Assembly (NCBI RefSeq): GCF_022819385.1
Contig: NZ_CP089290.1
Coordinates: 1 to 64,000, forward strand
DNA length: 64,000 bases
Source: Candidatus Nanosynbacter sp. HMT-352
Lineage (GTDB): Bacteria; Patescibacteriota; Saccharimonadia; Saccharimonadales; Saccharimonadaceae
Direction of reading: 5' to 3'
In this document: one piece after another, positions 1-64,000 of the stretch
Numbering within the stretch: position 1 is the stretch's first letter
Layout: each line of letters starts with the position of its first letter
The notes under the pieces: model-generated
What the model saw: only the letters and a program-made list of their open reading frames with translations
Databases searched by the model: none
What the model was told of the DNA's origin: nothing
Made by a program: the position numbers and the translations under genes

Positions 1-7
1 ATTGTCC

Positions 8-38
8 AAAAAAAGAACTCTCTGATTAACAGAGAGTT
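8..38 (-). terminator. Rho-independent terminator downstream of ruvB
   Basis: A 9-bp perfect stem (16-24 with 30-38) and a 5-base loop are followed on the minus strand by a run of T (complement of A at 8-14). It lies about 120 bases after the ruvB stop codon; I see no gene in between. Confidence 0.7.
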
Positions 39-155
39 TCTATAGTAATATTATAGCACGACAGAACTTAAGATGGCCTTGTTTTTTGCCCATGGCGACT
101 CCTAGCTAAGTTTGTCTGGTTTTATTAAAACACAAAAAGCCAAAGAATACGATAA

Positions 156-1154
156 CTATTTTCCCAAATGTCGCTTTGCCTTAATCGTCACTCGACGACC
201 ACGCGGTGTACGCTCAATAAATCCAATTTGTAGCAGATATGGTTCATAAAAATCCTCAATTGTTGTCGCCTCGTCACCAGTCAACGCCGCAATTGTTGTT
301 AAGCCAACAGGGTTATCGCCATAATTTTCCAGAATCGACTGCAATAAATTACGATCAGCCGGATCCAAACCCAACTCATCCACTTCCAGCATTTCCAAAG
401 CGCTGGTTGTAGTTTTTACATCAATTATTCCGTCGCCATTAACGTCGGCGTAGTCACGAACTCGCTTAAGAAGTCTATTGGCAATACGTGGCGTCAAGCG
501 CGCTCGCGTTGACAATAAATCCGCCGCTTCACTTCGAATTGACGACTCCAAAATCTTCGCACTACGCGTCACAATTTTCGCAATATCCTCTGGCGTGTAA
601 AATTCCAAGCGGTAAATATGCCCAAACCTATCACGCAAAGGCGCCGCCAAACTTCCGGTTCGTGTCGTCGCACCAATCACCGTAAATCGCGGCAAATCCA
701 ATCGAATTGATCGCGCTGCCGGACCTTTTCCAATCACAATATCCAGCTTAAAATCTTCCATTGCGGAGTACAAGATTTCCTCCACTGATCGCCCTAACCG
801 ATGAATCTCATCGATAAACAGAATATCGCCGTCCGACAAATTAGTCAGAATCGACGCCAAGTCGCCCGCTTTTTCAATAGCCGGACCACTAGTAATCCGC
901 AGATTCGTGCCCATTTCATTAGCAATCACCGTCGCCATAGTTGTTTTACCAAGCCCCGGCGGACCATATAATAATACGTGATCCAACGGCTCGCCGCGCT
1001 TTTTAGCAGCATCAATCGCCAAGCGCAAATTACGTTTTAATCTTTCCTGACCAACATACTCAGCAAAGCTCTGCGGACGCAGACTCACCTCAATTCGCTG
1101 CTCTTCAGAATCATCATCATGCGAACTTGTATCAACTATTCTTTCAATTGCCAT
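156..1154 (-). CDS. ruvB: Holliday junction branch migration helicase RuvB
   Basis: RuvB is the hexameric AAA+ motor that drives branch migration of Holliday junctions together with RuvA. The 332-aa product has the usual family length. Walker A (GPPGLGKTT) is near residue 64, Walker B (DEIH) near 115, the GATTRTG sensor motif near 161 and the arginine-finger region (APLRDRFG) near 171, followed by the winged-helix C-terminal domain. The ATG at 1154 sits six bases after a TATAAT box preceded by TG, so the mRNA is probably leaderless. It is divergent from the structured RNA/DUF4352 unit. ruvA and ruvC lie 0.8-1.8 kb away on the same strand, separated from ruvB by that unit. Confidence 0.97.
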
Positions 1155-1160
1155 ACACTA

Positions 1161-1166
1161 ATTATA
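1161..1166 (-). promoter_or_regulatory. Extended -10 box of ruvB, leaderless start
   Basis: TGA-TATAAT followed by six bases and the ruvB ATG. No convincing -35 is present; the TG dinucleotide gives an extended -10. Confidence 0.7.
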
Positions 1167-1176
1167 TCATTTGTAG

Positions 1177-1182
1177 TACAAT
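1177..1182 (+). promoter_or_regulatory. Putative -10 box for the structured RNA / DUF4352 unit
   Basis: TACAAT ends six bases before the first base of the long RNA stem at 1189. The -35 region is weak. It is back to back with the ruvB promoter. Confidence 0.5.
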
Positions 1183-1188
1183 AGGGGT

Positions 1189-1306
1189 GTCTACATCTAG
1201 AACCAGGCGTTTTGAGCGCATTGTTTACGTGCATAATGGGCAGCCGTTATCGAGCGTAAACTTGCGTTCTAGGTGTAGACAGCCAAATTTAACGGCTGTC
1301 CTTTTT
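1189..1306 (+). ncRNA. Candidate structured RNA or riboswitch-like leader with terminator
   Basis: A 15-bp closing stem (1189-1203 with 1266-1280, one G-U pair) encloses a second stem of 7 bp (1223-1229 with 1255-1261) and an apical 7-bp hairpin with a GCAG tetraloop (1233-1239 with 1244-1250). It runs straight into a terminator hairpin (1278-1284 with 1294-1300) plus a T tract. The first three bases of the terminator are the last three of the closing stem. I do not recognise a known RNA class; it is not 4.5S, tmRNA or RNase P. It could be an independent small RNA or an attenuating leader for the gene at 1337. Confidence 0.55.
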
Positions 1307-1336
1307 GTTGGGCGGCACATCTCATAGGAGGGGATG

Positions 1337-1885
1337 ATGAACACAAGCGAGAAAAAACCAATTTTTAAGAAGGTGTGGTTTTGGGTAATTATTGTTATTA
1401 TTGTGATTGGAGTATCCAGCGCATCGCAACAGAACAAAGCCACTGTCGTCAATACAAACAATAATAACGCTACTTCGGAAAATAAACCAACCGAAAAAAC
1501 TACTTTCAAAGTTGGTGAAACTATCGCTTTCGACGGCAAGGAGGTGACCGTTAAATCAATTGATCGCAATTGGGATTCTGGTAACCAGTTCATTAAAGCC
1601 AGTGACGGCAAAGAATATGTTAAAGCAAATGTTTCAATCGTCAACAAATCAGATAGCGAACTATCATTTAATACGTTCGACTGGAAAATAGAAGATGCGA
1701 ATGGCGCTATTGAAGGGCCAAGCGGCACAGCCTTCACCGCAAGCGACAACCTAGGGTCTGGCGACCTAGCAGTCAACGGCAAAAAAGAAGGTTCTGTTAT
1801 TTTTGAGGTTGCAAAAGATTCAAAAATTAAAATTCACTACCAGCCTTCATTTTGGTCAAATAAAAAAATTATTATTGAGCCGTAA
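1337..1885 (+). CDS. Membrane-anchored DUF4352-type extracellular protein
   Basis: The 182-aa product has a short charged N-terminus, one hydrophobic segment (about residues 12-30), an Asn/Thr-rich linker and then a beta-rich domain of about 120 residues. The domain contains the VGETIAFDGKEVTV and YVKANVSIVNKS patterns of DUF4352 (telokin-like) proteins. It is probably anchored by its N-terminus and exposed outside the cell; its function is unknown. AGGAGG at 1326-1331 favours the second ATG (1337) over the first (1334), which would be only two bases away. It follows a structured RNA with a terminator, so expression may be attenuated. A strong terminator follows the gene. Confidence 0.8.
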   Translation: MNTSEKKPIFKKVWFWVIIVIIVIGVSSASQQNKATVVNTNNNNATSENKPTEKTTFKVGETIAFDGKEVTVKSIDRNWDSGNQFIKASDGKEYVKANVSIVNKSDSELSFNTFDWKIEDANGAIEGPSGTAFTASDNLGSGDLAVNGKKEGSVIFEVAKDSKIKIHYQPSFWSNKKIIIEP

Positions 1886-1905
1886 GAAAACTAATTATCA
1901 TTACG

Positions 1906-1940
1906 AGGACGCTATTGCTTTTAGCGTCCTTTTTATTTCT
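1906..1940 (+). terminator. Rho-independent terminator after the DUF4352 gene
   Basis: A 9-bp perfect stem (1906-1914 with 1922-1930) is followed by a T-rich tail that overlaps the convergent ruvA stop codon at 1933-1935. Confidence 0.85.
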
Positions 1941-2508
1941 TCAGCGCCTCAGTTACTCGCTGAGATGTCGGCAAATTGACATCGACATTTTCAAGCGCCT
2001 TAGTGGCATCCGCTAATGTATAGCCCAAAGCCATCAATGCCTCCAAGGCCTCATCAGAAGTGTTTAATTCAGTCTGTAGCGGGGTTTCCGTTCGTCCGTA
2101 ATGAGTCGGTAAACCAACTTTATCGCTCAAATCGACCACCACTCGCTCGGCAGTTTTTTTGCCGACGCCAGTAGCCTTTTGTACAAAGCCGCTGTCAGCG
2201 TTAGCAATAGCGTTGCGCACTTGCTCGGCATCACCCAAGCTCAAAATAGACAGCGCAGCCTTCGGACCAACCCCCTGAACCGTGATTAGCATTTCAAATA
2301 ACTTTTTCGCCGCCAAACTCGAAAACCCAAACAATTCCTCAGACTGTTCGCGCACGTGATGATAAGTGTAAAATTTCACTTCTTGATCTAATATCACTGC
2401 GTCAAAATCATTAGTCGCCACGCTAACTTCATATCCAACACCATGAACATCAATGACTAACGAGCCGTTAAACTTCTCAGCAACTTTTCCAAAAACATGT
2501 GCAATCAT
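1933..2508 (-). CDS. ruvA: Holliday junction DNA helicase subunit RuvA
   Basis: RuvA binds four-way junctions and loads RuvB. The 191-aa product is close to the usual length. It opens with the OB-fold (MIAHVFGKV) and continues through two helix-hairpin-helix segments (VQGVGPKAALSIL and ATGVGKKTAERVVVDL) to a small RuvB-binding C-terminal domain (about 145-191). The gene lies directly after ruvC on the minus strand, but a TATAAT box whose TAA is the ruvC stop codon sits exactly six bases before the ATG. It may therefore be transcribed both from its own leaderless promoter and by read-through from ruvC. Confidence 0.97.
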   Translation of the reverse strand: MIAHVFGKVAEKFNGSLVIDVHGVGYEVSVATNDFDAVILDQEVKFYTYHHVREQSEELFGFSSLAAKKLFEMLITVQGVGPKAALSILSLGDAEQVRNAIANADSGFVQKATGVGKKTAERVVVDLSDKVGLPTHYGRTETPLQTELNTSDEALEALMALGYTLADATKALENVDVNLPTSQRVTEALKK

Positions 2509-2514
2509 ATTTCA

Positions 2515-2520
2515 ATTATA
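2515..2520 (-). promoter_or_regulatory. -10 box of ruvA overlapping the ruvC stop codon
   Basis: TATAAT, then six bases, then the ruvA ATG. The TAA inside the box is the ruvC stop (2516-2518). Confidence 0.65.
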
Positions 2521-2989
2521 CCCGATTCATCGCCGCGTGTGTAATTGCTGCAGCCAAAGCGTCCGCGCAGTCATCCGGCTTCGGAACATCTTTCAAACCC
2601 AAATTAAGACGCACCATTTCCTGGACCTGCTTTTTATCAGCCTTGCCATATCCGGTCAAAGTTTGTTTTATTTGCAGTGGCGTATATTCAGCAATCGGCA
2701 TTCCAGCTTTTCGCCCAGTCAACATCGCCACACCGCGCGCCTCCGCCACAGAAATCGCCGTCGTAACATTACGCGCAAAAAATAGCTTTTCAATCGACAT
2801 GACATCAGGATTTGTTTCGGCAATAATCTCTGTCAGGCTATCGAAAATATCTTCAAGCCTTTCATCAATTGGCGTATGTGCCGGCGTCGTCACAACTCCC
2901 GCCGTGACCATCTTGAACTTGCCACGAGAAAAATCAATCACACCAAACCCCAAAATCCCCGTTCCCGGGTCAATCCCGATAATTCTCAT
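2516..2989 (-). CDS. ruvC: Crossover junction endodeoxyribonuclease RuvC
   Basis: RuvC resolves Holliday junctions. The 157-aa product starts with MRIIGIDPGTG, which carries the first catalytic Asp (D7). The remaining RNase-H-like catalytic acidic residues are visible in SIEKLFF and in the C-terminal DDCADALAAA segment. The reading frame is open 33 codons further upstream, but that extension has no family similarity and overlaps the upstream gene. The ATG at 2989 sits six bases after TGC-TATAAT, as in the other leaderless genes here. ruvA follows within eight bases. Confidence 0.96.
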   Translation of the reverse strand: MRIIGIDPGTGILGFGVIDFSRGKFKMVTAGVVTTPAHTPIDERLEDIFDSLTEIIAETNPDVMSIEKLFFARNVTTAISVAEARGVAMLTGRKAGMPIAEYTPLQIKQTLTGYGKADKKQVQEMVRLNLGLKDVPKPDDCADALAAAITHAAMNRV

Positions 2990-2995
2990 ATCTTT

Positions 2996-3001
2996 ATTAT
3001 A
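2996..3001 (-). promoter_or_regulatory. Extended -10 box of ruvC, leaderless start
   Basis: TGC-TATAAT followed by six bases and the ATG at 2989. It lies in the 16-base gap after the upstream gene. Confidence 0.7.
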
Positions 3002-3005
3002 GCAA

Positions 3006-4805
3006 TTATTTGCCGTTAGCGGATTTAATGCTTTCGCGGATTTTTCGTACAAATTGCGAAATTTCCCATCGCCATTGCCATACGCCATAACCGACGACCA
3101 GTAAACTCACGCCACCAAACACCCACCAACCCCAAGTAGCGCCAGCGACCTGCTTAACTTCAGTAGCCGCCGAGCCAACAGTTGGCATATTTGCAGATTT
3201 TATCTTTCGACATCGCTTAGTTTGCGGATTACGCTCAAATCCTTCTGGACATTCTTTTGCTATATCGTCAGTGGAGGCAATTTTCTTACATCGACCCGTA
3301 GCCGAATTGCGGAATTGACCCTCCGGGCAAGGCTTCAAGGTTTTTGCCGCAACCGATGCGATAGATCGACATCTGCCAGTTTCTTCACTACGATAATAGC
3401 CATCTTTACAAGGCGTAATAGTTTTTGCCGCTTCAATTTTTCGACAACGGAGAGTTTCTGGATGACGATATTGACCAACAGGACAAGGGCTTTCAACGGG
3501 CGGGATGGCAATTTTCACACATCTGCCCAGCGCATTTCGCTCGTAACCATTCTGACAATCCAAATATTCCTTAAAGATATTCTCAGAATTTTCAGTTATC
3601 ATAAACGTTTGTATCCACTCATCATCAATCAAACTCCACGAGGCGCCTTTTGGTATATTGTTATATTCAGCGATGTCAATTTTCGAGCCAGCCTCGTCCA
3701 GTAAATAAATTTTTCCTTTTGTTTTTGGCAATTTCAGCTTCGTGTTTTTTATTTTGATCGTTAAAAATTCACCCGGATTTAATTCGATGTTACCAATATT
3801 TTCACGAACGCCAGAATCGCCAACCGTCAATTTACAGCCCGTCGTAATGACGGTTTTTTCGCCAGAATTAATAATTTCAATGAATTGCTCATCAATGTTC
3901 GATGCGATTTCACTTAGCTTCAGACCTTCACATTTATTCAACTCCTTTGGAGATTCAGATTTGGAATCTGGGGTTTTGCAATTTGGTCGTGAATACGGCA
4001 CAATTTCCTGATTATCAGAACCTTTACTCGATAAAAAATCAGTGGAATTATTTTTCGAATCAATAATATTTTCACCAATAAAACAGCGCCAAACAATTTT
4101 CACACCACCTTTAATTGGTGAGCCTGCAGACTTTGAATTATTTCCCCAGCCAACGGTATCTGCGACCGACCCGTCCGAACGCGACAACACGACCGATCCA
4201 TCATTTTGAGCCAAACCCAAATTATTATCAAACTTTATGGCGCCCGCCAACATCTTATCGTTCGACAAGACCAAAAATCCGTTCGCCAAGATTACTTCAT
4301 CCTTGAAAATCTTTCCAACGGTTTTAGTGCCAGATCCAGCGTAATACTCTATTTTCCAACCAGTCAAGTCAACATTCTGATTCGTCGGATTATATATCTC
4401 AATGTATTTTTTATCCTGACTAATCTTTGAAATTAATATCGTCGCATTTTCTTCTGTTCTTTCATCTGACTTATCTATTTTTGGTGGCTCAGATTCGGGA
4501 TTTGGCTCAGACTTTGAAGACTCATTGGCGGCAGGATTTTCGCTCGGACTATTTGTAGACGAATTCTCCGTTGGAGTCTCGGGATTTTCACTTGATTGAG
4601 AAGGTGAATTGCTATCGATCTGATCCTTGTCAACAACTGGATCTTTCGCTTCCTCAGCCGATTTAAGACTATTATCAACAGTCTGAACGTCATCAACTTT
4701 CGACTCTTGAGTAGCACTTGAAACACCTTCCGCCAAAACCAACGGCGACGGCATTATTAGCGCCGCGGCTAGTATCATAAGTAGTGTGTTGCGCAAATAC
4801 TTCAT
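3006..4805 (-). CDS. Secreted surface protein with two lamin-tail domains and Cys-rich repeats
   Basis: The 599-aa product has a signal peptide (MKYLRN then a hydrophobic core, probable cleavage near the VLA site) and a long Ser/Pro/Glu/Asn-rich linker (about 30-125). Two lamin-tail-like domains follow (about 125-270 and 290-410), then five repeats of about 25-30 residues with the pattern C-x2-G-[YF]-x-R-x5-[GR]-R-C-[RKV]-[KS]-I (about 415-545). It ends with a membrane segment (WGWWVFGGVSLLVVGYGVW) and a basic tail. It is probably displayed outside and anchored by the C-terminus. AAGGAG six bases upstream selects the ATG at 4805 over one nine codons upstream. A role in contact with the host bacterium is inference only. 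Confidence 0.85.
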   Translation of the reverse strand: MKYLRNTLLMILAAALIMPSPLVLAEGVSSATQESKVDDVQTVDNSLKSAEEAKDPVVDKDQIDSNSPSQSSENPETPTENSSTNSPSENPAANESSKSEPNPESEPPKIDKSDERTEENATILISKISQDKKYIEIYNPTNQNVDLTGWKIEYYAGSGTKTVGKIFKDEVILANGFLVLSNDKMLAGAIKFDNNLGLAQNDGSVVLSRSDGSVADTVGWGNNSKSAGSPIKGGVKIVWRCFIGENIIDSKNNSTDFLSSKGSDNQEIVPYSRPNCKTPDSKSESPKELNKCEGLKLSEIASNIDEQFIEIINSGEKTVITTGCKLTVGDSGVRENIGNIELNPGEFLTIKIKNTKLKLPKTKGKIYLLDEAGSKIDIAEYNNIPKGASWSLIDDEWIQTFMITENSENIFKEYLDCQNGYERNALGRCVKIAIPPVESPCPVGQYRHPETLRCRKIEAAKTITPCKDGYYRSEETGRCRSIASVAAKTLKPCPEGQFRNSATGRCKKIASTDDIAKECPEGFERNPQTKRCRKIKSANMPTVGSAATEVKQVAGATWGWWVFGGVSLLVVGYGVWQWRWEISQFVRKIRESIKSANGK

Positions 4806-4859
4806 GCTCGCTCCTTGCTTATGGTTAATCATCTTTAGTTTATCGTACTTTTTGTCAAA

Positions 4860-4888
4860 TTAAAAATCGCCCCAAAAAAGGAGCGATT
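4860..4888 (-). terminator. Terminator after yebC
   Basis: A 9-bp stem (4865-4873 with 4880-4888, one G-U pair) around a T6 loop, followed on the minus strand by a T-rich tract. It is 17 bases after the yebC stop. Confidence 0.7.
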
Positions 4889-4904
4889 CCTTAAAGCGAT
4901 GATT

Positions 4905-5621
4905 TTATTCCGCCGTGATATCCGCATTTGTATGAACATTCACAACGTCATCCAAATCGTCCAACGCATCAATCATTTTCATCAATTTCTGTGCAGTTTC
5001 CATGTCGGCAATTTCTATCGGCGTGTTAGCAATATATCGCAACTCCGCATCTTTAACCTTCAAGCCTTGTTCAACCAATTTATTCCGCACGCTCGCCAAA
5101 TCTTTCAACTCTGTATACACGATAATCTCGCCATCTTCCTCGACAGCATCTTCGGCGCCAGCGTCCAAAACCGCCAGCAACAAATCTTCCCCGCTGCCTT
5201 TGATAGTGATGACGCCTTTGCGTGTAAATTGGAACATCACACTACCAGCATCAGCAATTCGCCCGCCATTTTTAACCAACGCAGTTTTTACCTCTGGCAA
5301 TGTTCGATTACGATTATCTGTCGCCGTTTCAATAATAACGCCCACGCCGCCAGGACCATAACCTTCGTAAGCAATTTCTTCCAAAGCCGCCGCACTTTTA
5401 TCTGCCACTCGATCAATTGCTCGCTGAATGTTTGCACTAGGCATATTTGCGGCCTTAGCTTTTTCAATTGCCATCGCCAAACTTGAGTTCAGCGCTGGGT
5501 CTGTGCCGCCACGTGCTGCAATAGCAATTTGATTACCCAATTTCGTAAAAATCGCGCCGCGCTTAGCGTCAACAATCGCTTTTTGTCGGTGAGTTGTAGC
5601 CCATTTACTGTGTCCTGACAT
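4905..5621 (-). CDS. yebC: YebC/PmpR family DNA-binding regulatory protein
   Basis: The 238-aa product begins with the family signature MSGHSKWATTHRQKAIVDAKRG and has the usual three-domain length. It also shows the NMPSANIQRAIDR and YEGYGPGGVGVIIE motifs. Family members act as transcriptional regulators, and some have been linked to relief of ribosome stalling; I cannot tell which applies here. AGGAG lies five bases before the ATG, so this gene has a normal led mRNA. It is a single gene with its own terminator downstream. Confidence 0.95.
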   Translation of the reverse strand: MSGHSKWATTHRQKAIVDAKRGAIFTKLGNQIAIAARGGTDPALNSSLAMAIEKAKAANMPSANIQRAIDRVADKSAAALEEIAYEGYGPGGVGVIIETATDNRNRTLPEVKTALVKNGGRIADAGSVMFQFTRKGVITIKGSGEDLLLAVLDAGAEDAVEEDGEIIVYTELKDLASVRNKLVEQGLKVKDAELRYIANTPIEIADMETAQKLMKMIDALDDLDDVVNVHTNADITAE

Positions 5622-5668
5622 ATTTTCTCCTAAAGTTATTTGCTATTTCAATCTGTTACTATTATACA

Positions 5669-7120
5669 CTACTCCACAATATTTATCTTAGCGAGGTCTA
5701 ATTTAGTTTGCTTTTTCATCCAAGTCATTGCCAAAATTAGTGCCACATATAAAGCCGCACATTGCCACAAATTGATACTAACTTCCATTTGAGCCCATTC
5801 AAATCCAGCCGTCCAATTGGTGACTTGGATCATATAACCAAGTAGCCACGTCGTCGGAATTGCAATCAACGCGCCAATCATCGGCACAAAAACCAGCACG
5901 CCCGACATAAATGTCAGCAGCATCGCTAGCGGCACAAACGGCAAAATCAACATATTCGCGATTAACGCCACATTACTAATAACGCCGAAACTCATCATAA
6001 GTAGTGGCAATGTCATAATTTGCGCCGACAAAGTCTCAATTAAAATCTGTCGAAACGCGCCCGGCTCTTTATTGCCGAAAAAATAAGAGTGCAGAAGCGG
6101 CGCCAACATAATTACACCCGCAAATGAAGCAAAGCTTAATTGCCAGCCCAAATCGCCCCAACCAAATTGCGGATTTATCAATAACGTGATTGCCGCCGAC
6201 ACGGGAAGCAGAACTAGCGGATGAATTATCCGACCATAATACCACGCCGCCAAACTCAGTCCCGCCACCAAACCAGCTCTCGACATACTGGGACTTAATC
6301 CAGTTACCGCCATAAAACCAATTATCATGACAGCCGCGCTGAGCATCGCTAAATATTTTGATCGCTTGGCGAATAATCGTCGCGCTAAACGAACTAAAAT
6401 TGTTAAATTATAGCCGCTCGCCACCACGATATGCGTTAGTCCAGCAATTTTCAAATTGTCACTTAATTCAGTTGGCATAGCACGCCTTAAACCTAGTAAA
6501 AATCCCAGCCCCAACGCGGACTCTGACTCTGGAATATGCTCACGGACCCGCCTCGCAAACCAATCACGAACTCCCACCGCCACATCACCCGGAACGGGTC
6601 TTTCTGCACTAATAATTTTTGCCCGATATACACTTGCTGAAAAAGCCCCGAATCCCGCCGTCATTTTACCCTTAACCTTCACGATATCACTACGCTTAAT
6701 TGAATTTTTATCTGGCGTCGTCACCCAAATTTGTCCCGGCAATTTTTCATTATTCATCTGCAAATTGCCCAATCTAAGAACCGTTTGACTATTTTTATCG
6801 AGATCAGGATCCTCCAAAACTTGACCCTGGACAATTGCGACTTTTCCGATTAACGAATCATAAACCTCCACGCCTTTTCTGCCAATTTCACCGCGCCAAA
6901 GACCAATCAAAACTCCAGAAATAATTGCTAAAATCACAAAAAATCGCCAGCGCCAAATTGCCACGATTACAAAAATAATCAGCCCGACCAATAAAAATAA
7001 TGGGTTCGTCGCAAACGACCGCGGTATGTAATGGATGGAAATTACGCCAATTGTCAGACCGAGGCACCACACCGCCACCAACCAAGAAATATGCAACTTC
7101 TTAAATAGCCAACTATTCAT
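5669..7120 (-). CDS. comEC: ComEC/Rec2-type competence membrane protein, short form
   Basis: ComEC forms the channel for single-stranded DNA uptake. The 483-aa product has two N-terminal membrane segments, an OB-like soluble domain (about 85-180, DUF4131-type) and the polytopic Competence domain (about 200-465, including ESALGLGFLLGLRRAMP and GLTHIVVASGYNLTILV). The metallo-beta-lactamase domain found at the C-terminus of long ComEC proteins is absent. The ATG at 7120 lies six bases after TATACT, with no Shine-Dalgarno, so the mRNA is probably leaderless. The promoter sits just after the tRNA-Lys terminator. Confidence 0.9.
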   Translation of the reverse strand: MNSWLFKKLHISWLVAVWCLGLTIGVISIHYIPRSFATNPLFLLVGLIIFVIVAIWRWRFFVILAIISGVLIGLWRGEIGRKGVEVYDSLIGKVAIVQGQVLEDPDLDKNSQTVLRLGNLQMNNEKLPGQIWVTTPDKNSIKRSDIVKVKGKMTAGFGAFSASVYRAKIISAERPVPGDVAVGVRDWFARRVREHIPESESALGLGFLLGLRRAMPTELSDNLKIAGLTHIVVASGYNLTILVRLARRLFAKRSKYLAMLSAAVMIIGFMAVTGLSPSMSRAGLVAGLSLAAWYYGRIIHPLVLLPVSAAITLLINPQFGWGDLGWQLSFASFAGVIMLAPLLHSYFFGNKEPGAFRQILIETLSAQIMTLPLLMMSFGVISNVALIANMLILPFVPLAMLLTFMSGVLVFVPMIGALIAIPTTWLLGYMIQVTNWTAGFEWAQMEVSINLWQCAALYVALILAMTWMKKQTKLDLAKINIVE

Positions 7121-7126
7121 ACTTAA

Positions 7127-7132
7127 AGTATA
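7127..7132 (-). promoter_or_regulatory. -10 box of comEC, leaderless start
   Basis: TATACT, six bases, ATG. A T6 stretch 17 bases upstream could serve as a poor -35. Confidence 0.6.
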
Positions 7133-7148
7133 TCTGGATCCGAAGCCA

Positions 7149-7173
7149 TAAAAAAGACTCCGCCAAGGGAGTC
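7149..7173 (-). terminator. Terminator after tRNA-Lys
   Basis: A 6-bp stem (7156-7161 with 7168-7173) followed on the minus strand by a T run. It is 11 bases from the tRNA 3' end. Confidence 0.7.
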
Positions 7174-7184
7174 GATTTCAAATT

Positions 7185-7261
7185 TGGAGGGTCCACCGGG
7201 GCTTGAACCCGGGACACCCTGCTTAAAAGGCAGGTGCTCTAACCAGCTGAGCTATGGACCC
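7185..7261 (-). tRNA. tRNA-Lys (anticodon UUU)
   Basis: A 77-base cloverleaf with encoded CCA. The acceptor GGGTCCA pairs with TGGACCC, the anticodon loop is CTTTTAA, and the T loop TTCAAGC is normal. The anticodon TTT lies at 7225-7227. Confidence 0.96.
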
Positions 7262-7308
7262 ATTCGGAATATCCGCTTTCTTCATCCTAGCACAAACCAA
7301 CACAAAGG

Positions 7309-7788
7309 TCAATGCTTAGCGAGTTTATGTCCACCAGTATGTAGTGAAAAAATGTCAATTAGACCGCACACCAGACCAAACGTAGCCATATATCGCCAAT
7401 TATTCGCGAAAATCTTATACAACTCCAACGCCTGTCCGTCTAGTGATATATATTTTCCCAGAGGAACCACCAATAGCGCTGCTGTCAAAAACGCGATTCC
7501 CACCGCCGAGACAATTCTCTCATGTTTTTTCTGATATCTAGGTCCGCTTAGAAGAAGCATAATTAGCGGAACCAACGTTAAGACTAATCCCGAAATTACA
7601 CCATTTGGCAATAAACCAGTTTCCAACTTCAAGCCGTCCAGCACCCCCGTCAGCCAGCTACCCCACCATTCTGACAGTAAAAATCCCGTCGCCAACGCCA
7701 ACGCCAATGGACCGAATCTTCGAGATGAAACAAATGCAACCACAAAAACCGTTACTAAAATTACTCCAAATAGAATTATCACGCTCAT
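7309..7788 (-). CDS. Small polytopic membrane protein, function unknown
   Basis: The 159-aa product has about four to five hydrophobic segments (about 2-19, 26-40, 63-80, 93-111 and 128-146) and basic loops (SSRRF, PRYQKKHER). I do not recognise a family; a CvpA-like colicin V production protein is a weak possibility. The ATG overlaps the stop codon of the upstream DUF192 gene (ATGA), and GAGGAGG lies upstream, so the two are translated from one mRNA and possibly coupled. Confidence 0.75.
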   Translation of the reverse strand: MSVIILFGVILVTVFVVAFVSSRRFGPLALALATGFLLSEWWGSWLTGVLDGLKLETGLLPNGVISGLVLTLVPLIMLLLSGPRYQKKHERIVSAVGIAFLTAALLVVPLGKYISLDGQALELYKIFANNWRYMATFGLVCGLIDIFSLHTGGHKLAKH

Positions 7789-8276
7789 TTATCCTCCTCC
7801 AAATCAAATTTTACCTGTGACCCAACCGTAACGCTCGCCCGCTTAGCAACACCCGCCTTCACCTCCAATACGTACTTCGCGGGAACTGGTGGCGCATATT
7901 TTTCATGCGGCTCAGCATCCGGCTTGACATTATGCTTTACATAGACAACGCGCTTTTTATCATTGATCCAAATCATATCGACCGAAAACTTCATATCTTT
8001 CATCCACATTTTATGACGATCATTATGGTCAAATACGAACAGCATGGCATAATTCTCATCAATTCCCAGCCTTCCGGACAGACCTTTCTGCTGCGATTCT
8101 TCGTCATTAGCAATTTCCGCCTGAAGCATCGTCTTATTAAGGTAAATCATTTCCGTTTTTGGCGAAACCGTTCGAAAAGCATAAAAAATTGCCCCACCAA
8201 TAACCATCAGCATTCCGCAGATAAATATCCATTTGATGACAGTCTGAGTTACTGTCGAGTGACGAGGCTCGTCCAT
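7785..8276 (-). CDS. Membrane-anchored DUF192 family protein
   Basis: The 163-aa product has one N-terminal membrane segment (about 14-32) and then the DUF192 beta-rich domain (about 45-155). The domain shows the ERQKGLSGR-like segment (SQQKGLSGRLGIDENYAMLFVF), the HKMWMKDMKFSVDMIWIN signature and YVLEVKAG. DUF192 proteins are small, widely distributed and usually exported; no activity is established. The ATG is six bases after TGT-TATAAT. It is the first gene of a two-gene unit with the downstream membrane protein. Confidence 0.9.
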   Translation of the reverse strand: MDEPRHSTVTQTVIKWIFICGMLMVIGGAIFYAFRTVSPKTEMIYLNKTMLQAEIANDEESQQKGLSGRLGIDENYAMLFVFDHNDRHKMWMKDMKFSVDMIWINDKKRVVYVKHNVKPDAEPHEKYAPPVPAKYVLEVKAGVAKRASVTVGSQVKFDLEEDK

Positions 8277-8282
8277 AAACCT

Positions 8283-8288
8283 ATTATA
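8283..8288 (-). promoter_or_regulatory. Extended -10 box of the DUF192 gene, leaderless start
   Basis: TGT-TATAAT, six bases, then the ATG at 8276. Confidence 0.7.
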
Positions 8289-8300
8289 ACAAGTTTATGC

Positions 8301-9218
8301 TTAAGCGCCGATTTTATCTTTTTTATTGCCACGCTTGGCATTTCGATCGATGTATTCGATTATCTTTCCAGCCACATTTCGGCGAGTAATTTTCTCAATT
8401 CCAAATCCTGGACTAGCATTAACTTCCAGCACCAAAGCTCCACGGCTTGATCTCATGAAGTCAACTCCAGCAACCGTTAGCCCCATTGCCTTAGCGGCTT
8501 TCACGCACATTTTACGCTCAGAATCTGTCAATTTTATACTGGTTCCTTCGCCGCCCTTGTGTAAATTACTGCGGAAATCATCGTCCAAACTCTGACGCTT
8601 CATACTAGCCACCACTTGACTGCCAACCACAAACGCACGAATATCGACACCAGCCGACTCTCTAATAAACTCCTGAAGCAGTACGTTCGTGCCGTCCGAG
8701 TTGGTCAAATAAAACGCCTGTAGAACCGACTTGGCAGCCTTTTTAGTTTCCGCCAGAACCACACCATTTCCGTGCGTACCACGCGCCAACTTAATAATCG
8801 CCGGCATACCACCAATCTCTTCAATGAGCGAATCAATGTCAGTCGCGTTTCGAGAAAAGACCGTCTTCGGAATCGACACTCCCGCTTTAACTAATAACTG
8901 CGTTGAGCGCAATTTGTCCCGCGCCCTGGTAATTGCAATCGAGCGATTCATGAAAAACGCCTTCGGATACATCATCTCCAATTGACGCAAAACTGCCGTT
9001 CCGTACTTTGTCATATGGCTCGCGATTCGCGGAATCACCACGTCAAACTCGCCGATCTCCTTACCTTTGTAGATGACCGTCGGGTGCTTTTCGTCAATTG
9101 AAACGTAGCAGTTTTTATACTTAATAACTTTAACTTGATGACCGCGCTTTTCAGCCTCTTCTTTCAGGCGAAGCGTCGAATAATTAATGTTGCCGTTGGA
9201 TAAGATTGCAATTCGCAT
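8301..9218 (-). CDS. rimK: RimK-type ATP-grasp ligase
   Basis: The 305-aa product is an ATP-grasp enzyme of the RimK family. E. coli RimK adds glutamate residues to the C-terminus of ribosomal protein S6; relatives make gamma-glutamyl or lysine-biosynthesis amide bonds. The pre-ATP-grasp domain covers about 1-95, and the ATP-grasp core includes PAIIKLARGTHGNGVVLAE, DIRAFVVGSQVVASMKR and the metal-binding LEVNASPGFGIEKIT. The start overlaps the stop of the upstream RimB-like gene (TAATG), as expected for a translationally coupled pair. The true acceptor substrate cannot be read from the sequence. Confidence 0.88.
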   Translation of the reverse strand: MRIAILSNGNINYSTLRLKEEAEKRGHQVKVIKYKNCYVSIDEKHPTVIYKGKEIGEFDVVIPRIASHMTKYGTAVLRQLEMMYPKAFFMNRSIAITRARDKLRSTQLLVKAGVSIPKTVFSRNATDIDSLIEEIGGMPAIIKLARGTHGNGVVLAETKKAAKSVLQAFYLTNSDGTNVLLQEFIRESAGVDIRAFVVGSQVVASMKRQSLDDDFRSNLHKGGEGTSIKLTDSERKMCVKAAKAMGLTVAGVDFMRSSRGALVLEVNASPGFGIEKITRRNVAGKIIEYIDRNAKRGNKKDKIGA

Positions 9219-9724
9219 TACTTTTCTTCACCTTTCTGATGATATTTTTTATAAAATTCGTATGGATTCAATTTTACTTCTTCATTAAGACTAGCAGTTA
9301 CGGACGGTTTTTTCCTGCGAACATTTTTTCTTGATACGTCCACTAGGAATTTTCCAGAAATTGACCGTCTTCCAATTAACACCGGAAATTCATTCTTTGA
9401 CCGATCGGATAGATTCATCAGCATTTTAATTTTTCGCCCGCCAAGCTTCACCCAAAAGTGCGTTCGATAACGAATCTGATTTTGACCCATTGCGGAGCGC
9501 ACGCTGGCTACAGAATAATCAGTTCTCTTAAATACCTTACCATTATAATACGGCGAACCTTTACCAAACAAAGAAAACTTCAACACTCCATCTTTATCAA
9601 TGCGAATATTGCTCGCCCAAACCGCACTGGAATCGGCGCCCGTATCAATTTTAGCTGGGACTTTTTGCGCTCGCTTGCCAAAATCCACAAACTCAGTTGA
9701 CCCAATAATGGCTTTTTCTTTCAT
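9218..9724 (-). CDS. RimB/retropepsin-like aspartic protease (ATP-dependent zinc protease family)
   Basis: The 168-aa product carries the retropepsin-type motif KIDTGADSSAVWA (catalytic Asp near residue 27) and the family segments MGQNQIRYRTHFWVKLGG and FPVLIGRRSI. Proteins of this group (COG4067, RimB) are encoded beside rimK and are thought to act on RimK-modified substrates. Here the pair is directly coupled. The start at 9724 has no Shine-Dalgarno; CATAAT or TAATAT boxes lie 8 or 6 bases upstream, so a leaderless start is plausible. Confidence 0.85.
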   Translation of the reverse strand: MKEKAIIGSTEFVDFGKRAQKVPAKIDTGADSSAVWASNIRIDKDGVLKFSLFGKGSPYYNGKVFKRTDYSVASVRSAMGQNQIRYRTHFWVKLGGRKIKMLMNLSDRSKNEFPVLIGRRSISGKFLVDVSRKNVRRKKPSVTASLNEEVKLNPYEFYKKYHQKGEEK

Positions 9725-9747
9725 ACGTCAATATTATGGCACAAAAT

Positions 9748-12700
9748 CTACTTTTTTGCAACCTTTTTCTGCTTGCTCCTTTGCCCCCTGGCCACCACAA
9801 CCACCACTGCCGCAATGATCGATAATCCAGCCAAAATAGCTAATACATAAGTGTATCCCGACAATAGATATATCAAAGCTAATGTCACACATACAGCACC
9901 CCAGATCGTAATCAGTCGTTTGTTAAGCACCAACCCCATGACAACCATCAATGAATGCTCTATTAGGAATAATATTTCCATAACACTGTCTCCTGCGAAC
10001 GCCAGAACGAGAGTTGGCAGACTAAGTGCAGAGAGAGCCAGCACTAGGTGTACTGTCGTAGACTTATGAATATACCCTAACCAACGCCACGACATCACCG
10101 CTCCCGAAAGAATTGCCGCTGACCACAAATATGGTATTGTGATAGCGTGAACGGGTAGGGCTAGGTTTTTAATAGTAAATAAAACGCCGCACAAAATCAG
10201 GATCACACCTGAATCAAAATATAAAATATTCTTTTTAGGAACACCTTCGAACATCAAGGCTGTACCATTAATTATCCACACTAGCGACGCCAGAATCACT
10301 GACACCACAGTAGCGCTAACTGATGTAGCAATAGACAATAAGACTACCGACCAACCGATGGCGCTATAGAACGAAGAGTAATACCAACGACTCGACATCT
10401 TTCTGATTCGCGCAACAATAGCCAGACCGTAAAATACCGCAAAAACAATCAGGGCAACGACTGACATGAATTCGAGTGGAATGTCAAGACGTTGCGCTAT
10501 AAGGTAAAGCAACAACACTAGACTCGGGTGTGCAGCTATTGTCATTATTCGCCAATCTCGTTTAGCAAGTACCGCCATATAAAAAGCTACTACAGCCGCT
10601 AGCCACCCCAATATTTTGAACGACAAATCATATGTTGCCAGTAGATTAATCATTGGAAGCACTGTCGCTGGAACTACAGCGGCACACAGCGTCATATCAC
10701 TAATAATTGACGATTGCCTATTCATTCGCAACAGCCAGTACAAAGACCCAAAACCAACTAGACTCACCCATGCAGCAATTGCGAGATTGTCATTAAACGA
10801 TATATTCAACCAATGCAGGGATAATAAAACAAAGATGATTGTCATAAAATACGCACCACCCAAATAAATCTCTCTACGACATCGGTAAAATGCATAGTAG
10901 AGTGACACCACTAGCGGCAACCAAACTATCGGATGAATTGACGACAATACAATAAGCACAGCCACACCAACGATAGAATGTAATAATAACTCACGACTTT
11001 TGACGGCTGTGTTGCCATGACGACGATAAAGCCATTCTACTATTAATAGCGACGACACATTTATCCATGCCATTAGAATAGAGATATTTTCACCAGACAC
11101 CGCCAAACCTAAAGCTAGCAAAAATACTGACAACATTAAAGAAGCATGGACTCCGACTACAAACTCATAAACTTTTTCGCGCCATACAGCCACACTCATA
11201 ATGCCAGCACCGATAGCTATCGCGCCCGATAGACACATCAGGGCTTCCTCTGTCGCATAAGTGGCTATCATCGCTGAAGTAAACATTGCCATTAATAGCC
11301 AAGTTGACGCAGCGCCATACACTAAAGCAGCCTGACTTTTACTAATATTCGGACGCTTCAAAATTAGCAATCGGCAAATAACTGGCAGTGGCGTCATGAA
11401 TAGAAAAATTAGATACTGTACGCGTGGTGCTATAGCTATATCGATATTGAATAGTGTTATACCAATCGGCACCAATAGAATCCCAGATATCACAACCATA
11501 ATACCGAAGCGGGCACGACGTAACAAAAAAAGAATTGCAAGACTAATCGCTGAAATAAAACTAATAAAGGTAAAGGCAACCGTCATTCGTAGCGAATCTC
11601 CAGAACCGATCACGCCAAACAGAGCACTTAGTGACACAGCAAAACTAGCCCACAATACTATTTCATGATGTCTATCGTACTGTTTCTGAACGTACATTGA
11701 TACAGCGGACCAGATTATATTTCCCAGTGCCACTAACCCTAGAATCACGCTTACAACCAACTGATTATCGTCAGATAAATACATTGCGAAACTAGTAGCC
11801 ATCACCATTAACAATAAGCGAGCTGTTGTCAATTCATAAGTACGCATCTTTTTAGACTTCTCAACAAGAGCAACCGTAAAGTAATATGCAACGCTAGCAA
11901 ATAACAGTACACTAATATCTAATGCACCCATATATGCCGACGAGCTAAGCGCGATAAACATCGTCATCGGCACGATAAACGGATTTACAACGTTTAACGG
12001 TTCGACAAACTGACGAGGAAAGCGACTAGAAAAATATGCAGCCACAGTCATTAAGCATCCAAATAGCAGCATTACAACGTAATACCAGACCAGCTGCGCA
12101 TGCACAACAGCCGGCAAACTAGTCGTCATCGTAAACATCGATAGTAGCGACATATAAGCAAGGGGTCGACTATTTAATCTCACCGTAGCATCAACACACA
12201 AAACAGCACCAATTACAGAGGTAATAAGCCAGCACCATGCAGGGTCAATACCTAAAAGCAAATTCATAATCCAACCGCCAATCGGTACAGCTGCCAAGGC
12301 CGTACCAATAAGCGCTGTCGACGCAGATTTCAATATCGGCAAGCGAGCATACAATATCTGACCAATAATATAATAAATAAAAATAAACAGCCACACCAAC
12401 CCAAACCTAAGTTGGATAGATAGATTAATTGCCTGAGCCAGAAGCAATATTCCCGCAGTCAGAAGTAGCGATGCCGTATATAGCGCTATATTAATTGTAG
12501 TCTTACGACCCCTCTCCTTTTCCTTGTCATCAATATGTGATGTTCGTTCAATATTATTCTCAACAGGCACAGCAACCGTATTTACTCTCTCTTCAGCCAT
12601 GGAAACACTAGTAGGAATTATATTATCTAGATTCTCATTTTTACTGACATTTAACGGCGTATTCGCAAACCGCGAAGCGGCGCTTTGATTCTCGGTAATA

Positions 12701-12882
12701 AGCCTCACTTGACCGTTGTCATTCTCAATTTTGGCGCATCCATTTTGTGCATCACGCACGCCATCCCAATATCCCTGCCGATAATCTTCGGAATAATTAG
12801 ACGGCTGGCTATTACCTCTCTGTAATAATTTTATTAGCTTAATTACTACAATAATAACTATTATCAGAAAAATTAATCCCAT
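9748..12882 (-). CDS. Very large polytopic membrane protein, function unknown
   Basis: The 1044-aa product has one hydrophobic segment at the extreme N-terminus and a soluble, charged stretch (about 25-125, with YRQGYWDGVRDAQNG). Roughly 25-30 closely packed hydrophobic segments then run to the end, finishing in a Lys/Arg-rich tail. The look is that of DUF2339-like proteins, but I cannot confirm the family. TATACT at 12910-12915 is the likely -10, with a short leader containing AGAGGG/GAAGG before the ATG. It is one of the longest genes in the window. Confidence 0.8.
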   Translation of the reverse strand: MGLIFLIIVIIVVIKLIKLLQRGNSQPSNYSEDYRQGYWDGVRDAQNGCAKIENDNGQVRLITENQSAASRFANTPLNVSKNENLDNIIPTSVSMAEERVNTVAVPVENNIERTSHIDDKEKERGRKTTINIALYTASLLLTAGILLLAQAINLSIQLRFGLVWLFIFIYYIIGQILYARLPILKSASTALIGTALAAVPIGGWIMNLLLGIDPAWCWLITSVIGAVLCVDATVRLNSRPLAYMSLLSMFTMTTSLPAVVHAQLVWYYVVMLLFGCLMTVAAYFSSRFPRQFVEPLNVVNPFIVPMTMFIALSSSAYMGALDISVLLFASVAYYFTVALVEKSKKMRTYELTTARLLLMVMATSFAMYLSDDNQLVVSVILGLVALGNIIWSAVSMYVQKQYDRHHEIVLWASFAVSLSALFGVIGSGDSLRMTVAFTFISFISAISLAILFLLRRARFGIMVVISGILLVPIGITLFNIDIAIAPRVQYLIFLFMTPLPVICRLLILKRPNISKSQAALVYGAASTWLLMAMFTSAMIATYATEEALMCLSGAIAIGAGIMSVAVWREKVYEFVVGVHASLMLSVFLLALGLAVSGENISILMAWINVSSLLIVEWLYRRHGNTAVKSRELLLHSIVGVAVLIVLSSIHPIVWLPLVVSLYYAFYRCRREIYLGGAYFMTIIFVLLSLHWLNISFNDNLAIAAWVSLVGFGSLYWLLRMNRQSSIISDMTLCAAVVPATVLPMINLLATYDLSFKILGWLAAVVAFYMAVLAKRDWRIMTIAAHPSLVLLLYLIAQRLDIPLEFMSVVALIVFAVFYGLAIVARIRKMSSRWYYSSFYSAIGWSVVLLSIATSVSATVVSVILASLVWIINGTALMFEGVPKKNILYFDSGVILILCGVLFTIKNLALPVHAITIPYLWSAAILSGAVMSWRWLGYIHKSTTVHLVLALSALSLPTLVLAFAGDSVMEILFLIEHSLMVVMGLVLNKRLITIWGAVCVTLALIYLLSGYTYVLAILAGLSIIAAVVVVVARGQRSKQKKVAKK

Positions 12883-12909
12883 GCCTTCAATCCCTCTTAT
12901 GTTAGCTTC

Positions 12910-12915
12910 AGTATA
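12910..12915 (-). promoter_or_regulatory. Putative -10 box of the 1044-aa membrane protein gene
   Basis: TATACT about 28 bases before the ATG at 12882. Unlike many promoters here it would give a short untranslated leader. Confidence 0.45.
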
Positions 12916-12942
12916 GCACAGGATTTTTTCTCGACAAATATA

Positions 12943-14052
12943 TTAAGAGAACAGTCCTCGTTTTTTCGCACCCTTAAATTGCTCCAAAAGCTCCTTCTGC
13001 TTCTTGGTCAATTTGGTTGGCGTATCAACAATAACACCCACAATATGCGGACCACGAGATTCGCTGTGCAAATGTGGCACGCCATGACCCGACAACTTGA
13101 AGTCGGTGCCGCTCTGAGTTCCCGCTGGAATTTTCATCGTTATTACGCCGTCCACAGTCTCTACATCAATCTCCGTTCCCAGTGCCGCATCAACCATAGA
13201 AATATGTTCTTCGCTAAGAATAATATTGCCTTCACGAGTGAATTTTTTATGCGCCTTAACGCGAATGTGGACATACAGATCACCTCTACTACCACCAGCA
13301 ACTGCTTCGCCGCGATCGCGCAGACGAATTGTCGCGCCATCATCAATCCCTGCCGGAATTTTAATAGTGATATCCTGATTTTGGCGAGTCGTGCCTTTTC
13401 CTCGACAAACTGAACATTCTTTTTCAGGAACTTTCCCCTTGCCGTGACAAGTTTCGCAAACAACCGCCTGCTGAATTTGTCCAAACAGCGAATTCATCGT
13501 TCGAGTTTGCTGACCCGCGCCCTTACAAGTTGGACACGTTTTCATTCCAAACCCTGGCTCGGCGCCATCGCCATGGCAATGCTCACATTCAACATCCAGC
13601 ATTAAACTAATTTTCTTTTCTACACCAAATACTGCATCCTCAAAGCTTAGTGTTACGCTAGTTTCAACATCACGCCCACGCGAACTACCATTCCCAGAGC
13701 CGCCAGTTGCGCCACCGAAGAATTGGCTAAAAATATCACCTAGTCCACCATCACCAAAATCAAAGTGAACGTTTTGACCGCCGAATCCACCAAATCCTTC
13801 AAACGGATTGCCAGAAAAACCGCCACCAGACGCGCCACCAACGCCAGCATGACCAAATTGATCATAACGCTGTCGCTTCTGTTTGTCTTTCAGAACTTCA
13901 TAGGCTTCATTAATTTCCTTAAACTTAGCCTCATCGCCGCCCTGCTTATCAGGGTGATATTTAATTGCTAATTTACGAAAAGCCTTTTTTATCTCATCTT
14001 CAGAAGCGGTCTTTGGAACGCCCAATATTTCATAATAATCACGCTTGCTCAT
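12943..14052 (-). CDS. dnaJ: Chaperone protein DnaJ
   Basis: DnaJ delivers substrates to DnaK and stimulates its ATPase. The 369-aa product has a J domain (1-70, HPD at 33-35), a Gly/Phe-rich region (about 75-125), a zinc-finger domain with four CxxCxGxG repeats ([32 protein letters not shown]; about 150-220) and a C-terminal substrate-binding domain. A perfect CIRCE operator and a -10 box lie immediately upstream, so it is in the HrcA regulon with its own promoter. The -10 ends only nine bases before the ATG, leaving at most a 3-base leader. An inserted gene separates it from dnaK. Confidence 0.97.
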
Positions 14053-14061
14053 ACCTTATAT

Positions 14062-14090
14062 ATTATACGCGTTTAGCACTCTCAGTGCAA
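14062..14090 (-). promoter_or_regulatory. SigA-type promoter of dnaJ embedded in CIRCE
   Basis: On the minus strand TTGCAC (14085-14090) and TATAAT (14062-14067) are 17 bases apart. The -35 lies in the CIRCE spacer, so HrcA binding should occlude RNA polymerase. Confidence 0.8.
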
Positions 14091-14099
14091 GAGTGCTAA
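14073..14099. promoter_or_regulatory. CIRCE operator (HrcA site) of dnaJ
   Basis: The canonical inverted repeat TTAGCACTC-N9-GAGTGCTAA, with both arms perfect. Confidence 0.95.
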
Positions 14100-14103
14100 G
14101 TCC

Positions 14104-14135
14104 AAAAAAGGCCGCTCTTTTTATCGAGCAGCCTT
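14104..14135 (-). terminator. Terminator behind the vestigial dnaK tail
   Basis: A stem of 10 bp with one mismatch or wobble (14108-14117 with 14126-14135), followed on the minus strand by T6. It was probably the original dnaK terminator. Confidence 0.75.
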
Positions 14136-14154
14136 CTTTGTAAATACGTTGAGT

Positions 14155-14202
14155 TTATTTCTCGTCGACAATTTCACCTTCGACTGGCTCGTCTTTATCA
14201 GA
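14155..14202 (-). pseudogene. Vestigial second copy of the dnaK 3' end
   Basis: Fifteen codons plus a stop encode [15 protein letters not shown], identical in protein to the C-terminus of DnaK at 15091-15138. At DNA level 43 of 48 positions match, and all five differences are synonymous (including TAA against TAG). It lies immediately after the gene ending at 14211 and before a strong terminator. It is best explained as the old dnaK end left behind when a segment was inserted. Confidence 0.8.
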
Positions 14203-14210
14203 CTCGGGCT

Positions 14211-14957
14211 TCACAGCTCCTCATCAAACTTGACAGGTAACATTTCTGTATAGATTTTTGTTTCACCATCAGAGCTGAATTCTATCATGAGACTACCCTG
14301 TCTGTGCCTATCTTGATAAGACTGGGTTGTATTATAAGGATAGACTTTTATATCTTTATCATTGTTTATACCGCTTTCTACAATCAAGTTATCAACACGC
14401 TCCTGAGATATTGGCGTCATTATCCATTTACCATCAGGGTCTTTGCAGTATTCGCCAGGAGTCATAATAACCATCTTGCAACTAACCGGCGACTGCTGTT
14501 CTACCCCCCCCATTTCTCTACGTAAAACTAAACCACTCAATTGATCTCCTAACGGAGAATAGTGCTGTATATACCCTCGCTTCGTACCGTCGGCAAATTC
14601 AGAAATCACAGCCACAGCCATACAACCCCCTAACCCATAAGTGGCAATCTTCTTCTTTTCACCAGATACTACAGTAATACTCCCATACTCATCCATCCCA
14701 GCCAACTCAGTACCCGCAGACTTCTCTATTTCATAAAAAGACGGAGTACTATGAGTCTCTTCGTTTTGCAAAAATACGGAAGATTCGCTCGGCTCAATCA
14801 TTGTAAAATCCCTCTGAGATCTATCTAAAGCCGGATTTTTATCATCGTAAAGACTTGCGGTCAGAGCATCCGCACCCATAAAAATGCGAATATATTCCGG
14901 CACTCTCTTCTGAAGGCGAGACTCATCTAAATATGATTCAATTATACCTTTTGTCAT
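14211..14957 (-). CDS. Hypothetical protein inserted between dnaK and dnaJ
   Basis: The 248-aa product is soluble, with no signal peptide or membrane segment. I do not recognise a family. The segment ATYGLGGCMAVAVIS followed by IQHYSPLG is faintly like the Cys/His active-site region of CheD glutamine deamidases, but this is only a visual resemblance. A TATATA/TATAAA stretch ends 5-7 bases before the ATG, suggesting a separate, nearly leaderless promoter. The gene is flanked by the true dnaK 3' end and by a vestigial copy of it, which marks it as inserted. There is no CIRCE in front of it. Confidence 0.7.
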   Translation of the reverse strand: MTKGIIESYLDESRLQKRVPEYIRIFMGADALTASLYDDKNPALDRSQRDFTMIEPSESSVFLQNEETHSTPSFYEIEKSAGTELAGMDEYGSITVVSGEKKKIATYGLGGCMAVAVISEFADGTKRGYIQHYSPLGDQLSGLVLRREMGGVEQQSPVSCKMVIMTPGEYCKDPDGKWIMTPISQERVDNLIVESGINNDKDIKVYPYNTTQSYQDRHRQGSLMIEFSSDGETKIYTEMLPVKFDEEL

Positions 14958-15015
14958 TGCAGTTTATATAATATCATATTTTGTAAAAATAGTCAATAAG
15001 TTTATCCTCATTAAA

Positions 15016-15043
15016 GAGGGGCTGCTCACACTAGAGTAGCCCC
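15016..15043 (-). terminator. Terminator after dnaK
   Basis: A 10-bp stem (15018-15027 with 15034-15043) followed on the minus strand by TCTTTAAT, a moderate T tract. Its sequence resembles the hairpin at 14108-14135. Confidence 0.6.
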
Positions 15044-15090
15044 TGACGATATTAGTATCTAAGACCTCTCAAGTCGTTTAGTAGCACCGG

Positions 15091-16983
15091 CTATTTCTCG
15101 TCGACAATTTCGCCTTCGACCGGCTCGTCCTTGTCAGACTTTTTGTCATCCTTAGACTCATCAGCCTTTTTGTCCTCAGCGGCTTGCTGGTACATCTTAG
15201 CCCCGATTGGCATAATCGCGTCGTTCAAGGCTTTAATTGCAGCATCCAATTCGTCCTTATCTTCAGAATCTTTGTGCTTTTCAGCCTCTTCGACCGCCTT
15301 TTCAATCGCTTGCTTATCATCGTCAGAAATCTTATCCTTGAATTCGTCCGGCATTTTCTTTGCCTGATAAATAGCGTTTTCAAGCTGATTCTTCGTATCG
15401 ACAGTTTCGCGCTTTTTCTTGTCTTCGTCCGCGTGAAGTTCGGCTTCTTTTTGTGCCTTCTCAATATCTTCCTTACTCATATTGCCAGAGTTTTGGATAG
15501 TGATTGATTGCTCCTTGCCAGTTCCCTTGTCTTTAGCCGTAACGTTAAGAATACCGTTGGCGTCAATATTAAAGGTCACTTCAATTTGAGGTACACCGCG
15601 TGGTGCTGGCGCAATACCATCAAGCACAAAACGACCCAAACTCTTATTATCATTAGCAAACTCGCGCTCACCCTGAAGAACGTGAATTTCCACCTGAGGC
15701 TGGTTATCAGCAGCTGTCGAGAAAACTTCGCTCTTACTTGTTGGAATCGTCGTATTTCGATCAATCAACTTCGTCGACACACCGCCCATCGTCTCAATTC
15801 CAAGAGAAAGCGGAGTCACGTCCAGAAGCAACACATCCTTAACATCACCAGCTAAGACGCCACCTTGAATTGCAGCACCAACAGCCACAACCTCATCTGG
15901 GTTCACACCTTGCATTGGATCTTTTCCAAAGAAATTCTTTACACGCTCGACCACAGCTGGCATACGAGTCATTCCACCAACCATAACTACATTGTTAATG
16001 TCGGATTTAGAAAGTTTGGCGTCCTTCAAAGCCTTTTCTACTGGACCGTCCAAGCGATCCAATAGGTCCTTAACCAAATCTTCCAACTTAGCGCGACTCA
16101 AGCTCATCTCAAAGTGCTTTGGACCATCAGCATCAGCAGTGATAAATGGAATGTTGACTTCATATTCAGTAACCGTCGACAATTCTTTCTTCGCTTTTTC
16201 GGCCTCATCCTTCAAGCGCTGCATCGCTGCATTATCTTTACGAAGATCAATTCCCTCCTTTGATTTGAAGTCGTCCAAGAAGTAGTTAACAATAGCGTTG
16301 TCGAAATCCTCACCACCAAGGTGTGTATCACCATTAGTTGCCTTAACTTCAAATACGCCGTCACCCAGTTCCAGCACCGACACGTCAAACGTACCGCCAC
16401 CAAGGTCAAACACCACAATAGTTTCGTCGTTTTTGCCTTTCTCCAGACCGTACGCCAAAGCCGCAGCTGTTGGTTCGTTAATAATACGCTTAACTTCCAA
16501 TCCAGCAATTTTACCAGCGTCCTTAGTCGCTTGGCGCTGTGAATCGTCAAAGTAAGCCGGCACCGTAATCACTGCTTCCGTCACTTTTTCACCCAAGAAA
16601 GCTTCGGCGTCAGCCTTGATTTTACTAAGAATCATTGCTGAAACTTCTTCTGGCGTATATTCCTTATCACCCATCTCGACCGCCACGCCAGTACCTTTTT
16701 TAACAATCTTGTACGGCATGATATCCAAGTCTTTTTGTACTTCCTTGTCGTCAAACTTACGACCAATCAAACGCTTAACGCCGTAAATCGTGTTTTTTGG
16801 ATTTGTTACACGCTGACGCTGAGCAACTTGACCGACAAGTCGTTCGCCCTTTTTATTAACCGCAACTACAGATGGTGTAGTGCGATTACCTTCGGCATTA
16901 GAAATAACCTCTGGTTTTCCAGCTAACATATACGCAAACGCACTGTTAGTTGTACCAAGGTCTATACCAATAATTTTACCCAT
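15091..16983 (-). CDS. dnaK: Chaperone protein DnaK (Hsp70)
   Basis: The 630-aa product has full Hsp70 length. The ATPase domain includes [44 protein letters not shown] and [10 protein letters not shown]. The substrate-binding domain starts after [10 protein letters not shown] and the helical lid ends in a highly acidic/Lys-rich tail with EGEIVDEK. A good Shine-Dalgarno (AAAGGGG) precedes the ATG. A dedicated promoter flanked by two CIRCE sites lies between grpE and dnaK, so dnaK can be induced separately from hrcA-grpE. A copy of its last 16 codons, stop included, is found downstream at 14155. Confidence 0.98.
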
Positions 16984-17034
16984 ATGATTCCCCTTTCTGT
17001 TATGATCACATCTGGTCTATATCTTATATTCATT

Positions 17035-17061
17035 CTAGCACTCTTTCGTGGCGAGTGCCAA
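17035..17061. promoter_or_regulatory. CIRCE operator 1 of dnaK (promoter-distal arm variant)
   Basis: CTAGCACTC-N9-GAGTGCCAA, one imperfect position per arm. It covers the expected transcription start of the dnaK promoter. Confidence 0.9.
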
Positions 17062-17068
17062 CTATCTC

Positions 17069-17097
17069 AGTATAAATAATTAGCACTCTCATGTCAA
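17069..17097 (-). promoter_or_regulatory. SigA-type promoter of dnaK
   Basis: On the minus strand TTGACA (17092-17097) and TATACT (17069-17074) are 17 bases apart. The -35 lies inside CIRCE 2 and the start point inside CIRCE 1, giving a doubly guarded promoter. Confidence 0.85.
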
Positions 17098-17106
17098 GAG
17101 TGCTAA
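17080..17106. promoter_or_regulatory. CIRCE operator 2 of dnaK
   Basis: Perfect TTAGCACTC-N9-GAGTGCTAA, 22 bases downstream of the grpE stop. Confidence 0.95.
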
Positions 17107-17128
17107 TAGCTGTTTTTTCGCAATCATA

Positions 17129-17593
17129 TTACTGACGAGTGACTTTTACCATTGCGTCGCGAATAACTGAGCCGTTCAAAGTATAGCCAGCGCGAAGTTC
17201 CTCGGCAATAACTTCCTTATCGCCATCCGTCGATTCGTCAAATTGAACAGCCTGATGAAATTCCGGATTAAACAGAGTTCCGGGTTTAGCGTCAATTTTC
17301 TCCAAACCAATCTCCTTCAATTGCTTGTCAAGCTGCTTGCTCAGACCAGCCACACCCTTAACCCACGCATTATCTTGAAGTTCCTCTGGGACGTTGGCGA
17401 CAGCTCGCTCAATCGTATCAATGACTGGCAACAATTTCATCACCGACTTAGTTTGACCCATCTCATGCGCTGATTGTTTCTCCGCCTCCACACGCTTACG
17501 ATAATTCTCAAAATCCGCTCGAGTTCGCTGCAGGTCCGACGTCAGCTCAGCAACTTCTTTCTCTAAATCTTCAACTTTTTTATTCTTCGTCAT
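17129..17593 (-). CDS. grpE: Nucleotide exchange factor GrpE
   Basis: GrpE releases ADP from DnaK. The 154-aa product has a long N-terminal coiled coil (KKVEDLEKEVAELTSDLQRTRADFENYRKRVE) and the C-terminal beta domain with FNPEFHQAV and LNGSVIRDAMVKV. It is slightly shorter than the E. coli protein. AAGGAGG precedes the ATG. The ATG overlaps the TGA of the 49-aa membrane ORF, so the hrcA - small ORF - grpE group is one transcript with coupled translation. Confidence 0.96.
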   Translation of the reverse strand: MTKNKKVEDLEKEVAELTSDLQRTRADFENYRKRVEAEKQSAHEMGQTKSVMKLLPVIDTIERAVANVPEELQDNAWVKGVAGLSKQLDKQLKEIGLEKIDAKPGTLFNPEFHQAVQFDESTDGDKEVIAEELRAGYTLNGSVIRDAMVKVTRQ

Positions 17594-17739
17594 TTTTTCC
17601 TCCTTTTAAACGGCCAAAACGGCTCGTCGCCATACGTACAGGGAAAAAGCACTACCATAGCCATGAAAATAATAATCAAAATAATCACTACTAGCCACGT
17701 TGGCAAGCCGCTCAGTAGTCCACCAATCCATTCAGCCAT
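17590..17739 (-). CDS. 49-aa single-pass membrane protein between hrcA and grpE
   Basis: The ORF encodes [15 protein letters not shown], then an Ile/Val-rich membrane helix, and ends in a Trp/Pro-Phe-Lys tail. Its ATG overlaps the hrcA stop (TAATG) and its TGA overlaps the grpE start (ATGA). GGAGG lies eight bases before its ATG. This packing and the good ribosome site make it very likely a real gene. I know no function; one might imagine a membrane-linked modulator of the heat-shock operon, but that is speculation. Confidence 0.75.
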   Translation of the reverse strand: MAEWIGGLLSGLPTWLVVIILIIIFMAMVVLFPCTYGDEPFWPFKRRKK

Positions 17740-18449
17740 TACAATACCTCCTCTAGCATCGCGCCCGTACGACGCACCAGCTCCATCGTTCGACGATAAT
17801 TTTGTCGCGTCGGACCAATCACACCGATGTAATTATCGCCACCAGACGATGACTTAAATTTACTTATAATTAACGTAGCACCGCTGCTTTTACCGATTGG
17901 GTTTTCGCTACCAATAAACACATTTAACGGCTCATCCGGCGCCGCTTCACGCAGCCACGGTTCGATATTGTCAATCAATTTAGCAACCGCCTGGACGTGA
18001 TCGCCATCACCAAACTCTGGCTGACTGAATAACTGAGTCATTCCGTTCATATACAAACTCGAACCAAACGACGCAAAACCAAAATTGCCAGTCATTTCCA
18101 CCAAACCATCAACCGCTCGACGAATCGCTTTGTCTGAAGTATCAACATTTGAATTGACGTGCGCCTCAATTGCTTTCGTACTACTATCAATACCGCTCGG
18201 CAATTCCGTCATTTGCGCTGCCGTGATTCCATTGACATAAAAACGATATCCCTTGTCCGTCGGAATTCGACCTGCGCTCGTGTGGGGCGCCTCAATAAAT
18301 CCCATCTCCTCAAGTTTTGCCATTTCACTGCGAATCGTGGCGCTGCTCACGCCAAACAGTTTGGCTAGCGTTACACTACCAACTGGCGCCGCAATTTCAG
18401 CGTATTGCTCGATAATAGCGACAAGGATTGCTTGTTGACGTTCGGTCAT
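17739..18449 (-). CDS. hrcA: Heat-inducible transcription repressor HrcA, short form
   Basis: HrcA binds CIRCE and represses the chaperone genes; GroEL or DnaK activity usually feeds back on it. The 236-aa product has the winged-helix N-terminus ([28 protein letters not shown] then [16 protein letters not shown]) and the conserved C-terminal part ([11 protein letters not shown] through RRTMELV). It is about 100 residues shorter than typical HrcA, missing much of the middle. The frame stays open nine codons upstream, but that ATG lies inside the operator. The ATG at 18449 is exactly six bases after TATAAT, so the mRNA is probably leaderless. It is autoregulated through the CIRCE at 18470. Confidence 0.95.
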
Positions 18450-18455
18450 AGTCCA

Positions 18456-18461
18456 ATTATA
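18456..18461 (-). promoter_or_regulatory. -10 box of hrcA, leaderless start
   Basis: TATAAT, six bases, then the ATG at 18449. TTGTAT 17 bases upstream, inside CIRCE, is the likely -35. Confidence 0.75.
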
Positions 18462-18469
18462 TCGCAAAT

Positions 18470-18496
18470 CTAGCACTCATACAAGCAGAGTGCCAA
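18470..18496. promoter_or_regulatory. CIRCE operator of hrcA
   Basis: CTAGCACTC-N9-GAGTGCCAA, one imperfect position in each arm. It overlaps the hrcA -35. Confidence 0.92.
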
Positions 18497-18499
18497 GCC

Positions 18500-19867
18500 T
18501 TATCGTCTTTCCGTAAAGTAGCGCGCCGCATCTGAAGAGAACAACATCATGATCATAATATGCACGCCAATCGAGATCAAAAGCAGCATAATCGACGCAT
18601 TAATTCGCCCAATTGTCACGGATAAAGATTCGGTGACAATGGCTAGTGTCGCCACAGAAAGTAGCGAGATTCGCGCCCGACTACTCCCTCGAAGCAACAG
18701 CCCAACCAGCACGATTTCCGCCACGACCAGCAGAACATTAAAGCCAGCCATCATTGACAACATGGTATTCGCAGCATTTATATCAATTCCATCAATATTC
18801 GCAACTTGCACCAAAGTCGTCGGCCAGCTAGAAAAGTCCACCAACATTTGCCCAATTGTGAATAACGACGCCAGAATCATCAATCCGCCGCCAATTAAAA
18901 TCTGCGGTGGTCGGCGACTCCAAAGCTCTTCCAATAAAGTTTCGTGATTTCGCGGATGACGATCATAAATTGTACCATCCATAATCACTCCGAGCCGCGT
19001 TGAAGCCGCGACATTATCGTCAGCCTTTATCCGACCAACTCCCAAAATTGGCAAATCGCCATCAGTGCGAATGGAATCTCCAAGACCGTTGCGCGAATGA
19101 TAGCCCGTTGAAAAATCCTTTAATATCGTCACTCTAACATTTTTATTGTTACTTTTAACCGACTCAATGATATAATCTCGTTCAATATCAATATTCTCGT
19201 CAATTTTATGCGTGAACTGGAAAGTAAACAAAGAAAAGCCAACACTCTTATCGTATGTACCAGCCGCCAACCAATCAACTCGATGACCGCCAGGAAGAAG
19301 CCAGCCAGTTGGACATCGCCAAAACCTAACATGATGACGACGCCTTGGATTGCCGTCAACTTCCTGCTGATAAGCAAAGTCCTGCCGTCTGCCAAATAAA
19401 AATGCGGGCGACACCGGTGCATTTGGATAACTACGACCACTCAGCACGGTAAGCACCATTTTCCAAGCTGATCTTGGAGTTATGTCATCCGCCAAAACCC
19501 AGCCAGCCTCAGTCATTGCCTTATGGAGCTTTTCTTCCGAGCCGCGCACGCTCAAATTGACAGGGTCACTCAATACTCCGTCCGCCGTTCGCGTTCTACC
19601 GATAAAATAATTCGGTACGTACATATTGCTCAAAATTCGATGAAGCCTAGGCAGCGCCAAATACGCCACAATTATCCACACAACAAAGAACAAGCCAACC
19701 AGCCACCAACCGCCCGTCACCCAACCTTCTCTAAGCACTAACCACGCCAACCAAAACGACGCCAAACCTGCAAAGATAAAAAAGGATTGGTCTAACAATG
19801 TAGTCAAGGTCTTCGAGGAACGATCTTGTCTGGCTGCTATTTTTTTTGGAGTTTTTACTGAACTCAT
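18500..19867 (-). CDS. Membrane protein with LssY_C domain
   Basis: The 455-aa product has two N-terminal membrane segments (about 28-75) and a soluble domain (about 95-300) with the LssY_C-type pattern (DPVNLSVRGSEEKLHKAMTEAGW, NAPVSPAFLFGRRQDFAYQ, RRRHHVRFWR, THKIDENIDIERD). Three to four C-terminal membrane segments follow. The LssY_C domain is common but of unknown function, often attached to membrane phosphatase-like proteins. The ATG overlaps the gmk stop and lies six bases after TGA-TATAAT, which is itself within the last codons of gmk. It may therefore be transcribed independently of gmk. Confidence 0.82.
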   Translation of the reverse strand: MSSVKTPKKIAARQDRSSKTLTTLLDQSFFIFAGLASFWLAWLVLREGWVTGGWWLVGLFFVVWIIVAYLALPRLHRILSNMYVPNYFIGRTRTADGVLSDPVNLSVRGSEEKLHKAMTEAGWVLADDITPRSAWKMVLTVLSGRSYPNAPVSPAFLFGRRQDFAYQQEVDGNPRRRHHVRFWRCPTGWLLPGGHRVDWLAAGTYDKSVGFSLFTFQFTHKIDENIDIERDYIIESVKSNNKNVRVTILKDFSTGYHSRNGLGDSIRTDGDLPILGVGRIKADDNVAASTRLGVIMDGTIYDRHPRNHETLLEELWSRRPPQILIGGGLMILASLFTIGQMLVDFSSWPTTLVQVANIDGIDINAANTMLSMMAGFNVLLVVAEIVLVGLLLRGSSRARISLLSVATLAIVTESLSVTIGRINASIMLLLISIGVHIMIMMLFSSDAARYFTERR

Positions 19868-20574
19868 AGATTAATTATATCATTGAGGAGATTTCGAGCT
19901 ACCAAACGCGCCTCGTCATCTTGACGCTTAAACACGTCGCCGCGCAAAATAATTTCCTCGGTCACTCGAATTGCTCGCTCCAAATCGTCATTGATAATAA
20001 CATGATAATACGGAACTTCAAGCGCGTAAGCCAACTCTTTTACCGCCGAGGCGTGACGCTTTGGCCACTCCGCTTGAAAATCTTCTTCGGTTGCGTAACG
20101 CTTTTTCAATCGCTCAATCCAAGTTTGGCTATTTGGCGGCACAATGAAAATCGCAATGCTATCTGGCGCCAGTCGCTCATATTCCTCCACGCCCTGAACG
20201 TCAATGTCAGTAATTGCCACGCGGTTCTGGTCATGCGCTAATTTCAGCTCAGCCACTGACGTTCCATAAACTGTACTGTGAACAAATTTTGCCTCAATAA
20301 ATTCATTATTTTGTAGCATATTTTCGGCAGTTTGCGAATCAATAAAGTGATAATCAATTCCATCTTGCTCGGCACATCCATTATTTGTGCGTGGCGCGCG
20401 CGTAGTGTGAGAAACAATATCGCGAAACTCCGGAGACTTCAGTAATTGTTTTTTTATCGTGTCTTTGCCCGCACCAGAAATTCCCGCAAGCAGCGCAATT
20501 TTCGTACTTTTAACCAACTCAATTGTCGATTCAGTTGGCTGATAATTTGTAATAAGATCTTCAATACTTGGCAT
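19864..20574 (-). CDS. gmk: Guanylate kinase
   Basis: Gmk phosphorylates GMP to GDP. The 236-aa product has a P-loop GISGAGKDT near residue 33, the GMP-binding region (SHTTRAPR, then DYHFID) and the RLKKRYATEEDF lid. About 25 extra residues precede the usual N-terminus and the C-terminus is also extended, so it is longer than the typical 205 residues. The stop TGA overlaps the start of the LssY_C gene. Confidence 0.93.
   Translation of the reverse strand: MPSIEDLITNYQPTESTIELVKSTKIALLAGISGAGKDTIKKQLLKSPEFRDIVSHTTRAPRTNNGCAEQDGIDYHFIDSQTAENMLQNNEFIEAKFVHSTVYGTSVAELKLAHDQNRVAITDIDVQGVEEYERLAPDSIAIFIVPPNSQTWIERLKKRYATEEDFQAEWPKRHASAVKELAYALEVPYYHVIINDDLERAIRVTEEIILRGDVFKRQDDEARLVARNLLNDIINL
19874..19879 (-). 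promoter_or_regulatory. Extended -10 box of the LssY_C gene inside gmk
   Basis: TGA-TATAAT, six bases, ATG at 19867. The box is within codons for the gmk C-terminus. Confidence 0.6.
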
Positions 20575-20583
20575 AATATTTAT

Positions 20584-21042
20584 CTATAATAACTCATCAA
20601 GTACAGATTGCCAATTGGGAAATTCAGAACTTCCAAAACGAATAAGCCGACCAGGAAACTCGCCCGCACCATTCGCCGTCCGATCGTCAATCAAAATATC
20701 GCCTCGACTCAAATTCTTTGCTGACGAAAAAATAACCTTACGGAAGAAAACATTATCCGAACCTTCGCCGCCAAAATACTTTTTCACCCACGCCAACTTA
20801 TCGCCCAAAGCCGTCGGATTTTCCCATGGAGAAGAAGATAAAATATATAAATCATATTTGTCTTTCAGGGCGTAAACCGCCTCAATAGCTCCAGGCACTG
20901 GATCCATCAAAGAAAAAATTCCTGGAATATTATCGTGCTGGCCAGCAAACTCATCAATCAACTCGGACGATATCTTCGTTAAAGCAGATTTGAAATCCGC
21001 CAAAACGCCATCCATATCAATATAAACAATAGGTTTTTTCAT
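20584..21042 (-). CDS. HAD-type 5'(3')-deoxyribonucleotidase (NT5C-like)
   Basis: The 152-aa product has the HAD nucleophile motif DMDGVLADF at 9-17, motif II SSSPW near residue 70 and a late acidic motif DILIDDRTANG near 116. This arrangement fits cytosolic 5'-nucleotidases of the NT5C type, which dephosphorylate (deoxy)nucleotides. An AAGGGA stretch lies upstream of the ATG. It starts two bases after the stop of the C-terminal lepA fragment, so the two share a transcript. Confidence 0.82.
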   Translation of the reverse strand: MKKPIVYIDMDGVLADFKSALTKISSELIDEFAGQHDNIPGIFSLMDPVPGAIEAVYALKDKYDLYILSSSPWENPTALGDKLAWVKKYFGGEGSDNVFFRKVIFSSAKNLSRGDILIDDRTANGAGEFPGRLIRFGSSEFPNWQSVLDELL

Positions 21043-21044
21043 GA

Positions 21045-22007
21045 CTAATCCCTTTTTAGCATCACCATAAATGCTTCGCTCGGTATGTCGACTTTACCAA
21101 AGCGTTTCATTCGTTTTTTACCGCGCGCCTGCTTGGCAAGAAGCTTCTTTTTACGACTGACATCGCCGCCGTAAAGATAGCCCGTAACGTCTTTTCGATA
21201 AGCGCCGATATTTTCCCTGGCAATAAATTTACCGCCAATTGCCGCTTGCAATGAAACCTCAAAACTCTGACGTGGCACGACTTCCTTCAATTTCTTAACA
21301 ATCTCACGCCCCAAATGCTGTGATTCCGACCGATGACACATTACGCTCAACGAATCAACCATTTCGCCCGCTACATAAAAATCGACGCGCACCAAATCTT
21401 CCACTTGATAATCCGACAATTCATAATTAAACGAACCGTAGCCGCTGGTAATAGATTTCAATTGGTCATAAAAATCCGTCAATAAATTCGCGAGTGGCGC
21501 CGCAAATGAAATCAGCGCCCGCTCGTCAATGTAACTCAGGTTTTTCTGGCGACCACGCTTACTCACGATCAACTGAATCACCGCACCGATGTAATCCTGT
21601 GGCACAACAATTTCACCGTCAATCCACGGCTCGCGAATCTCTTTTATCTGCGCCGGGTCGGGCAATTCACTGGCGGATTTGATATCCAGCTCCTCGCCAT
21701 TCGTCAGACCAACTTGATAATCAGTACTCGGATTGGTCACAATTAAATCCAAATTATACTCACGCTCCAATCGCTCGCGAATGATGTCCATATGAAGCAG
21801 ACCCAAAAATCCAATTCGCACACCATAGCCCAAAACCGGCGAATTCTCCGGCTCGAATTGCAGCGCCGAATCGCTCAGGCTCAACTTTTCAATTGCCTCT
21901 TTCAGGTCGTTATAGTCTTCATTGGATACCGGGAAAAAACCCGCATAAACAAACGGCTTAACTTCTTTATAACCTGGAAGTGGTTGGACGGTAATTTTTT
22001 CAGTCAT
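21045..22007 (-). CDS. lepA: C-terminal half of elongation factor 4 (LepA), split gene
   Basis: The 320-aa product aligns with LepA from the start of domain III (PLPGYKEVKPFVYAGFFP, GFLGLLHMDIIRERLEREYNLDLI) to the LepA-specific C-terminal domain (GKFIARENIGAYRKDV, KVDIPSEAFMVMLKRD). It lacks the GTPase domain, which is encoded at 22709-23539. The frame is fully open and begins with its own ATG. A TGA-TATAAT box lies 11 bases before that ATG, so this half could be expressed separately. Whether the two proteins reassemble into a working EF4 is unknown. Confidence 0.9.
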   Translation of the reverse strand: MTEKITVQPLPGYKEVKPFVYAGFFPVSNEDYNDLKEAIEKLSLSDSALQFEPENSPVLGYGVRIGFLGLLHMDIIRERLEREYNLDLIVTNPSTDYQVGLTNGEELDIKSASELPDPAQIKEIREPWIDGEIVVPQDYIGAVIQLIVSKRGRQKNLSYIDERALISFAAPLANLLTDFYDQLKSITSGYGSFNYELSDYQVEDLVRVDFYVAGEMVDSLSVMCHRSESQHLGREIVKKLKEVVPRQSFEVSLQAAIGGKFIARENIGAYRKDVTGYLYGGDVSRKKKLLAKQARGKKRMKRFGKVDIPSEAFMVMLKRD

Positions 22008-22018
22008 AACTATGTATT

Positions 22019-22024
22019 ATTATA
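22019..22024 (-). promoter_or_regulatory. Putative -10 box for the lepA C-terminal half
   Basis: TGA-TATAAT, 11 bases before the ATG at 22007; lies in the insertion. Confidence 0.45.
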
Positions 22025-22085
22025 TCAGTTCAGCGTTCTTGTATAAACGCACAGTAAATCGCTCCCTGCTAGTCCAAAATCTCTA

Positions 22086-22120
22086 CCAGCAACTTTTTTA
22101 TGAAGTTGCTGGTTTTGTTT
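22086..22120. terminator. Hairpin terminator between SemiSWEET and lepA C-half
   Basis: A 10-bp perfect stem (22086-22095 with 22103-22112). The better T tract (TTTTGTTT) is on the plus strand; on the minus strand the tail is only moderately T-rich. It may have been bidirectional in the donor genome. Confidence 0.65.
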
Positions 22121-22129
22121 ATATAACTT

Positions 22130-22393
22130 TTATAAAGAAGTAATAAAAGTTAAACCGCCTAATATCACTCCCGCTGCATTGGGAATGATGAGGATCCAGT
22201 CTTTTTTAGGTTCTTTTGTCCAACCATAGATTACCCAAATTAAACAAGAAACTGCTGCGAATAGTGGTTGGAATGGTTGAGCTTTTTCTCCTTGTAGGTT
22301 AGCGATAATTTGTGGAATATATGCAATAAAGACAAGGATCCCAATAAAAGCTCCAATAGATCCGACAAAGCGATTAATTTTTTGTTTAGACAT
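22130..22393 (-). CDS. SemiSWEET-type small sugar transporter (PQ-loop)
   Basis: The 87-aa product (from MSKQKINRF) has three hydrophobic helices and the PQ-loop signature (AYIPQIIANL; later SCLIWVIYGW), the layout of SemiSWEETs, which dimerise to carry sugars. It closely resembles proteins I associate with oral Firmicutes such as streptococci, but no search was run. It is bounded by IS remnants, consistent with horizontal acquisition. A GAGGT site precedes the chosen ATG; an ATG four codons upstream lies inside the 12-base palindrome ACCTCATGAGGT. Confidence 0.85.
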   Translation of the reverse strand: MSKQKINRFVGSIGAFIGILVFIAYIPQIIANLQGEKAQPFQPLFAAVSCLIWVIYGWTKEPKKDWILIIPNAAGVILGGLTFITSL

Positions 22394-22413
22394 ATAATAC
22401 CTCATGAGGTTTT

Positions 22414-22443
22414 ATTATATTATAAAGGAAAAGATGCTGTCAA
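22414..22443 (-). promoter_or_regulatory. Hybrid promoter of SemiSWEET: -35 in the IS end, -10 outside
   Basis: TTGACA at 22438-22443 lies within the IS terminal sequence, and TATAAT at 22414-22419 follows at 18 bases. An outward-facing -35 in an IS end is a known way for IS elements to activate a neighbour. Confidence 0.6.
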
Positions 22444-22655
22444 TAATTTTGTGTAAACACTCTTAGAGTCTTCAAACAAAGTAACTAAGTAACGTTCCAG
22501 AGCCTCCTCGTTAGGAAAAAGAACCTTCTATTTCGTTTGACGTTTGATTTCTTTATTAAGAGACTTAATGAGTTTTGTCGAATAAATGCTATGCCAAATC
22601 TGGTAAGGAAACTGATTTCAGCAATCATACGCGTCAATACTACGAACCAACGCCA
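22420..22655 (-). pseudogene. Degraded IS256-family transposase, C-terminal remnant
   Basis: Read on the minus strand, one frame gives IDAYDC-stop-NQFPYQIWHSIYSTKLIKS, then LNKEIKRQTK-stop-KVLFPNEEALERYLVTLFED, and stops at 22420. The IYST-[KN]-LI-[KE]-S, then LNKEIKRQTK, and FPNEEAL patterns are typical of the C-terminal part of IS256-family transposases. In-frame stops and the missing 5' part show that it is dead. After LFED the sequence runs directly into the IS end, so the normal C-terminal residues are also lost. Confidence 0.8.
22433..22458. repeat. Probable IS256-type terminal inverted repeat (one end)
   Basis: GATGCTGTCAATAATTTTGT and following bases look like the terminal repeat of IS256-group elements, which begin near GATACTGTCAATAATT. 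I find no matching opposite end. Confidence 0.5.
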
Positions 22656-22708
22656 AAAAAATTCAGTTAAGCTTATTGTTTGTAGATTCGTGGTTTCCCT
22701 TTTTAATC

Positions 22709-23539
22709 TTAATTAAAATATCTCCCCAGTGTTACCGTATCGCCAACCCGCGCCTCGCGTGTCGTTTTTAGGTTTGTCACAATATAGCCAATTTCGCCAG
22801 TTTCAAGCGAAGGGTCGGGTTGCATGGCTGGATTAAGATGCCCGACCTCCAAAGCTAGTCCATTTGCGCCAGTCGCCATCATTCGGATAGACTCGCCCTT
22901 TTTAATTCGCCCATCAACCACCCGCACGTATAAAATCACGCCGCGATAATCGTCATAATAGCTATCAAAAATCAGTGCCCTAGTCGGATCATCAACCTCG
23001 CCAGTTGGTGCTGGAATTTTATCAACAACCGCATCCAAAACCTTATCTACGTTTTGACCAGTTTTAGCAGAAATATGAATAATCTCGCTCTCATCGCAGC
23101 CCAACAAATTAATAACTTGCCTGGATACGCGCGGTATGTCGGCGGCCGGAAGATCAACCTTATTCAGAACCGGAATAATCGTCAAATCCTGCTCCATCGC
23201 CAAGTAAACGTTCGATAGTGTTTGCGCCTGAATTCCCTGGCTGGCATCAACCACTAATATCGCGCCCTCGCAAGCCTGCAAACTACGCGAAACTTCATAG
23301 CTAAAATCGACATGCCCCGGAGTGTCAATCAAATTCAGATCGACATTTTTATATCGCATTCGCACCGGCGCCAACTTAATAGTAATGCCTTTTTCCCGCT
23401 CCAAATCCATCGAGTCCAGCAACTGCGATTTCATTTCGCGCTTTTCTACCGTCCCAGTCATCTCCATCATTCGATCGGCCAGCGTAGACTTGCCGTGATC
23501 AATGTGAGCAATAATACAAAAATTCCGAATATTTTCCAT
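22709..23539 (-). CDS. lepA: N-terminal half of elongation factor 4 (LepA), split gene
   Basis: The 276-aa product contains the complete GTPase domain (G1 [10 protein letters not shown]2 region with KGITIK, G3 DTPGH, G4 NKVD, G5 SAK) and domain II, ending at [11 protein letters not shown] and a TAA. Full-length LepA is about 600 residues; 276 plus the 320 of the separate downstream half nearly equals that. EF4 back-translocates stalled ribosomes and is not essential in many bacteria, so a split gene could be tolerated. The ATG overlaps the murJ stop (TAATG), so it remains in the ftsH-murJ transcript. Confidence 0.93.
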
Positions 23540-25191
23540 TAGCCCTTAAACTCCAATCGTCCAAATAACACTTTTTTCAATCGTGCAAGAATCGGGTCAA
23601 TTTCTGGCAATTTTAGCCACTTTGAAGCCGCGGCATACGAGCCAAAACTAACCAATGAAATGATAACAAATTTCGGAAAAGCGCTAAAAAAGCTGTCGTC
23701 ATGATAACGAAACGGCATAATTAGCACGGCGATATAACAAACCACACCCGTAATAGTTCCAGCAATTATCATCTTAAAAATCGCTCGTACGAACGTCATG
23801 TCGAATAATTTTGGCATTTGACGATTCATAACCGCTAAAAGCACAACCACTTCCAAAACCGCCACTGTTGATTGGGCCCAAGCCAATCCATACGCGCCCA
23901 TTTTCAAGACCATCGATAGAACAATTGCTAAAATAATATTCAAAGTAATCGAGAAAATTGAAATATACAGCGGAGTTTTCGTATCTTGGCGGGCGTAAAA
24001 TGCTCGCGCGGCCATATGGTAAATAGTTCGGAACAAAATCGCCACGACCAGACAGCCCAAAATTCCCGCGATCAGTTGATTGCCACCATTGCGAATAAAA
24101 TGCACAACGTATCCCCTGGTAAAGAAAATCACCACTGACACCGGAAGTGCCATCCAAAAAATAATTCTCAGCAGGGAACGCAGGTCTTTTTGAAATAGAT
24201 CATTTCGACCTTCACCCAAATGCTCAGTTAATTGCGGAAAGGCGGCATTTGAAATCGCCACACCAATAAGATTGATCGGCATCATATGAAGAGTTAAGGC
24301 CTGCTGGTACGCCCTAACCGTTCCATCGGCTAAGCGCGAAGCTAAATTGACCTCGACCAAACTAACTACATAATCCATACCCTGATCAACCGAACGTGCT
24401 GGCAGCAAAGATAGGACTTTTCTAAAACCCTTATTTCGCCAATAAATTTTGAAATTGTAATCAAAACCAAGCCCAGCCAAACCGACTGCGCTGACGATCA
24501 ATTGCAGGAACGAGCCCAAAACCACACCCAACGCCACACCCATAATGCCGCCGTCAAAAATCTGCCAGCCGAATAAATTGACGCCACCAGTAAACCACAC
24601 CGTACCGATAATAATACCGACGTTGTATAACATTGGTGCCAGCGCACAGAACATAAATCGCCCAACCGCTTGCTGGATACTAGCAATCACCGCCGCAACC
24701 GCAAAAATAAACGGATTAACCGCAATCACTTGCATCATACTAACCGCCAAAGCATGACCAGATTCACTCAGACCAGGCGCGATTAAATACTTCATCAACG
24801 GATCAGCGAAAATAATAATCAGCACCGACGCCGCCATGGTTATTAGCGCCATAAAATTAATCATGCTCGAGCTAATTTGCCAAGCCGACTGCTTATTGCC
24901 CTTGACCCAGCGCTCATTAAAAACTGGAATAAACGTCACACTAAGCGCACCAGAAACCAGCACTGCAAACATAAAATCTGGCACCATGAAAGCTGCCGTA
25001 TAAGCGTCTAGTCCAACTGGGTATCCCGCCAATGCTCCGTTTTCGCTTGGCATGTAGGCGGAGTTAAGCAGACGATCACGAAAAAACCCCAGCAAGCTCG
25101 ACAACAATGTCGAGCCCGCCAGAATCGTAGCAGCCAATTTCACATTAAGCCGCTGATTTATTTTCGTGACCGTACTACGAACGCGCCCCAT
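23539..25191 (-). CDS. murJ: Lipid II flippase MurJ (MviN)
   Basis: MurJ moves lipid II across the membrane for peptidoglycan synthesis. The 550-aa product has about 14 membrane helices and the family features [17 protein letters not shown] near the N-terminus and [15 protein letters not shown] in the middle. The start is six bases after the ftsH stop with no clear Shine-Dalgarno. lepA follows with a TAATG overlap. Together with murC in this window it shows that the cell makes its own peptidoglycan. Confidence 0.92.
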
Positions 25192-25197
25192 AGTATT

Positions 25198-27066
25198 TTA
25201 CGAATGCAGTTTAGCTTCTTTTGGTAATTTAGTGCCTTTAAGAATCTCATCAACCTCAGATTCTTCCAGAGTTTCTTCCTTTAGTAGAGCCTCGGCCAAC
25301 TTATCAAGGAACGAACGATTCTCTTTCAATACCAACATTGCACGATGTTTAGCTTCGGTAATCAATTGCGCAACTTCCTCGTCAATCATCTTCGCAGTCT
25401 CATCAGAATACGGACGCTCTCTGGTCATTTTATCGAACATCAAGCCGCCGTTATCTTCATGGAACACCTGATCGCGCAAGCCCTTGCCCATTCCTTGCTC
25501 AATCACCATATCACGGGCAATTTCAGTCGCTTTTCGCAAATCCGAACCAGCTCCAGTAGTAATTCCGTCATCGCCGTAAATCAATTGCTCAGCGATTCGT
25601 CCGCCCATTGCTCGAGCCAAAATATCTTTAAACTCGTAAACGTTCGTGTAGCTCTTATCTTCTGGCGGCAAGAACCATGTTACTCCACCAGTACCGCCGC
25701 GCGGAATAATCGTAACCTTGTGGACTGGGTCGGAATCAGGCAAGACGTGACCAACAATTGCGTGGCCAGCTTCGTGATAAGCAGTCAACTCTTTCTCGTG
25801 ATCGTTCATTATCTTAGTCTTGCGCTCTGGACCAATTGCCACACGCTCAAACGCCTCAGTTAATTCGTCATTTGAGATCTTCTTCTTGTTGCGACGAGCA
25901 GCAATAATTGCAGCTTCATTGGCCATATTTGCCAAATCCGCACCAGATGAGCCAGCGGTTTTTGCCGCCAATTTATCAAGATCAACAGTTTCGTCAGTTG
26001 GCTTTTTCTTAAAGTGAACCTTCAGAATTGCCTCACGATCTTTGCGCTCTGGAAGCGTAATAGTTACACGTCGGTCAAATCGTCCAGGTCGAAGCAAAGC
26101 TGGGTCCAAAACATCCGCACGGTTAGTTGCAGCCAAAACAATAACATTAGTTTCGCCATCAAAACCATCCATCTCCACCAAAATCTGGTTCAGAGTTTGC
26201 TCGCGCTCATCATGACCACCACCCATACCAGAGCCGCGCTTACGACCCACGGCATCAATCTCATCGATAAAGATAATACACGGGGCATTTTTCTTAGCCT
26301 TAGAAAATAGGTCTCGCACTCGGCTAGCACCAACACCAACAAACATTTCCACGAATTCAGAACCAGAAATTGAGAAGAATGGCACACCAGCCTCGCCAGC
26401 GACGGCTCGGGCTAGCATTGTCTTACCCGTACCAGGATTACCGACTAATAATACGCCTTTTGGAATCTTTGCGCCCAAATCTTTATATTTCTTCGGGTGC
26501 TTAAGAAAATCAACAACTTCCTGCAGATCTTGCTTGGCGTTATCATTTCCAGCGATATCCGTAAACAAAACCTTTTCTTTATCTTGTCCATACAGGCGAG
26601 CCTTACTCTTGCCGAATCCCATCGCTTGATTATTTTGACCCTGAGCTTGGCGCATCATAAACATAAAGAACACCACGATAATCAGCACAGGCACGACCAT
26701 AACCGCCAGATTCCATATAGTTTCTCCGGTTGTGGATGGTGGAATAACCTTCACCTCAACCTTAGCGTCCTTATTCAAGCCCTGCTCATAAATGCTACTA
26801 GATTCCTTGACTGAATGCTCGGTAGGTTTTGATTGGTCTTTCGGAGTAATCTTAATATCGTTTCCCTGAATCTCCAATTGAGCAATTTTACCGTCATTTG
26901 CTCGACGCACTACATCAGATAATGCAACATCTTTAAGATTTGACGCAGGGAAGAGTGTTGCGTAAAAAATTAACGCTACAAAAATTATAATTGCCCAAAA
27001 CAATCCAAATCGTAAAATTTGACTTATTCTATTCTTTCCATTTCTTTGAGGCATCTTAACAGCCAT
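25198..27066 (-). CDS. ftsH: ATP-dependent zinc metalloprotease FtsH
   Basis: FtsH degrades misfolded and regulatory proteins at the membrane. The 622-aa product has two N-terminal membrane segments (about 22-42 and 115-137) around an extracytoplasmic domain. The AAA+ module follows ([24 protein letters not shown], second region of homology with RPGRFDRRV), then the zinc protease domain with HEAGH. AAAGGA lies 10 bases before the ATG at 27066; a TTG two codons upstream is only four bases from it and is less likely. murJ and the lepA half follow in the same direction. Confidence 0.96.
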
Positions 27067-27094
27067 TCTCAACTAATCCTTTCGCCTATACTAA

Positions 27095-27931
27095 TCAAAC
27101 TCTCTTTATTATAACACTTCTTAGCGCCAATTTCATCACAATACCGCCGCCAACTTGCCAGCACGAGCCAGCTTTTCCAGTTTTTACAGCAATTAGCATA
27201 CGCTCTAATTGAGAACCCAGTAACGATACATCATAATGTCGTAAAACGTAATAATATAGCAATTCTTGTGCGACATTATCATCTATCATCGTCAAAAAAT
27301 ATCGACTAAGCACTTCTCCATCAAACTTCTCTATTTCCTGCTCAATTTTCCCTCTTAATTCTCTTTGTTTTCGCCACGCCTCGTACACTCCAAGCCTCTG
27401 GTATTCATCAAGTTCACGATTTATCTTGCGTCTAAATTTATTCCTTTGGTATAAGTCACTTTGATTTGTCTCATCTTCACACCATTCCAATTTCTGACGA
27501 ATCGCATATTCATAAATTCTCTGCTTCGTCCAACCATTCATCGGCCTAACTATTTGGCTATCGCTCATCCCCGCCAAGCCTCGCCACCTGGAGCCACGCT
27601 TAAGATTCATCGCTACAGTTTCAATAATGTCATCTCGATGATGCGCCGTCACTATCACGCCATCAAAATCCGTCGCCACGCCACGCAAAAATTCATACCG
27701 TCTTTGGCGCGCCAATTCTTCACTAGCATCAGCCCCCAGTTTTTCACGCCGACAAACAAATTGTATTTTATATCTATCAGCTAAAGCCTCGACAAATCTA
27801 GCATCGCTCGCCGAATCCTCACGAATTCCGTGGTCAAAATGAGCGACCACCAAATCTTTTTCCGTTCGCGACATCAAATCCAGCAAAACTACCGAATCAA
27901 TCCCACCACTGACTGCGATAATATATCTCAC
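27095..27931 (-). CDS. tilS: tRNA(Ile)-lysidine synthase TilS
   Basis: TilS converts C34 of the CAU-anticodon tRNA-Ile2 to lysidine so that it reads AUA. The 278-aa product has the N-type ATP pyrophosphatase loop SGGIDSVVLL at 8-17, then AHFDHGIREDSASDARFVE and the VTAHHRDDIIETVAMNL motif. It is short, lacking most of the C-terminal domain seen in E. coli TilS. The start codon is GTG, six bases after GATAAT, so it is probably leaderless. A candidate substrate tRNA lies 3 kb away at 30867. Confidence 0.93.
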   Translation of the reverse strand: MRYIIAVSGGIDSVVLLDLMSRTEKDLVVAHFDHGIREDSASDARFVEALADRYKIQFVCRREKLGADASEELARQRRYEFLRGVATDFDGVIVTAHHRDDIIETVAMNLKRGSRWRGLAGMSDSQIVRPMNGWTKQRIYEYAIRQKLEWCEDETNQSDLYQRNKFRRKINRELDEYQRLGVYEAWRKQRELRGKIEQEIEKFDGEVLSRYFLTMIDDNVAQELLYYYVLRHYDVSLLGSQLERMLIAVKTGKAGSCWQVGGGIVMKLALRSVIIKRV

Positions 27932-27937
27932 ATATCC

Positions 27938-27943
27938 ATTATC
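27938..27943 (-). promoter_or_regulatory. -10 box of tilS, leaderless GTG start
   Basis: GATAAT, six bases, GTG at 27931. Confidence 0.55.
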
Positions 27944-28005
27944 TCACAATTTACCTAAAACGTATTTGGCAAATTTTATACTATCTGTTACAATCAATGC
28001 AGTGT

Positions 28006-28082
28006 GGCACCGTAGCTCAGCTGGTTAGAGCGCAGGACTCATAAGCCTGAGGTCGGTGGTTCGGGTCCACCCGGTGCTACCA
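28006..28082 (+). tRNA. tRNA-Met, elongator (anticodon CAU)
   Basis: A 77-base cloverleaf with encoded CCA. The acceptor GGCACCG pairs with CGGTGCT (G1-U72), the anticodon loop is CTCATAA. The G1-U72 pair and arm sequences resemble Firmicute elongator tRNA-Met, so I assign Met over Ile2. Confidence 0.85.
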
Positions 28083-28092
28083 GAAATTATCT

Positions 28093-28121
28093 TTCCTCGT
28101 CAATACGACGGGGAATTTTTT
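28093..28121 (+). terminator. Terminator after tRNA-Met
   Basis: A 9-bp stem (28093-28101 with 28107-28115, one G-U) followed by T6. Confidence 0.8.
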
Positions 28122-28133
28122 ATAAACACTGGA

Positions 28134-28298
28134 TTAAATTAGCTCAAGCTCTTCAGATTGAACGCCATCCAAAGCCGCCAATCGTCGCGACACAAAACTA
28201 TCCAATTCCCATGAATTACGCTGACGCTCCCACGTTGCTAAATCCTTTTTTCGGGTTACTTCTAAAAATTCAGCTAATTCACTGGTGTTGATTTCCAT
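28134..28298 (-). CDS. 54-aa hypothetical protein
   Basis: The ORF encodes MEINTSELAEFLEVTRKKD followed by TWERQRNSWELDSFVSRRL and an acidic end (SEELELI). It is charged, probably helical, and has no membrane segment. AAAGGA is correctly spaced upstream of the ATG. The opening resembles the first helices of a small DNA-binding helix-turn-helix protein, but it is too short to be sure. It is convergent with the tRNA-Met terminator. Confidence 0.6.
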   Translation of the reverse strand: MEINTSELAEFLEVTRKKDLATWERQRNSWELDSFVSRRLAALDGVQSEELELI

Positions 28299-28438
28299 AT
28301 TTTTTCCTTTTTTGTGTTAATTATTTAACTGTCTTTATACTATCATAAATTTGACAAAAAAGCAATACCTTTTTCGGTCATTATTTACCTTTTCATTCCG
28401 CTTGTGGTACACTGGTAGGGAAGGATTTATACACAAAA

Positions 28439-29176
28439 ATGACCCCCGTAACAATCTCATCACTGGCCACCATAATTTTTGCAGCGATTATTCACGCTAG
28501 TTTTCAGCTTAGCGTCAGTGTTTTAACGTTACTTAGCGGGCATTCAATTGGCAAAAAAACCGCCCAGAGAAAAATTTTTCGTATGAGCAACAGTTTTGTA
28601 CTTGGAGTCGCAACGATTACCTTGTTACTTATCAGCTCAATTTCCTATTTCTTATCACTATTCATCCACCACGTCACCAGCGCAGAACAACTCGTTGCCG
28701 CCATCTCTTCAGGGATGATGTTTGGCTTAGGAATCGCAATTTGGGCTTTTTACTTTCGACGACAACCAGGAACTTCGTTATGGCTTCCACGTAATTTTGC
28801 GGAATACTTAAACAAGCGCACCAAAAAAACCAAAAATTCCATAGAGAGCCTTGCTCTGGGAATAATTAGCGTTATTGCAGAAATTGTATTCATCATCGCG
28901 CCAATTATCGCCGCCGGCCTGGCTATTATCACCCTACCAAACCCCTTCTTGCAAATCATCAGCATAGCGATCTACGTCATCGTGTCCACACTGCCGTTAT
29001 TTGTCGTTATCGTCTTGATCGGCAGCGGACGCAGCATCTCTAATTTACAACGTTGGAGAGAAGATCATAAGAGATTTTTGCAATTCGCCAGCGGCGGCAG
29101 CTTATTAATTTTAGCAGCATTCCTATTCGTCGACCGCGTTATTGGCGTCATTAGCTATGGAGGCAATCTATGGTAA
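28439..29176 (+). CDS. Polytopic membrane protein, function unknown
   Basis: The 245-aa product has six or seven hydrophobic segments and a basic loop (LNKRTKKTKNS) near the middle. I do not recognise the family; the layout is reminiscent of LysE- or CcdA-type small carriers but no signature supports this. TACACT upstream could be the -10, and AAGGA lies 15 bases before the ATG. The stop overlaps the start of the ATP-cone gene by seven bases, so it heads a three-gene unit with the ATP-cone protein and the flavoprotein. Confidence 0.7.
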   Translation: MTPVTISSLATIIFAAIIHASFQLSVSVLTLLSGHSIGKKTAQRKIFRMSNSFVLGVATITLLLISSISYFLSLFIHHVTSAEQLVAAISSGMMFGLGIAIWAFYFRRQPGTSLWLPRNFAEYLNKRTKKTKNSIESLALGIISVIAEIVFIIAPIIAAGLAIITLPNPFLQIISIAIYVIVSTLPLFVVIVLIGSGRSISNLQRWREDHKRFLQFASGGSLLILAAFLFVDRVIGVISYGGNLW

Positions 29177-29457
29177 AGCCAGGTCAAATTGACGTCATCA
29201 AACAGGGAAAACGACCGCCAGAGGAGTTTAGCCCAGACAAGCTCCACAATTCCATAATTGCCACCTGCCTAAGCGTTCGTACGCCAGAGGGTCAAGCTCA
29301 AGACATCGCAAAAACCGTCACTTTGGGCGTTATGAATTGGTGTGAAACTCACCCAGAAATAACCTCTGCCGATATCCGCCGACAAGCACAACGTATTATG
29401 AAAACCCTGCATCCCGACGCGGCTTATTTATATAAAAATTATAAAACCATAATTTAG
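29170..29457 (+). CDS. Stand-alone ATP-cone domain protein
   Basis: The 95-aa product is essentially one ATP-cone domain: VIKQGKRPPEEFSPDKLHNSI, then EITSADIRRQAQRIMKTLHPDAAYLYKNYK. ATP-cones are nucleotide-sensing modules in ribonucleotide reductases and in NrdR. Here there is no attached reductase and no NrdR zinc ribbon. It overlaps the upstream membrane protein gene and is followed after eight bases by the flavoprotein gene. It may sense (d)ATP as a separate regulatory subunit; what it regulates is unknown. Confidence 0.82.
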   Translation: MVKPGQIDVIKQGKRPPEEFSPDKLHNSIIATCLSVRTPEGQAQDIAKTVTLGVMNWCETHPEITSADIRRQAQRIMKTLHPDAAYLYKNYKTII

Positions 29458-29465
29458 GAGATTTG

Positions 29466-30836
29466 ATGTCGCAAAAACCAACTTTTGACTATGACTATAT
29501 CGTAATTGGTAGTGGCGCTGGCGGTTCACCCGCAGCCAGCATACTAGCAAATGCCGGAAAAAAAGTTGCTGTTGTAGAAAAATCAACATTCGGCGGGGAA
29601 TCACCAAACTGGGGAGATGTACCAACTGGATTCTTAACTCACGCTCTTAATGTTTATCAAACAGCAAAAGATGCCGCTAAATTTGGACTGCGCACTAACT
29701 CGGTTGGGTATAATTACCCCTCTCTGCTCTCCTGGAAAGACAAAGTTGTAAAGAGAACTGGAGCTGGCGGCAATCGCTATTATTACGAAAAGCAAGGCAT
29801 TAGTGTTTTTGCTGGCAATGCACATTTCTTGAGTCCGAATGAAATAGCCATCAATCGCAGACATTTGTCCGCTCGCAAATTTCTCATTGCAACTGGATCT
29901 GATTGGCAAATTCCAGAAATACCTGGGTTAAGCGCCGTTTCTTACCACACTCCAAAAACTATTTTTAGCTTAAAGCGCCCACCAAAAACCATGTTTATTG
30001 TTGGCGCGGGAGCTACGGCACTAGAATTGGCGCACATCTTCTCCACCCTGGGAACAAAAGTTTACGTAGCAGAGAAATCGTCCAGAATATTATCAACATT
30101 TGACCCAGAAGTCAGCACTTTGGTTACGAATGACGCAAAAAATCGCAATATTTCAATCTTAGCTCGTACTAAGATTATCGCTATTCAAAAATCGTCTATA
30201 CAAAAACGTGTCACTTTTCTGCAAGGGCGAATAGAAAAATCTGTGCGCGTTGATGAGATTGTAATTGCCGACCAACAATTGCCCGCAATGGATTTAGGCT
30301 TAGAGAACGCTGGCGTAAAATATACCGAAAATGGCATTTTGGTTAATTCTTACCTGCAAACTTCCGCTCGGCATATTTTTGCCGCAGGAAATGTAACTGA
30401 CGCCAATATCCAAACCCACACAGCTTTGGCGCAGAGTCGTATTGCGGCTCATAATTTGCTACATAATAATAAGATTAAATTCAATGATTCCCCACGCCTA
30501 CAAGTTGCATTTACTCAGCCAGAAATAGCTCAAATTGGAATGAATGAATACGATTGTAAGGCGAAAGGAATAAGCGCAAAAATAGCAATTGTTCCGCTCA
30601 CGACTACCGTACGCAGCAATATTACCGACCAGCGAATAGGTTTTGTGAAATTGATCGTTGACAAGAAGCGAGTTGTCGTAGGCGGAACGATTGTCGGACC
30701 ACACGCTAGCGATATGGCTGCCGAGTTAGCCCTAGCTGTTCGGCATAAAATTACCAGCGAAGAACTAGCGTCCACGCCGCATTGTTTTACTTCTTGGTCA
30801 GAAGCCGTGCGAATTGCCGCCGGAAAACTTCTATAA
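29466..30836 (+). CDS. FAD/NAD(P) pyridine nucleotide-disulfide oxidoreductase-like protein without the redox disulfide
   Basis: The 456-aa product has the fold of the mercuric reductase/dihydrolipoamide dehydrogenase family: FAD-binding GSGAGGSPAASILANAG near residue 15, NAD(P)-binding GAGATALELAHIFSTLG near 175, second FAD motif IFAAGNVTD near 305 and a C-terminal dimerisation domain. The active-site region reads GGESPNWGDVPT, where family members have GG-x-C-x4-C-x-P. Both cysteines are replaced (Ser and Asp), so the usual dithiol chemistry is impossible. AGGAG five bases upstream selects the ATG at 29466. It could be an NADH oxidase or quinone-type reductase, or a non-enzymatic flavoprotein. 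Confidence 0.85.
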   Translation: MSQKPTFDYDYIVIGSGAGGSPAASILANAGKKVAVVEKSTFGGESPNWGDVPTGFLTHALNVYQTAKDAAKFGLRTNSVGYNYPSLLSWKDKVVKRTGAGGNRYYYEKQGISVFAGNAHFLSPNEIAINRRHLSARKFLIATGSDWQIPEIPGLSAVSYHTPKTIFSLKRPPKTMFIVGAGATALELAHIFSTLGTKVYVAEKSSRILSTFDPEVSTLVTNDAKNRNISILARTKIIAIQKSSIQKRVTFLQGRIEKSVRVDEIVIADQQLPAMDLGLENAGVKYTENGILVNSYLQTSARHIFAAGNVTDANIQTHTALAQSRIAAHNLLHNNKIKFNDSPRLQVAFTQPEIAQIGMNEYDCKAKGISAKIAIVPLTTTVRSNITDQRIGFVKLIVDKKRVVVGGTIVGPHASDMAAELALAVRHKITSEELASTPHCFTSWSEAVRIAAGKLL

Positions 30837-30851
30837 TTACCTCTGATGCGC

Positions 30852-30857
30852 TATAAT
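30852..30857 (+). promoter_or_regulatory. -10 box of the tRNA at 30867
   Basis: TATAAT ends nine bases before the mature tRNA 5' end. Confidence 0.55.
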
Positions 30858-30866
30858 AAGTCTCAC

Positions 30867-30942
30867 GGGGGCGTAGCTCAGGGGTTAGAGCAGTCGGCTC
30901 ATAACCGATTGGTCGCTGGTTCGATCCCAGCCGCCCCCACCA
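30867..30942 (+). tRNA. tRNA with CAU anticodon, probably tRNA-Ile2 (lysidine-modified)
   Basis: A 76-base cloverleaf with encoded CCA. The acceptor GGGGGCG pairs with CGCCCCC and the anticodon loop is CTCATAA. The D arm (GCTCAGGGGTTAGAGC) and the GGTCGCTGGTTC stretch are like bacterial Ile2 tRNAs. With one elongator and one initiator Met tRNA also present, and tilS 3 kb away, Ile2 is the likely identity. Confidence 0.7.
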
Positions 30943-31023
30943 CATTCTGAACTTGATAATCATAAGATGAATATTTTTACCATTCCTGCTACAATGTTAT
31001 GTGGTAGATATTAAATTTGCAAA

Positions 31024-31449
31024 ATGAACAAATTAAAACTCAAACGATTAATTTACAGAATACAGCACGACTATTTGACCCTGAATAATGTCGTTATTGC
31101 TGCTGCGATTTTAATTGCCATGAGTTGGGCTTGGGGATCCATTGAATCAATGCAAAAAAACTACGAATTGCAACGCTCTATTGATAACAAACGCCAGCAA
31201 GTGGAAATAGAAAAATTGCAAGTCGCCTTGCTGGAATACGAATCGAAATATTATCAAAGCGAAGAGTATCAAGAATTGACTATTAGACAGCGCACAGGAA
31301 AAGGCTTACCCGGAGAAAAACAGCTCATCACCCAATCTTTCGAAAGCGCCACGCCTGCCCAAAAACTTGCGTCGAGCGCGAAGCGAACGGATAGCAATTT
31401 CCAGCAATGGATGAACTTTCTATTTGGCGGCAATAGTCATAAACACTAG
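31024..31449 (+). CDS. FtsB/DivIC-like septum formation initiator protein
   Basis: The 141-aa product has a basic N-terminus, one membrane helix (about 22-40), a coiled coil (about 43-80) and then YYQSEEYQELTIRQRTGKGLPGEK, which matches the conserved end of the FtsB/DivIC domain. These proteins link early and late divisome parts. The C-terminal 40 residues look disordered. It lies between two tRNA genes with no neighbour in an operon; TGC-TACAAT at 30990-30995 is the probable promoter. No Shine-Dalgarno is seen. Confidence 0.75.
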   Translation: MNKLKLKRLIYRIQHDYLTLNNVVIAAAILIAMSWAWGSIESMQKNYELQRSIDNKRQQVEIEKLQVALLEYESKYYQSEEYQELTIRQRTGKGLPGEKQLITQSFESATPAQKLASSAKRTDSNFQQWMNFLFGGNSHKH

Positions 31450-31453
31450 GGTG

Positions 31454-31482
31454 TTGCAATTATTACGCCAAACTGATATTAT
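31454..31482 (+). promoter_or_regulatory. Promoter of initiator tRNA
   Basis: TTGCAA (31454-31459), 17 bases, TATTAT (31477-31482). The start point would fall just before the tRNA at 31493. Confidence 0.6.
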
Positions 31483-31492
31483 AACTAGGTAT

Positions 31493-31569
31493 CGCGGGGT
31501 AGAGCAGCCTGGTAGCTCGTTTGGCTCATAACCAAAAGGTCGTAGGTTCAAATCCTACCCCCGCCACCA
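31493..31569 (+). tRNA. Initiator tRNA-fMet (anticodon CAU)
   Basis: A 77-base tRNA with CCA, the initiator D arm (GAGCAGCCTGGTAGCTC) and an unpaired first acceptor position (C1 against C72, where most bacteria have C1-A72). The anticodon stem is TTTGG/CCAAA, so only two of the three G-C pairs typical of initiators remain (29-41 is U-A). Confidence 0.93.
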
Positions 31570-31577
31570 AGAAAAAT

Positions 31578-31606
31578 CCCTCTTCATTCAGAAGGGGGCT
31601 TTTTCT
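31578..31606. terminator. Bidirectional terminator between tRNA-fMet and a convergent gene
   Basis: An 8-bp stem (31578-31585 with 31591-31598), flanked by A5 on the left and T5 on the right, so it can serve both strands. Confidence 0.8.
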
Positions 31607-31933
31607 TTAGTATCTGCTATCATCGTTGGCGTAACGCTTACCCCTACTACCAATTTTCACATGCGGACACTTCTCTCCAGGATTGATATTCCTACAACAG
31701 TCACCGCAGAAGAAACCTTTTACAGCCTTCTCGCCAATCCCTCTAGTAGATCTCAGATTCTTCATAAGTTGCTTTATAATACGCGGATCTTCAACTGGTA
31801 GCCCCATCGATCTTCTAGCGTCATCGTAAGAACATCCTGTAGTATCAACAATATGATCGAGCTCAGCTTCCTGTTCAGGAGTTAGTTCAGAATTTATATT
31901 AGCCTCAACCGATGATCCTTCTTTTTGTGTCAT
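31607..31933 (-). CDS. Small zinc-ribbon-like protein
   Basis: The 108-aa product is acidic in its first half (NSELTPEQEAELDHIVDTTGCSYDDARRSMG) and ends with a Cys cluster, FFCGDCCRNINPGEKCPHVKIG, that could bind zinc. I recognise no family. The frame is open nine codons further upstream, but the ATG at 31933 is exactly six bases after TGG-TATAAA, so this is the likely leaderless start. Confidence 0.65.
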   Translation of the reverse strand: MTQKEGSSVEANINSELTPEQEAELDHIVDTTGCSYDDARRSMGLPVEDPRIIKQLMKNLRSTRGIGEKAVKGFFCGDCCRNINPGEKCPHVKIGSRGKRYANDDSRY

Positions 31934-31939
31934 AAGCAA

Positions 31940-31945
31940 TTTATA
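31940..31945 (-). promoter_or_regulatory. Extended -10 box of the zinc-ribbon gene
   Basis: TGG-TATAAA, six bases, ATG at 31933. Confidence 0.6.
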
Positions 31946-31975
31946 CCACAATATCCACAAATAATCAATCCCAAC

Positions 31976-32004
31976 AAAAACTCCCCTGCTTTTTACAGAG
32001 GAGT
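31976..32004 (-). terminator. Terminator after the 68-aa protein gene
   Basis: A 9-bp stem (31980-31988 with 31996-32004, one wobble) followed on the minus strand by T5. Confidence 0.75.
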
Positions 32005-32066
32005 CATGGCACCTGTTTGTTTGGTTCTACTATATCACCAAACGTGCTTATGGTGCAAGCAAAGGA

Positions 32067-32273
32067 CTATTTTTTCTTAGAAATTGTCAAAAAGCCGTTG
32101 CGTGGGTTTTCTTTCACGATACGATCTTCTGGTAGATCACATGGTGTACCCTTTTCATTCTTCTCAACCTTAGCAAAGAAGTAAATAGTTTGAGTCTTGC
32201 CGCCGCGCAAAGTTACGTCAGTCTTGTGCAAGTAATATGTGATGCCCTTTGAGTTGGTATGTTTATAAGCCAT
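32067..32273 (-). CDS. 68-aa conserved-looking small protein
   Basis: The product begins MAYKHTNSKGITYYLHKTDV and has an aromatic, basic composition with a beta-rich pattern (GKTQTIYFFAKVEKNEKG) and a Lys-rich end. It has the look of a small nucleic-acid-associated protein, and I believe similar short ORFs occur in Saccharibacteria, though no search was run. AGGAGG lies about 11 bases before the ATG and a terminator follows, so it is a monocistronic gene. Confidence 0.75.
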   Translation of the reverse strand: MAYKHTNSKGITYYLHKTDVTLRGGKTQTIYFFAKVEKNEKGTPCDLPEDRIVKENPRNGFLTISKKK

Positions 32274-32340
32274 TTGGTTATATACCTCCTATTAATGATA
32301 TACCTATATAGATTACTATCTCTATATCACCCCTGTCAAG

Positions 32341-33006
32341 CTAAAAAAGCTTATTTCGTCGCCTAAGCATCAACTTTAACATCCCCAGAACAACCAACCT
32401 CATTACGATAATCATGGCAATAAATATCGTCACCAGCAAAGACCACCCCGCGTAATCAGCTGACCATATCGGCGAGACGAAAGTGTGATAATACGGCTCG
32501 GTTGAAGGCGCTTCAAACTGCAAGTTAGTGGCTTTCGCGGCAGGATATTTCGCCCATTCCTCATTAATACAATTGATGTACCTCGGATCCGCCTGTGTCG
32601 TAAATCGACCGTAACCACCTTGCTGTGCCCTAGCATCACAGACAGCCCTAACCTTCGACACAGTGTCATTGTTAGACTGATTTTTTATCTCCTCCTCGAA
32701 CTCTTTCAGCTTCCGGTCATACATCTGTTTATACGTATGATCCAGCGCAATCTTCCCCGGATCAGCGTTCATATGCGTAGATACATAACGCTGCAAATCG
32801 TATAGTCGCTGCTGAAGATTGACTATATCTCCAGCCTTATCTGCATTTTCTACAGATTCTCGTCGCTCGACCATACCAACATTATTCAATCTCAAAAAAG
32901 TTGCCGAAATAAAACCAGACATAATCAATAAAATCACCAACTGCCAAGTCTTAATCTGACTGAGCCGCTTAATTCTGAACTTGGTTTTCTTCTTATCTAT
33001 AGCCAT
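32341..33006 (-). CDS. Bitopic membrane protein with external helical domain, function unknown
   Basis: The 221-aa product has a basic N-terminus, a membrane helix at about 23-42, a charged helical domain (about 45-170, containing two Cys in CDARAQQGGYG and INCINEE) and a second membrane helix at about 185-207 with a basic tail. Both ends should be cytoplasmic. A TATACT box lies about 36 bases upstream, followed by a GAAGGTGG ribosome site. No family recognised. Confidence 0.7.
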   Translation of the reverse strand: MAIDKKKTKFRIKRLSQIKTWQLVILLIMSGFISATFLRLNNVGMVERRESVENADKAGDIVNLQQRLYDLQRYVSTHMNADPGKIALDHTYKQMYDRKLKEFEEEIKNQSNNDTVSKVRAVCDARAQQGGYGRFTTQADPRYINCINEEWAKYPAAKATNLQFEAPSTEPYYHTFVSPIWSADYAGWSLLVTIFIAMIIVMRLVVLGMLKLMLRRRNKLF

Positions 33007-33078
33007 CCCACCACCTTCTCTATGGTTTTAGTATAGCAAATTATCCCAATGACGTGAATATTACTACCGCTGCGGTGG

Positions 33079-33084
33079 TATAAT
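33079..33084 (+). promoter_or_regulatory. Extended -10 box of murC, leaderless start
   Basis: TGG-TATAAT, six bases, ATG at 33091. Confidence 0.7.
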
Positions 33085-33090
33085 ATTTGT

Positions 33091-34341
33091 ATGCGAATTT
33101 ATTTTTCAGGAATTGGCGGCGTTGCCATCGGACCGCTGAGCAGAATTGCCTTAGGGGTCGGGTATGGTGTTTGCGGCTCCGACAAATCACCAAGTCTTAT
33201 CACAAACGAATTAGAGTCAGCCGGAATTCCTATTTCTTTTGACCAATCTGGCGCGTTCTTGCAATCAGAGCACGATAAATCACCATTTGATTGGTTTATT
33301 TACACCGCTGCTTTACCAGAAAATCACCCAGAATTAGTCTTGGCGCGAAAACTAGGCATAAAAACCAGCAAGCGCGACGAATTGCTGGCGCAAATAATCG
33401 CCGATAAAAACCTGAAACTTATCGCGGTCGCTGGTACCCACGGGAAAACCACAACAACAAGTCTACTAGTCTGGACAATGGAGCAATTGCAAATTCCTGT
33501 CAGTTATTCTGTAGGTTCGACTTTAAGCTTCGGACCAAGTGGAACGTTTGATAAAAATAGCCAATTTTTCGTATACGAGTGTGATGAATTTGATCGCAAC
33601 TTTTTGCATTTTTCTCCAGAAATTAGCCTCATCACATCTGTTGATTACGACCATCCAGACACATATCCAACAAAAGAATCTTACTTAGACGCCTTCCGTG
33701 AATTCGGCGAAAAATCTAAAAAAGTTATCGCGTGGCAAGAAAATTCCGCCATATTTGATGAAAAAAATCTAACAATCTTGCATGATTCTAACAAAAACAT
33801 TACTCTGCCTGGCGAACACAACAGAAAAAACGCTACTTTGGTGATAGAAGCTTTGAAGAATATCGGGGTAGACGCGGAGAAGTCAGAAATATACCAAGCA
33901 ATAAACTCCTTCCCCGGCTCAGGACGACGTTTTGAAAAGCTCGCCGAAAATCTATACTCTGACTATGGACATCACCCGGTTGAAATTCAAGCGACACTAC
34001 AGATGGCTAAGGAGTTGTCAAACGATGTAGTCCTAGTTTATCAGCCACACCAAAATGTTCGCCAGCACGAGATAATTGATCAATACACTGATGATATTTT
34101 CCATGATGCCAATGAAATTTACTGGCTGGCGACTTACTTAACTAGGGAAAATCCAGATTTGCCAACTTTAACGCCGCAACAACTTGCCAAAAATATCGAC
34201 AAAGAAAAAATTCATTTCGCTGAATTAGATGACAGTTTATGGCAAGAAATAACCGCGGCAAGGAACTCTGGAAAGCTCGTCCTGTGTATGGGCGCCGGTA
34301 CAATCGACGGGTGGATTCGCGAACAATTATTCAAAAACTAG
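33091..34341 (+). CDS. murC: UDP-N-acetylmuramate--L-alanine ligase-type Mur ligase (MurC)
   Basis: MurC adds L-Ala to UDP-MurNAc. The 416-aa product has the N-terminal Rossmann motif GIGGVAIGPLS, the ATP loop AGTHGKTTTT near residue 114, YECDEFDRNFLHFSPEI, VDYDHPDTY and the C-terminal YGHHPVEIQATL signature of MurC/Mpl. It is shorter than typical MurC (about 450-490), so Mpl-like activity is possible. Its stop overlaps the convergent MazG-like gene. The start is leaderless by spacing from TATAAT. Confidence 0.9.
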   Translation: MRIYFSGIGGVAIGPLSRIALGVGYGVCGSDKSPSLITNELESAGIPISFDQSGAFLQSEHDKSPFDWFIYTAALPENHPELVLARKLGIKTSKRDELLAQIIADKNLKLIAVAGTHGKTTTTSLLVWTMEQLQIPVSYSVGSTLSFGPSGTFDKNSQFFVYECDEFDRNFLHFSPEISLITSVDYDHPDTYPTKESYLDAFREFGEKSKKVIAWQENSAIFDEKNLTILHDSNKNITLPGEHNRKNATLVIEALKNIGVDAEKSEIYQAINSFPGSGRRFEKLAENLYSDYGHHPVEIQATLQMAKELSNDVVLVYQPHQNVRQHEIIDQYTDDIFHDANEIYWLATYLTRENPDLPTLTPQQLAKNIDKEKIHFAELDDSLWQEITAARNSGKLVLCMGAGTIDGWIREQLFKN

Positions 34342-34685
34342 CGATCATCGCCGCTGCCGTGAATCTTCCCCCGACTCTGGCGACTGAGCAGTTTATTATT
34401 ATTTCTGCGAGCCACTTCTTCCAAGCTACAACCAAGCAAATGTGCTATAGAATTGACATACCATAACACGTCACCGAGTTCTTTTATTACCGCGTCACGA
34501 TCTTCATCTGAAATTTCCCCATTTTTATCACGCAGAATTTTCTTAAACTTCTCCATAACTTCGCCAGATTCGCCACTTAAGCCCAATATCTGTGCCATCA
34601 ATATCGCGTCAACATCACCATATTTATGGGAATCTTTATCTGTTAAAGTAGAAATTGCTTTCGTTGAATAATCGTTAAATTGCAT
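34338..34685 (-). CDS. MazG-like nucleoside triphosphate pyrophosphohydrolase
   Basis: The 115-aa product has the all-alpha MazG-type motif pair GLSGESGEVMEKFKK and ELGDVLWYVN, which bind magnesium and hydrolyse (d)NTPs to monophosphates, often as a house-cleaning function. It has single-domain length. AAAGGA lies upstream of the ATG. Its 3' end overlaps the convergent murC stop by four bases, and trmB lies upstream in the same direction. Confidence 0.85.
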   Translation of the reverse strand: MQFNDYSTKAISTLTDKDSHKYGDVDAILMAQILGLSGESGEVMEKFKKILRDKNGEISDEDRDAVIKELGDVLWYVNSIAHLLGCSLEEVARRNNNKLLSRQSRGKIHGSGDDR

Positions 34686-34702
34686 AATATTCCTTTCGTT
34701 TA

Positions 34703-35344
34703 TTAGCGCGTAACTCTTACGAAATTAATAGTTTTTCCTTCGCCAATCCACCTTTGTTCATAAGTCGTCATTATTTTATATTCGTCACTTAGCGCGGATT
34801 CGTGGAGGTCAAAACTCAGCTCCTTAATTTGCCATTTTTCTGACACTAATTGCTCCAAGCTCCAGCAGAAAAAATTGTGGTCGTCGTGTTTAATCAACAA
34901 AGATCCGTCCGGTGCCAACAATGAAGAATACTTCTTCAAAAAATTAGGATGAGTCAAGCGGCGCCCAGCGCTATGCTTCCTTGGGAACGGATCAGGAAAT
35001 GTTACCCAAATTTGCTCCAAAGAACTCTGCTTCACTAATTGGTCTATTTGATCAGCCCGCGCTCGAACAAAAAACACATTCTCCAGCCCTTTTTCTTCAG
35101 CAATTTTCGCGCCCTTTTGTAATCGATCACCTTTCACGTCAATTGCTAAAAACGTCTTTTCAGGATGACGCAGTGCAAGCTCCACGCTGAATAGTCCAGT
35201 TCCAGCACCGATTTCCAAACAATCAACTTTCCGCTCTATCCACTCGTCAAATTCAAAGCATAGAGGCGAATTATGGAATAAAGCGAATTTATACTTCTTA
35301 CGTTTTCTAGTGATAATAAATTGATTCGGATCGACAAAACTCAT
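34703..35344 (-). CDS. trmB: tRNA (guanine-N7-)-methyltransferase TrmB
   Basis: TrmB methylates G46 of tRNA with SAM. The 213-aa product has the SAM-binding motif LEIGAGTGLFSVELALRHPEK, the D-x-K region (AIDVKGDRL), the signature FPDPFPRKHSAGRRL and a C-terminal YEQRWIGEGKTI. TATAAT lies seven bases before the ATG. Its promoter overlaps head to head with that of mscS. Confidence 0.94.
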   Translation of the reverse strand: MSFVDPNQFIITRKRKKYKFALFHNSPLCFEFDEWIERKVDCLEIGAGTGLFSVELALRHPEKTFLAIDVKGDRLQKGAKIAEEKGLENVFFVRARADQIDQLVKQSSLEQIWVTFPDPFPRKHSAGRRLTHPNFLKKYSSLLAPDGSLLIKHDDHNFFCWSLEQLVSEKWQIKELSFDLHESALSDEYKIMTTYEQRWIGEGKTINFVRVTR

Positions 35345-35351
35345 ATTTTCT

Positions 35352-35359
35352 ATTATACT
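35352..35359. promoter_or_regulatory. Overlapping divergent -10 boxes of trmB and mscS
   Basis: ATTATACT contains TATAAT on the minus strand (35352-35357, 7 bases before the trmB ATG) and TATACT on the plus strand (35354-35359, 9 bases before the mscS ATG). The two promoters cannot be bound at the same time. Confidence 0.6.
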
Positions 35360-35368
35360 AAATCAATA

Positions 35369-36271
35369 ATGGATAAGCTTATAAAACAGTTTTTGGATTC
35401 TTCTACGTTAGGTCAATGGCTGCATGGCAACAACCTTGGCTGGCTAATTAGTGAACGCATTATCGACACAGTCAGCATTATTATTGGCTCTGTTTTTGTT
35501 TATTTTCTGGGGAAATATTTATTATCTTGGACTATACATTATTCTATACGCTCCACCGCCAAACATCGTTCCTGGCACCGTAAAGACATAGAAAAGCGCG
35601 AAAAAACTCTCATCCAATTAACTCGCAGTTTCTGGCAAATTATTATAATTTTCTATGTCGCCGCAATTGTCGCCAATAAACTATTCCTATTTGATTTATC
35701 GCCGCTATTCGCTAGTGCTGGTATAATCGGTGTGGCGTTAGGATTTGGCGCTCAATCGCTCGTTAAGGACTTCTTGTCTGGTATTTTCATCATCGCCGAA
35801 AATCAATATCGTGTTGGCGATGTCGTTGACGTAATGGGAGCTGCTGGAACCGTCGAAAGAGTTGGTACTCGCACTACTGTTATACGAGATTCCGAGGGTA
35901 ATGTTCATTATGTTCCAAATGGTACGATCCAGCACGTTATCAATAAAACTATGGGCTATAGCATGTCGCGATTCAGCATTTATATCGACCCAAGTTCTGA
36001 CATTTCTGCAGTTACAGACATCATTAACGCCACTGGTCAAGAATTGGCTAAAGAAAAGGCTTGGCAAAAGAAAATTATCGATCCGCCTAAATTCGTTTCC
36101 GTTGGTGATATTACTGGACGAGGAACAGAATTGATCATTGCCGGAAAAACTCAGCCATCCGATCAGTGGTCTGTTACCTCTGAAATGCGACATCGATTAC
36201 TACAAAACTTTGATCGCGAAGGAGTTCTTTTGGCGACTCTGCCGACCCCAACCTCAATGACCAGAAGATAA
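35369..36271 (+). CDS. Small-conductance mechanosensitive channel MscS family
   Basis: The 300-aa product has membrane helices at about 25-50, 80-105 and 115-135. The third is the pore helix with GIIGVALGFGAQSLVKDFLSGIFI, followed by the beta domain (YRVGDVVDVMGAAGTVERVGTRTT, VPNGTIQHV) and a cytoplasmic alpha-beta domain. These channels release solutes on hypo-osmotic shock. The frame is open 16 codons upstream into trmB, but the ATG at 35369 follows the -10 closely and matches the family N-terminus. Confidence 0.92.
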   Translation: MDKLIKQFLDSSTLGQWLHGNNLGWLISERIIDTVSIIIGSVFVYFLGKYLLSWTIHYSIRSTAKHRSWHRKDIEKREKTLIQLTRSFWQIIIIFYVAAIVANKLFLFDLSPLFASAGIIGVALGFGAQSLVKDFLSGIFIIAENQYRVGDVVDVMGAAGTVERVGTRTTVIRDSEGNVHYVPNGTIQHVINKTMGYSMSRFSIYIDPSSDISAVTDIINATGQELAKEKAWQKKIIDPPKFVSVGDITGRGTELIIAGKTQPSDQWSVTSEMRHRLLQNFDREGVLLATLPTPTSMTRR

Positions 36272-36274
36272 AGA

Positions 36275-36619
36275 TTAATTATTAGACAAGCCCAATTCTT
36301 TATCGCTCAACACATCATTAGAAAACGCTTTGATCTTATTAACGTTCTCTACTTCTTTATCATAAATTCCCAAAAATTCCTTCAATGTATCCTTGTTTAC
36401 TGTGCCTTGCGCGTCAAATTCGTGACTTTTTTCATTCGCATCCTTGCTAATTTGGTTGCGGCGAGAAGCGTATTCTGGGCGACTCAAATCCAATCGATAA
36501 GCGTCAGTCTTGTAATACATAAACATCGCAATCGATACTAGTAAAACCGAAACTGCAATGGTCAGCCCAATAAATGTAGCAAATTTATAGCTACGAAATA
36601 ATTCCTTAGCCCTATTCAT
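36275..36619 (-). CDS. Small single-pass membrane protein, function unknown
   Basis: The 114-aa product has one membrane helix (about 15-37) and a charged extracytoplasmic part (about 45-114) with helical propensity. No family recognised. GGAGG lies upstream of the ATG. It overlaps the end of the secreted protein gene by eight bases, so the pair is coupled and probably works together outside the membrane. Confidence 0.7.
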   Translation of the reverse strand: MNRAKELFRSYKFATFIGLTIAVSVLLVSIAMFMYYKTDAYRLDLSRPEYASRRNQISKDANEKSHEFDAQGTVNKDTLKEFLGIYDKEVENVNKIKAFSNDVLSDKELGLSNN

Positions 36620-37154
36620 TAGAACCTCCAGACAGCGAATTTTTAATAACTTGCACTTCTTCTTTATATCTCACTAACAATTCGTCCAAGATCTTCACGT
36701 CCTCAGAAAGTTTATTACGAGCCTCGCGAGCGACGGTCAATTTTTGATAATAGTCCGCCACATTATTAGAGCAATTTGCGCGCTGAAGATCAGTCATCGC
36801 GGTGTCGTAATCGTTGTAATTGCTATTGAACTTAAGCCTCGTCGACTCGAATTCATTAGTAATATTCACCAACTTTGAGCTGTCCAGCTTATTGATTGCC
36901 AATCGACCGTTCAGCCTGGCCATAAGTTTGGTAGAAATAGAATTATATCTCTGTCCAACATTAACTCTAGTTAGAGCGTCATTGGTGTGGATGTTTTTAA
37001 TAGCAACTCTTACAGAACTACAGTTTCGATCAAGCGTTTTTATAATCTCAGAATCAGCCGTAGCATCGACAGACTGAGCCTCAACTGCCCGTGGCGTCAC
37101 TAACAAACTAGAAGCAATCAAAAAAGACGCGAGATAGAAAGTAACTTTTTTCAT
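36612..37154 (-). CDS. Secreted helical protein, function unknown
   Basis: The 180-aa product has a signal peptide (MKKVTFYLASFLIASSLLVTP, with AEAQ-like cleavage near VEAQS) and a mature part that looks like a long helical bundle. It contains two Cys (NCSSV and ANCSNN) that could form a disulfide, which would fit the DsbA-like protein encoded at 42042. GATAAT lies seven bases before the ATG; a GTG one codon earlier is an alternative start. No family recognised. Confidence 0.72.
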   Translation of the reverse strand: MKKVTFYLASFLIASSLLVTPRAVEAQSVDATADSEIIKTLDRNCSSVRVAIKNIHTNDALTRVNVGQRYNSISTKLMARLNGRLAINKLDSSKLVNITNEFESTRLKFNSNYNDYDTAMTDLQRANCSNNVADYYQKLTVAREARNKLSEDVKILDELLVRYKEEVQVIKNSLSGGSNE

Positions 37155-37194
37155 CACTTACATTATCTCACGTCTTCTTGAATAGAGTCAAATA

Positions 37195-37464
37195 TTACTT
37201 GAAACGTTTTTCGACGTTACCCTTAACGTCTTTTGCGGTTTCTACTACAGCGTCTCCAACTTTCTGAGAGCCAGCTTTCAATGAGTCTACACTGTCTTTT
37301 GCTGCGGCAGTCGCTTTGCAAGCTACTTTTTCAGTGTCGGCTTTCATTTTTACAGCTTTATCCTTCAAGTCTTTCCTTGTTTCCTTGCCGCTCTTTGGTG
37401 CAGTTAAAATTCCAGCTGTAAAACCTGCTGCTACTGCTCCGATAATTGCTAAAACTTTTTTCAT
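37195..37464 (-). CDS. YtxH-like membrane-associated protein
   Basis: The 89-aa product has one glycine-rich N-terminal membrane helix (VLAIIGAVAAGFTAGILTAPKSGKETRKDL) and then a Lys/Ala-rich amphipathic tail. This is the layout of YtxH/general stress proteins. AAGGAG precedes the ATG. The role is unknown; similar proteins are linked to stress in Firmicutes. Confidence 0.8.
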   Translation of the reverse strand: MKKVLAIIGAVAAGFTAGILTAPKSGKETRKDLKDKAVKMKADTEKVACKATAAAKDSVDSLKAGSQKVGDAVVETAKDVKGNVEKRFK

Positions 37465-37483
37465 ATATTTACTCCTTTTTTAA

Positions 37484-37705
37484 TTATTTTTTACGAAATA
37501 AACCTGATAGTTCACTAAAAACTTTTGTTGGCGACAACCACTCAGTCGCACTAGCTACGTTAGTTGTAATTTTACTAACGCTTTTCATGACCGCATTAAG
37601 TCTTACCAACAAGGCGATGACCACCGCCAGTAGCGTTACGATAATAACCGACAACAATCCTACGATGATTGATAATAAAACGATGGCTGTTTGGATATCT
37701 TCCAC
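37484..37705 (-). CDS. Small membrane protein, DUF948-like
   Basis: The 73-aa product has a long hydrophobic N-terminal helix (about 6-35) and a short helical tail with PTKVFSELSGLFRKK. DUF948-type proteins have the same arrangement and often lie beside ytxH-like genes, as here (20 bases upstream). The two probably form one unit. The ribosome site is weak. Confidence 0.7.
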   Translation of the reverse strand: MEDIQTAIVLLSIIVGLLSVIIVTLLAVVIALLVRLNAVMKSVSKITTNVASATEWLSPTKVFSELSGLFRKK

Positions 37706-37861
37706 GCTTTACCTTTCTGCAAAAGTTTATATTTGTTATGTTTATTTTAGCATGCTTGTTAAATTGTTTGTATTAGATAATCTAACTATTTCACTATAGC
37801 ATAAGCTTATTAAATTGTCAATAGAGATGTCCGCTAATCGTTAATAATATGATAAACTGGT

Positions 37862-38401
37862 ATGGTTATGCGAGATTTTTTCAAACGATACATACCGGAA
37901 TTTGTTTATGGCGCAGTTGACGGCACAGTAACAACATTTGCAGTCGTGGCGGCTTCAGCTGGAGCTGGAATATCCAGTTCAGTAATTCTTATATTAGGAA
38001 TTGCTAATTTAATAGCCGACGGATTTTCAATGGGCTCTAGCGCATATTTGGCGGCCAGCGCTGAACACGAAGAGTCCGTTCGCGACAGCCAAAAACGCTC
38101 ATCCCCAAAGATCATAGGCACAGTAACATTCTTAGCTTTCGTGGTGGTCGGTAGCGTACCAGTGTTGCCATATTCGATTGACGTAATTGCAAACTTAAAA
38201 GCACCAAACGCGGTATTATTCTATATTAGCTCGGCGCTAACTGCGGCAACGTTCTTAGCAATCGGCTTCATCAAGGGCAAAGTTAGCAAACAATCACCTT
38301 GGCGGTCTGCAGGCATCACGTTACTCCTTGGGGCGATTGCAGCAGGATTAGCCTACTTCGCGGGCGACATTCTGTCGGCGTGGCTTGGCATTAGGGTTTA
38401 G
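37862..38401 (+). CDS. VIT1/CCC1 family membrane transporter
   Basis: The 179-aa product has five hydrophobic helices and the family segments EFVYGAVDGTVTTFAVVAASAGAG and LIADGFSMGSSAYLAASAEHE. Family members transport iron or manganese. The long cytoplasmic metal-binding loop of plant VIT is absent, so this is the short bacterial form. TATGAT lies eight bases before the ATG; a second ATG two codons later is an alternative start. Confidence 0.88.
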   Translation: MVMRDFFKRYIPEFVYGAVDGTVTTFAVVAASAGAGISSSVILILGIANLIADGFSMGSSAYLAASAEHEESVRDSQKRSSPKIIGTVTFLAFVVVGSVPVLPYSIDVIANLKAPNAVLFYISSALTAATFLAIGFIKGKVSKQSPWRSAGITLLLGAIAAGLAYFAGDILSAWLGIRV

Positions 38402-38533
38402 TCTATTATTATTGTGTTTTGATCTGGGTGATTGTTAACATGATACTGAAAGTACTGACGGAGCGATTCATTTCCTTGCATAAAAAATCTCCTTATTGTT
38501 ATAAGGAGATTTGGGGTTTGTGCTATATGCTAG
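38402..38533. terminator. Intergenic region with hairpin terminator of the CAP gene
   Basis: A 12-bp perfect stem (38485-38496 with 38501-38512) is followed on the minus strand by a T run, ending the CAP-domain gene. I see nothing else between 38402 and 38480. Confidence 0.75.
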
Positions 38534-39100
38534 TTATTGGCTAAATCCACAGAAGTGTTGAACGGCTACTTGACTTTTTGGACCTACGCCTATTCCAATT
38601 TTTGTATACTTAGGATCTTGTATTGCTTTACGGTGAGACTCTGAATTCATCCACCAGTTAAAGGCACCACGACTACTAATGTTTGCTCCCGCAGTCCAAT
38701 TTTCGCCGCTCATAGTACATTTAGCCTGCTGATATATCAGATAATACATTTCTTGCGTGTACATATCACCTAATCCAGGTATATTATGTTGCCTGTAGCC
38801 CTTGGCTTCCATATCGTCCGCCTTGAGTTGCGCGCTCTTCTGAACATTCTCGTCCATTACCAATGGTGCTACGCCAATTCTTGCCCGTTCCTGATTCACT
38901 AATTCTAGGATTTCTTGAGGATCTGCGGGACCGTTGTCGTATTTATCAAATGCTGGTTTGTGTTGCTTCGGCTGCTCTTCTTGTTGTTTTTGAGTTGCCA
39001 CTAATGCTATTTGATTATCTAAGCGCCTTTTAAGCCATACTCCACCACCAACGCCTGCTATAAGCAGTAAAACAGCAGTGATGATTACGGCTTTTTTCAT
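38534..39100 (-). CDS. Membrane-anchored CAP/SCP-domain protein
   Basis: The 188-aa product has an N-terminal membrane anchor (about 4-24), a Gln/Lys-rich linker and a CAP domain (about 60-188): PQEILELVNQERARIGVAPLVMDENVQKSAQLKADDM, GENWTAGA, WWMNSESHRKAIQDPKYTKIGIG and the final HFCGFSQ. The CAP-cavity His and Glu positions are visible. Two Cys (KCTMSGEN and HFCGF) may pair. Bacterial CAP proteins are extracellular with unclear roles. Confidence 0.88.
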   Translation of the reverse strand: MKKAVIITAVLLLIAGVGGGVWLKRRLDNQIALVATQKQQEEQPKQHKPAFDKYDNGPADPQEILELVNQERARIGVAPLVMDENVQKSAQLKADDMEAKGYRQHNIPGLGDMYTQEMYYLIYQQAKCTMSGENWTAGANISSRGAFNWWMNSESHRKAIQDPKYTKIGIGVGPKSQVAVQHFCGFSQ

Positions 39101-39148
39101 ACCCTCACACTAGCACAACCAAAACAGTAGATCAATATTGCAAATATT

Positions 39149-40927
39149 CTACAAACCCAATTCGCGCAACTGAGCAGGATCGACAACTGATGGTGAATTC
39201 ATCATTACATCCACGCCAGAGCCATTCTTCGGAAACGCTAGAGTCTCGCGAACGTTTTGCTCATCAGTCAATTCCATCAAAATACGATCAACACCAAAAG
39301 CACATCCTGCGTGAGGCGGAGCGCCGTATTTGAAAGCGCCCAACATAGCACCAAATTTTTCTTCAACATAAGATTCGCTGAATCCCAGCAAACCGAACAC
39401 TTTATATAACACAGCTGGATTATGATTGCGAACACCGCCAGAGCAAATCTCATAGCCATTCATCACCATATCAAATTGATCAGCAACAATGGATAATTTT
39501 TCGGCGTCAGTTTCAGCAGACTCCAGAGCTTGCAAACCGCCCTTTGGCATACTGAACGGATTATGTCCAAAGTCAAGCTTCTTACTACGCTCATCCCATT
39601 CGTAAAACGGAAAATCAATAATCCAAGCAAACGCCACGACCGATGGGTCTTTAAGATTAAAGTGCGAGGCAAATTCATTACGCAAGCGCCCCAATACCGC
39701 GTTAACAACCGAGCGAGAATCAGCGCCAAAGAACACTGCATCGCCATCAACCGCACCAGTTTTCTGCTGGACGTCAGATAATTCCTTCTCACTCAAGAAT
39801 TTCGCAATTGGAGATTTTGCTTCGCCGTCTTGATACGTGATGTATGCCAAACCGCCAGCGCCTTCAGTCTTAGCGATGTTGGTGAAATTGTCAATTTGCT
39901 TGCGACTCAAACTTGCGCCATTTTTTACACAAATAGCCTTAATGCACTCGGCATTTTTAAATACACCAAACTCAGTCCCCAAGAACACGTCCGTCAGTTC
40001 TATCAATTCCATACCAAATCGCAAATCCGGCTTATCAGAACCGTAAGTTTCCATGGCGTCGCGATACGAAATTCGCGGAATTGAACTGCCATCACCAACC
40101 GCCAAATCGCTCAAATCCAACAATTTTTTACCAGCAAAATCAGTTGCCAATTGCTTCATCAAAGGCTCAACTTCAGTGCGAACTTCTTCGCCATTTTCAG
40201 CAAAACTCATCTCCAAATCAAGCTGATAAAACTCGCCATACAAGCGATCTGCTCGCGGATCTTCGTCGCGGAAACAAGCCGCCAACTGATAATAACGCGG
40301 CACGCCACCAACCATCAGCAACTGCTTAAACTGCTGCGGAGCTTGTGGCAAGGCGTAAAACTTCCCTTCCTGCAAACGACTCGGAATCAGAAAATCACGC
40401 GCACCCTCAGGACTTGAGTTAGCCAAAATTGGCGTTTGAATTTCAATAAAATCTCGATTGTCCATATATTCATGGGTTCGACGATACATTTCGGCGCGTT
40501 TTTTAAGCATGTTTTGCATTTTTGGACGACGCAAATCAAGATAACGATATTTGAATCTTAGTTCTTCGCCAGCTTGATTATCCTCGGCAAATGGCTGAAT
40601 TGGCAAAGTTTCAGCTCGGTTCAAAATCTCCAAATTATCCACAACAATTTCCACATCGCCACTGGCGATATTCGGATTTTTCAGACCTTCACCACGCTCT
40701 GCAACCACACCACAAGCACGAACCACAAACTCATCTCGCAAGCTTTCCGCCAAAGAAAAAGCATCTTTTTTATCAGGGTTAATAACCAACTGAACCAAAC
40801 CTGTGTGGTCGCGCAAATCAATAAAAATCAATCCGCCATGATCACGCCTGGAATGAACCCAGCCCGCAACTGTAATATTTTCACCAACTTTTTTAGAAGT
40901 TTCTACCGCCAAAATTCTATTTTTCAT
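39149..40927 (-). CDS. aspS: Aspartate--tRNA ligase
   Basis: The 592-aa product is a bacterial-type class II AspRS: OB-fold anticodon-binding domain (about 1-110, GWVHSRRDHGGLIFIDLRD), motif 2 with CFRDEDPRADR, the GAD insertion domain and motif 3 with GCAFGVDRILMELT. Whether it is discriminating or also charges tRNA-Asn is not decided by what I can see. TGC-TATAAT lies seven bases before the ATG, so a leaderless or almost leaderless mRNA is expected. Confidence 0.96.
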   Translation of the reverse strand: MKNRILAVETSKKVGENITVAGWVHSRRDHGGLIFIDLRDHTGLVQLVINPDKKDAFSLAESLRDEFVVRACGVVAERGEGLKNPNIASGDVEIVVDNLEILNRAETLPIQPFAEDNQAGEELRFKYRYLDLRRPKMQNMLKKRAEMYRRTHEYMDNRDFIEIQTPILANSSPEGARDFLIPSRLQEGKFYALPQAPQQFKQLLMVGGVPRYYQLAACFRDEDPRADRLYGEFYQLDLEMSFAENGEEVRTEVEPLMKQLATDFAGKKLLDLSDLAVGDGSSIPRISYRDAMETYGSDKPDLRFGMELIELTDVFLGTEFGVFKNAECIKAICVKNGASLSRKQIDNFTNIAKTEGAGGLAYITYQDGEAKSPIAKFLSEKELSDVQQKTGAVDGDAVFFGADSRSVVNAVLGRLRNEFASHFNLKDPSVVAFAWIIDFPFYEWDERSKKLDFGHNPFSMPKGGLQALESAETDAEKLSIVADQFDMVMNGYEICSGGVRNHNPAVLYKVFGLLGFSESYVEEKFGAMLGAFKYGAPPHAGCAFGVDRILMELTDEQNVRETLAFPKNGSGVDVMMNSPSVVDPAQLRELGL

Positions 40928-40934
40928 ATCTGTT

Positions 40935-40940
40935 ATTATA
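40935..40940 (-). promoter_or_regulatory. Extended -10 box of aspS
   Basis: TGC-TATAAT, seven bases, ATG at 40927. Confidence 0.6.
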
Positions 40941-40965
40941 GCATAATCTGGGCAAATTCCCAGAA

Positions 40966-41988
40966 TTAAACGTCACGGCGAGTTTTTGTGGGCAAATTAT
41001 TTTTCTGCGGATTAGCCGTGGCAGCCTTACGAATATCTCCGTAAACATCATATTCGTCAATGATTTTCTGACCTAATAACGCTTCAATTACGTCTTCTAA
41101 GCTCAGTAGACCAACTGTTTCTCGAAACTCATTTACAACAATAAACAAGTGATGCTGCGTTTTCAAAAATGCAGCCAAGGCGTGCTGTAGAGTTTGATTT
41201 TCGCGAATATAATAGACATCTTTGCTCATGACTGTTTCCGCACGATGAGATTTTGCTTTGCGATCAATCGTCAACAAATCCTGAATTCTCAACATGCCAA
41301 CAACATGGTCGATGTCGCCGTCAATGACAGGAAATCTGCTATACCCTTTTTTATGAAGATCATCAAGCACTAGCGGCCCGAGAAGTTCATTCATGGGTAC
41401 CGATTCAATCATGCTTCGCGGCGTCATAATTTCCTCGACCTTCATATCGTTGAACTTCAGTCCGTTAGTAATAAGCTTTTTCTCAGAAGATGAAATCGCC
41501 CCGCCGGATTGAGCCACCATTTCCAGCAATTCTTCTTTCGATTCAATCACCCGACTATCACCAACCACTGGCGACACCGAACGGATCAGCGACAAAATTA
41601 CTTGATGTCGCTCAATTGTCGTTAAAATTAGCGGTTCATATTTTTCATAAAGTTGCTGTGAGTATTTCTGCCACAAACCAATTCGCGCGACAGCTCCGAT
41701 TTCCAGGGCTATTATAATTGACAAAATGAGCCCAGCCGCCCAATTGAACAAATAAACGCTAATAACACTTAAAATTACCAAACATAAAGAAGCCACGGCG
41801 CGCTGCAATGAAATAATATCTCGTAAAAATTCTCTTTGTCGCAAAAGAATCTTGGCCTTTTCATCGCCTAGCCCACTTCTCCGCCGTAGCTCAAATTGGC
41901 TATGCGAAGACGTTTTCGGCTGAACTCCCAGCACTATCAGCAAAACAGCCAAAGTAACCAAATATCCAAAAATTAGCACAATCGTCAT
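40966..41988 (-). CDS. CBS-pair membrane protein (CNNM/HlyC-CorC type)
   Basis: The 340-aa product has an N-terminal membrane helix, two further hydrophobic segments (about 65-105), a connecting region and two CBS domains (about 180-300; IMTPRSMIESVP, YSRFPVIDGDIDHVVGMLRIQDLL and LFIVVNEFRETVGLLSLEDVIEALL). The C-terminal transporter-associated domain of HlyC/CorC is missing. CNNM relatives handle magnesium, and two CorA genes lie nearby. The ATG at 41988 is six bases after TACAAT; the frame is open six codons upstream. Confidence 0.85.
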   Translation of the reverse strand: MTIVLIFGYLVTLAVLLIVLGVQPKTSSHSQFELRRRSGLGDEKAKILLRQREFLRDIISLQRAVASLCLVILSVISVYLFNWAAGLILSIIIALEIGAVARIGLWQKYSQQLYEKYEPLILTTIERHQVILSLIRSVSPVVGDSRVIESKEELLEMVAQSGGAISSSEKKLITNGLKFNDMKVEEIMTPRSMIESVPMNELLGPLVLDDLHKKGYSRFPVIDGDIDHVVGMLRIQDLLTIDRKAKSHRAETVMSKDVYYIRENQTLQHALAAFLKTQHHLFIVVNEFRETVGLLSLEDVIEALLGQKIIDEYDVYGDIRKAATANPQKNNLPTKTRRDV

Positions 41989-41994
41989 AGTTTT

Positions 41995-42000
41995 ATTGTA
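41995..42000 (-). promoter_or_regulatory. -10 box of the CBS-pair gene, leaderless start
   Basis: TACAAT, six bases, ATG at 41988. It is close to the divergent DsbA-like promoter. Confidence 0.55.
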
Positions 42001-42013
42001 CCGCATTCCGTGC

Positions 42014-42038
42014 TATACTTACTAGAGTAAATGGAGGT
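42014..42038 (+). promoter_or_regulatory. Promoter and ribosome site of the DsbA-like gene
   Basis: TGC-TATACT (42014-42019) and GGAGGT (42033-42038) before the ATG at 42042. This is a normal led transcript, unlike its divergent neighbour. Confidence 0.65.
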
Positions 42039-42041
42039 AAA

Positions 42042-42734
42042 ATGAATAAGAAAAGCTGGATAATTTTTGCAATTATTGTAGTGGCAATTGTTGGCGGAAT
42101 GGTTTATATTTCGACACAAAATCGACTAAACATTAGCGACATCAACAACGATCAGCTGAACACGGCTATCAGCGCAGAATCAAGAAATGGCAATATCGCG
42201 GATCATGAAATTGGTAGCAAAGACGCCAAAGTAACAATTATCGAATACGCCGACTATCAATGCCCTGGCTGTGGCACCGCTGCACCAAAAGCCGAAGCGC
42301 TAGCTAAAAAATATAAAGATCACGTTCGATTAATTTTCCGCAATTTCCCAATTGCTAGCTCACACCCTAACGCACGCGCTGCCGCTGCCGTGGCTGAAGC
42401 TGCTGGTTTACAGGGTAAATTCTGGGAAATGAATGAGCTTCTATACGCAAATCAGGACGCTTGGAAAAACGCCAACACGACAGAACGCGACAACATTTTT
42501 AAATCTTATGCTGAACAATTGAAGCTTAATATTGATCAATATAAAACCGATATTGCCAGCAACAAGGTTAAAAATAAAATCGACTTCGATATGGCTCTCG
42601 GCCGCAAGCACGGCGTTGCTGCAACACCAACTTTCTACATAAATGGAAAAAACACTGAGATGGACAGCTCTGGCTCAATCGAATCATCAGTTAAGGAAGC
42701 CTTGAAAAAAGCTGGCGTTGAAGTAAAAGATTAA
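42042..42734 (+). CDS. DsbA-like membrane-anchored thiol-disulfide oxidoreductase
   Basis: The 230-aa product has an N-terminal membrane anchor (about 6-25) and a thioredoxin fold with an inserted helical domain. The active site is YADYQCPGCGTAAP (CPGC near residues 76-79), and the cis-Pro loop is VAATPTFYINGK. It resembles the DsbA/BdbD group that introduces disulfides into exported proteins, which fits the several Cys-containing secreted proteins in this window. A strong terminator follows. Confidence 0.9.
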   Translation: MNKKSWIIFAIIVVAIVGGMVYISTQNRLNISDINNDQLNTAISAESRNGNIADHEIGSKDAKVTIIEYADYQCPGCGTAAPKAEALAKKYKDHVRLIFRNFPIASSHPNARAAAAVAEAAGLQGKFWEMNELLYANQDAWKNANTTERDNIFKSYAEQLKLNIDQYKTDIASNKVKNKIDFDMALGRKHGVAATPTFYINGKNTEMDSSGSIESSVKEALKKAGVEVKD

Positions 42735-42752
42735 CACATTTTCATACAAACC

Positions 42753-42790
42753 AAAATCCCGCTCCGGTGCCTTGGAGCGGGATTTGTTTA
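42753..42790 (+). terminator. Terminator after the DsbA-like gene
   Basis: A 12-bp perfect stem (42754-42765 with 42774-42785) followed by GTTTATA. Confidence 0.8.
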
Positions 42791-43099
42791 TAGTCGTCCC
42801 TATTCTATCGTTGGAGCGACCGCACTACTTTTTATTATTGTGCTATGTATGTTTGCCATTCGGCAGGCACCACATCCACCGCGATCTTTTTGCGCCTTGA
42901 TGGCACAAATTTGATTGCTATTGGCATGTGTTTTGCACTCCTTATTATTATGTGCAGCCCCACGCGCTTCGACCTTTATCACTTAATATCAGCAATTTAA
43001 TGCTTCGGCGTGCTTCGGCGCGAGACACGCTAACAATGTTACCAAACGTTTATTGGCACGTCAAGCAAAAACATTTTGAAAATGCTTATTATATCTATA
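42791..43099. other. Intergenic region, possible small peptide genes
   Basis: No confident gene. On the minus strand a 30-codon ORF (42835-42927, MPIAIKFVPSRRKK then VDVVPAEWQTY) has AAGGAG ten bases upstream. An overlapping 60-codon frame (42800-42982, GTG start) encodes a four-Cys peptide with GGCGACRMANIH. Only one, or neither, is likely to be real. A perfect tandem duplication of TGCTTCGGCG lies at 43001-43020. Confidence 0.3.
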
Positions 43100-44020
43100 T
43101 TAGAATAAGCGGAGTCGCTTAGCAACAAACATAACAAGTAAAATCAACAACACCGTAAAACTGGTGATAACTGGATACGCCCAAGGCTCGCCCTGAAACG
43201 GTAACGCGATATTCATTCCATACATCCCGTAAAAAACATTTGGAATAGCCAGAAGAATTGTTATGGCAGTCAACGCCTTCATACGTTGGTTTAGCGTATT
43301 ATTAGCAACCGTCGAATAAGCGTTTTGGATACTGGAAATTGTGTGCGTGCTGGAACTTATCGCCACTAAAACTTGCCTGATGTGTAGATCGACGTCCTCC
43401 AAGGCTTCCAGATCTCTGGTCTTAAATAAGTGGCGACGGTTTTCCATTAGTTGTGTAATAACGCGGGACATCCCTTCCAAACTGCTTCGATATTCATTAA
43501 GCGTGTCTTCAATTGCGACAAATTTAATAAAATCCGAATTCTCAACTTCATGACGGCTTAGTCGCCGACGAGCATCGCTAATTTGTTCCGTTAACAAATG
43601 CACGCGCTGTTCATATTGAGAAATAATATATGCCAAATTCGCAGCAAAAACTCCCGCTGGCCGCTCGGTTGTGCTAAATAAATAATCGCCAACTTCCAGA
43701 GGTGAAAATTTAACATGAGGCGATATTGTAATATAATGACCGCCGCTAATTGCAATCAAAAATGGCGCCGTTTTGCCAGAATCAGTTTGACCAAACGGTA
43801 TACGCGTAAAAATATATTCAACACCATCGGAAAATTCTGCTCGAGGCAATTCGTGGATGTCCAGTACATCGCGAACAATATTAGCAGACAGCGACAAAGC
43901 CTTTGAAACTCGAGTAGCATCAAGACTCCCGGTCAAATTAATCCAACCATTTTTATGCATTCGTTGAGCTTGCGTCAACTTTTCAGTCAACGATCTGCGT
44001 TCAAAATAGCCCACCATCAT
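43100..44020 (-). CDS. CorA-like magnesium transporter, copy 1
   Basis: The 306-aa product has a soluble N-terminal alpha/beta domain, a long stalk helix and two C-terminal membrane helices, with the pore signature YGMYGMNIALP after the first. CorA proteins form pentameric magnesium (or cobalt/nickel) channels. The ATG at 44020 is six bases after TATAAT. A paralogue of similar length lies 58 bases upstream in the same direction but with its own promoter. Confidence 0.92.
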   Translation of the reverse strand: MMVGYFERRSLTEKLTQAQRMHKNGWINLTGSLDATRVSKALSLSANIVRDVLDIHELPRAEFSDGVEYIFTRIPFGQTDSGKTAPFLIAISGGHYITISPHVKFSPLEVGDYLFSTTERPAGVFAANLAYIISQYEQRVHLLTEQISDARRRLSRHEVENSDFIKFVAIEDTLNEYRSSLEGMSRVITQLMENRRHLFKTRDLEALEDVDLHIRQVLVAISSSTHTISSIQNAYSTVANNTLNQRMKALTAITILLAIPNVFYGMYGMNIALPFQGEPWAYPVITSFTVLLILLVMFVAKRLRLF

Positions 44021-44026
44021 AAGAAA

Positions 44027-44032
44027 ATTATA
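44027..44032 (-). promoter_or_regulatory. -10 box of corA copy 1, leaderless start
   Basis: TATAAT, six bases, ATG at 44020. Confidence 0.65.
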
Positions 44033-44077
44033 ATATACACAAGCAATATTAGCAATCTGTCGAATTGCAATTAAACT

Positions 44078-44992
44078 TTATCGGCGACGCAGGAAATAAT
44101 AGCCCACAACAAACGCCAGCACTACACTGATCGCGGTAATCGCCCAAAACATCAATGGATTATCAGCACCTGGAACCGGCACGTTCATACCATACAAACC
44201 AGCGATCATCGTCGGAATAGTCAAGGCTACAGTAATTACGGTTAGCAGGCGAATCGTCTCATTAAGACGCGTATCCATCACCGCCCTATAGCTGTCGCGC
44301 ACATTAGTAATCGTCCTCAACAAACTTTTACAACGCGCAATCACCTGCTCCAAATCAATCGAAATGTCCTCAACGTCTTCCTTATCATCAGCTTTCAGTC
44401 GCAACTTCTGAGTCGCCAAAAGTCTCTCAATTGCCCAGTTCATCGGAATTAACGCGTCAAGATAATCATTCAATTTGCGCTCATACTCCGCCAAGGTGGC
44501 AATGTCATTAACTCTCAGCGTATGAATACTGTCTGTAGCCGCTCGCATTTGGCGATTAATCGTTGCCACGCGCCGCTGATATTGCGTTGAAATTGCCTCA
44601 ACCATCGCCACCAAAAGCTCAACTTGTCGATCCGTCCTAATTCGCACTTTATCAATAAATGGCTGCCACAATCGCCCCAAACTATCTCTGGACAACGTCA
44701 CGATATGATCTTTATTAATGCAGAATAAAATCGGCGTGGTAAAATCGTTAAAATCGTCGTCAGTGTCTGGCAATCGCGCAATCAAATAAGTCCACTCATC
44801 GTCAAACTCAATACGCGGCACCTCGTGCGGGTCAAGTGCGTCACTTATCAAATCCTCGTCCAAGCCCAGCGTCAACAATTGCGAAACCTCTTCGTCGCTC
44901 GGTCTTTCGCAACGCACCCACGAACCAGACCGCAAATTTTCTTGCGGGCTAATTATTGAATCGCTATTTGTCGAACGAAGATATTGCAACAT
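44078..44992 (-). CDS. CorA-like magnesium transporter, copy 2
   Basis: The 304-aa product has the same plan as copy 1: N-terminal domain (DALDPHEVPRIEFDDEWTYLIARLP), stalk helix, and two membrane helices with the pore motif GLYGMNVPVPG. The sequences are clearly diverged, so the duplication is old or the copies have different origins. TATAAT lies eight bases before the ATG, suggesting an almost leaderless mRNA. Confidence 0.92.
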   Translation of the reverse strand: MLQYLRSTNSDSIISPQENLRSGSWVRCERPSDEEVSQLLTLGLDEDLISDALDPHEVPRIEFDDEWTYLIARLPDTDDDFNDFTTPILFCINKDHIVTLSRDSLGRLWQPFIDKVRIRTDRQVELLVAMVEAISTQYQRRVATINRQMRAATDSIHTLRVNDIATLAEYERKLNDYLDALIPMNWAIERLLATQKLRLKADDKEDVEDISIDLEQVIARCKSLLRTITNVRDSYRAVMDTRLNETIRLLTVITVALTIPTMIAGLYGMNVPVPGADNPLMFWAITAISVVLAFVVGYYFLRRR

Positions 44993-45000
44993 AATTTCAT

Positions 45001-45006
45001 ATTATA
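45001..45006 (-). promoter_or_regulatory. -10 box of corA copy 2
   Basis: TATAAT, eight bases, ATG at 44992. Confidence 0.5.
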
Positions 45007-45029
45007 AAATAAAACATACATAAATACAA

Positions 45030-45060
45030 GAAGCTCCTGCGCCATTCACAGGAACTCCTT
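45030..45060 (-). terminator. Weak terminator after arcC
   Basis: An imperfect stem of about seven pairs (45033-45039 with 45049-45055) with a TTCTTGTATTT tail on the minus strand. Confidence 0.4.
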
Positions 45061-45068
45061 GATTTTTA

Positions 45069-46019
45069 TTACGATTTAACTATCGTGCCTGCCGAGCCGT
45101 TAATGGCTTCAGCGGTTTTATCTAGCGAAGTAATAATCGCCGTACGCCCCGACTTTCCATCCAAAAACGACAAGGCAGCCTGAGTTTTTGGCAACATCGA
45201 ACCTGCCGCAAATTGTCCATCGTCAATATGCTTTTGAAGTTCTTCTATTGAAACTTCCCCAAGAGATTGCTCATCTGGTTTGCCAAAATTAATTTTAGCA
45301 GCATCAACCGAAGTCAAAATCAGCAAAGTGTCAGCGTCCAAAAGATCTGCCAATTTTGCTGCACCGAAGTCCTTATCGATGACCGCAGCGACGCCCTTTA
45401 ATTGACCAGTTTCGTCTTGCAAAACAGGAATGCCGCCGCCGCCAGTTGAAACGACCGTCACGCCAGCATGAACCAGCGCCTTAATCACATCCGCCTCAAC
45501 AATTGTCTGAGGTTTTGGCGAAGGAACGACGCGTCGCCAGCCACGACCAGCGTCTTCTTTTACCGTGTAGCCGCGTTCGCTAGCGACGGTTTTTGCCTCG
45601 TCTTCCGAATAGAACGGACCAATTGGCTTGGTTGGATTTTGGAATGCTGAATCGCTCAAACTAACAATCGTTTGAGTTATAACACTAACAGCGCGATTGT
45701 TCATTTGATTAACCATAAAGGCGTCATGAAAAGCCTGTTGCAGCCAAAAGCCAATCAACCCCTGACTCATGGCGCCAGAATCTTCCAGCGGCAAGCTTGG
45801 TACATCTGGCGTGTTAATCGCCTCTTCGTGCAACACAATATTACCAACCTGAGGACCATTACCATGAACAATTGCTACGTTATGACCAGCCTGGATTAAC
45901 GGTAAAAGTTGTCGAACGGTTTCATCGGCTACTCGTTGCTGTTGCTCAGACGCGGCTTCGCCCTGCCGTTGCAGGGCGTTACCACCGAGCGCTACTACAA
46001 TAGTACGCTTCTTATCCAT
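45069..46019 (-). CDS. arcC: Carbamate kinase (arginine deiminase pathway)
   Basis: ArcC makes ATP from carbamoyl phosphate and ADP, the energy-yielding step of the pathway. The 316-aa product has the family N-terminus VVALGGNALQRQGEAAS, VHGNGPQVGNI, TGGGGIPV and the AAINGSAG-like end (TAEAINGSAGTIV). It is the last gene of the arc operon, three bases after the antiporter stop, with a poor Shine-Dalgarno that suggests coupling. Confidence 0.97.
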   Translation of the reverse strand: MDKKRTIVVALGGNALQRQGEAASEQQQRVADETVRQLLPLIQAGHNVAIVHGNGPQVGNIVLHEEAINTPDVPSLPLEDSGAMSQGLIGFWLQQAFHDAFMVNQMNNRAVSVITQTIVSLSDSAFQNPTKPIGPFYSEDEAKTVASERGYTVKEDAGRGWRRVVPSPKPQTIVEADVIKALVHAGVTVVSTGGGGIPVLQDETGQLKGVAAVIDKDFGAAKLADLLDADTLLILTSVDAAKINFGKPDEQSLGEVSIEELQKHIDDGQFAAGSMLPKTQAALSFLDGKSGRTAIITSLDKTAEAINGSAGTIVKS

Positions 46020-46022
46020 AGG

Positions 46023-47567
46023 CTACAGTGCTCCGAAAATTGCAATAACTGTGATGCTGATAATAGCAAATACCGCCATAATTGGAGCTGAGCGTTTTAG
46101 CCAGTCGCGATATGAAACGCCAGCCAAGGCCAATCCACCCATCAATGACGCGATAGTTGGAGCCATCATATTAATCAAGCCAGACGCTGTCGCAAATGCG
46201 GCAACCATAACTTCTTTGCTTGAGCCAACCAGGTCGGCAATTGGCGCAATAACCGGCATAGTTGCTGCCGCCAAACCTGATGATGACGGAACAATAAATG
46301 ACATTGGCAAGTAGAATAGATACGCCAACACACCAACAACACCGCCACCAGCATCTTTCAGAAGAGATTCACCCCAGCTGATGATTGTGTCCTGGATTTC
46401 GCCATTAGACATCACCACAGAAACACCTGTTGCCACTGCGATAATCAAAGCAACTGGCAAAATGTCTTTCACACCGTCGATAAATGTATCAACTGGGAAA
46501 ACACCCTCTTTCTTAAATTCTTTGTAGTAAATTGCGGTTATGACAATTGTTGAAATTAGGAATAGTGCAGTGATTTCATTGAAATACCAATCACCAAATG
46601 CCGCACTGTGGACTACACCAAGTACCGCGCCAATGACTGGCAAACCTGCAGCCCATTCAAACATATCAGCGAAGAATGTGATATTCCAACTTCCCCATGG
46701 AATCAAGGAAAGAATCATTAGCACAAACGTAATAGCAAACACGGACATAACGACTTTTCGTGGACCAGTGAATTTTGGTACGTTTGTCGTGTCGAGAGCA
46801 GCCGTAGCTGGCTTATAGCGAACATCTTCTTTGTACTTGCCGGCCTTAACTTTTGCGGCGTAACGCATAGTAAAGATAATCGCAGCAATCAAACAAAGTA
46901 CTAAGATGATAGACATTATTGGAATAACGCTACCCAATTTCACGTCTGCGGTTTTTGCTGCAACACCAGTAGAGAATGGGTTGATTGTTGAACCAAGCAC
47001 ACCAGTACCGGCACCCAACACAATCACCATCACACCAGTCATGGCGTTATATCCAGCAGCAATCATCATCGGTATGACGAGCGCGTAGAACGCCACAGTT
47101 TCTTCTTGCATACCGTAAGTAGTACCGCCGATAGCGAATAAAATCATCAGAATCGGGATGAGCCACTTTTCCTTGCCCTTCATCTTTCGAAGTAGTGCGC
47201 CAAGAGAAGCGTCAAGCGCACCAGTTTTCATAGTAACGCCTAAGAATCCACCAAGCACCATCACGAAGACGATAACATCAAGCTTGTCTGACATACCTTT
47301 AATAGGTGCAGTAAAGACGTCCCACAAACCTTGCTGATCGTGTTTTTTGATCTCTTCCTTTTTACCGTCTTTTTCTTCCGTGACGGTTCGATCTTTGTCG
47401 ACTACGTGATACGAATTAGCTATACGATCGCCATCTTCGTTTGTCTTATATAGTCCAGAAGGAACAACCCACGTCAATGCCGCCATAACGATGATCACGA
47501 CAAACAAAATAGTAAACGCCGACGGTGATCGAAGCTTCTGCTTTGCCTTTTTAATTTTTTCTACCAT
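46023..47567 (-). CDS. YfcC/DcuC-family transporter, probable arginine/ornithine exchanger
   Basis: The 514-aa product has about 12 membrane helices, a large hydrophilic insert after the first helix (about 38-80) and motifs of the YfcC (PF03606) family: GGTTYGMQEETVAFY, GSTINPFSTGVA and YLFYLPMSFIVPSSSGLAAATMPVIAPIADL. YfcC-type carriers often replace ArcD in arc operons of Gram-positive bacteria. The position between arcB and arcC makes arginine-ornithine exchange the likely role. AAGGAGG lies 10 bases before the ATG. Confidence 0.88.
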   Translation of the reverse strand: MVEKIKKAKQKLRSPSAFTILFVVIIVMAALTWVVPSGLYKTNEDGDRIANSYHVVDKDRTVTEEKDGKKEEIKKHDQQGLWDVFTAPIKGMSDKLDVIVFVMVLGGFLGVTMKTGALDASLGALLRKMKGKEKWLIPILMILFAIGGTTYGMQEETVAFYALVIPMMIAAGYNAMTGVMVIVLGAGTGVLGSTINPFSTGVAAKTADVKLGSVIPIMSIILVLCLIAAIIFTMRYAAKVKAGKYKEDVRYKPATAALDTTNVPKFTGPRKVVMSVFAITFVLMILSLIPWGSWNITFFADMFEWAAGLPVIGAVLGVVHSAAFGDWYFNEITALFLISTIVITAIYYKEFKKEGVFPVDTFIDGVKDILPVALIIAVATGVSVVMSNGEIQDTIISWGESLLKDAGGGVVGVLAYLFYLPMSFIVPSSSGLAAATMPVIAPIADLVGSSKEVMVAAFATASGLINMMAPTIASLMGGLALAGVSYRDWLKRSAPIMAVFAIISITVIAIFGAL

Positions 47568-47606
47568 TGCCTCGGAGCCTCCTTAACCTCCTCATTACGA
47601 CAACAA

Positions 47607-48596
47607 CTACAATGTCAAAGCCATCACAGCTTTGATTGTATGCATACGATTTTCCGCTTGATCAAAAACTATCGAATGTGGCGAGCGGAACACCTCATCC
47701 GTCACTTCCATTGAATCTAAACCGAAATCTTCCTGGATTTTCTTTCCAGTAATCGTTAATGCGTCGTGGAATGCCGGCAAGCAGTGCATAAACTTGACCT
47801 CAGGATTTCCTGTCAGATTAATCATCTGGCGATTAACTTGGAAATGTCGCAATTGGTTAATGCGTTCAGCAAACTTGTCTTCTTCGCCCATTGAAACCCA
47901 AACGTCCGTGTAAATTACATCAGCACCGCGCAAAGCTTCTTCGAAATTATCAGTGATAGTAATGCGTGCGTGGCTTGACCTGGCAAAATGATTTGCCTTA
48001 TCGACCAAAGCCTGATCTGGATGCAATTCACGAGGCGCCAAAATGCGAAAATCAAGTCCCATAATAGCTGAACCAATCATCAACGAGTTTGCCATATTAT
48101 TGCGACCATCGCCAACAAATACCAACTTAGTTCCCTTCAATTTTCCGACATACTCTTCAATTGTCATGAAGTCAGCCAAAATCTGTGTTGGATGAAACTT
48201 ATCGGTCAATCCATTCCATACTGGAACGCCAGCGTGACGTGCTAATTCCTCAACAGTCGCGTGGTCAAAGCCGCGGAATTCAATTCCATCAAACATTCGA
48301 CCCAAGACCTTAGCGGTATCTTCAACTGTCTCTTTCTTACCCAATTGAATATCATCTTTACCGAGATATTCTGGCGCAATTCCAAGGTCATTAGCCGCCA
48401 CCGTAAATGCGCAGCGTGTTCGCGTTGAAGTCTTTTCGAACAACAAAGCCACGTTTTTACCTTCATGGATTCGGTGCGGAATACCAGCATATTTCAATCG
48501 GCGATATTCACGAGCCGTATCTAGCAACAAGCGAATCTCTTCAGCGGTATAATCGCTCAAAGTCAGTAGCGATCGTCCTTTCAAACTCTGAGCCAT
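47607..48596 (-). CDS. arcB: Ornithine carbamoyltransferase, catabolic
   Basis: ArcB splits citrulline into ornithine and carbamoyl phosphate. The 329-aa product has the carbamoyl-phosphate motif [12 protein letters not shown] in [12 protein letters not shown], and the ornithine-binding [10 protein letters not shown]. The catabolic direction is inferred from the operon. Its ATG overlaps the arcA stop (TAATG). Confidence 0.97.
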
Positions 48597-49834
48597 TAGA
48601 ATACATCCTCTCGTACTAGCGGCATACTCATACAGCGTGGACCGCCACGACCGCGTCCAAGCTCAGCACCACTAATTTCAATAACTTCGATACCGTTTTC
48701 GCGCAATTTCTGGTTAGTTACGTAGTTGCGGTCATAAGTCACCACAACACCCGGCGCAATTGCCAAAGTGTTTGAACCGTCATTCCATTGCTCACGAGCA
48801 GCAGCAATTGGATCGCCACCGCCACACTCAATCAACGTAACACTTGGCAAGCCCAGTGCAACTCTCAAAACGTGCTCCAAATCTGTTTCGTGTGTAATTC
48901 GTGGAAATGGCTGACCTTCAACCTTCTCCAAAATGAAACAATTCATCCTGCCGCCATGGTCGCGAATTTCTGGGTGAATCGTAAACTTATCACGATCAAT
49001 CATTGTAAACACTGTATCAAGGTGCATAAAGGCGTGAGATTTTGGAATTTCCATAGCGATGACTTTCTCGAATTTCGAGCCAGCAAACAATTTGGTCGCC
49101 ATCTTTTCAATTGCCTCAGCAGTTGTTCGCTCTGAAACACCAATTGCCATAACCTTATCGCTTAATATCAATTCGTCGCCGCCTTCCATTGAGAATTTCT
49201 CTGTGCGGTTATACCAAACTGGCGCACGATTAGCAAAACGTGGATGGTGGTCGATGATGTAGCGCATAAATAGCGATTCACGACGACGAGCCGTCCAGTG
49301 CATCTTGTTGATTGTCAAACCGTTACCAATTGCGGCAGCTGGGTCGCGTGTAAAGTATAGATTTGGCATTGGATCGAGATAGAACGGATAATGATTTTTC
49401 TCGATCATATTATGAAGTTGCTGATGCTGATCTGGAGGCAAAGTAATTTCATCCTTGCGAACACCAGCCATAATCTTGCGAATCATAGCGTGAGTTGGCA
49501 AGTCCAACAAGAATTGACGCAATGTTTGAGTAACGCGGCGTGAATCCTGCTTAGAAGCAGCCAACATTTCATCGACAAATTGTTCGCGCAATTGATCTGT
49601 GTTAATTGCCTCGGCGACCAATTGATCCAGATACAAAACTTCGATTCCACGACTTCTCAATACTTCCGCAAAAGCATCGTGTTCAGCCTGCGCCACTTTC
49701 AGATATGGAATATCGTCAAATAAAAGATCAGTCAGATAGTCTGGCGTCAAATTCTCCAGCTCTTCACCTGGCCGATGCAATAGAACGGTCTTAAGTTTTC
49801 CTATTTCAGACGTGATGTGAATTGGTTCATCCAT
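48596..49834 (-). CDS. arcA: Arginine deiminase
   Basis: ArcA converts arginine to citrulline and ammonia, raising pH and feeding ATP synthesis. The 412-aa product shows all catalytic motifs: [42 protein letters not shown] and the C-terminal [11 protein letters not shown] with the nucleophilic Cys. GGGAGGG before the ATG at 49834 favours this start over a GTG one codon earlier. It is the first gene of arcA-arcB-antiporter-arcC. No arginine repressor (ArgR/ArcR) gene is found beside it. Confidence 0.98.
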
Positions 49835-49881
49835 CACAACCCTCCCCTGTTTATATTAGTGATGTTTTAATTGTAACACGT

Positions 49882-50514
49882 TTATGTTTTTGGGCAAGAG
49901 GAGATGATTGCCAGACTGGCCTCGGTTCTGACTGCGAATTGTCGGTTAACTCTTAGCCATTCATCAGTGGCTTTTGCAGCGCCCGGTAGAGCTTCATTTG
50001 CGTAATCATCGACAATAATTATCGCGTCTTCATTAAATTTACTTCCACAAGCCCGAAAAGAATCGACAATTGACTCATAAAAATCACCATCAAAAAACGC
50101 AAACATAATATTTTCCGGCACATCATCAGAAGTAAAATCGGAAAACCAACCTTTATGAATAATCGGCGACTTCAGCCCCGCTTTCTTAAAATTCTGGACA
50201 AATGTCTTACGCGGCGCTAATAACTCGCCAGCCTTAAACTGATCACCCGCGGCGCTATTATCCTTCTGGGTTTTTTCTGGCAATCCCGCAAACGAATCGT
50301 AAACGTGAAATTCGCCCGTAAAATTATAAGCGTCCAGCAGTCGGCGAATAAACAAACTAGTTGTGCCAACATAACAGCCAAGCTCCACGATGTTTCCAGT
50401 GGCGCCACGGCGTAAAGTATTCTCCAACTCCCTTAAAAGCGCGCCAAGCTCTTTTATATCGACTTGGTCAGAAATAATTGGGTATTTAGCAAGGAGTTGG
50501 TCTGCGATATTCAT
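49882..50514 (-). CDS. TylF/MycF-type SAM-dependent methyltransferase
   Basis: The 210-aa product has the class I SAM motif VELGCYVGTTSLFIRRLL near residue 42, YDSFAGLPEK, and a metal-binding AFFDGDFYESI followed by IIIVDDYAN. These are features of TylF/macrocin O-methyltransferases, which act on sugars in known cases; the substrate here is unknown. The ATG is six bases after TATAAT. It lies just upstream of the arc operon but with its own promoter. Confidence 0.82.
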   Translation of the reverse strand: MNIADQLLAKYPIISDQVDIKELGALLRELENTLRRGATGNIVELGCYVGTTSLFIRRLLDAYNFTGEFHVYDSFAGLPEKTQKDNSAAGDQFKAGELLAPRKTFVQNFKKAGLKSPIIHKGWFSDFTSDDVPENIMFAFFDGDFYESIVDSFRACGSKFNEDAIIIVDDYANEALPGAAKATDEWLRVNRQFAVRTEASLAIISSCPKT

Positions 50515-50520
50515 GACTTA

Positions 50521-50526
50521 ATTATA
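50521..50526 (-). promoter_or_regulatory. -10 box of the TylF-like gene, leaderless start
   Basis: TATAAT, six bases, ATG at 50514. Confidence 0.65.
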
Positions 50527-50612
50527 AATACTTCGCCAAATATCAACAAATTTATTAACGACTCAGCCCTATATATTTACAGTTTTATGAAGTAAACTAT
50601 CAATTAGCACCT

Positions 50613-51353
50613 ATGAATAATCACGATATTATCAAAACATTTTTACCGAAACAGCTGGACATAAAACACCTCGATCTCCTGCTACCTGCCTTACAAAAGT
50701 CAAACCTAATTGTTCATGGTGAAATTCACGGCATAAAAGAAAATGCCAATATTATCTACACTCTAGTTATAAAACTTGGCATAAAGAGATTAGCTATTGA
50801 AGCCAGCCCCGCAGCGTCCAACTTCATCAATTCAGTAAAGACCGGATCTTGCGATTTTTCCTTAGTTGATGAAGACCTTTTTGACTTAAGCGTTCTATCT
50901 CTTGAGATGATAAAAACGATAGCAATTCTTCTACGGCAAAATCAACTTAAAGAGCTCGTTTTTATTGATACATTTTTTGACAATTTAGATAAGGATGCCG
51001 TCATATCACCAAGCCCGCAGGAACGAGAAGAACAACTAGCTAAAAATATCCTTAAAATTGACGATTCCCTATTAACGTTATGTATTATGGGGCAATGGCA
51101 CACGCAACCTGAAGTCGTTAAAAATAACGAAACGCAACATAAATCAGCGCTATATCGCTTAAGAAAAGTAAAGCCAAATGTGCCGTTTATACACAATGTC
51201 TACCGACAAGGACAACTATTTAACGACGGAAAAATAATTGAACTTCCGAAAAACCCATCAGTTCCGCCTTATTATGAAATTGTCCAGAAAACTGATATTG
51301 ATTTCGATTTGCACACACCAAAAGCTACAAAAATATCACTATATAAAAAGTAG
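50613..51353 (+). CDS. EreA/ChaN/TraB-like hydrolase-fold protein
   Basis: The 246-aa product has NLIVHGEIHGIKENANIIYTLV near residue 28 and LCIMGQWHTQPE near 165, the paired GE-x-HG and H-containing motifs of the EreA/ChaN-like superfamily (erythromycin esterase, haem-binding and TIKI-type metalloprotease relatives). There is no signal peptide, so it is probably cytoplasmic. Activity cannot be assigned. Its 3' end is seven bases from the convergent ABC exporter gene. No good -10/ATG spacing or Shine-Dalgarno is visible. Confidence 0.65.
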   Translation: MNNHDIIKTFLPKQLDIKHLDLLLPALQKSNLIVHGEIHGIKENANIIYTLVIKLGIKRLAIEASPAASNFINSVKTGSCDFSLVDEDLFDLSVLSLEMIKTIAILLRQNQLKELVFIDTFFDNLDKDAVISPSPQEREEQLAKNILKIDDSLLTLCIMGQWHTQPEVVKNNETQHKSALYRLRKVKPNVPFIHNVYRQGQLFNDGKIIELPKNPSVPPYYEIVQKTDIDFDLHTPKATKISLYKK

Positions 51354-51360
51354 CAGTCAA

Positions 51361-53355
51361 TTACTCAGCAAACTGACTATTGTAAAGCTCGGCGTAAAAT
51401 CCATTTTGTTTCAGCAGAGTTTCGTGATTGCCCTGCTCGATAATATTCCCGTCCTTAACCACCAAAATCAAATCAGCGTCACGAATAGTGCTCAAACGGT
51501 GCGCGATAACAAAACTAGTTTTTCCCTGCATCAACTTCTCCATGGCTTTTTGAATAAGGACTTCGGTGCGCGTGTCGACCGAGCTTGTCGCTTCATCCAG
51601 AATCAGCATTGGCGCTTTTTCTAGCATCGCCCTGGCAATTGTCAGCAACTGCTTTTCTCCCTGGGAAATGTTAGCAGCCTCCTCACCAAGAACCATATCA
51701 TATCCACCCGGCAGCGACCTCACAAAATGATCAACATGCGCTTCCTCGGCGGTTTTTATCATTTCTTCCTCGGTAGCTTTTGGATTGCCATACATCAAAT
51801 TCTGACGAATCGTGCCATTAAACAGCCACGTATCCTGCAGCACCATACCAAACATTTGACGCACATCGCTACGTTTCATCTTACGAATATCCACGCTGTC
51901 AATTTTAATCGAACCGCTATTAATCTCATAAAATCGCATTAGCAAGTTAACCAGCGTCGTTTTTCCAGCGCCAGTCGGACCAACAATCGCTACGCGCTGA
52001 CCTGGCTTAATGTGCGCCGACAAACCTTTGATGATAGTTTGGTCTGGCTTATACCCAAAGACGACGTTGTCGAATTCAACTTCGCCTTTTACGTTGGATA
52101 ATTTTACCAAGTTGTTTGATTCAACCGCTTCTTCTGGCTCGTCCAAAAACTCAAACACTCGCTCGGCGGCAGCAGCTGTCGATTGCAAAATATTAGCGAT
52201 ATTAGCAACCTGAACCAGCGGCTGATTAAACTGATCGACATACTGAATAAACGCCTGAATATCGCCGATTTTTAGCCGACCATTAACCGCCAGCCAACCG
52301 CCCAAAATTGTCATAGCAACGTAGCCAATATTGCCAATGAAATTCATAATCGGATGAATCAATCCAGAAAAGAATTGAGCCTTCCAAGCACTATCCTGAA
52401 GCCGATTATTGATCTTAGAAAACTTAGCAATCGATTTTTTCTGACCATTAAAGACGCGCATCACTTGATGTCCGCCATACATTTCTTCAATGTGTCCATT
52501 AAGTTCGCCAAGCTGCGTTTGTTGGCGTAAGAATTGTTTTTGCGAGCTCTTTGCAATCAGCGTAATCACGCCACCCGCCAACGGAAGCACCAGTAGCGCA
52601 ACTAGCGACATCTGCCAACTAATCGAAAGCATCATCACCAAAATTCCCAGCACCGTAACCGTTGAAGTTAAAATTTGCGACAGACTCTGATTTAGTGTTT
52701 GGCTAATCGTATCGACGTCATTAGTTATGCGACTAAGAACTTCGCCGTAAGTTTGCTTATCGAAATAACTCAACGGCAAGCGATTTATTTTTTCGGACAA
52801 TTGTTGTCGCATTCTGAAAGTTACGGTTTGCGTCACCTGAGTCATTATCCACGTTTGAATATAGCGAAAAATTGCACTCAACACATACATTCCAACTAGC
52901 AAAATAATTATTCGCCAAATAGCGTCAAAATGAAATTCTGGACGCCGACTAAGATCTAGCTTTTTAATCGACTCAAGTTGACTTGACAGAATCTGTTTTT
53001 CAATCTCCGACTTATTCGGTAATCGGTTCAAAACGTCCGCGCCAGTAGTTCCCGCCGACAAAGAAACGCCCTTTGGCAATTTACTAGTAATCGCCTCGTA
53101 GGCTTTCATATTGGCGTAATCATCAACAATTTGATTCGTCGCGCCGCCTAAAATCTTCGGGCTGGCAATCGCAAAAATCGTGCTCCCAATTGCAAAAACC
53201 AACACCATCAACATTTGCCATCGAAAATCCGACAAATATTTGATCAGCTTCTTGACCGTTCCCTTGAAATCTTTAGCCTTTTCGCCAGTGCCCATTCCGC
53301 CCATCGGGCCGCCCATTCGTACTTGCTGACGTTTTTTCGTGGTTTGCCTAGACAT
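51361..53355 (-). CDS. Heterodimeric ABC exporter, subunit with catalytic glutamate
   Basis: The 664-aa product has a Met/Gly-rich N-terminus (GGPMGGMG), a six-helix ABC transmembrane domain with a large insert between helices 1 and 2 (about 75-145), and an ATPase domain with GPTGAGKTT, signature ISQGEKQ (non-canonical), Walker B LILDEATSS and switch IAHRL. With its neighbour it forms an LmrCD/BmrCD-type exporter. The catalytic Glu and switch His are here, while the canonical LSGGQ-type signature is in the partner, so one composite ATP site is active. It overlaps the partner stop (TAATG). Confidence 0.93.
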   Translation of the reverse strand: MSRQTTKKRQQVRMGGPMGGMGTGEKAKDFKGTVKKLIKYLSDFRWQMLMVLVFAIGSTIFAIASPKILGGATNQIVDDYANMKAYEAITSKLPKGVSLSAGTTGADVLNRLPNKSEIEKQILSSQLESIKKLDLSRRPEFHFDAIWRIIILLVGMYVLSAIFRYIQTWIMTQVTQTVTFRMRQQLSEKINRLPLSYFDKQTYGEVLSRITNDVDTISQTLNQSLSQILTSTVTVLGILVMMLSISWQMSLVALLVLPLAGGVITLIAKSSQKQFLRQQTQLGELNGHIEEMYGGHQVMRVFNGQKKSIAKFSKINNRLQDSAWKAQFFSGLIHPIMNFIGNIGYVAMTILGGWLAVNGRLKIGDIQAFIQYVDQFNQPLVQVANIANILQSTAAAAERVFEFLDEPEEAVESNNLVKLSNVKGEVEFDNVVFGYKPDQTIIKGLSAHIKPGQRVAIVGPTGAGKTTLVNLLMRFYEINSGSIKIDSVDIRKMKRSDVRQMFGMVLQDTWLFNGTIRQNLMYGNPKATEEEMIKTAEEAHVDHFVRSLPGGYDMVLGEEAANISQGEKQLLTIARAMLEKAPMLILDEATSSVDTRTEVLIQKAMEKLMQGKTSFVIAHRLSTIRDADLILVVKDGNIIEQGNHETLLKQNGFYAELYNSQFAE

Positions 53356-55115
53356 TACAACACTCCTTTCGCAGCAATAGACATTTTCTGTAAATCATCT
53401 TCCGAGAGTTGCGAAGCGGCAATTTCTTGATAAACTTCACAATCTTTCATCAATTCCTGATGCGTTCCCTGACCGACAATTTTTCCCTCATTAAGCACAA
53501 TAATTTTATCTGCATTCATAATCGTATTAATTCGCTGACCGACAATTAACACAGTTTTATTCTTAGTTTCCTTCGCAAGCACAGCCCGTAACTTCGCGTC
53601 CGTCTTAAAATCAAGCGCCGAAAACGAATCGTCAAAAATGTAAACATTCGGTTCAACCGCAATAGCCCTCGCGATCGACAAACGCTGACGTTGACCGCCA
53701 GAAACATTGCTGCCGCCCTGAGCGATTTCACTTTTATAACCATTTTTTAACTCGCTAATAAATTCTTCCGCTTGGGCAATTTTGGCCGCTTTTTCAACCA
53801 ACTTATCACTAGCCTCAGCGTTACCGTATTTGATATTGCTGGCAACCGTTCCGCTAAACAGCACGCCTTTTTGCGGCACATAACCAATTTGACCAGACAA
53901 ATCTTCCAATTTCAGATTTCTAATATCAACGCCATCAAGCAAAATCTGCCCCGCCGAAACATCATAGAAACGAGGAATCAAATTTATCAGCGTCGATTTT
54001 CCCGAACCAGTACTGCCAATAAACGCCGTTGTCTGACCAGGTTCGGCTACAAAATTAATATCCGAAAGCACCGGTAAATCCGCGTCAGGATAAGTAAACG
54101 TAACGTCCTTAAACTCAATTTTTCCCTTGGCATCTTTTGGCAATTTTTTCGGCGACTTCGGGTCAGTAATTGACGGCAAAGTGTCTAAAACTTCTCCGAC
54201 TCGACGTACCGATACGGCAGCTCGCGGCACCATAATAAACACCATTGACAGCAGTAAGAACGAGATTATCACCTGCATCGCGTATTCCAAAAACGCCATC
54301 ATATTACCAATTTGCAAATTACCGCTGCTTATCAAATGCGCACCAAACCACACAATTGCCACACTCGAAAAGTTCATCACTAAAGTCATGATCGGATCAA
54401 GCAACATCATCAAACGGTTCACAAATAAATTCATCTTATTCAATTCCGTATTGGCTTCTTGGAATTTTTTCTGCTCAATCTTCTCGTTATGGAACGCACG
54501 AATAACTTTCAGCCCAACCAAATTTTCCCGCGCCACCAAATTAAGTTTATCCACCAGAGTCTGCAATTTCTTAAACCTAGGCACAGCAATCGTAAATAAT
54601 GTAGCGATAACTACGAGCAAAATAAACACCGCCAAAGCAATGATCCAGCTTAAATCTGGCGCATTATTCATGGCTTTTTGCAGACCGCCAATTGCCATAA
54701 TCGGCGCCATTAACGCCAGCCTCAGCAGCATTATCGACGTTGTTTGAATCTGCTGAATATCATTCGTTGAGCGCGTAATCAGCGACGCCGTAGAAAACTT
54801 ATTAAAGTCCGCTAAAGAAAAACTTTCTATTCGTTCAAACAATTTCAATCGCAATTTTTGCGCCATTCCCGTAGCAATTCGCGCCGCCAAAAAAACCACG
54901 ACAATTGAACAAAACCCACCAGCCGCCGTCACCAAAATCATCATCAAGCCATTATTCCAAATCGCCGACATATCTTGTTTAATAATGCCGTTATTGACAA
55001 TTTCCGACATTTTATCCGGCAGCCACAAATTCGCCATCACAACGCCATACGTGAATCCAATCAAGATGATAAACAGCAACCAATAGTCTCTAAAAATTCG
55101 TAAAATATGTTTCAT
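53355..55115 (-). CDS. Heterodimeric ABC exporter, subunit with degenerate site
   Basis: The 586-aa product has an ABC exporter transmembrane domain (about 1-310) and an ATPase domain with GSTGSGKST, signature VSGGQRQ, Walker B VYIFDDSFSALD and switch VGQRI. The residue after the Walker B Asp is Asp rather than the catalytic Glu, and the switch His is Gln, the pattern of the degenerate half of heterodimeric exporters. AAAGGA lies upstream of the ATG. The substrate is unknown; drug, lipid or peptide export are all possible. Confidence 0.93.
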   Translation of the reverse strand: MKHILRIFRDYWLLFIILIGFTYGVVMANLWLPDKMSEIVNNGIIKQDMSAIWNNGLMMILVTAAGGFCSIVVVFLAARIATGMAQKLRLKLFERIESFSLADFNKFSTASLITRSTNDIQQIQTTSIMLLRLALMAPIMAIGGLQKAMNNAPDLSWIIALAVFILLVVIATLFTIAVPRFKKLQTLVDKLNLVARENLVGLKVIRAFHNEKIEQKKFQEANTELNKMNLFVNRLMMLLDPIMTLVMNFSSVAIVWFGAHLISSGNLQIGNMMAFLEYAMQVIISFLLLSMVFIMVPRAAVSVRRVGEVLDTLPSITDPKSPKKLPKDAKGKIEFKDVTFTYPDADLPVLSDINFVAEPGQTTAFIGSTGSGKSTLINLIPRFYDVSAGQILLDGVDIRNLKLEDLSGQIGYVPQKGVLFSGTVASNIKYGNAEASDKLVEKAAKIAQAEEFISELKNGYKSEIAQGGSNVSGGQRQRLSIARAIAVEPNVYIFDDSFSALDFKTDAKLRAVLAKETKNKTVLIVGQRINTIMNADKIIVLNEGKIVGQGTHQELMKDCEVYQEIAASQLSEDDLQKMSIAAKGVL

Positions 55116-55233
55116 TTATAGTCCTTTACGATCTAAGTCCACCTTATATTATATCATTTTAGAACTAGTTGATTTCATTTTAATAATTACAATTGGACAA
55201 AAATATCTGTTAGTTTTATACTGTTTTTAGCGT

Positions 55234-55310
55234 CGGGGTGTGGCGCAGCTCGGTAGCGCGCACCGTTCGGGACGGTGAGGTCGCTGGTTCAAATCCAGTC
55301 ACCCCGACCA
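55234..55310 (+). tRNA. tRNA-Pro (anticodon CGG)
   Basis: A 77-base cloverleaf with encoded CCA. The acceptor CGGGGTG pairs with CACCCCG, the anticodon loop is TTCGGGA, and the T loop is TTCAAAT. Confidence 0.95.
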
Positions 55311-55375
55311 TGAAATTATTGGGCGTACGTTCAGACTAATTGGACCTCTGGCTATTAGCAATCAAAGGAGGTTTT

Positions 55376-55843
55376 ATGCGACGAAGAGTAAACGTACGCG
55401 GAATTATTATCAATGAAAACGGCGAAATTTTCTGCCAAAAATTAACCGCAAACACCGGCAAAGGTCGTGATTTTTGGTGTACGCCGGGCGGTGGCTTGGA
55501 AATGGGCGAAAGCTTGCTGGATGGCTTGCGTCGAGAAATGATTGAAGAAACTGGCGTCAAACCAGAAATTGGTAAGTTGTTATTTATACAACAATTCGCC
55601 GAATCGGGCGAACAATCAGCGCATGGCTCGAACGAGCAATTGGAATTTTTCTTCCTCATCACCAACTGGCAAGATTACCAGCACATCAACCTAGAGCAAA
55701 CATCGCACGGCGTCGAGGAAGTAACAGAATGCGGCTTTGTTGATCCGAAAACCACGCGAATTTTACCGAGTTATCTGACAGAGGTTAATCTGGACCAGCT
55801 GGTTAATAAATTGACAGAAGTTCCAGTTCTAAGCGAATTATAG
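55376..55843 (+). CDS. Nudix hydrolase
   Basis: The 155-aa product contains a full Nudix box, GGGLEMGESLLDGLRREMIEETG, at about residues 38-60, after a beta-rich start (RRRVNVRGIIINENGEIFCQK). Such enzymes hydrolyse nucleoside diphosphates linked to another group; the substrate is not clear. AGGAGG six bases upstream selects the ATG at 55376 over one 12 codons upstream. It lies 65 bases after tRNA-Pro and convergent to the amino-acid ABC genes. Confidence 0.9.
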   Translation: MRRRVNVRGIIINENGEIFCQKLTANTGKGRDFWCTPGGGLEMGESLLDGLRREMIEETGVKPEIGKLLFIQQFAESGEQSAHGSNEQLEFFFLITNWQDYQHINLEQTSHGVEEVTECGFVDPKTTRILPSYLTEVNLDQLVNKLTEVPVLSEL

Positions 55844-55857
55844 CGAGGTCACTCGGG

Positions 55858-56580
55858 CTATTTGGCGAAGAATTTCTTGGCACGCTCGGTTTTCGGGTGA
55901 TCCATAACTTGTTCAGGCGTCCCATTTTCGATTATTTCGCCCTTGTCTAAGAAAATCATCCTAGTCCCGACTTCACGGGCGAATTTCATCTCGTGCGTAA
56001 CGATTACCATCGTCATTCCCTTTTTGGCAACTTTCCTAATCACGTCCAAAACTTCGCCAATCATCTCTGGGTCTAGCGCTGAAGTAGGCTCGTCAAAAAG
56101 CATGATTTTCGGCTCCATCGCTAGCGCCCGCGCAATTGCTACTCGCTGTTTTTGACCGCCAGACAAACTATTCGGCGAAGCGTCCGCTTTGTCTAATAGC
56201 CCAACATCGTCCAATAAACTTCGCGCCAATTTTGTCGCTTTTTGATCTGAAAATTTACGCAGTTTTTTCGGAGCTAATTTAATATTTTCAATCACGCTCA
56301 AATTTGGAAACAGATTAAATTGCTGAAAAACCATGCCAATATTCTGACGCAACGCGTTCAAGTTTACGTGTGGATCAGTAATTTTCACTCCATCGACAAT
56401 AATCTCGCCTGAAGTCGGCTCCTCCAGCAAGTTCAGACAACGCAAGAATGTCGACTTGCCAGAACCACTAGAACCAACCACAACAACAATCTCACCCTCT
56501 TCAATTTCTACGTCAATATCGCGAAGAACTCGATTTGTGCCAAACGTTTTTTTCAAGTTTTTAACGCTGATCATCGTCAT
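55858..56580 (-). CDS. Polar amino acid ABC transporter, ATP-binding protein
   Basis: The 240-aa product is a GlnQ/HisP-type ATPase: Walker [11 protein letters not shown]-loop [13 protein letters not shown], signature LSGGQKQR, Walker [15 protein letters not shown] and switch TH. It overlaps the permease gene by 20 bases, or 14 if the second ATG (codon 3) is used. It completes a three-gene importer operon with the permease and binding protein. Confidence 0.96.
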
Positions 56581-57271
56581 GCTTCAATTTCCTTTCTACT
56601 CGCGCCATTACTCGCGTAAAAATCGCCGTCAAAATTAAGTACATCGCTGCAGCGGCAAATAGCGATTGAAAAGCTGTCGCCGTTTGAAAACGAATATTGT
56701 CCGCGCCTCGCATAATATCATTCAAACCAATCCAACCAACAACCGAAGTTTCCTTTAATAGCGCGATAAATTCACTAATCAACGCTGGCAATGAATTTCT
56801 CATTGCTTGCGGCAAAATAACTAGCCGCATTGCTTGCCAATTACTCAGACCCAAAGACCTGGCTGCTTCCATTTGTCCCTTGTCAATACTCTGAATTCCG
56901 CCACGAATAATCTCGGCGATGTACGCGCCGCTATTTATCCCGAACGCCACCGCCGCCACAAAAATCTTCGGCATAAATTGATACGACCCAAAAACGACGT
57001 AATACATAATCAATAGCTGAACCAAAAGTGGCGTGCCGCGAATGATATCGACATAAATTTTTCCCAGACTAGCCAGCGGATTAAAGTTCGCGAGTCTGCT
57101 TGTTTTCATCCTGCCAAATGGTCGTAAATTCGACGTGCGCATCAGGGCGACAAGTACACCAATTGCCGATCCTAAAATCAGCGACAACACAGTCAAAACC
57201 AGCGTCACTTCTAATCCATGCCATAAAAATAGCCATCGGCCGCCGCCAAAAATCACTTCCCAAAAATTCAC
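56561..57271 (-). CDS. Polar amino acid ABC transporter, permease
   Basis: The 236-aa product has about five membrane helices and the HisM/GlnP-type EAA loop [28 protein letters not shown]. The [20 protein letters not shown] segment is also typical. ATGA overlap with the binding-protein gene upstream and a 20-base overlap with the ATPase gene downstream indicate tight coupling. Confidence 0.95.
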
Positions 57272-58059
57272 GATTTAGCCTCCTCACCAAAATATTTGCG
57301 GATCAGCTTTTCATAGCGACCGTCTTTTTTCATCTTAGCAATTTCTTTATTAACCTTTTCCAAGAGGTCTTTATTGTCCTTTTTAATAGCAATCGCATAA
57401 CTTTCATCGCTGAGCGCGCCCGGCAAGATTTCTAAGTCAGAAAATCCAGCCGAGTACTGTTTTGCGGGAGCGTCGTCCAGAATAACTGCTTCAATTTTTC
57501 CCGAACTTAATTCCTGCAAAACGCTCGGCGCGGTTTGGAATTGTGTGACTGATGCTCCAGCAATTTTAGACGCCAAAGTATCGCCAGTCGTACCCAGCTG
57601 TACGCCAATTTTTCGCCCTGGCAATTGATATTTATTACGAATCGAACTGCCTTTTTTGACAATTATTCTCTGCGACGCCGAATAATACGGATCTGAAAAC
57701 AACGCATTTTTTTCTCGCTCAGGCGTCACTGTCATTCCAGCCGCCACCATATCAATTTGTCCACTATCCAACGCCGGAAGTAGCCCGTCAAACGACATAT
57801 CTTCGACCTTCAAATCTTTGCCCAAGCTTTTAGCAATTTCCCTCGCCAGATCAACGTCAAAGCCAACTACTTGATTATTATCAATATATTCAAACGGCTT
57901 AAATCCAGCATTCGTACCCATCACTAAAACATCAGTTTTTGAGCCAATTACACCATCTCGATGTAAAATATCGCCCAACATCAAACAAATCATCCCCGCA
58001 AATAAAACCAGCCCAATCCACCAACTAATTCCGAATGTGCGCGTCTTATTCTTGCTCAT
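57268..58059 (-). CDS. Polar amino acid ABC transporter, substrate-binding protein
   Basis: The 263-aa product has one N-terminal membrane anchor (about 9-30) rather than a lipoprotein signal. A family 3 solute-binding fold follows (GTNAGFKPFEYIDNNQVVGFDVDLAREIAK, MVAAGMTVTPEREKNALFSDPYY, GVQLGTTGD). Arginine uptake would fit the arc operon, but the specificity is not proven. The frame is open 35 codons upstream; the ATG at 58059 lies six bases after TATAAT, so I choose it. Confidence 0.93.
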   Translation of the reverse strand: MSKNKTRTFGISWWIGLVLFAGMICLMLGDILHRDGVIGSKTDVLVMGTNAGFKPFEYIDNNQVVGFDVDLAREIAKSLGKDLKVEDMSFDGLLPALDSGQIDMVAAGMTVTPEREKNALFSDPYYSASQRIIVKKGSSIRNKYQLPGRKIGVQLGTTGDTLASKIAGASVTQFQTAPSVLQELSSGKIEAVILDDAPAKQYSAGFSDLEILPGALSDESYAIAIKKDNKDLLEKVNKEIAKMKKDGRYEKLIRKYFGEEAKS

Positions 58060-58065
58060 ACTTTT

Positions 58066-58071
58066 ATTATA
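58066..58071 (-). promoter_or_regulatory. -10 box of the amino-acid importer operon, leaderless start
   Basis: TATAAT, six bases, ATG at 58059. Confidence 0.7.
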
Positions 58072-58099
58072 CCCCTTCATCCGCAAAAAACGTAAGTGA

Positions 58100-58105
58100 T
58101 ATAAT
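58100..58105 (+). promoter_or_regulatory. Extended -10 box of the sulfatase gene
   Basis: TGA-TATAAT, six bases, GTG at 58112 (ATG at 58109 is three bases away). It is divergent from the importer promoter. Confidence 0.65.
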
Positions 58106-58111
58106 AGAATG

Positions 58112-59677
58112 GTGAGAAAAATTAAATTTACCAAACGTTTCTGGATTAAATCAATATCAATCATCCTGCTTTTTTTGGCGGCATTTTGCTTAATTGCGGC
58201 ACGATATAAATATATCGTCTTTAAAAATTCGCAAATCGACGAGATAATTTTTTATTTTGTTAACGGATTAGCTGGTGGCAAATCTGACAATTTATGGTCG
58301 GCCGTCCTGCAAAATCTTCCGCTAGTTTTCCTATTATTCGGCGCCTTATTAATCCCAATGTTCGACAAATCGATCTCTTTTATCAATCGCATAATCGCCT
58401 TCTGCTTGAAAAAAATCAAATCATCACGAAAACTCACCCTGCCGTTTTTGAGATTACGAAATCAAGCAATTTACTCGCTAAGTATGTTTTTAATTGCGAT
58501 CGTCCTTCTAATTCAAAGTTTCGGCATCCCTAATTATATTTACGCCCTGACCCAATCGACCAAATTATACGAAGAAAATTACGTCAATCCAAAAACCGCC
58601 AAATTAACTTTTCCAGAGAAAAAACGCAACTTAATATACATCTATTTAGAGTCAATGGAAAACACTTTGGCGTCAAAGGCTAATGGCGGCAGCTCCGAAA
58701 CCTCCATCATTCCAGAACTGGAAGAATTGGCGTTAAAAAATACCTCATTCTCAAACAAAGCATCCGGTGTCGGCGGCGCTTTACCCGCAACAAACACTGG
58801 TTGGACTGTGGCGGGAATGGCCGCGCAATCTGCCGGCGTACCACTGAAAGAGAACTTGGTTGGTGGGCGCGATCATAACGCCCTGGGCGAGTTTAAAAAA
58901 TTCTTGCCAGGCGCTTATAGTCTTGGTGAGATTTTAGAAAAACAAGGTTATAATCAAACATTTGTTATGGGATCTGAGGCGAGTTTTGGCGGACGCGATA
59001 AATTATTAACTCAACACGGTAACTTCAATATCGAAGATTACAATTACGCCAAAAAACACGGAAAAATCTCCGAAGATTACAAAGTTTGGTGGGGTTATGA
59101 AGATAAAAAATTATTTCAATTTGCCCGCGAAGAAGCCTCACGCTTGGCGGCGTCAGACAAGCCATTCAACTTGCAATTATTGACCGCCGACACGCATTTT
59201 ACCGATGGTTATTTGGACGAAACCTGCGCCAAAACCTTCAGTAATCAATACGACAATGTCCACGCTTGCTCCTCAAAACAAGTCGCTGCATTCGTCAATT
59301 GGGTTAAATCTCAGCCATTTTATGAAAACACCACAATTATCATTTCTGGCGACCATTTAGGAATGCAAACTTCATACTACGACGAAAAAATTGGCGGAAC
59401 TAATTATCAGCGAACCATTTACAACACGTTTATAAATCCAGCCATTTCAACTAGTCACTCAAAGAGTCGTCAATTCACGACATTCGATATGTATCCGTCA
59501 ACTTTGGCAGCGTTGGGCGTTAAAATTGACGGCGACCGATTAGGTCTGGGCACAAACTTATTTTCTGGAAAGAAAACCTTGGTCGAACAATACGGCGGAA
59601 TTGAAAACTTAAATTCAGAACTTTCCAAACGTTCCGCTTATTACGAAAATAAGATTTTCACCAAATCTGGCAATTAG
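58112..59677 (+). CDS. Sulfatase-family phosphoglycerol transferase (MdoB/LTA synthase-like)
   Basis: The 521-aa product has about four membrane helices (about 8-150) and an extracellular sulfatase domain. This contains RNLIYIYLESMENTLAS, the nucleophile region LPATNTGWTVAGMAAQSAGVPL, and the metal-binding IIISGDHLGMQ near the end. It is nearer to E. coli MdoB (phosphoglycerol transferase I) than to LtaS in these motifs. It may decorate an envelope polymer with glycerophosphate. The start is GTG 58112 by leaderless spacing; ATG 58109 is the alternative. It overlaps the convergent galE stop. Confidence 0.88.
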   Translation: MRKIKFTKRFWIKSISIILLFLAAFCLIAARYKYIVFKNSQIDEIIFYFVNGLAGGKSDNLWSAVLQNLPLVFLLFGALLIPMFDKSISFINRIIAFCLKKIKSSRKLTLPFLRLRNQAIYSLSMFLIAIVLLIQSFGIPNYIYALTQSTKLYEENYVNPKTAKLTFPEKKRNLIYIYLESMENTLASKANGGSSETSIIPELEELALKNTSFSNKASGVGGALPATNTGWTVAGMAAQSAGVPLKENLVGGRDHNALGEFKKFLPGAYSLGEILEKQGYNQTFVMGSEASFGGRDKLLTQHGNFNIEDYNYAKKHGKISEDYKVWWGYEDKKLFQFAREEASRLAASDKPFNLQLLTADTHFTDGYLDETCAKTFSNQYDNVHACSSKQVAAFVNWVKSQPFYENTTIIISGDHLGMQTSYYDEKIGGTNYQRTIYNTFINPAISTSHSKSRQFTTFDMYPSTLAALGVKIDGDRLGLGTNLFSGKKTLVEQYGGIENLNSELSKRSAYYENKIFTKSGN

Positions 59678-60687
59678 CCATTGTAGCCGTTTGGATTATT
59701 ACTTTGCCAATTCCAAGCGTCGCGGCAAGCATCTTCAATTGTCAATTCTGCTCGCCAGCCTAATTCTTTTTCTGCCAATCCTGGGTCTGCATAACACGCT
59801 GCAATGTCACCTGCTCGACGTGGCGTAACTTGATATGGGACATCGCGACCAGACGCCTTCTCAAACGCCTTCACTAATTCCAAAACCGAAGTACCACGAC
59901 CAGTACCGATATTATAGACTTTATATTCGTTCGGTCGACCCAAATTCTCCAGAGCCGCCACATGAGCCTTCGCTAAATCAACTACGTGGATGTAATCACG
60001 TACGCCAGTTCCATCTGGAGTATCATAATCGTCACCAAAAACGCTCAAATACTCTCGCTTACCAACAGCAACTTGCGACACAAACGGCAGAAGATTATTT
60101 GGAATTCCCGAAGGATCTTCCCCGATGCGACCGCTCGGATGCGCGCCAACTGGATTAAAATAGCGGAGAGATGTAAATTGCCAATTTTGATTTGTCGCAG
60201 AAATATCGCGAAGCATTTGCTCAATCATCAGCTTCGTCTGACCGTATGGATTCGTGGCGGACAACGGCATATCTTCGGTAATTGGTAATCGAGCTGGGTC
60301 GCCGTAAACTGTTGCCGAACTAGAAAACACCAATTTCTTCACGTCAAATTCTTGCATCACATCAAGCAAAACCAACGTGCTTTCAAGGTTATTTTTATAG
60401 TAAAGAAGCGCCTTTTCAACCGATTCGCCAACCGCCTTCAACCCAGCAAAGTGAATCACAGCATCAATTTTTTCAGTCTTAAATAATTCTGATAGTCGCT
60501 GATGATCACATAAATCGAATTCATAAAACGGTATTGATTGGCCAGTGATTTCTTCAACTCGCCTCAGACTCTCGGCGGATGAATTTGATAAATTATCGAC
60601 CACCACTACGTTATGATTTGATGATAATAGTTCGATGATAGTGTGACTGCCGATATATCCAGCGCCACCAGTGACAAGAATATTCAT
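59674..60687 (-). CDS. galE: UDP-glucose 4-epimerase
   Basis: GalE interconverts UDP-glucose and UDP-galactose (or the N-acetyl forms). The 337-aa product has the NAD motif GGAGYIGSH at 7-15, FSSSATVYG, the catalytic YGQTK and the RYFNPVGAHPSGRIGEDP substrate loop. The ATG lies six bases after TATGTT. It is convergent with the sulfatase gene; both may serve envelope sugar polymers. Confidence 0.96.
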   Translation of the reverse strand: MNILVTGGAGYIGSHTIIELLSSNHNVVVVDNLSNSSAESLRRVEEITGQSIPFYEFDLCDHQRLSELFKTEKIDAVIHFAGLKAVGESVEKALLYYKNNLESTLVLLDVMQEFDVKKLVFSSSATVYGDPARLPITEDMPLSATNPYGQTKLMIEQMLRDISATNQNWQFTSLRYFNPVGAHPSGRIGEDPSGIPNNLLPFVSQVAVGKREYLSVFGDDYDTPDGTGVRDYIHVVDLAKAHVAALENLGRPNEYKVYNIGTGRGTSVLELVKAFEKASGRDVPYQVTPRRAGDIAACYADPGLAEKELGWRAELTIEDACRDAWNWQSNNPNGYNG

Positions 60688-60693
60688 ACATTT

Positions 60694-60699
60694 AACATA
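60694..60699 (-). promoter_or_regulatory. -10 box of galE, leaderless start
   Basis: TATGTT, six bases, ATG at 60687. Confidence 0.5.
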
Positions 60700-60722
60700 T
60701 CACAAAATGACTATTTATTTTA

Positions 60723-60749
60723 TTAGCACTCTTGCACTGAGAGTGCTAA
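60723..60749. promoter_or_regulatory. CIRCE operator of clpB
   Basis: Perfect TTAGCACTC-N9-GAGTGCTAA. It places clpB in the HrcA regulon, far from the hrcA-dnaJ locus. Confidence 0.95.
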
Positions 60750-60760
60750 TTTGTTATGAT
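60732..60760 (+). promoter_or_regulatory. SigA-type promoter of clpB embedded in CIRCE
   Basis: TTGCAC (60732-60737), 17 bases, TATGAT (60755-60760). The -35 is in the CIRCE spacer exactly as at dnaJ. A leader of about 70 bases follows. Confidence 0.8.
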
Positions 60761-60836
60761 AACTATATCAAATTTCACCATTCTGTCTTTTACTGGGGCG
60801 CAACAAATTAGGACTAAAAATCAAAAGGAGGATTTT

Positions 60837-62984
60837 ATGCCACCAAATATGAATCAAGAAGAAACAACTAAACCACTCGAAAAATTTGGTACAGATATAA
60901 CGGCATTGGCGCGAGAAGGCAAACTCGATCCAGTGATCGGTCGAGATGAAGAAATTCGACGCACTATGCAGATTTTAAGTCGCCGCACTAAAAACAATCC
61001 CGTCCTCATCGGTGAGCCAGGAGTTGGTAAAACCGCGATTGTTGAGGCGTTGGCGCAGCGAATTGTCAAAGGCAACGTTCCCGCTTCACTGAAGGATAAG
61101 CGACTAATTTCCCTAGAAATTTCCAGTCTTCTGGCGGGCGCTAGTTTCCGCGGACAATTTGAGGATCGATTGAAAGCCGTTTTAAAAGAAGTAGAAGACG
61201 CAGCCGGCGAGATTATTCTTTTTGTCGATGAAATTCACACCATGGTTGGCGCTGGGAAAAGCGAAGGCAGTATGGACGCGGGTAATATGTTAAAGCCAGC
61301 GCTGGCTCGTGGAAAATTGCACATGATTGGCGCGACAACGCTCGCTGAATATCGTCAATACGTCGAAAAAGATGCCGCCTTAGAGCGAAGATTCCAGCCA
61401 GTTTACGTTGGCGAACCAAGTTTTGACGACACTGTCGCCATCTTGCGCGGATTGAAGGAAAAATACGAAATTCATCACGGAGTAAAAATCGCTGACGACG
61501 CAATCGTGGCAGCCGCCAGATTGTCCACCAGATATTTGCCTGACCGATTCTTGCCAGACAAAGCAGTCGACTTGCTTGACGAAGCGACCAGCTCACTCAA
61601 AATGCAATTAGAAAGTGTGCCAATTGCGCTGGATCGATTGAACAATAGACGCTTGCAATTGGAAATCGAGGAAGCGGCGTTGAAAAAGGACAAATCCGAC
61701 CACGCCAATATTCGCAAAGATGAAATCAAAGAGCAAATTGCCGAGATTCGCGCAAAAGCCGAAGTGATTGATAAGAAATGGCAACACGAAAAAGACATTT
61801 TGCAAACCGTCAACACGACTACCGAAAAAATGGACAATCTGCGCTCACAATTAGAAATTGCTGAACGCGACGCAGACCTAGCCACCGCCAGCCGCATTAA
61901 GTATGGCGATTTGCCGGAGCTGGAGAAAAAATTAGCAAGCGCCCGCGAAGAACTAGCGGCAATTCCAACTCACGACCGATTGCTCCGCGAAGAAGTTACG
62001 CCTGACGATATTGCTGGCGTGGTAGCGCGCTGGACCGGAATTCCAGTGGAACGATTGATGGAAAGTGAATCCAGCAAATTGACCAAATTGGAAGAATCAA
62101 TTAGCCGCCAAGTCATCGGGCAAGATCGCGCTGTAGCAGCTGTAGCAAGCGCCATTCGTAGGTCGCGCGCTGGACTCGGCGACGTTAATCGACCGATTGG
62201 CTCATTCCTATTCCTCGGACCTACTGGCGTGGGAAAAACAGAAGTCGCGCGCAGTTTATGCCGTGAATTATTCGACGACGAGCATGCCATGATTCGAATT
62301 GACATGAGTGAATATATGGAACGCCACGCCGTAGCCAGATTGATCGGTTCGCCTCCAGGATATGTCGGCTACGATCAGGGCGGTCAATTGACGGAAGCCG
62401 TTAGGCGACGCCCTTATAGCGTGGTTTTGTTTGACGAAATCGAAAAAGCACACCCCGACGTATTTAACGTACTATTGCAAGTTTTGGACGACGGTCGATT
62501 GACGGACGGACAAGGACGAACGATTGACTTTAGCAACACCATTATCATCATGACCAGCAACGTCGGATCGCAAATGATTATGGACTACACGGGCGACGAC
62601 ATTAGCTCTCTCGACAATCAAATTTTAGAGACACTTCGTGGTCATTTCCGTCCAGAATTCTTAAACCGAATTGACGACATCGTGATTTTTGATCGCATTC
62701 ACCCTGAATCGATGCGTGCGATTGTTGACGTGCAATTAGAAAAAGTTGTTCGCCAAGTTAAGGATAGTCGCGACATAACGCTGGATTTTGACAATAGCGT
62801 TTGCGATATGTTGGCGCGAGACGGCTACGACCCGAGTTTCGGCGCTCGACCACTTAAGCGTTTGATTCAAAAACGCGTGCTTGATCCTTTGGCACTCGAA
62901 CTGATCGACGGGCGAATTCATGACGGAGATACGGTAAAAGTTGCTGCAGTGGATGATCGAATTGCCTTTACGAATATCGTATAA
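60837..62984 (+). CDS. clpB: ClpB-type disaggregase lacking the N-terminal domain
   Basis: ClpB rescues aggregated proteins with DnaK. The 715-aa product begins almost directly at the first AAA+ module ([13 protein letters not shown], Walker A GEPGVGKT). It keeps a full-length coiled-coil M domain (about 320-440) and has the second AAA+ module ([39 protein letters not shown]). The substrate-binding N-domain of about 145 residues is absent. AGGAGG selects the ATG at 60837; an upstream ATG overlaps the -10. It is controlled by CIRCE. The TAA stop is part of the next gene's -10 box. Confidence 0.95.
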
Positions 62985-62985
62985 T
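62980..62985 (+). promoter_or_regulatory. -10 box of the methyltransferase gene overlapping the clpB stop
   Basis: TATAAT contains the clpB TAA (62982-62984); six bases later is the ATG at 62992. Confidence 0.65.
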
Positions 62986-62991
62986 AGATAC

Positions 62992-63867
62992 ATGAGCCAA
63001 ATTCGCAGCGAGCACTTGGAAAATCATACCAACAAAACCTATCAAGAGCGGATGAACCAAACAGCGTCATCCAAATTCGGAGCCATCGAAAAACACCTTG
63101 GTAAGAACATTAAATTGCTTGATTTTGGTTCTGGTTTCTCGCCAGAATTCATCAAACAAGTGACGCAAACAGGAACTCACTACGTAGCCTATGATGTTTC
63201 ACAAATTGTTCAATCTCAACTTCAAGAAAATAACATTGATTTCATCACTAAAGAACAACTTGAAAACATCGAAGATGAATTCGACATCATCTACATGTCT
63301 AGTGTATTTCACGAATTGATGAGCTATCTATCTCGACCTGAGCGCACTAAAACATTCGCAATGCTAGATAGAGCACTCAAGCCCGACGGCGTCATTATCA
63401 TCCGCGATTGGGGTCCCGGCGATACGCCAAACCTAGTCACGTCTATCGAAGTAGCATCTGAGGATGTTAACGATGAAGTTTATACATGGATCAAAGCGCT
63501 TGTTAAAAATTCAGTGATTAGCATGCCTACTATCGTTTGCGACGACAATGATAATCCTATCGCTCCGTACATTTACAAGGCAAATAGCCAAACTATTTAT
63601 GAAATCATGTTTCACGCGGTTTGGGGGCTGGATTCACTTGAACGCGAATCAAAAGAATCGTACGTTATCGTGGATCACCTTATTCACAAATGGATTTGCG
63701 CGCCACATGGCTACAAAATAACACAGTCGCAGAATGAATTCGATGAAACCTATTTGCCACATTTACAAAAATACTTCAAAATCGATAATATTCCATGGCC
63801 AACAAAGGTTATTTACGAACTAAAAAAGGACATCGTAAATAACACACCAGCAAACTTTATAGCATAA
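62992..63867 (+). CDS. Class I SAM-dependent methyltransferase
   Basis: The 291-aa product has KLLDFGSGFSPEFIKQV near residue 40, AYDVSQIV, EDEFDIIYMSSVFHELMSYL and DGVIIIRDWGPGD, a typical class I methyltransferase order. The substrate is unknown; the motif FHELMSYL and the long C-terminal part are not ones I can tie to a named family. The frame is open 17 codons upstream inside clpB, but the ATG at 62992 is six bases after TATAAT. Confidence 0.82.
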   Translation: MSQIRSEHLENHTNKTYQERMNQTASSKFGAIEKHLGKNIKLLDFGSGFSPEFIKQVTQTGTHYVAYDVSQIVQSQLQENNIDFITKEQLENIEDEFDIIYMSSVFHELMSYLSRPERTKTFAMLDRALKPDGVIIIRDWGPGDTPNLVTSIEVASEDVNDEVYTWIKALVKNSVISMPTIVCDDNDNPIAPYIYKANSQTIYEIMFHAVWGLDSLERESKESYVIVDHLIHKWICAPHGYKITQSQNEFDETYLPHLQKYFKIDNIPWPTKVIYELKKDIVNNTPANFIA

Positions 63868-63875
63868 CTACCACG

Positions 63876-64000
63876 ATGAACTACAACGATAATCACTACA
63901 AACTAACCATCAAATCGGCGCTTCTAGGAGTCGGCAGAATGCTTGGTTTACCGAAATATTTCCTGATAACAATTGTCGCGACCGTCGCCTTCGCCGTGAT
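63876..64000 (+). CDS. Membrane protein, cut by the window end
   Basis: From the ATG at 63876 an open frame of 41 codons (MNYNDNHYKLTIKSALLGVG, then a basic turn and a hydrophobic LITIVATVAFAVI) runs past the last base. It looks like the start of a polytopic membrane protein. It begins eight bases after the methyltransferase stop. Confidence 0.6.
   Translation, partial: MNYNDNHYKLTIKSALLGVGRMLGLPKYFLITIVATVAFAV

Follow-up and report, generated by a model that had tools for sequence, protein, structure and literature searches.

Extended -10 boxes ending six bases before start codons point to leaderless mRNAs, alongside Shine-Dalgarno starts, in Saccharibacteria

The 64,000-nt stretch of Saccharibacteria DNA analysed here (the window) contains ruvC, ruvA and ruvB in one cluster, two copies of corA, and genes such as hrcA, dnaJ and aspS, each preceded by a -10-like hexamer close to its start codon (Table 1). 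The number of bases between the end of the box and the start codon is denoted d. A preliminary description had placed the end of such a box exactly six bases before the start codon of 17 named genes, and this observation was confirmed in all 17: the box is an exact TATAAT in 12 of them, has one mismatch at the comEC-like, tilS-like, CBS-domain and 31933 genes, and two at galE. Spacings of 7–9, described for aspS, trmB, corA copy 2, dnaJ, mscS and the VIT-family gene, were found at all six, the last being the weakest case, with two possible starts. A CIRCE operator at dnaJ lies at or upstream of the -10. The gene names agreed with Pfam (ruvB was matched via relatives), except at 31933, where no Pfam family matched the supposed zinc-ribbon gene. 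Three of the four start-codon corrections examined were backed by relatives (hrcA, the CBS protein and the binding protein); that of mscS stays a candidate. The TGn extension said to mark many boxes precedes 9 of the 17.

Table 1. Candidate -10 boxes in the window. Spacing is d, in bases; 'new' marks boxes absent from the preliminary description.
Gene	-10 box	Coordinates	Strand	Spacing	Start codon	Remarks
ruvB	TATAAT	1161..1166	-	6	1154	TGn present; shuffle-tested motif
ruvA	TATAAT	2515..2520	-	6	2508	Pfam
ruvC	TATAAT	2996..3001	-	6	2989	Pfam RuvC profile position 1 = residue 3
comEC-like	TATACT	7127..7132	-	6	7120	Pfam
DUF192 gene	TATAAT	8283..8288	-	6	8276	Pfam
Zn_protease family	CATAAT	9733..9738	-	8	9724	Pfam; new
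dnaJ	TATAAT	14062..14067	-	9	14052	Pfam; leaderless score only 0.48
No Pfam match	TATTAT (weak, -10-like)	14968..14973	-	10	14957	Score 0.88; new
hrcA	TATAAT	18456..18461	-	6	18449	Start backed by relatives; Pfam
LssY_C gene	TATAAT	19874..19879	-	6	19867	Pfam
LepA C-terminal domains	TATAAT (weak)	22019..22024	-	11	22007	TGn; score 0.56; new
MtN3_slv family	TATAAT	22414..22419	-	8	22405	New
tilS-like (PP-loop)	GATAAT	27938..27943	-	6	27931 (GTG)	Pfam
Small gene	TATAAA	31940..31945	-	6	31933	No Pfam match
murC-like	TATAAT	33079..33084	+	6	33091	Pfam
trmB-like	TATAAT	35352..35357	-	7	35344	Overlaps opposite-strand mscS box
mscS-like	TATACT	35354..35359	+	9	35369 (candidate)	Pfam
No Pfam match	GATAAT	37162..37167	-	7	37154	TGn; new
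VIT family	TATGAT (weak, -10-like)	37848..37853	+	8	37862 or 37868	
aspS	TATAAT	40935..40940	-	7	40927	Pfam
CBS-domain gene	TACAAT	41995..42000	-	6	41988	Start backed by relatives; Pfam
corA copy 1	TATAAT	44027..44032	-	6	44020	Pfam
corA copy 2	TATAAT	45001..45006	-	8	44992	Pfam
TylF-like	TATAAT	50521..50526	-	6	50514	Pfam
SBP_bac_3 binding protein	TATAAT	58066..58071	-	6	58059	Start backed by relatives; Pfam
Sulfatase	TATAAT	58100..58105	+	6	58112 (GTG)	ATG 3 bases earlier
galE-like	TATGTT (-10-like)	60694..60699	-	6	60687	TGn; leaderless score 0.45
Methyltransferase	TATAAT	62980..62985	+	6	62992	Pfam

The window contains 12 copies of the motif TATAAT-N6-RTG where 1.62 would be expected; none of 100 dinucleotide shuffles reached 12, and all 12 sites are the starts of named genes. 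The looser TANNNT-N6-RTG count that had been proposed yielded, over the whole window, 54 sites against 67.5 expected; this motif is not enriched, and its signal is not separable from background unless the search is restricted to gene starts. Taken alone, the loose count would suit the idea that the boxes were selected by eye from the hexamers that AT-rich upstream regions produce by chance. The shuffles, the spacing controls and E. coli speak against that idea, however, which has been refuted for TATAAT at d = 6 and is scarcely credible for the set as a whole. Nor does the pattern extend to every gene, as a window-wide grammar would imply: when the 61 gene models of the window, with starts chosen by coding score, were scored with a mixture model trained on the nearest genome, 19 were classed as leaderless, 27 as Shine-Dalgarno (SD) and 15 as neither.

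The nearest genome, OX335598.1 (G001; 701,908 bp), carries frame breaks, and its genes were modelled with our own caller, with no curated annotation (771 genes, 85% coverage, replacing a first version with 551 genes and 71% coverage). Comparisons were made with 79 related loci (59 titled Saccharibacteria, Saccharimonadia or TM7), with parts of G253 (same genus) and G110, and with G168 and the distant G072. In G001, TATAAT was followed by ATG 62 times at d = 6, 41 at d = 7, 18 at d = 8, 21 at d = 9 and 18 at d = 10, the mean at d = 12–40 being 12.8. When only ORFs of 150 codons or more were counted, the numbers at d = 6, 7, 8 and 9 were 42, 24, 11 and 13, compared with 0–4 at d = 0–5. In the 79 loci, d = 6 sites numbered 130, and 114 of these begin an ORF of at least 80 codons. 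The base before the ATG at d = 6 in G001 was T in 38 sites, C in 22, A in 2 and G in none, a pyrimidine thus being present in 60/62, versus 159/355 at d = 12–39 (for C, 22/62 versus 34/355); in the 79 loci the pyrimidine was present in 123/130. Such a pyrimidine at -1 is the initiator signature that would be expected if the RNA started at the A of the ATG. The GTG of the window's sulfatase is preceded by G, not by a pyrimidine. The d = 6 class in G001 comprises 71 ATG, 4 GTG and 0 TTG starts, RTG being used and TTG avoided. TATAAT-N6-TTG was found 4 times against a background of 17 in G001 and 19 against 25 in the 79 loci; for TATAAT-N6-GTG the values were 15 against 7 and 9 against 14. A peak of TATAAT-N5-CAT (37 sites) was considered as a sign of bidirectional promoters and rejected: none of the 37 coincided with a called opposite start, and several simply reflected a C before the ATG.

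At spacings 7, 8, 9 and 10, a pyrimidine occupied -1 in 26/41, 10/18, 14/21 and 13/18 sites of G001 and in 38/72, 27/46, 20/33 and 15/31 of the loci, a weak signature that places the RNA start of those genes only approximately. The boxes might therefore be promoters from which the RNA often starts a few bases off, with a leader of 1–5 bases or with the start codon lost, strictly leaderless mRNAs being a minority. The raised counts at d = 7–10, the weak preference at d = 7 and the changes in spacing between conserved pairs (see below) are in line with such offsets, but at d = 6, which is the most frequent spacing, the pyrimidine-purine step coincides exactly with the start codon, and d = 0–5 is nearly empty for long ORFs; we consider this explanation unlikely, though it deserves to be kept in view. 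The prediction that leaderless 5′-ends would be less structured was dropped, the folding energies of the first 40 nt being alike (means of -3.19 kcal/mol for 139 leaderless genes and -3.50 kcal/mol for 200 SD genes; p 0.54).

Within the 143 leaderless boxes of G001, TGn precedes 105, and a TTGACA-like -35 hexamer (at most two mismatches) lies at 17 bp in 36, compared with 3–13 at 25 other spacings tried. The earlier remark that the boxes lack a -35 therefore holds for most of them, but not for these 36. One sigma region-2 match was found in G001, whose RpoD copy has a C-terminus that reads in another frame; G253 has an open 319-aa RpoD matching SigA structures over residues 14–318. Together, the two provide a housekeeping sigma factor with regions 2 and 4. 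No rpoD was identified in the window. The spacing peak, the pyrimidine at -1 (spacing six), TGn, the minority of -35 hexamers at 17 bp, the scarcity of boxes inside operons and their conservation all support the proposal that the boxes act as genuine -10 elements of the sigma-70 type, positioned for RNA to begin at the start codon. The TA-rich element could instead be a translation signal, acting as an unstructured or S1-binding leader: a four-domain S1 protein is encoded in a 393-aa frame, and the distant G072 has a TA motif at spacing 14–15 even within tight operons. However, TGn, the -35 at 17 bp and the initiator step are features of transcription, and boxes are rare in coupled genes, so this alternative seems very improbable.

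Gene context was also informative. The leaderless posterior in G001 was 0.35 for divergent genes, 0.20 for far ones, 0.43 for those at 16–40 bp and 0.06 for tight genes, the SD posterior of the last being 0.59; leaderless starts are thus enriched at genes that come first in a transcription unit. A box precedes ruvB in 41/46 separate copies versus 5/32 coupled ones, and an SD-like word in 6/46 versus 22/32, the two being mostly mutually exclusive. The same ruvB has a box plus ATG in one of the window and G001, and AGGAG plus GTG in the other, whose upstream DNA differs: a natural experiment in which one gene toggles between the two as its neighbourhood changes. These data bear on the possibility that the boxes serve as internal, secondary promoters, with longer leadered or read-through transcripts yielding most of the protein. 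That ruvC, ruvA and ruvB each have a box inside one cluster, and that tight genes keep an SD, would fit, but the near exclusion of box and SD word at ruvB and the top leaderless scores of divergent and 16–40 bp genes make it improbable. G001 and G253 (median 71% protein identity) share 222 reciprocal best hits, 101 with consistent starts; of these pairs, 25 were leaderless in both genomes, 51 SD in both, 4 swapped and 21 were in neither class on one or both sides. Box spacing is not rigidly kept: of the 25 leaderless pairs, only 11 share the same d and 14 differ.

In the mixture model, whose two classes are mutually exclusive by construction, the leaderless and SD shares were 22% and 39% of the 771 gene models of G001, 31% and 45% in the part of G253, 26% and 57% in that of G110, and 32% and 42% in the 79 loci. 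The dominant role once suggested for leaderless starts is not upheld, since SD starts outnumber them (39–57% versus 22–32% of gene models); leaderless starts appear common, not dominant, and the 16S of G001 keeps its anti-SD tail. The sizable share in neither class (38% in G001, 24–27% in G253 and the 79 loci) indicates that gene calls and starts are imperfect. The class fractions are also rough, because control refits too assigned genes to the 'leaderless' component: 30–48% with shuffled upstreams (log-likelihood 70–89) and 37–40% with real sequence 60 bp further upstream (234–244), compared with a log-likelihood of 824–859 for the real upstreams. In G168, SD words were barely above control, though its 16S tail is intact. 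The fractions of G168 and G072 were left uninterpreted, their 'SD' component not being an SD motif and, in G072, the 'leaderless' one not being a box at spacing six. The same applies to E. coli (200 kb, a negative control only), which gave no signal in this pipeline, and to the D. radiodurans plasmid MP1 (150 kb), which gave no usable motif; in neither was the leaderless component a -10 motif.

Very probably, then, these are sigma-A extended -10 promoters producing leaderless mRNA at transcription-unit-first genes, alongside SD starts. Promoters of the extended -10 type (TGnTATAAT), read by the housekeeping sigma and in some cases aided by a -35 at 17 bp, would set the first base of the RNA seven bases past the end of the box, on the A (or G) of a start codon that would double as the initiator. 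The mRNA would be leaderless, or have 1–4 bases of leader at spacings 7–10, and would presumably be read by ribosomes accepting a 5′-terminal AUG. Transcription-unit-first genes would use either a box start or a leader with an SD, and tight-operon genes mostly an SD. Spacing, initiator base, TGn, -35, context dependence and conservation can all be read from the sequence; the true positions of the 5′-ends, and the translation of leaderless mRNA, we infer.

Other bacteria already provide examples of such leaderless genes, and the concept as such is not new. A 2011 survey of TA-led (leaderless) genes in 953 bacterial genomes (PMC3160421) reports TANNNT/TATAAT some 12 bp upstream of the start codon in excess of shuffled controls, fewer TA-led genes where operon-distal genes are commoner and, in some low-GC genomes, a TG ahead of the box; its text lacks the word TM7. 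Here, likewise, TATAAT about 10–12 bp upstream of the start exceeds dinucleotide shuffles (loose TANNNT over the whole window does not) and ruvB copies with a box mostly have no SD in the same place, with one-base spacing resolution and the initiator base in addition. In Deinococcus-Thermus, according to Zhong et al. 2025 (PMC12340547), about 30% of ORFs have an adjacent -10 motif, typically about 6–7 bp upstream, which acts as the -10 region with RpoD and is enhanced by a -35 at 17 bp; start codons were re-assigned there too. That work used reporters and RNA-seq, and its motif is TANNNT, whereas ours is TATAAT with TGn. Its domain-wide scan left out unclear and symbiotic species, so the Saccharibacteria phylum was probably not covered. 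Mycobacterial leaderless transcripts (PMC4633059, 2015) share RTG at +1 and a cytosine favoured at -1, as C is enriched here at d = 6; they differ in having been mapped by RNA-seq and ribosome profiling, and in that both ATG and GTG serve.

In the literature searched, no report of such leaderless genes was found for this phylum: in the phylum papers examined that contain 'leaderless', the word is confined to a remark about YchF or to the references, and no transcription start map for the phylum was found in literature listings. Few members of the phylum have been cultured. The boxes would supply a one-base-precise rule by which the phylum's promoters, transcription start sites and correct start codons could be located, and they predict that many Saccharibacteria genes have no leader; at those genes, leader riboswitches would be impossible and regulators would be confined to the -10 or to positions upstream of it, where the CIRCE operator lies at dnaJ. 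More tentatively, leaderless initiation with the start codon as the initiator of RNA polymerase may be general, perhaps ancestral, in Patescibacteria (CPR), and the main start mode in some lineages (perhaps G168). If so, 5′ leaders, and leader-based regulation with them, would have been lost from many or most promoters of the very small CPR genomes.

A −10-like hexamer (TATAAT or a close variant) was found exactly six bases before the start codon in all 17 genes for which the preliminary description had reported it, and at 7–9 bases in all six genes listed with the longer spacing. TATAAT-N6-RTG occurred 12 times in the window, against a mean of 1.62 and a maximum of 5 in shuffled sequences; every one of these sites was the start of a named gene, and a pyrimidine directly preceded the start codon in 11 of them. 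With boxes at all named genes and the shuffles in agreement, the basic observation of box, six bases and start codon was confirmed, and the reading of the boxes as putative promoters is strongly supported in silico. The looser TANNNT-N6-RTG, the count of which had been proposed earlier, was not enriched over the whole window (54 seen, 67.5 expected), so the signal resides in TATAAT and at gene starts. When upstream sequences were sorted by a mixture model, the 61 gene models of the window (a set lacking ruvC), taken at their coding-score starts, fell into 19 leaderless, 27 Shine-Dalgarno (SD) and 15 in neither class; six of these 15 became leaderless with an in-frame alternative start, a reassignment that is partly circular.

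Two sets of relatives were used for comparison. Genome G001 (one contig, 701,908 bases) was the nearest found, with 30% of sampled 31-letter words common to the window. A further 79 loci (L038–L116) came from the best 80 of 567 matches to the window ruvB; the record titles name Saccharibacteria, Saccharimonadia or TM7 for 59 of them and something else, mostly just 'bacterium', for the other 20. The window ruvB shows 98% protein identity to OX335598.1 ('Candidatus Saccharibacteria bacterium'), so that placement of the window in a CPR lineage was correct.

Counted throughout G001 without gene calls, TATAAT preceded ATG by 6, 7, 8 and 9 bases on 62, 41, 18 and 21 occasions (respectively), against a mean of 12.8 at spacings of 12–40. 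For ATG codons opening at least 150 codons, the counts were 1, 1, 1, 4, 0 and 1 at spacings of 0–5, and 42, 24, 11, 13 and 7 at 6–10. A polymerase whose nearest possible start is the seventh base would yield such an abrupt lower limit at six. At spacing six, GTG was raised in G001 (15 versus a background of 7) and TTG was low (4 versus 17); in the 79 loci (best 80 of 567) GTG was not raised (9 versus 14), and TTG stood at 19 versus 25. The base preceding ATG at spacing six in G001 was T in 38 cases, C in 22, A in 2 and G in none, compared with T 125, A 104, G 92 and C 34 at spacings of 12–39. Pyrimidines preceded ATG in 123 of 130 cases at spacing six and 38 of 72 at seven in the 79 loci (best 80 of 567), and in 26 of 41 at seven in G001. 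Initiation of RNA generally favours a pyrimidine-purine step. The pyrimidine at −1 matches this preference, so that for boxes at spacing six the predicted +1 is the A of ATG; the pattern would fix +1 at that spacing only, not at 7–10. Start sites of M. tuberculosis favour C at −1 (PMC4633059).

In the mixture model (771 gene models of G001) the box component read TGnTATAAT (T 79, G 78, n, T 92, A 97, T 77, A 92, A 78 and T 97%), six accounting for 47% of its spacing; the second motif was AGGAGG, mostly at 3–10. TGn stood ahead of 105 of 143 confident boxes. Of the same 143, 36 had a TTGACA-like hexamer (at most two mismatches) at a distance of exactly 17 bp, compared with 3–13 at 25 other spacings. 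Sigma70 region 2 gave one match in G001. The RpoD of the same-genus genome G253 is open (319 residues); SigA structures matched residues 14–318, which take in sigma regions 2 and 4, and region 4 was also matched by Pfam. The frames of G001 are broken in the last part of rpoD (L118) and in ruvA and ruvC; since a relative or the window has these frames open, and G001 is 83% complete, assembly indels are suggested. Four S1-domain matches lie within one 393-aa frame of G001, so the leaderless genes are not accounted for by a loss of S1.

Several start codons, the sulfatase GTG among them, had been revised on the strength of the box. For hrcA, a stop codon rules out an upstream start in G253 and L082, where the box stands six before ATG; in L081 the start is shifted two codons and the box shifts along. 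The revised CBS protein start held likewise in G253 (upstream start ruled out by a stop, box six before ATG), as did that of the binding protein, for which G253 has no start codon in the 22 upstream codons; its first ATG comes three codons further on, and there too a box stands at spacing six. For mscS the proposed start is a candidate: homology in L041 extends upstream of it, but over a stretch overlapping the trmB start on the opposite strand. The divergent trmB and mscS have overlapping −10 boxes and start codons only 24 bases apart. Divergent leaderless pairs within 120 bp number seven in G001, where 96 divergent gene pairs include 26 that lie at most 60 bp apart (four being overlapping calls).

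The window also holds CIRCE inverted repeats, three perfect and others degenerate; the DnaK-like gene beside one of them was so called from its first residues. On the upstream side of the dnaJ −10, the operator stops five bases short of the box, a necessary position if the mRNA has no leader.

Coordinates of features in the window and in the nearest genome, G001
Feature	Position	Context	Repeat
Perfect CIRCE-type inverted repeat	14073-14099	before dnaJ	TTAGCACTC-N9-GAGTGCTAA
Perfect CIRCE-type inverted repeat	17080-17106	before DnaK-like gene starting 16983	TTAGCACTC-N9-GAGTGCTAA
Perfect CIRCE-type inverted repeat	60723-60749	between galE and clpB	TTAGCACTC-N9-GAGTGCTAA
Degenerate CIRCE-type repeat	near 17038		
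Degenerate CIRCE-type repeat	near 18473	before hrcA	
trmB/mscS divergent starts	35344-35369		
ruvA-ruvB intervening DNA	1155-1932	alignment blocks stop at 1153, restart at 1934	
S1-domain frame	G001 87070-88056		
rpoD	G001 537115-538122		

The start class of ruvB varied with its context. Across L038–L116 (best 80 of 567 matches; L086, with no start, was dropped), ruvB genes standing apart had a box (at most one mismatch, spacing 6–11) in 41 of 46 cases and an SD-like word in 6, while those at most 15 bases after a gene had a box in 5 of 32 and an SD-like word in 22 (Fisher P = 7 × 10⁻¹¹, shared descent ignored). Homology between the window and G001 stops where ruvB begins; there the window carries TATAAT-N6-ATG, and G001 has AGGAG and GTG, with different DNA that includes an ORF overlapping on the same strand. 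The ruvA–ruvB interval is unlike in the two, a spot of variable insertion flanked by core genes. G001 and G253 shared 222 reciprocal best hits, of which 121 lacking consistent starts were dropped. Of the 101 kept, both members were leaderless in 25 pairs and SD in 51; a further 21 were in neither class on one or both sides, and four were swaps, in three of which the SD copy was tightly coupled. Spacing was identical in 11 of the 25 leaderless pairs. In the eight pairs with spacing six in both, box and TG positions were 88–100% identical (62% at the third base of TATAAT) and the remaining upstream positions 12–62%, values that are partly circular since the box was the selection criterion.

GeneMarkS-2 reportedly models leaderless transcription. 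A survey of TA-led leaderless genes covers 953 bacterial genomes (PMC3160421). The Deinococcus −10 motif, ∼6–7 bp before the ORF, has been reporter-tested, and the accompanying domain-wide scan excluded unclear and symbiotic species (PMC12340547). Bacteria such as M. tuberculosis and D. deserti may have >20%, and as many as 60%, of their mRNAs leaderless (PMC9031893). The literature searched, which lacked most subscription papers and preprints, yielded no paper on CPR leaderless genes. Leaderless starts are already known in bacteria; here, the evidence is unusually clean, to one base.

Of 379 Patescibacteria genomes (a subset drawn from a larger group), 310 had more TATAAT-N6-ATG than TATAAT-N16-ATG, 58 had fewer and 11 had the same number (10,086 and 5,439 in all); 128 genomes reached one-sided P < 0.01, uncorrected. 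The excess was seen in 119 of 152 families and in all 24 genomes of the window's family, f1 (1,200 versus 330). Among cultured Saccharibacteria, strain BB001 grows on Actinomyces (PMC7441243), and the record of TM7i contains 19 copies of TATAAT-N6-ATG, versus 1 of the same pattern reversed. Eight genomes from other families of its order gave only 142 versus 120, and three families with at least four genomes (f9, f44 and f65) ran in the opposite direction, which counts against a simple phylum-wide story. A 200-kb stretch of E. coli gave no signal at spacing six. In G168 (family f90; L153–L172, 400 kb), TANNNT at spacing six was present in closely preceded (tight) genes too (21 of 180), in which SD words (20%) barely exceeded the control (8–10%), with the anti-SD intact; this is possibly a mainly leaderless genome. 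G072 (family f18; L173–L192, 400 kb) showed little or no SD signal, also with an intact anti-SD, and a TAAnTT-like motif 13–15 bases before starts in all contexts, tight operons included, which is perhaps a non-SD translation signal.

The leaderless and SD shares were 22% and 39% for G001, 31% and 45% for G253 (373 kb), 26% and 57% for G110 (191 kb), and 32% and 42% of 1,470 gene models in the 79 loci (best 80 of 567), all rough fractions, since shuffled upstreams also give a 30–48% component, at far lower likelihood. Fixed counts agreed for G001: 149 of 565 genes without a tight predecessor had a box (at most one mismatch) at spacings of 6–9, against 44 at 16–19; for its 206 tight genes the figures were 9 and 11. 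The 79 loci (best 80 of 567) gave 335 versus 95 for 1,007 non-tight genes and 65 versus 21 for 462 tight ones, so tight genes are not box-free there. Of eight Patescibacteria genomes besides G001 searched for 16S, six were read (G115 was left out and G110 gave no match); the 3′ end with ACCTCCTTT is kept in G001, G253, G050, G168, G072, G157 and G142. A dominant role for the grammar had been inferred; the box fractions and counts, together with the intact 16S tail, argue that it is not dominant here but common, coexisting with Shine-Dalgarno starts.
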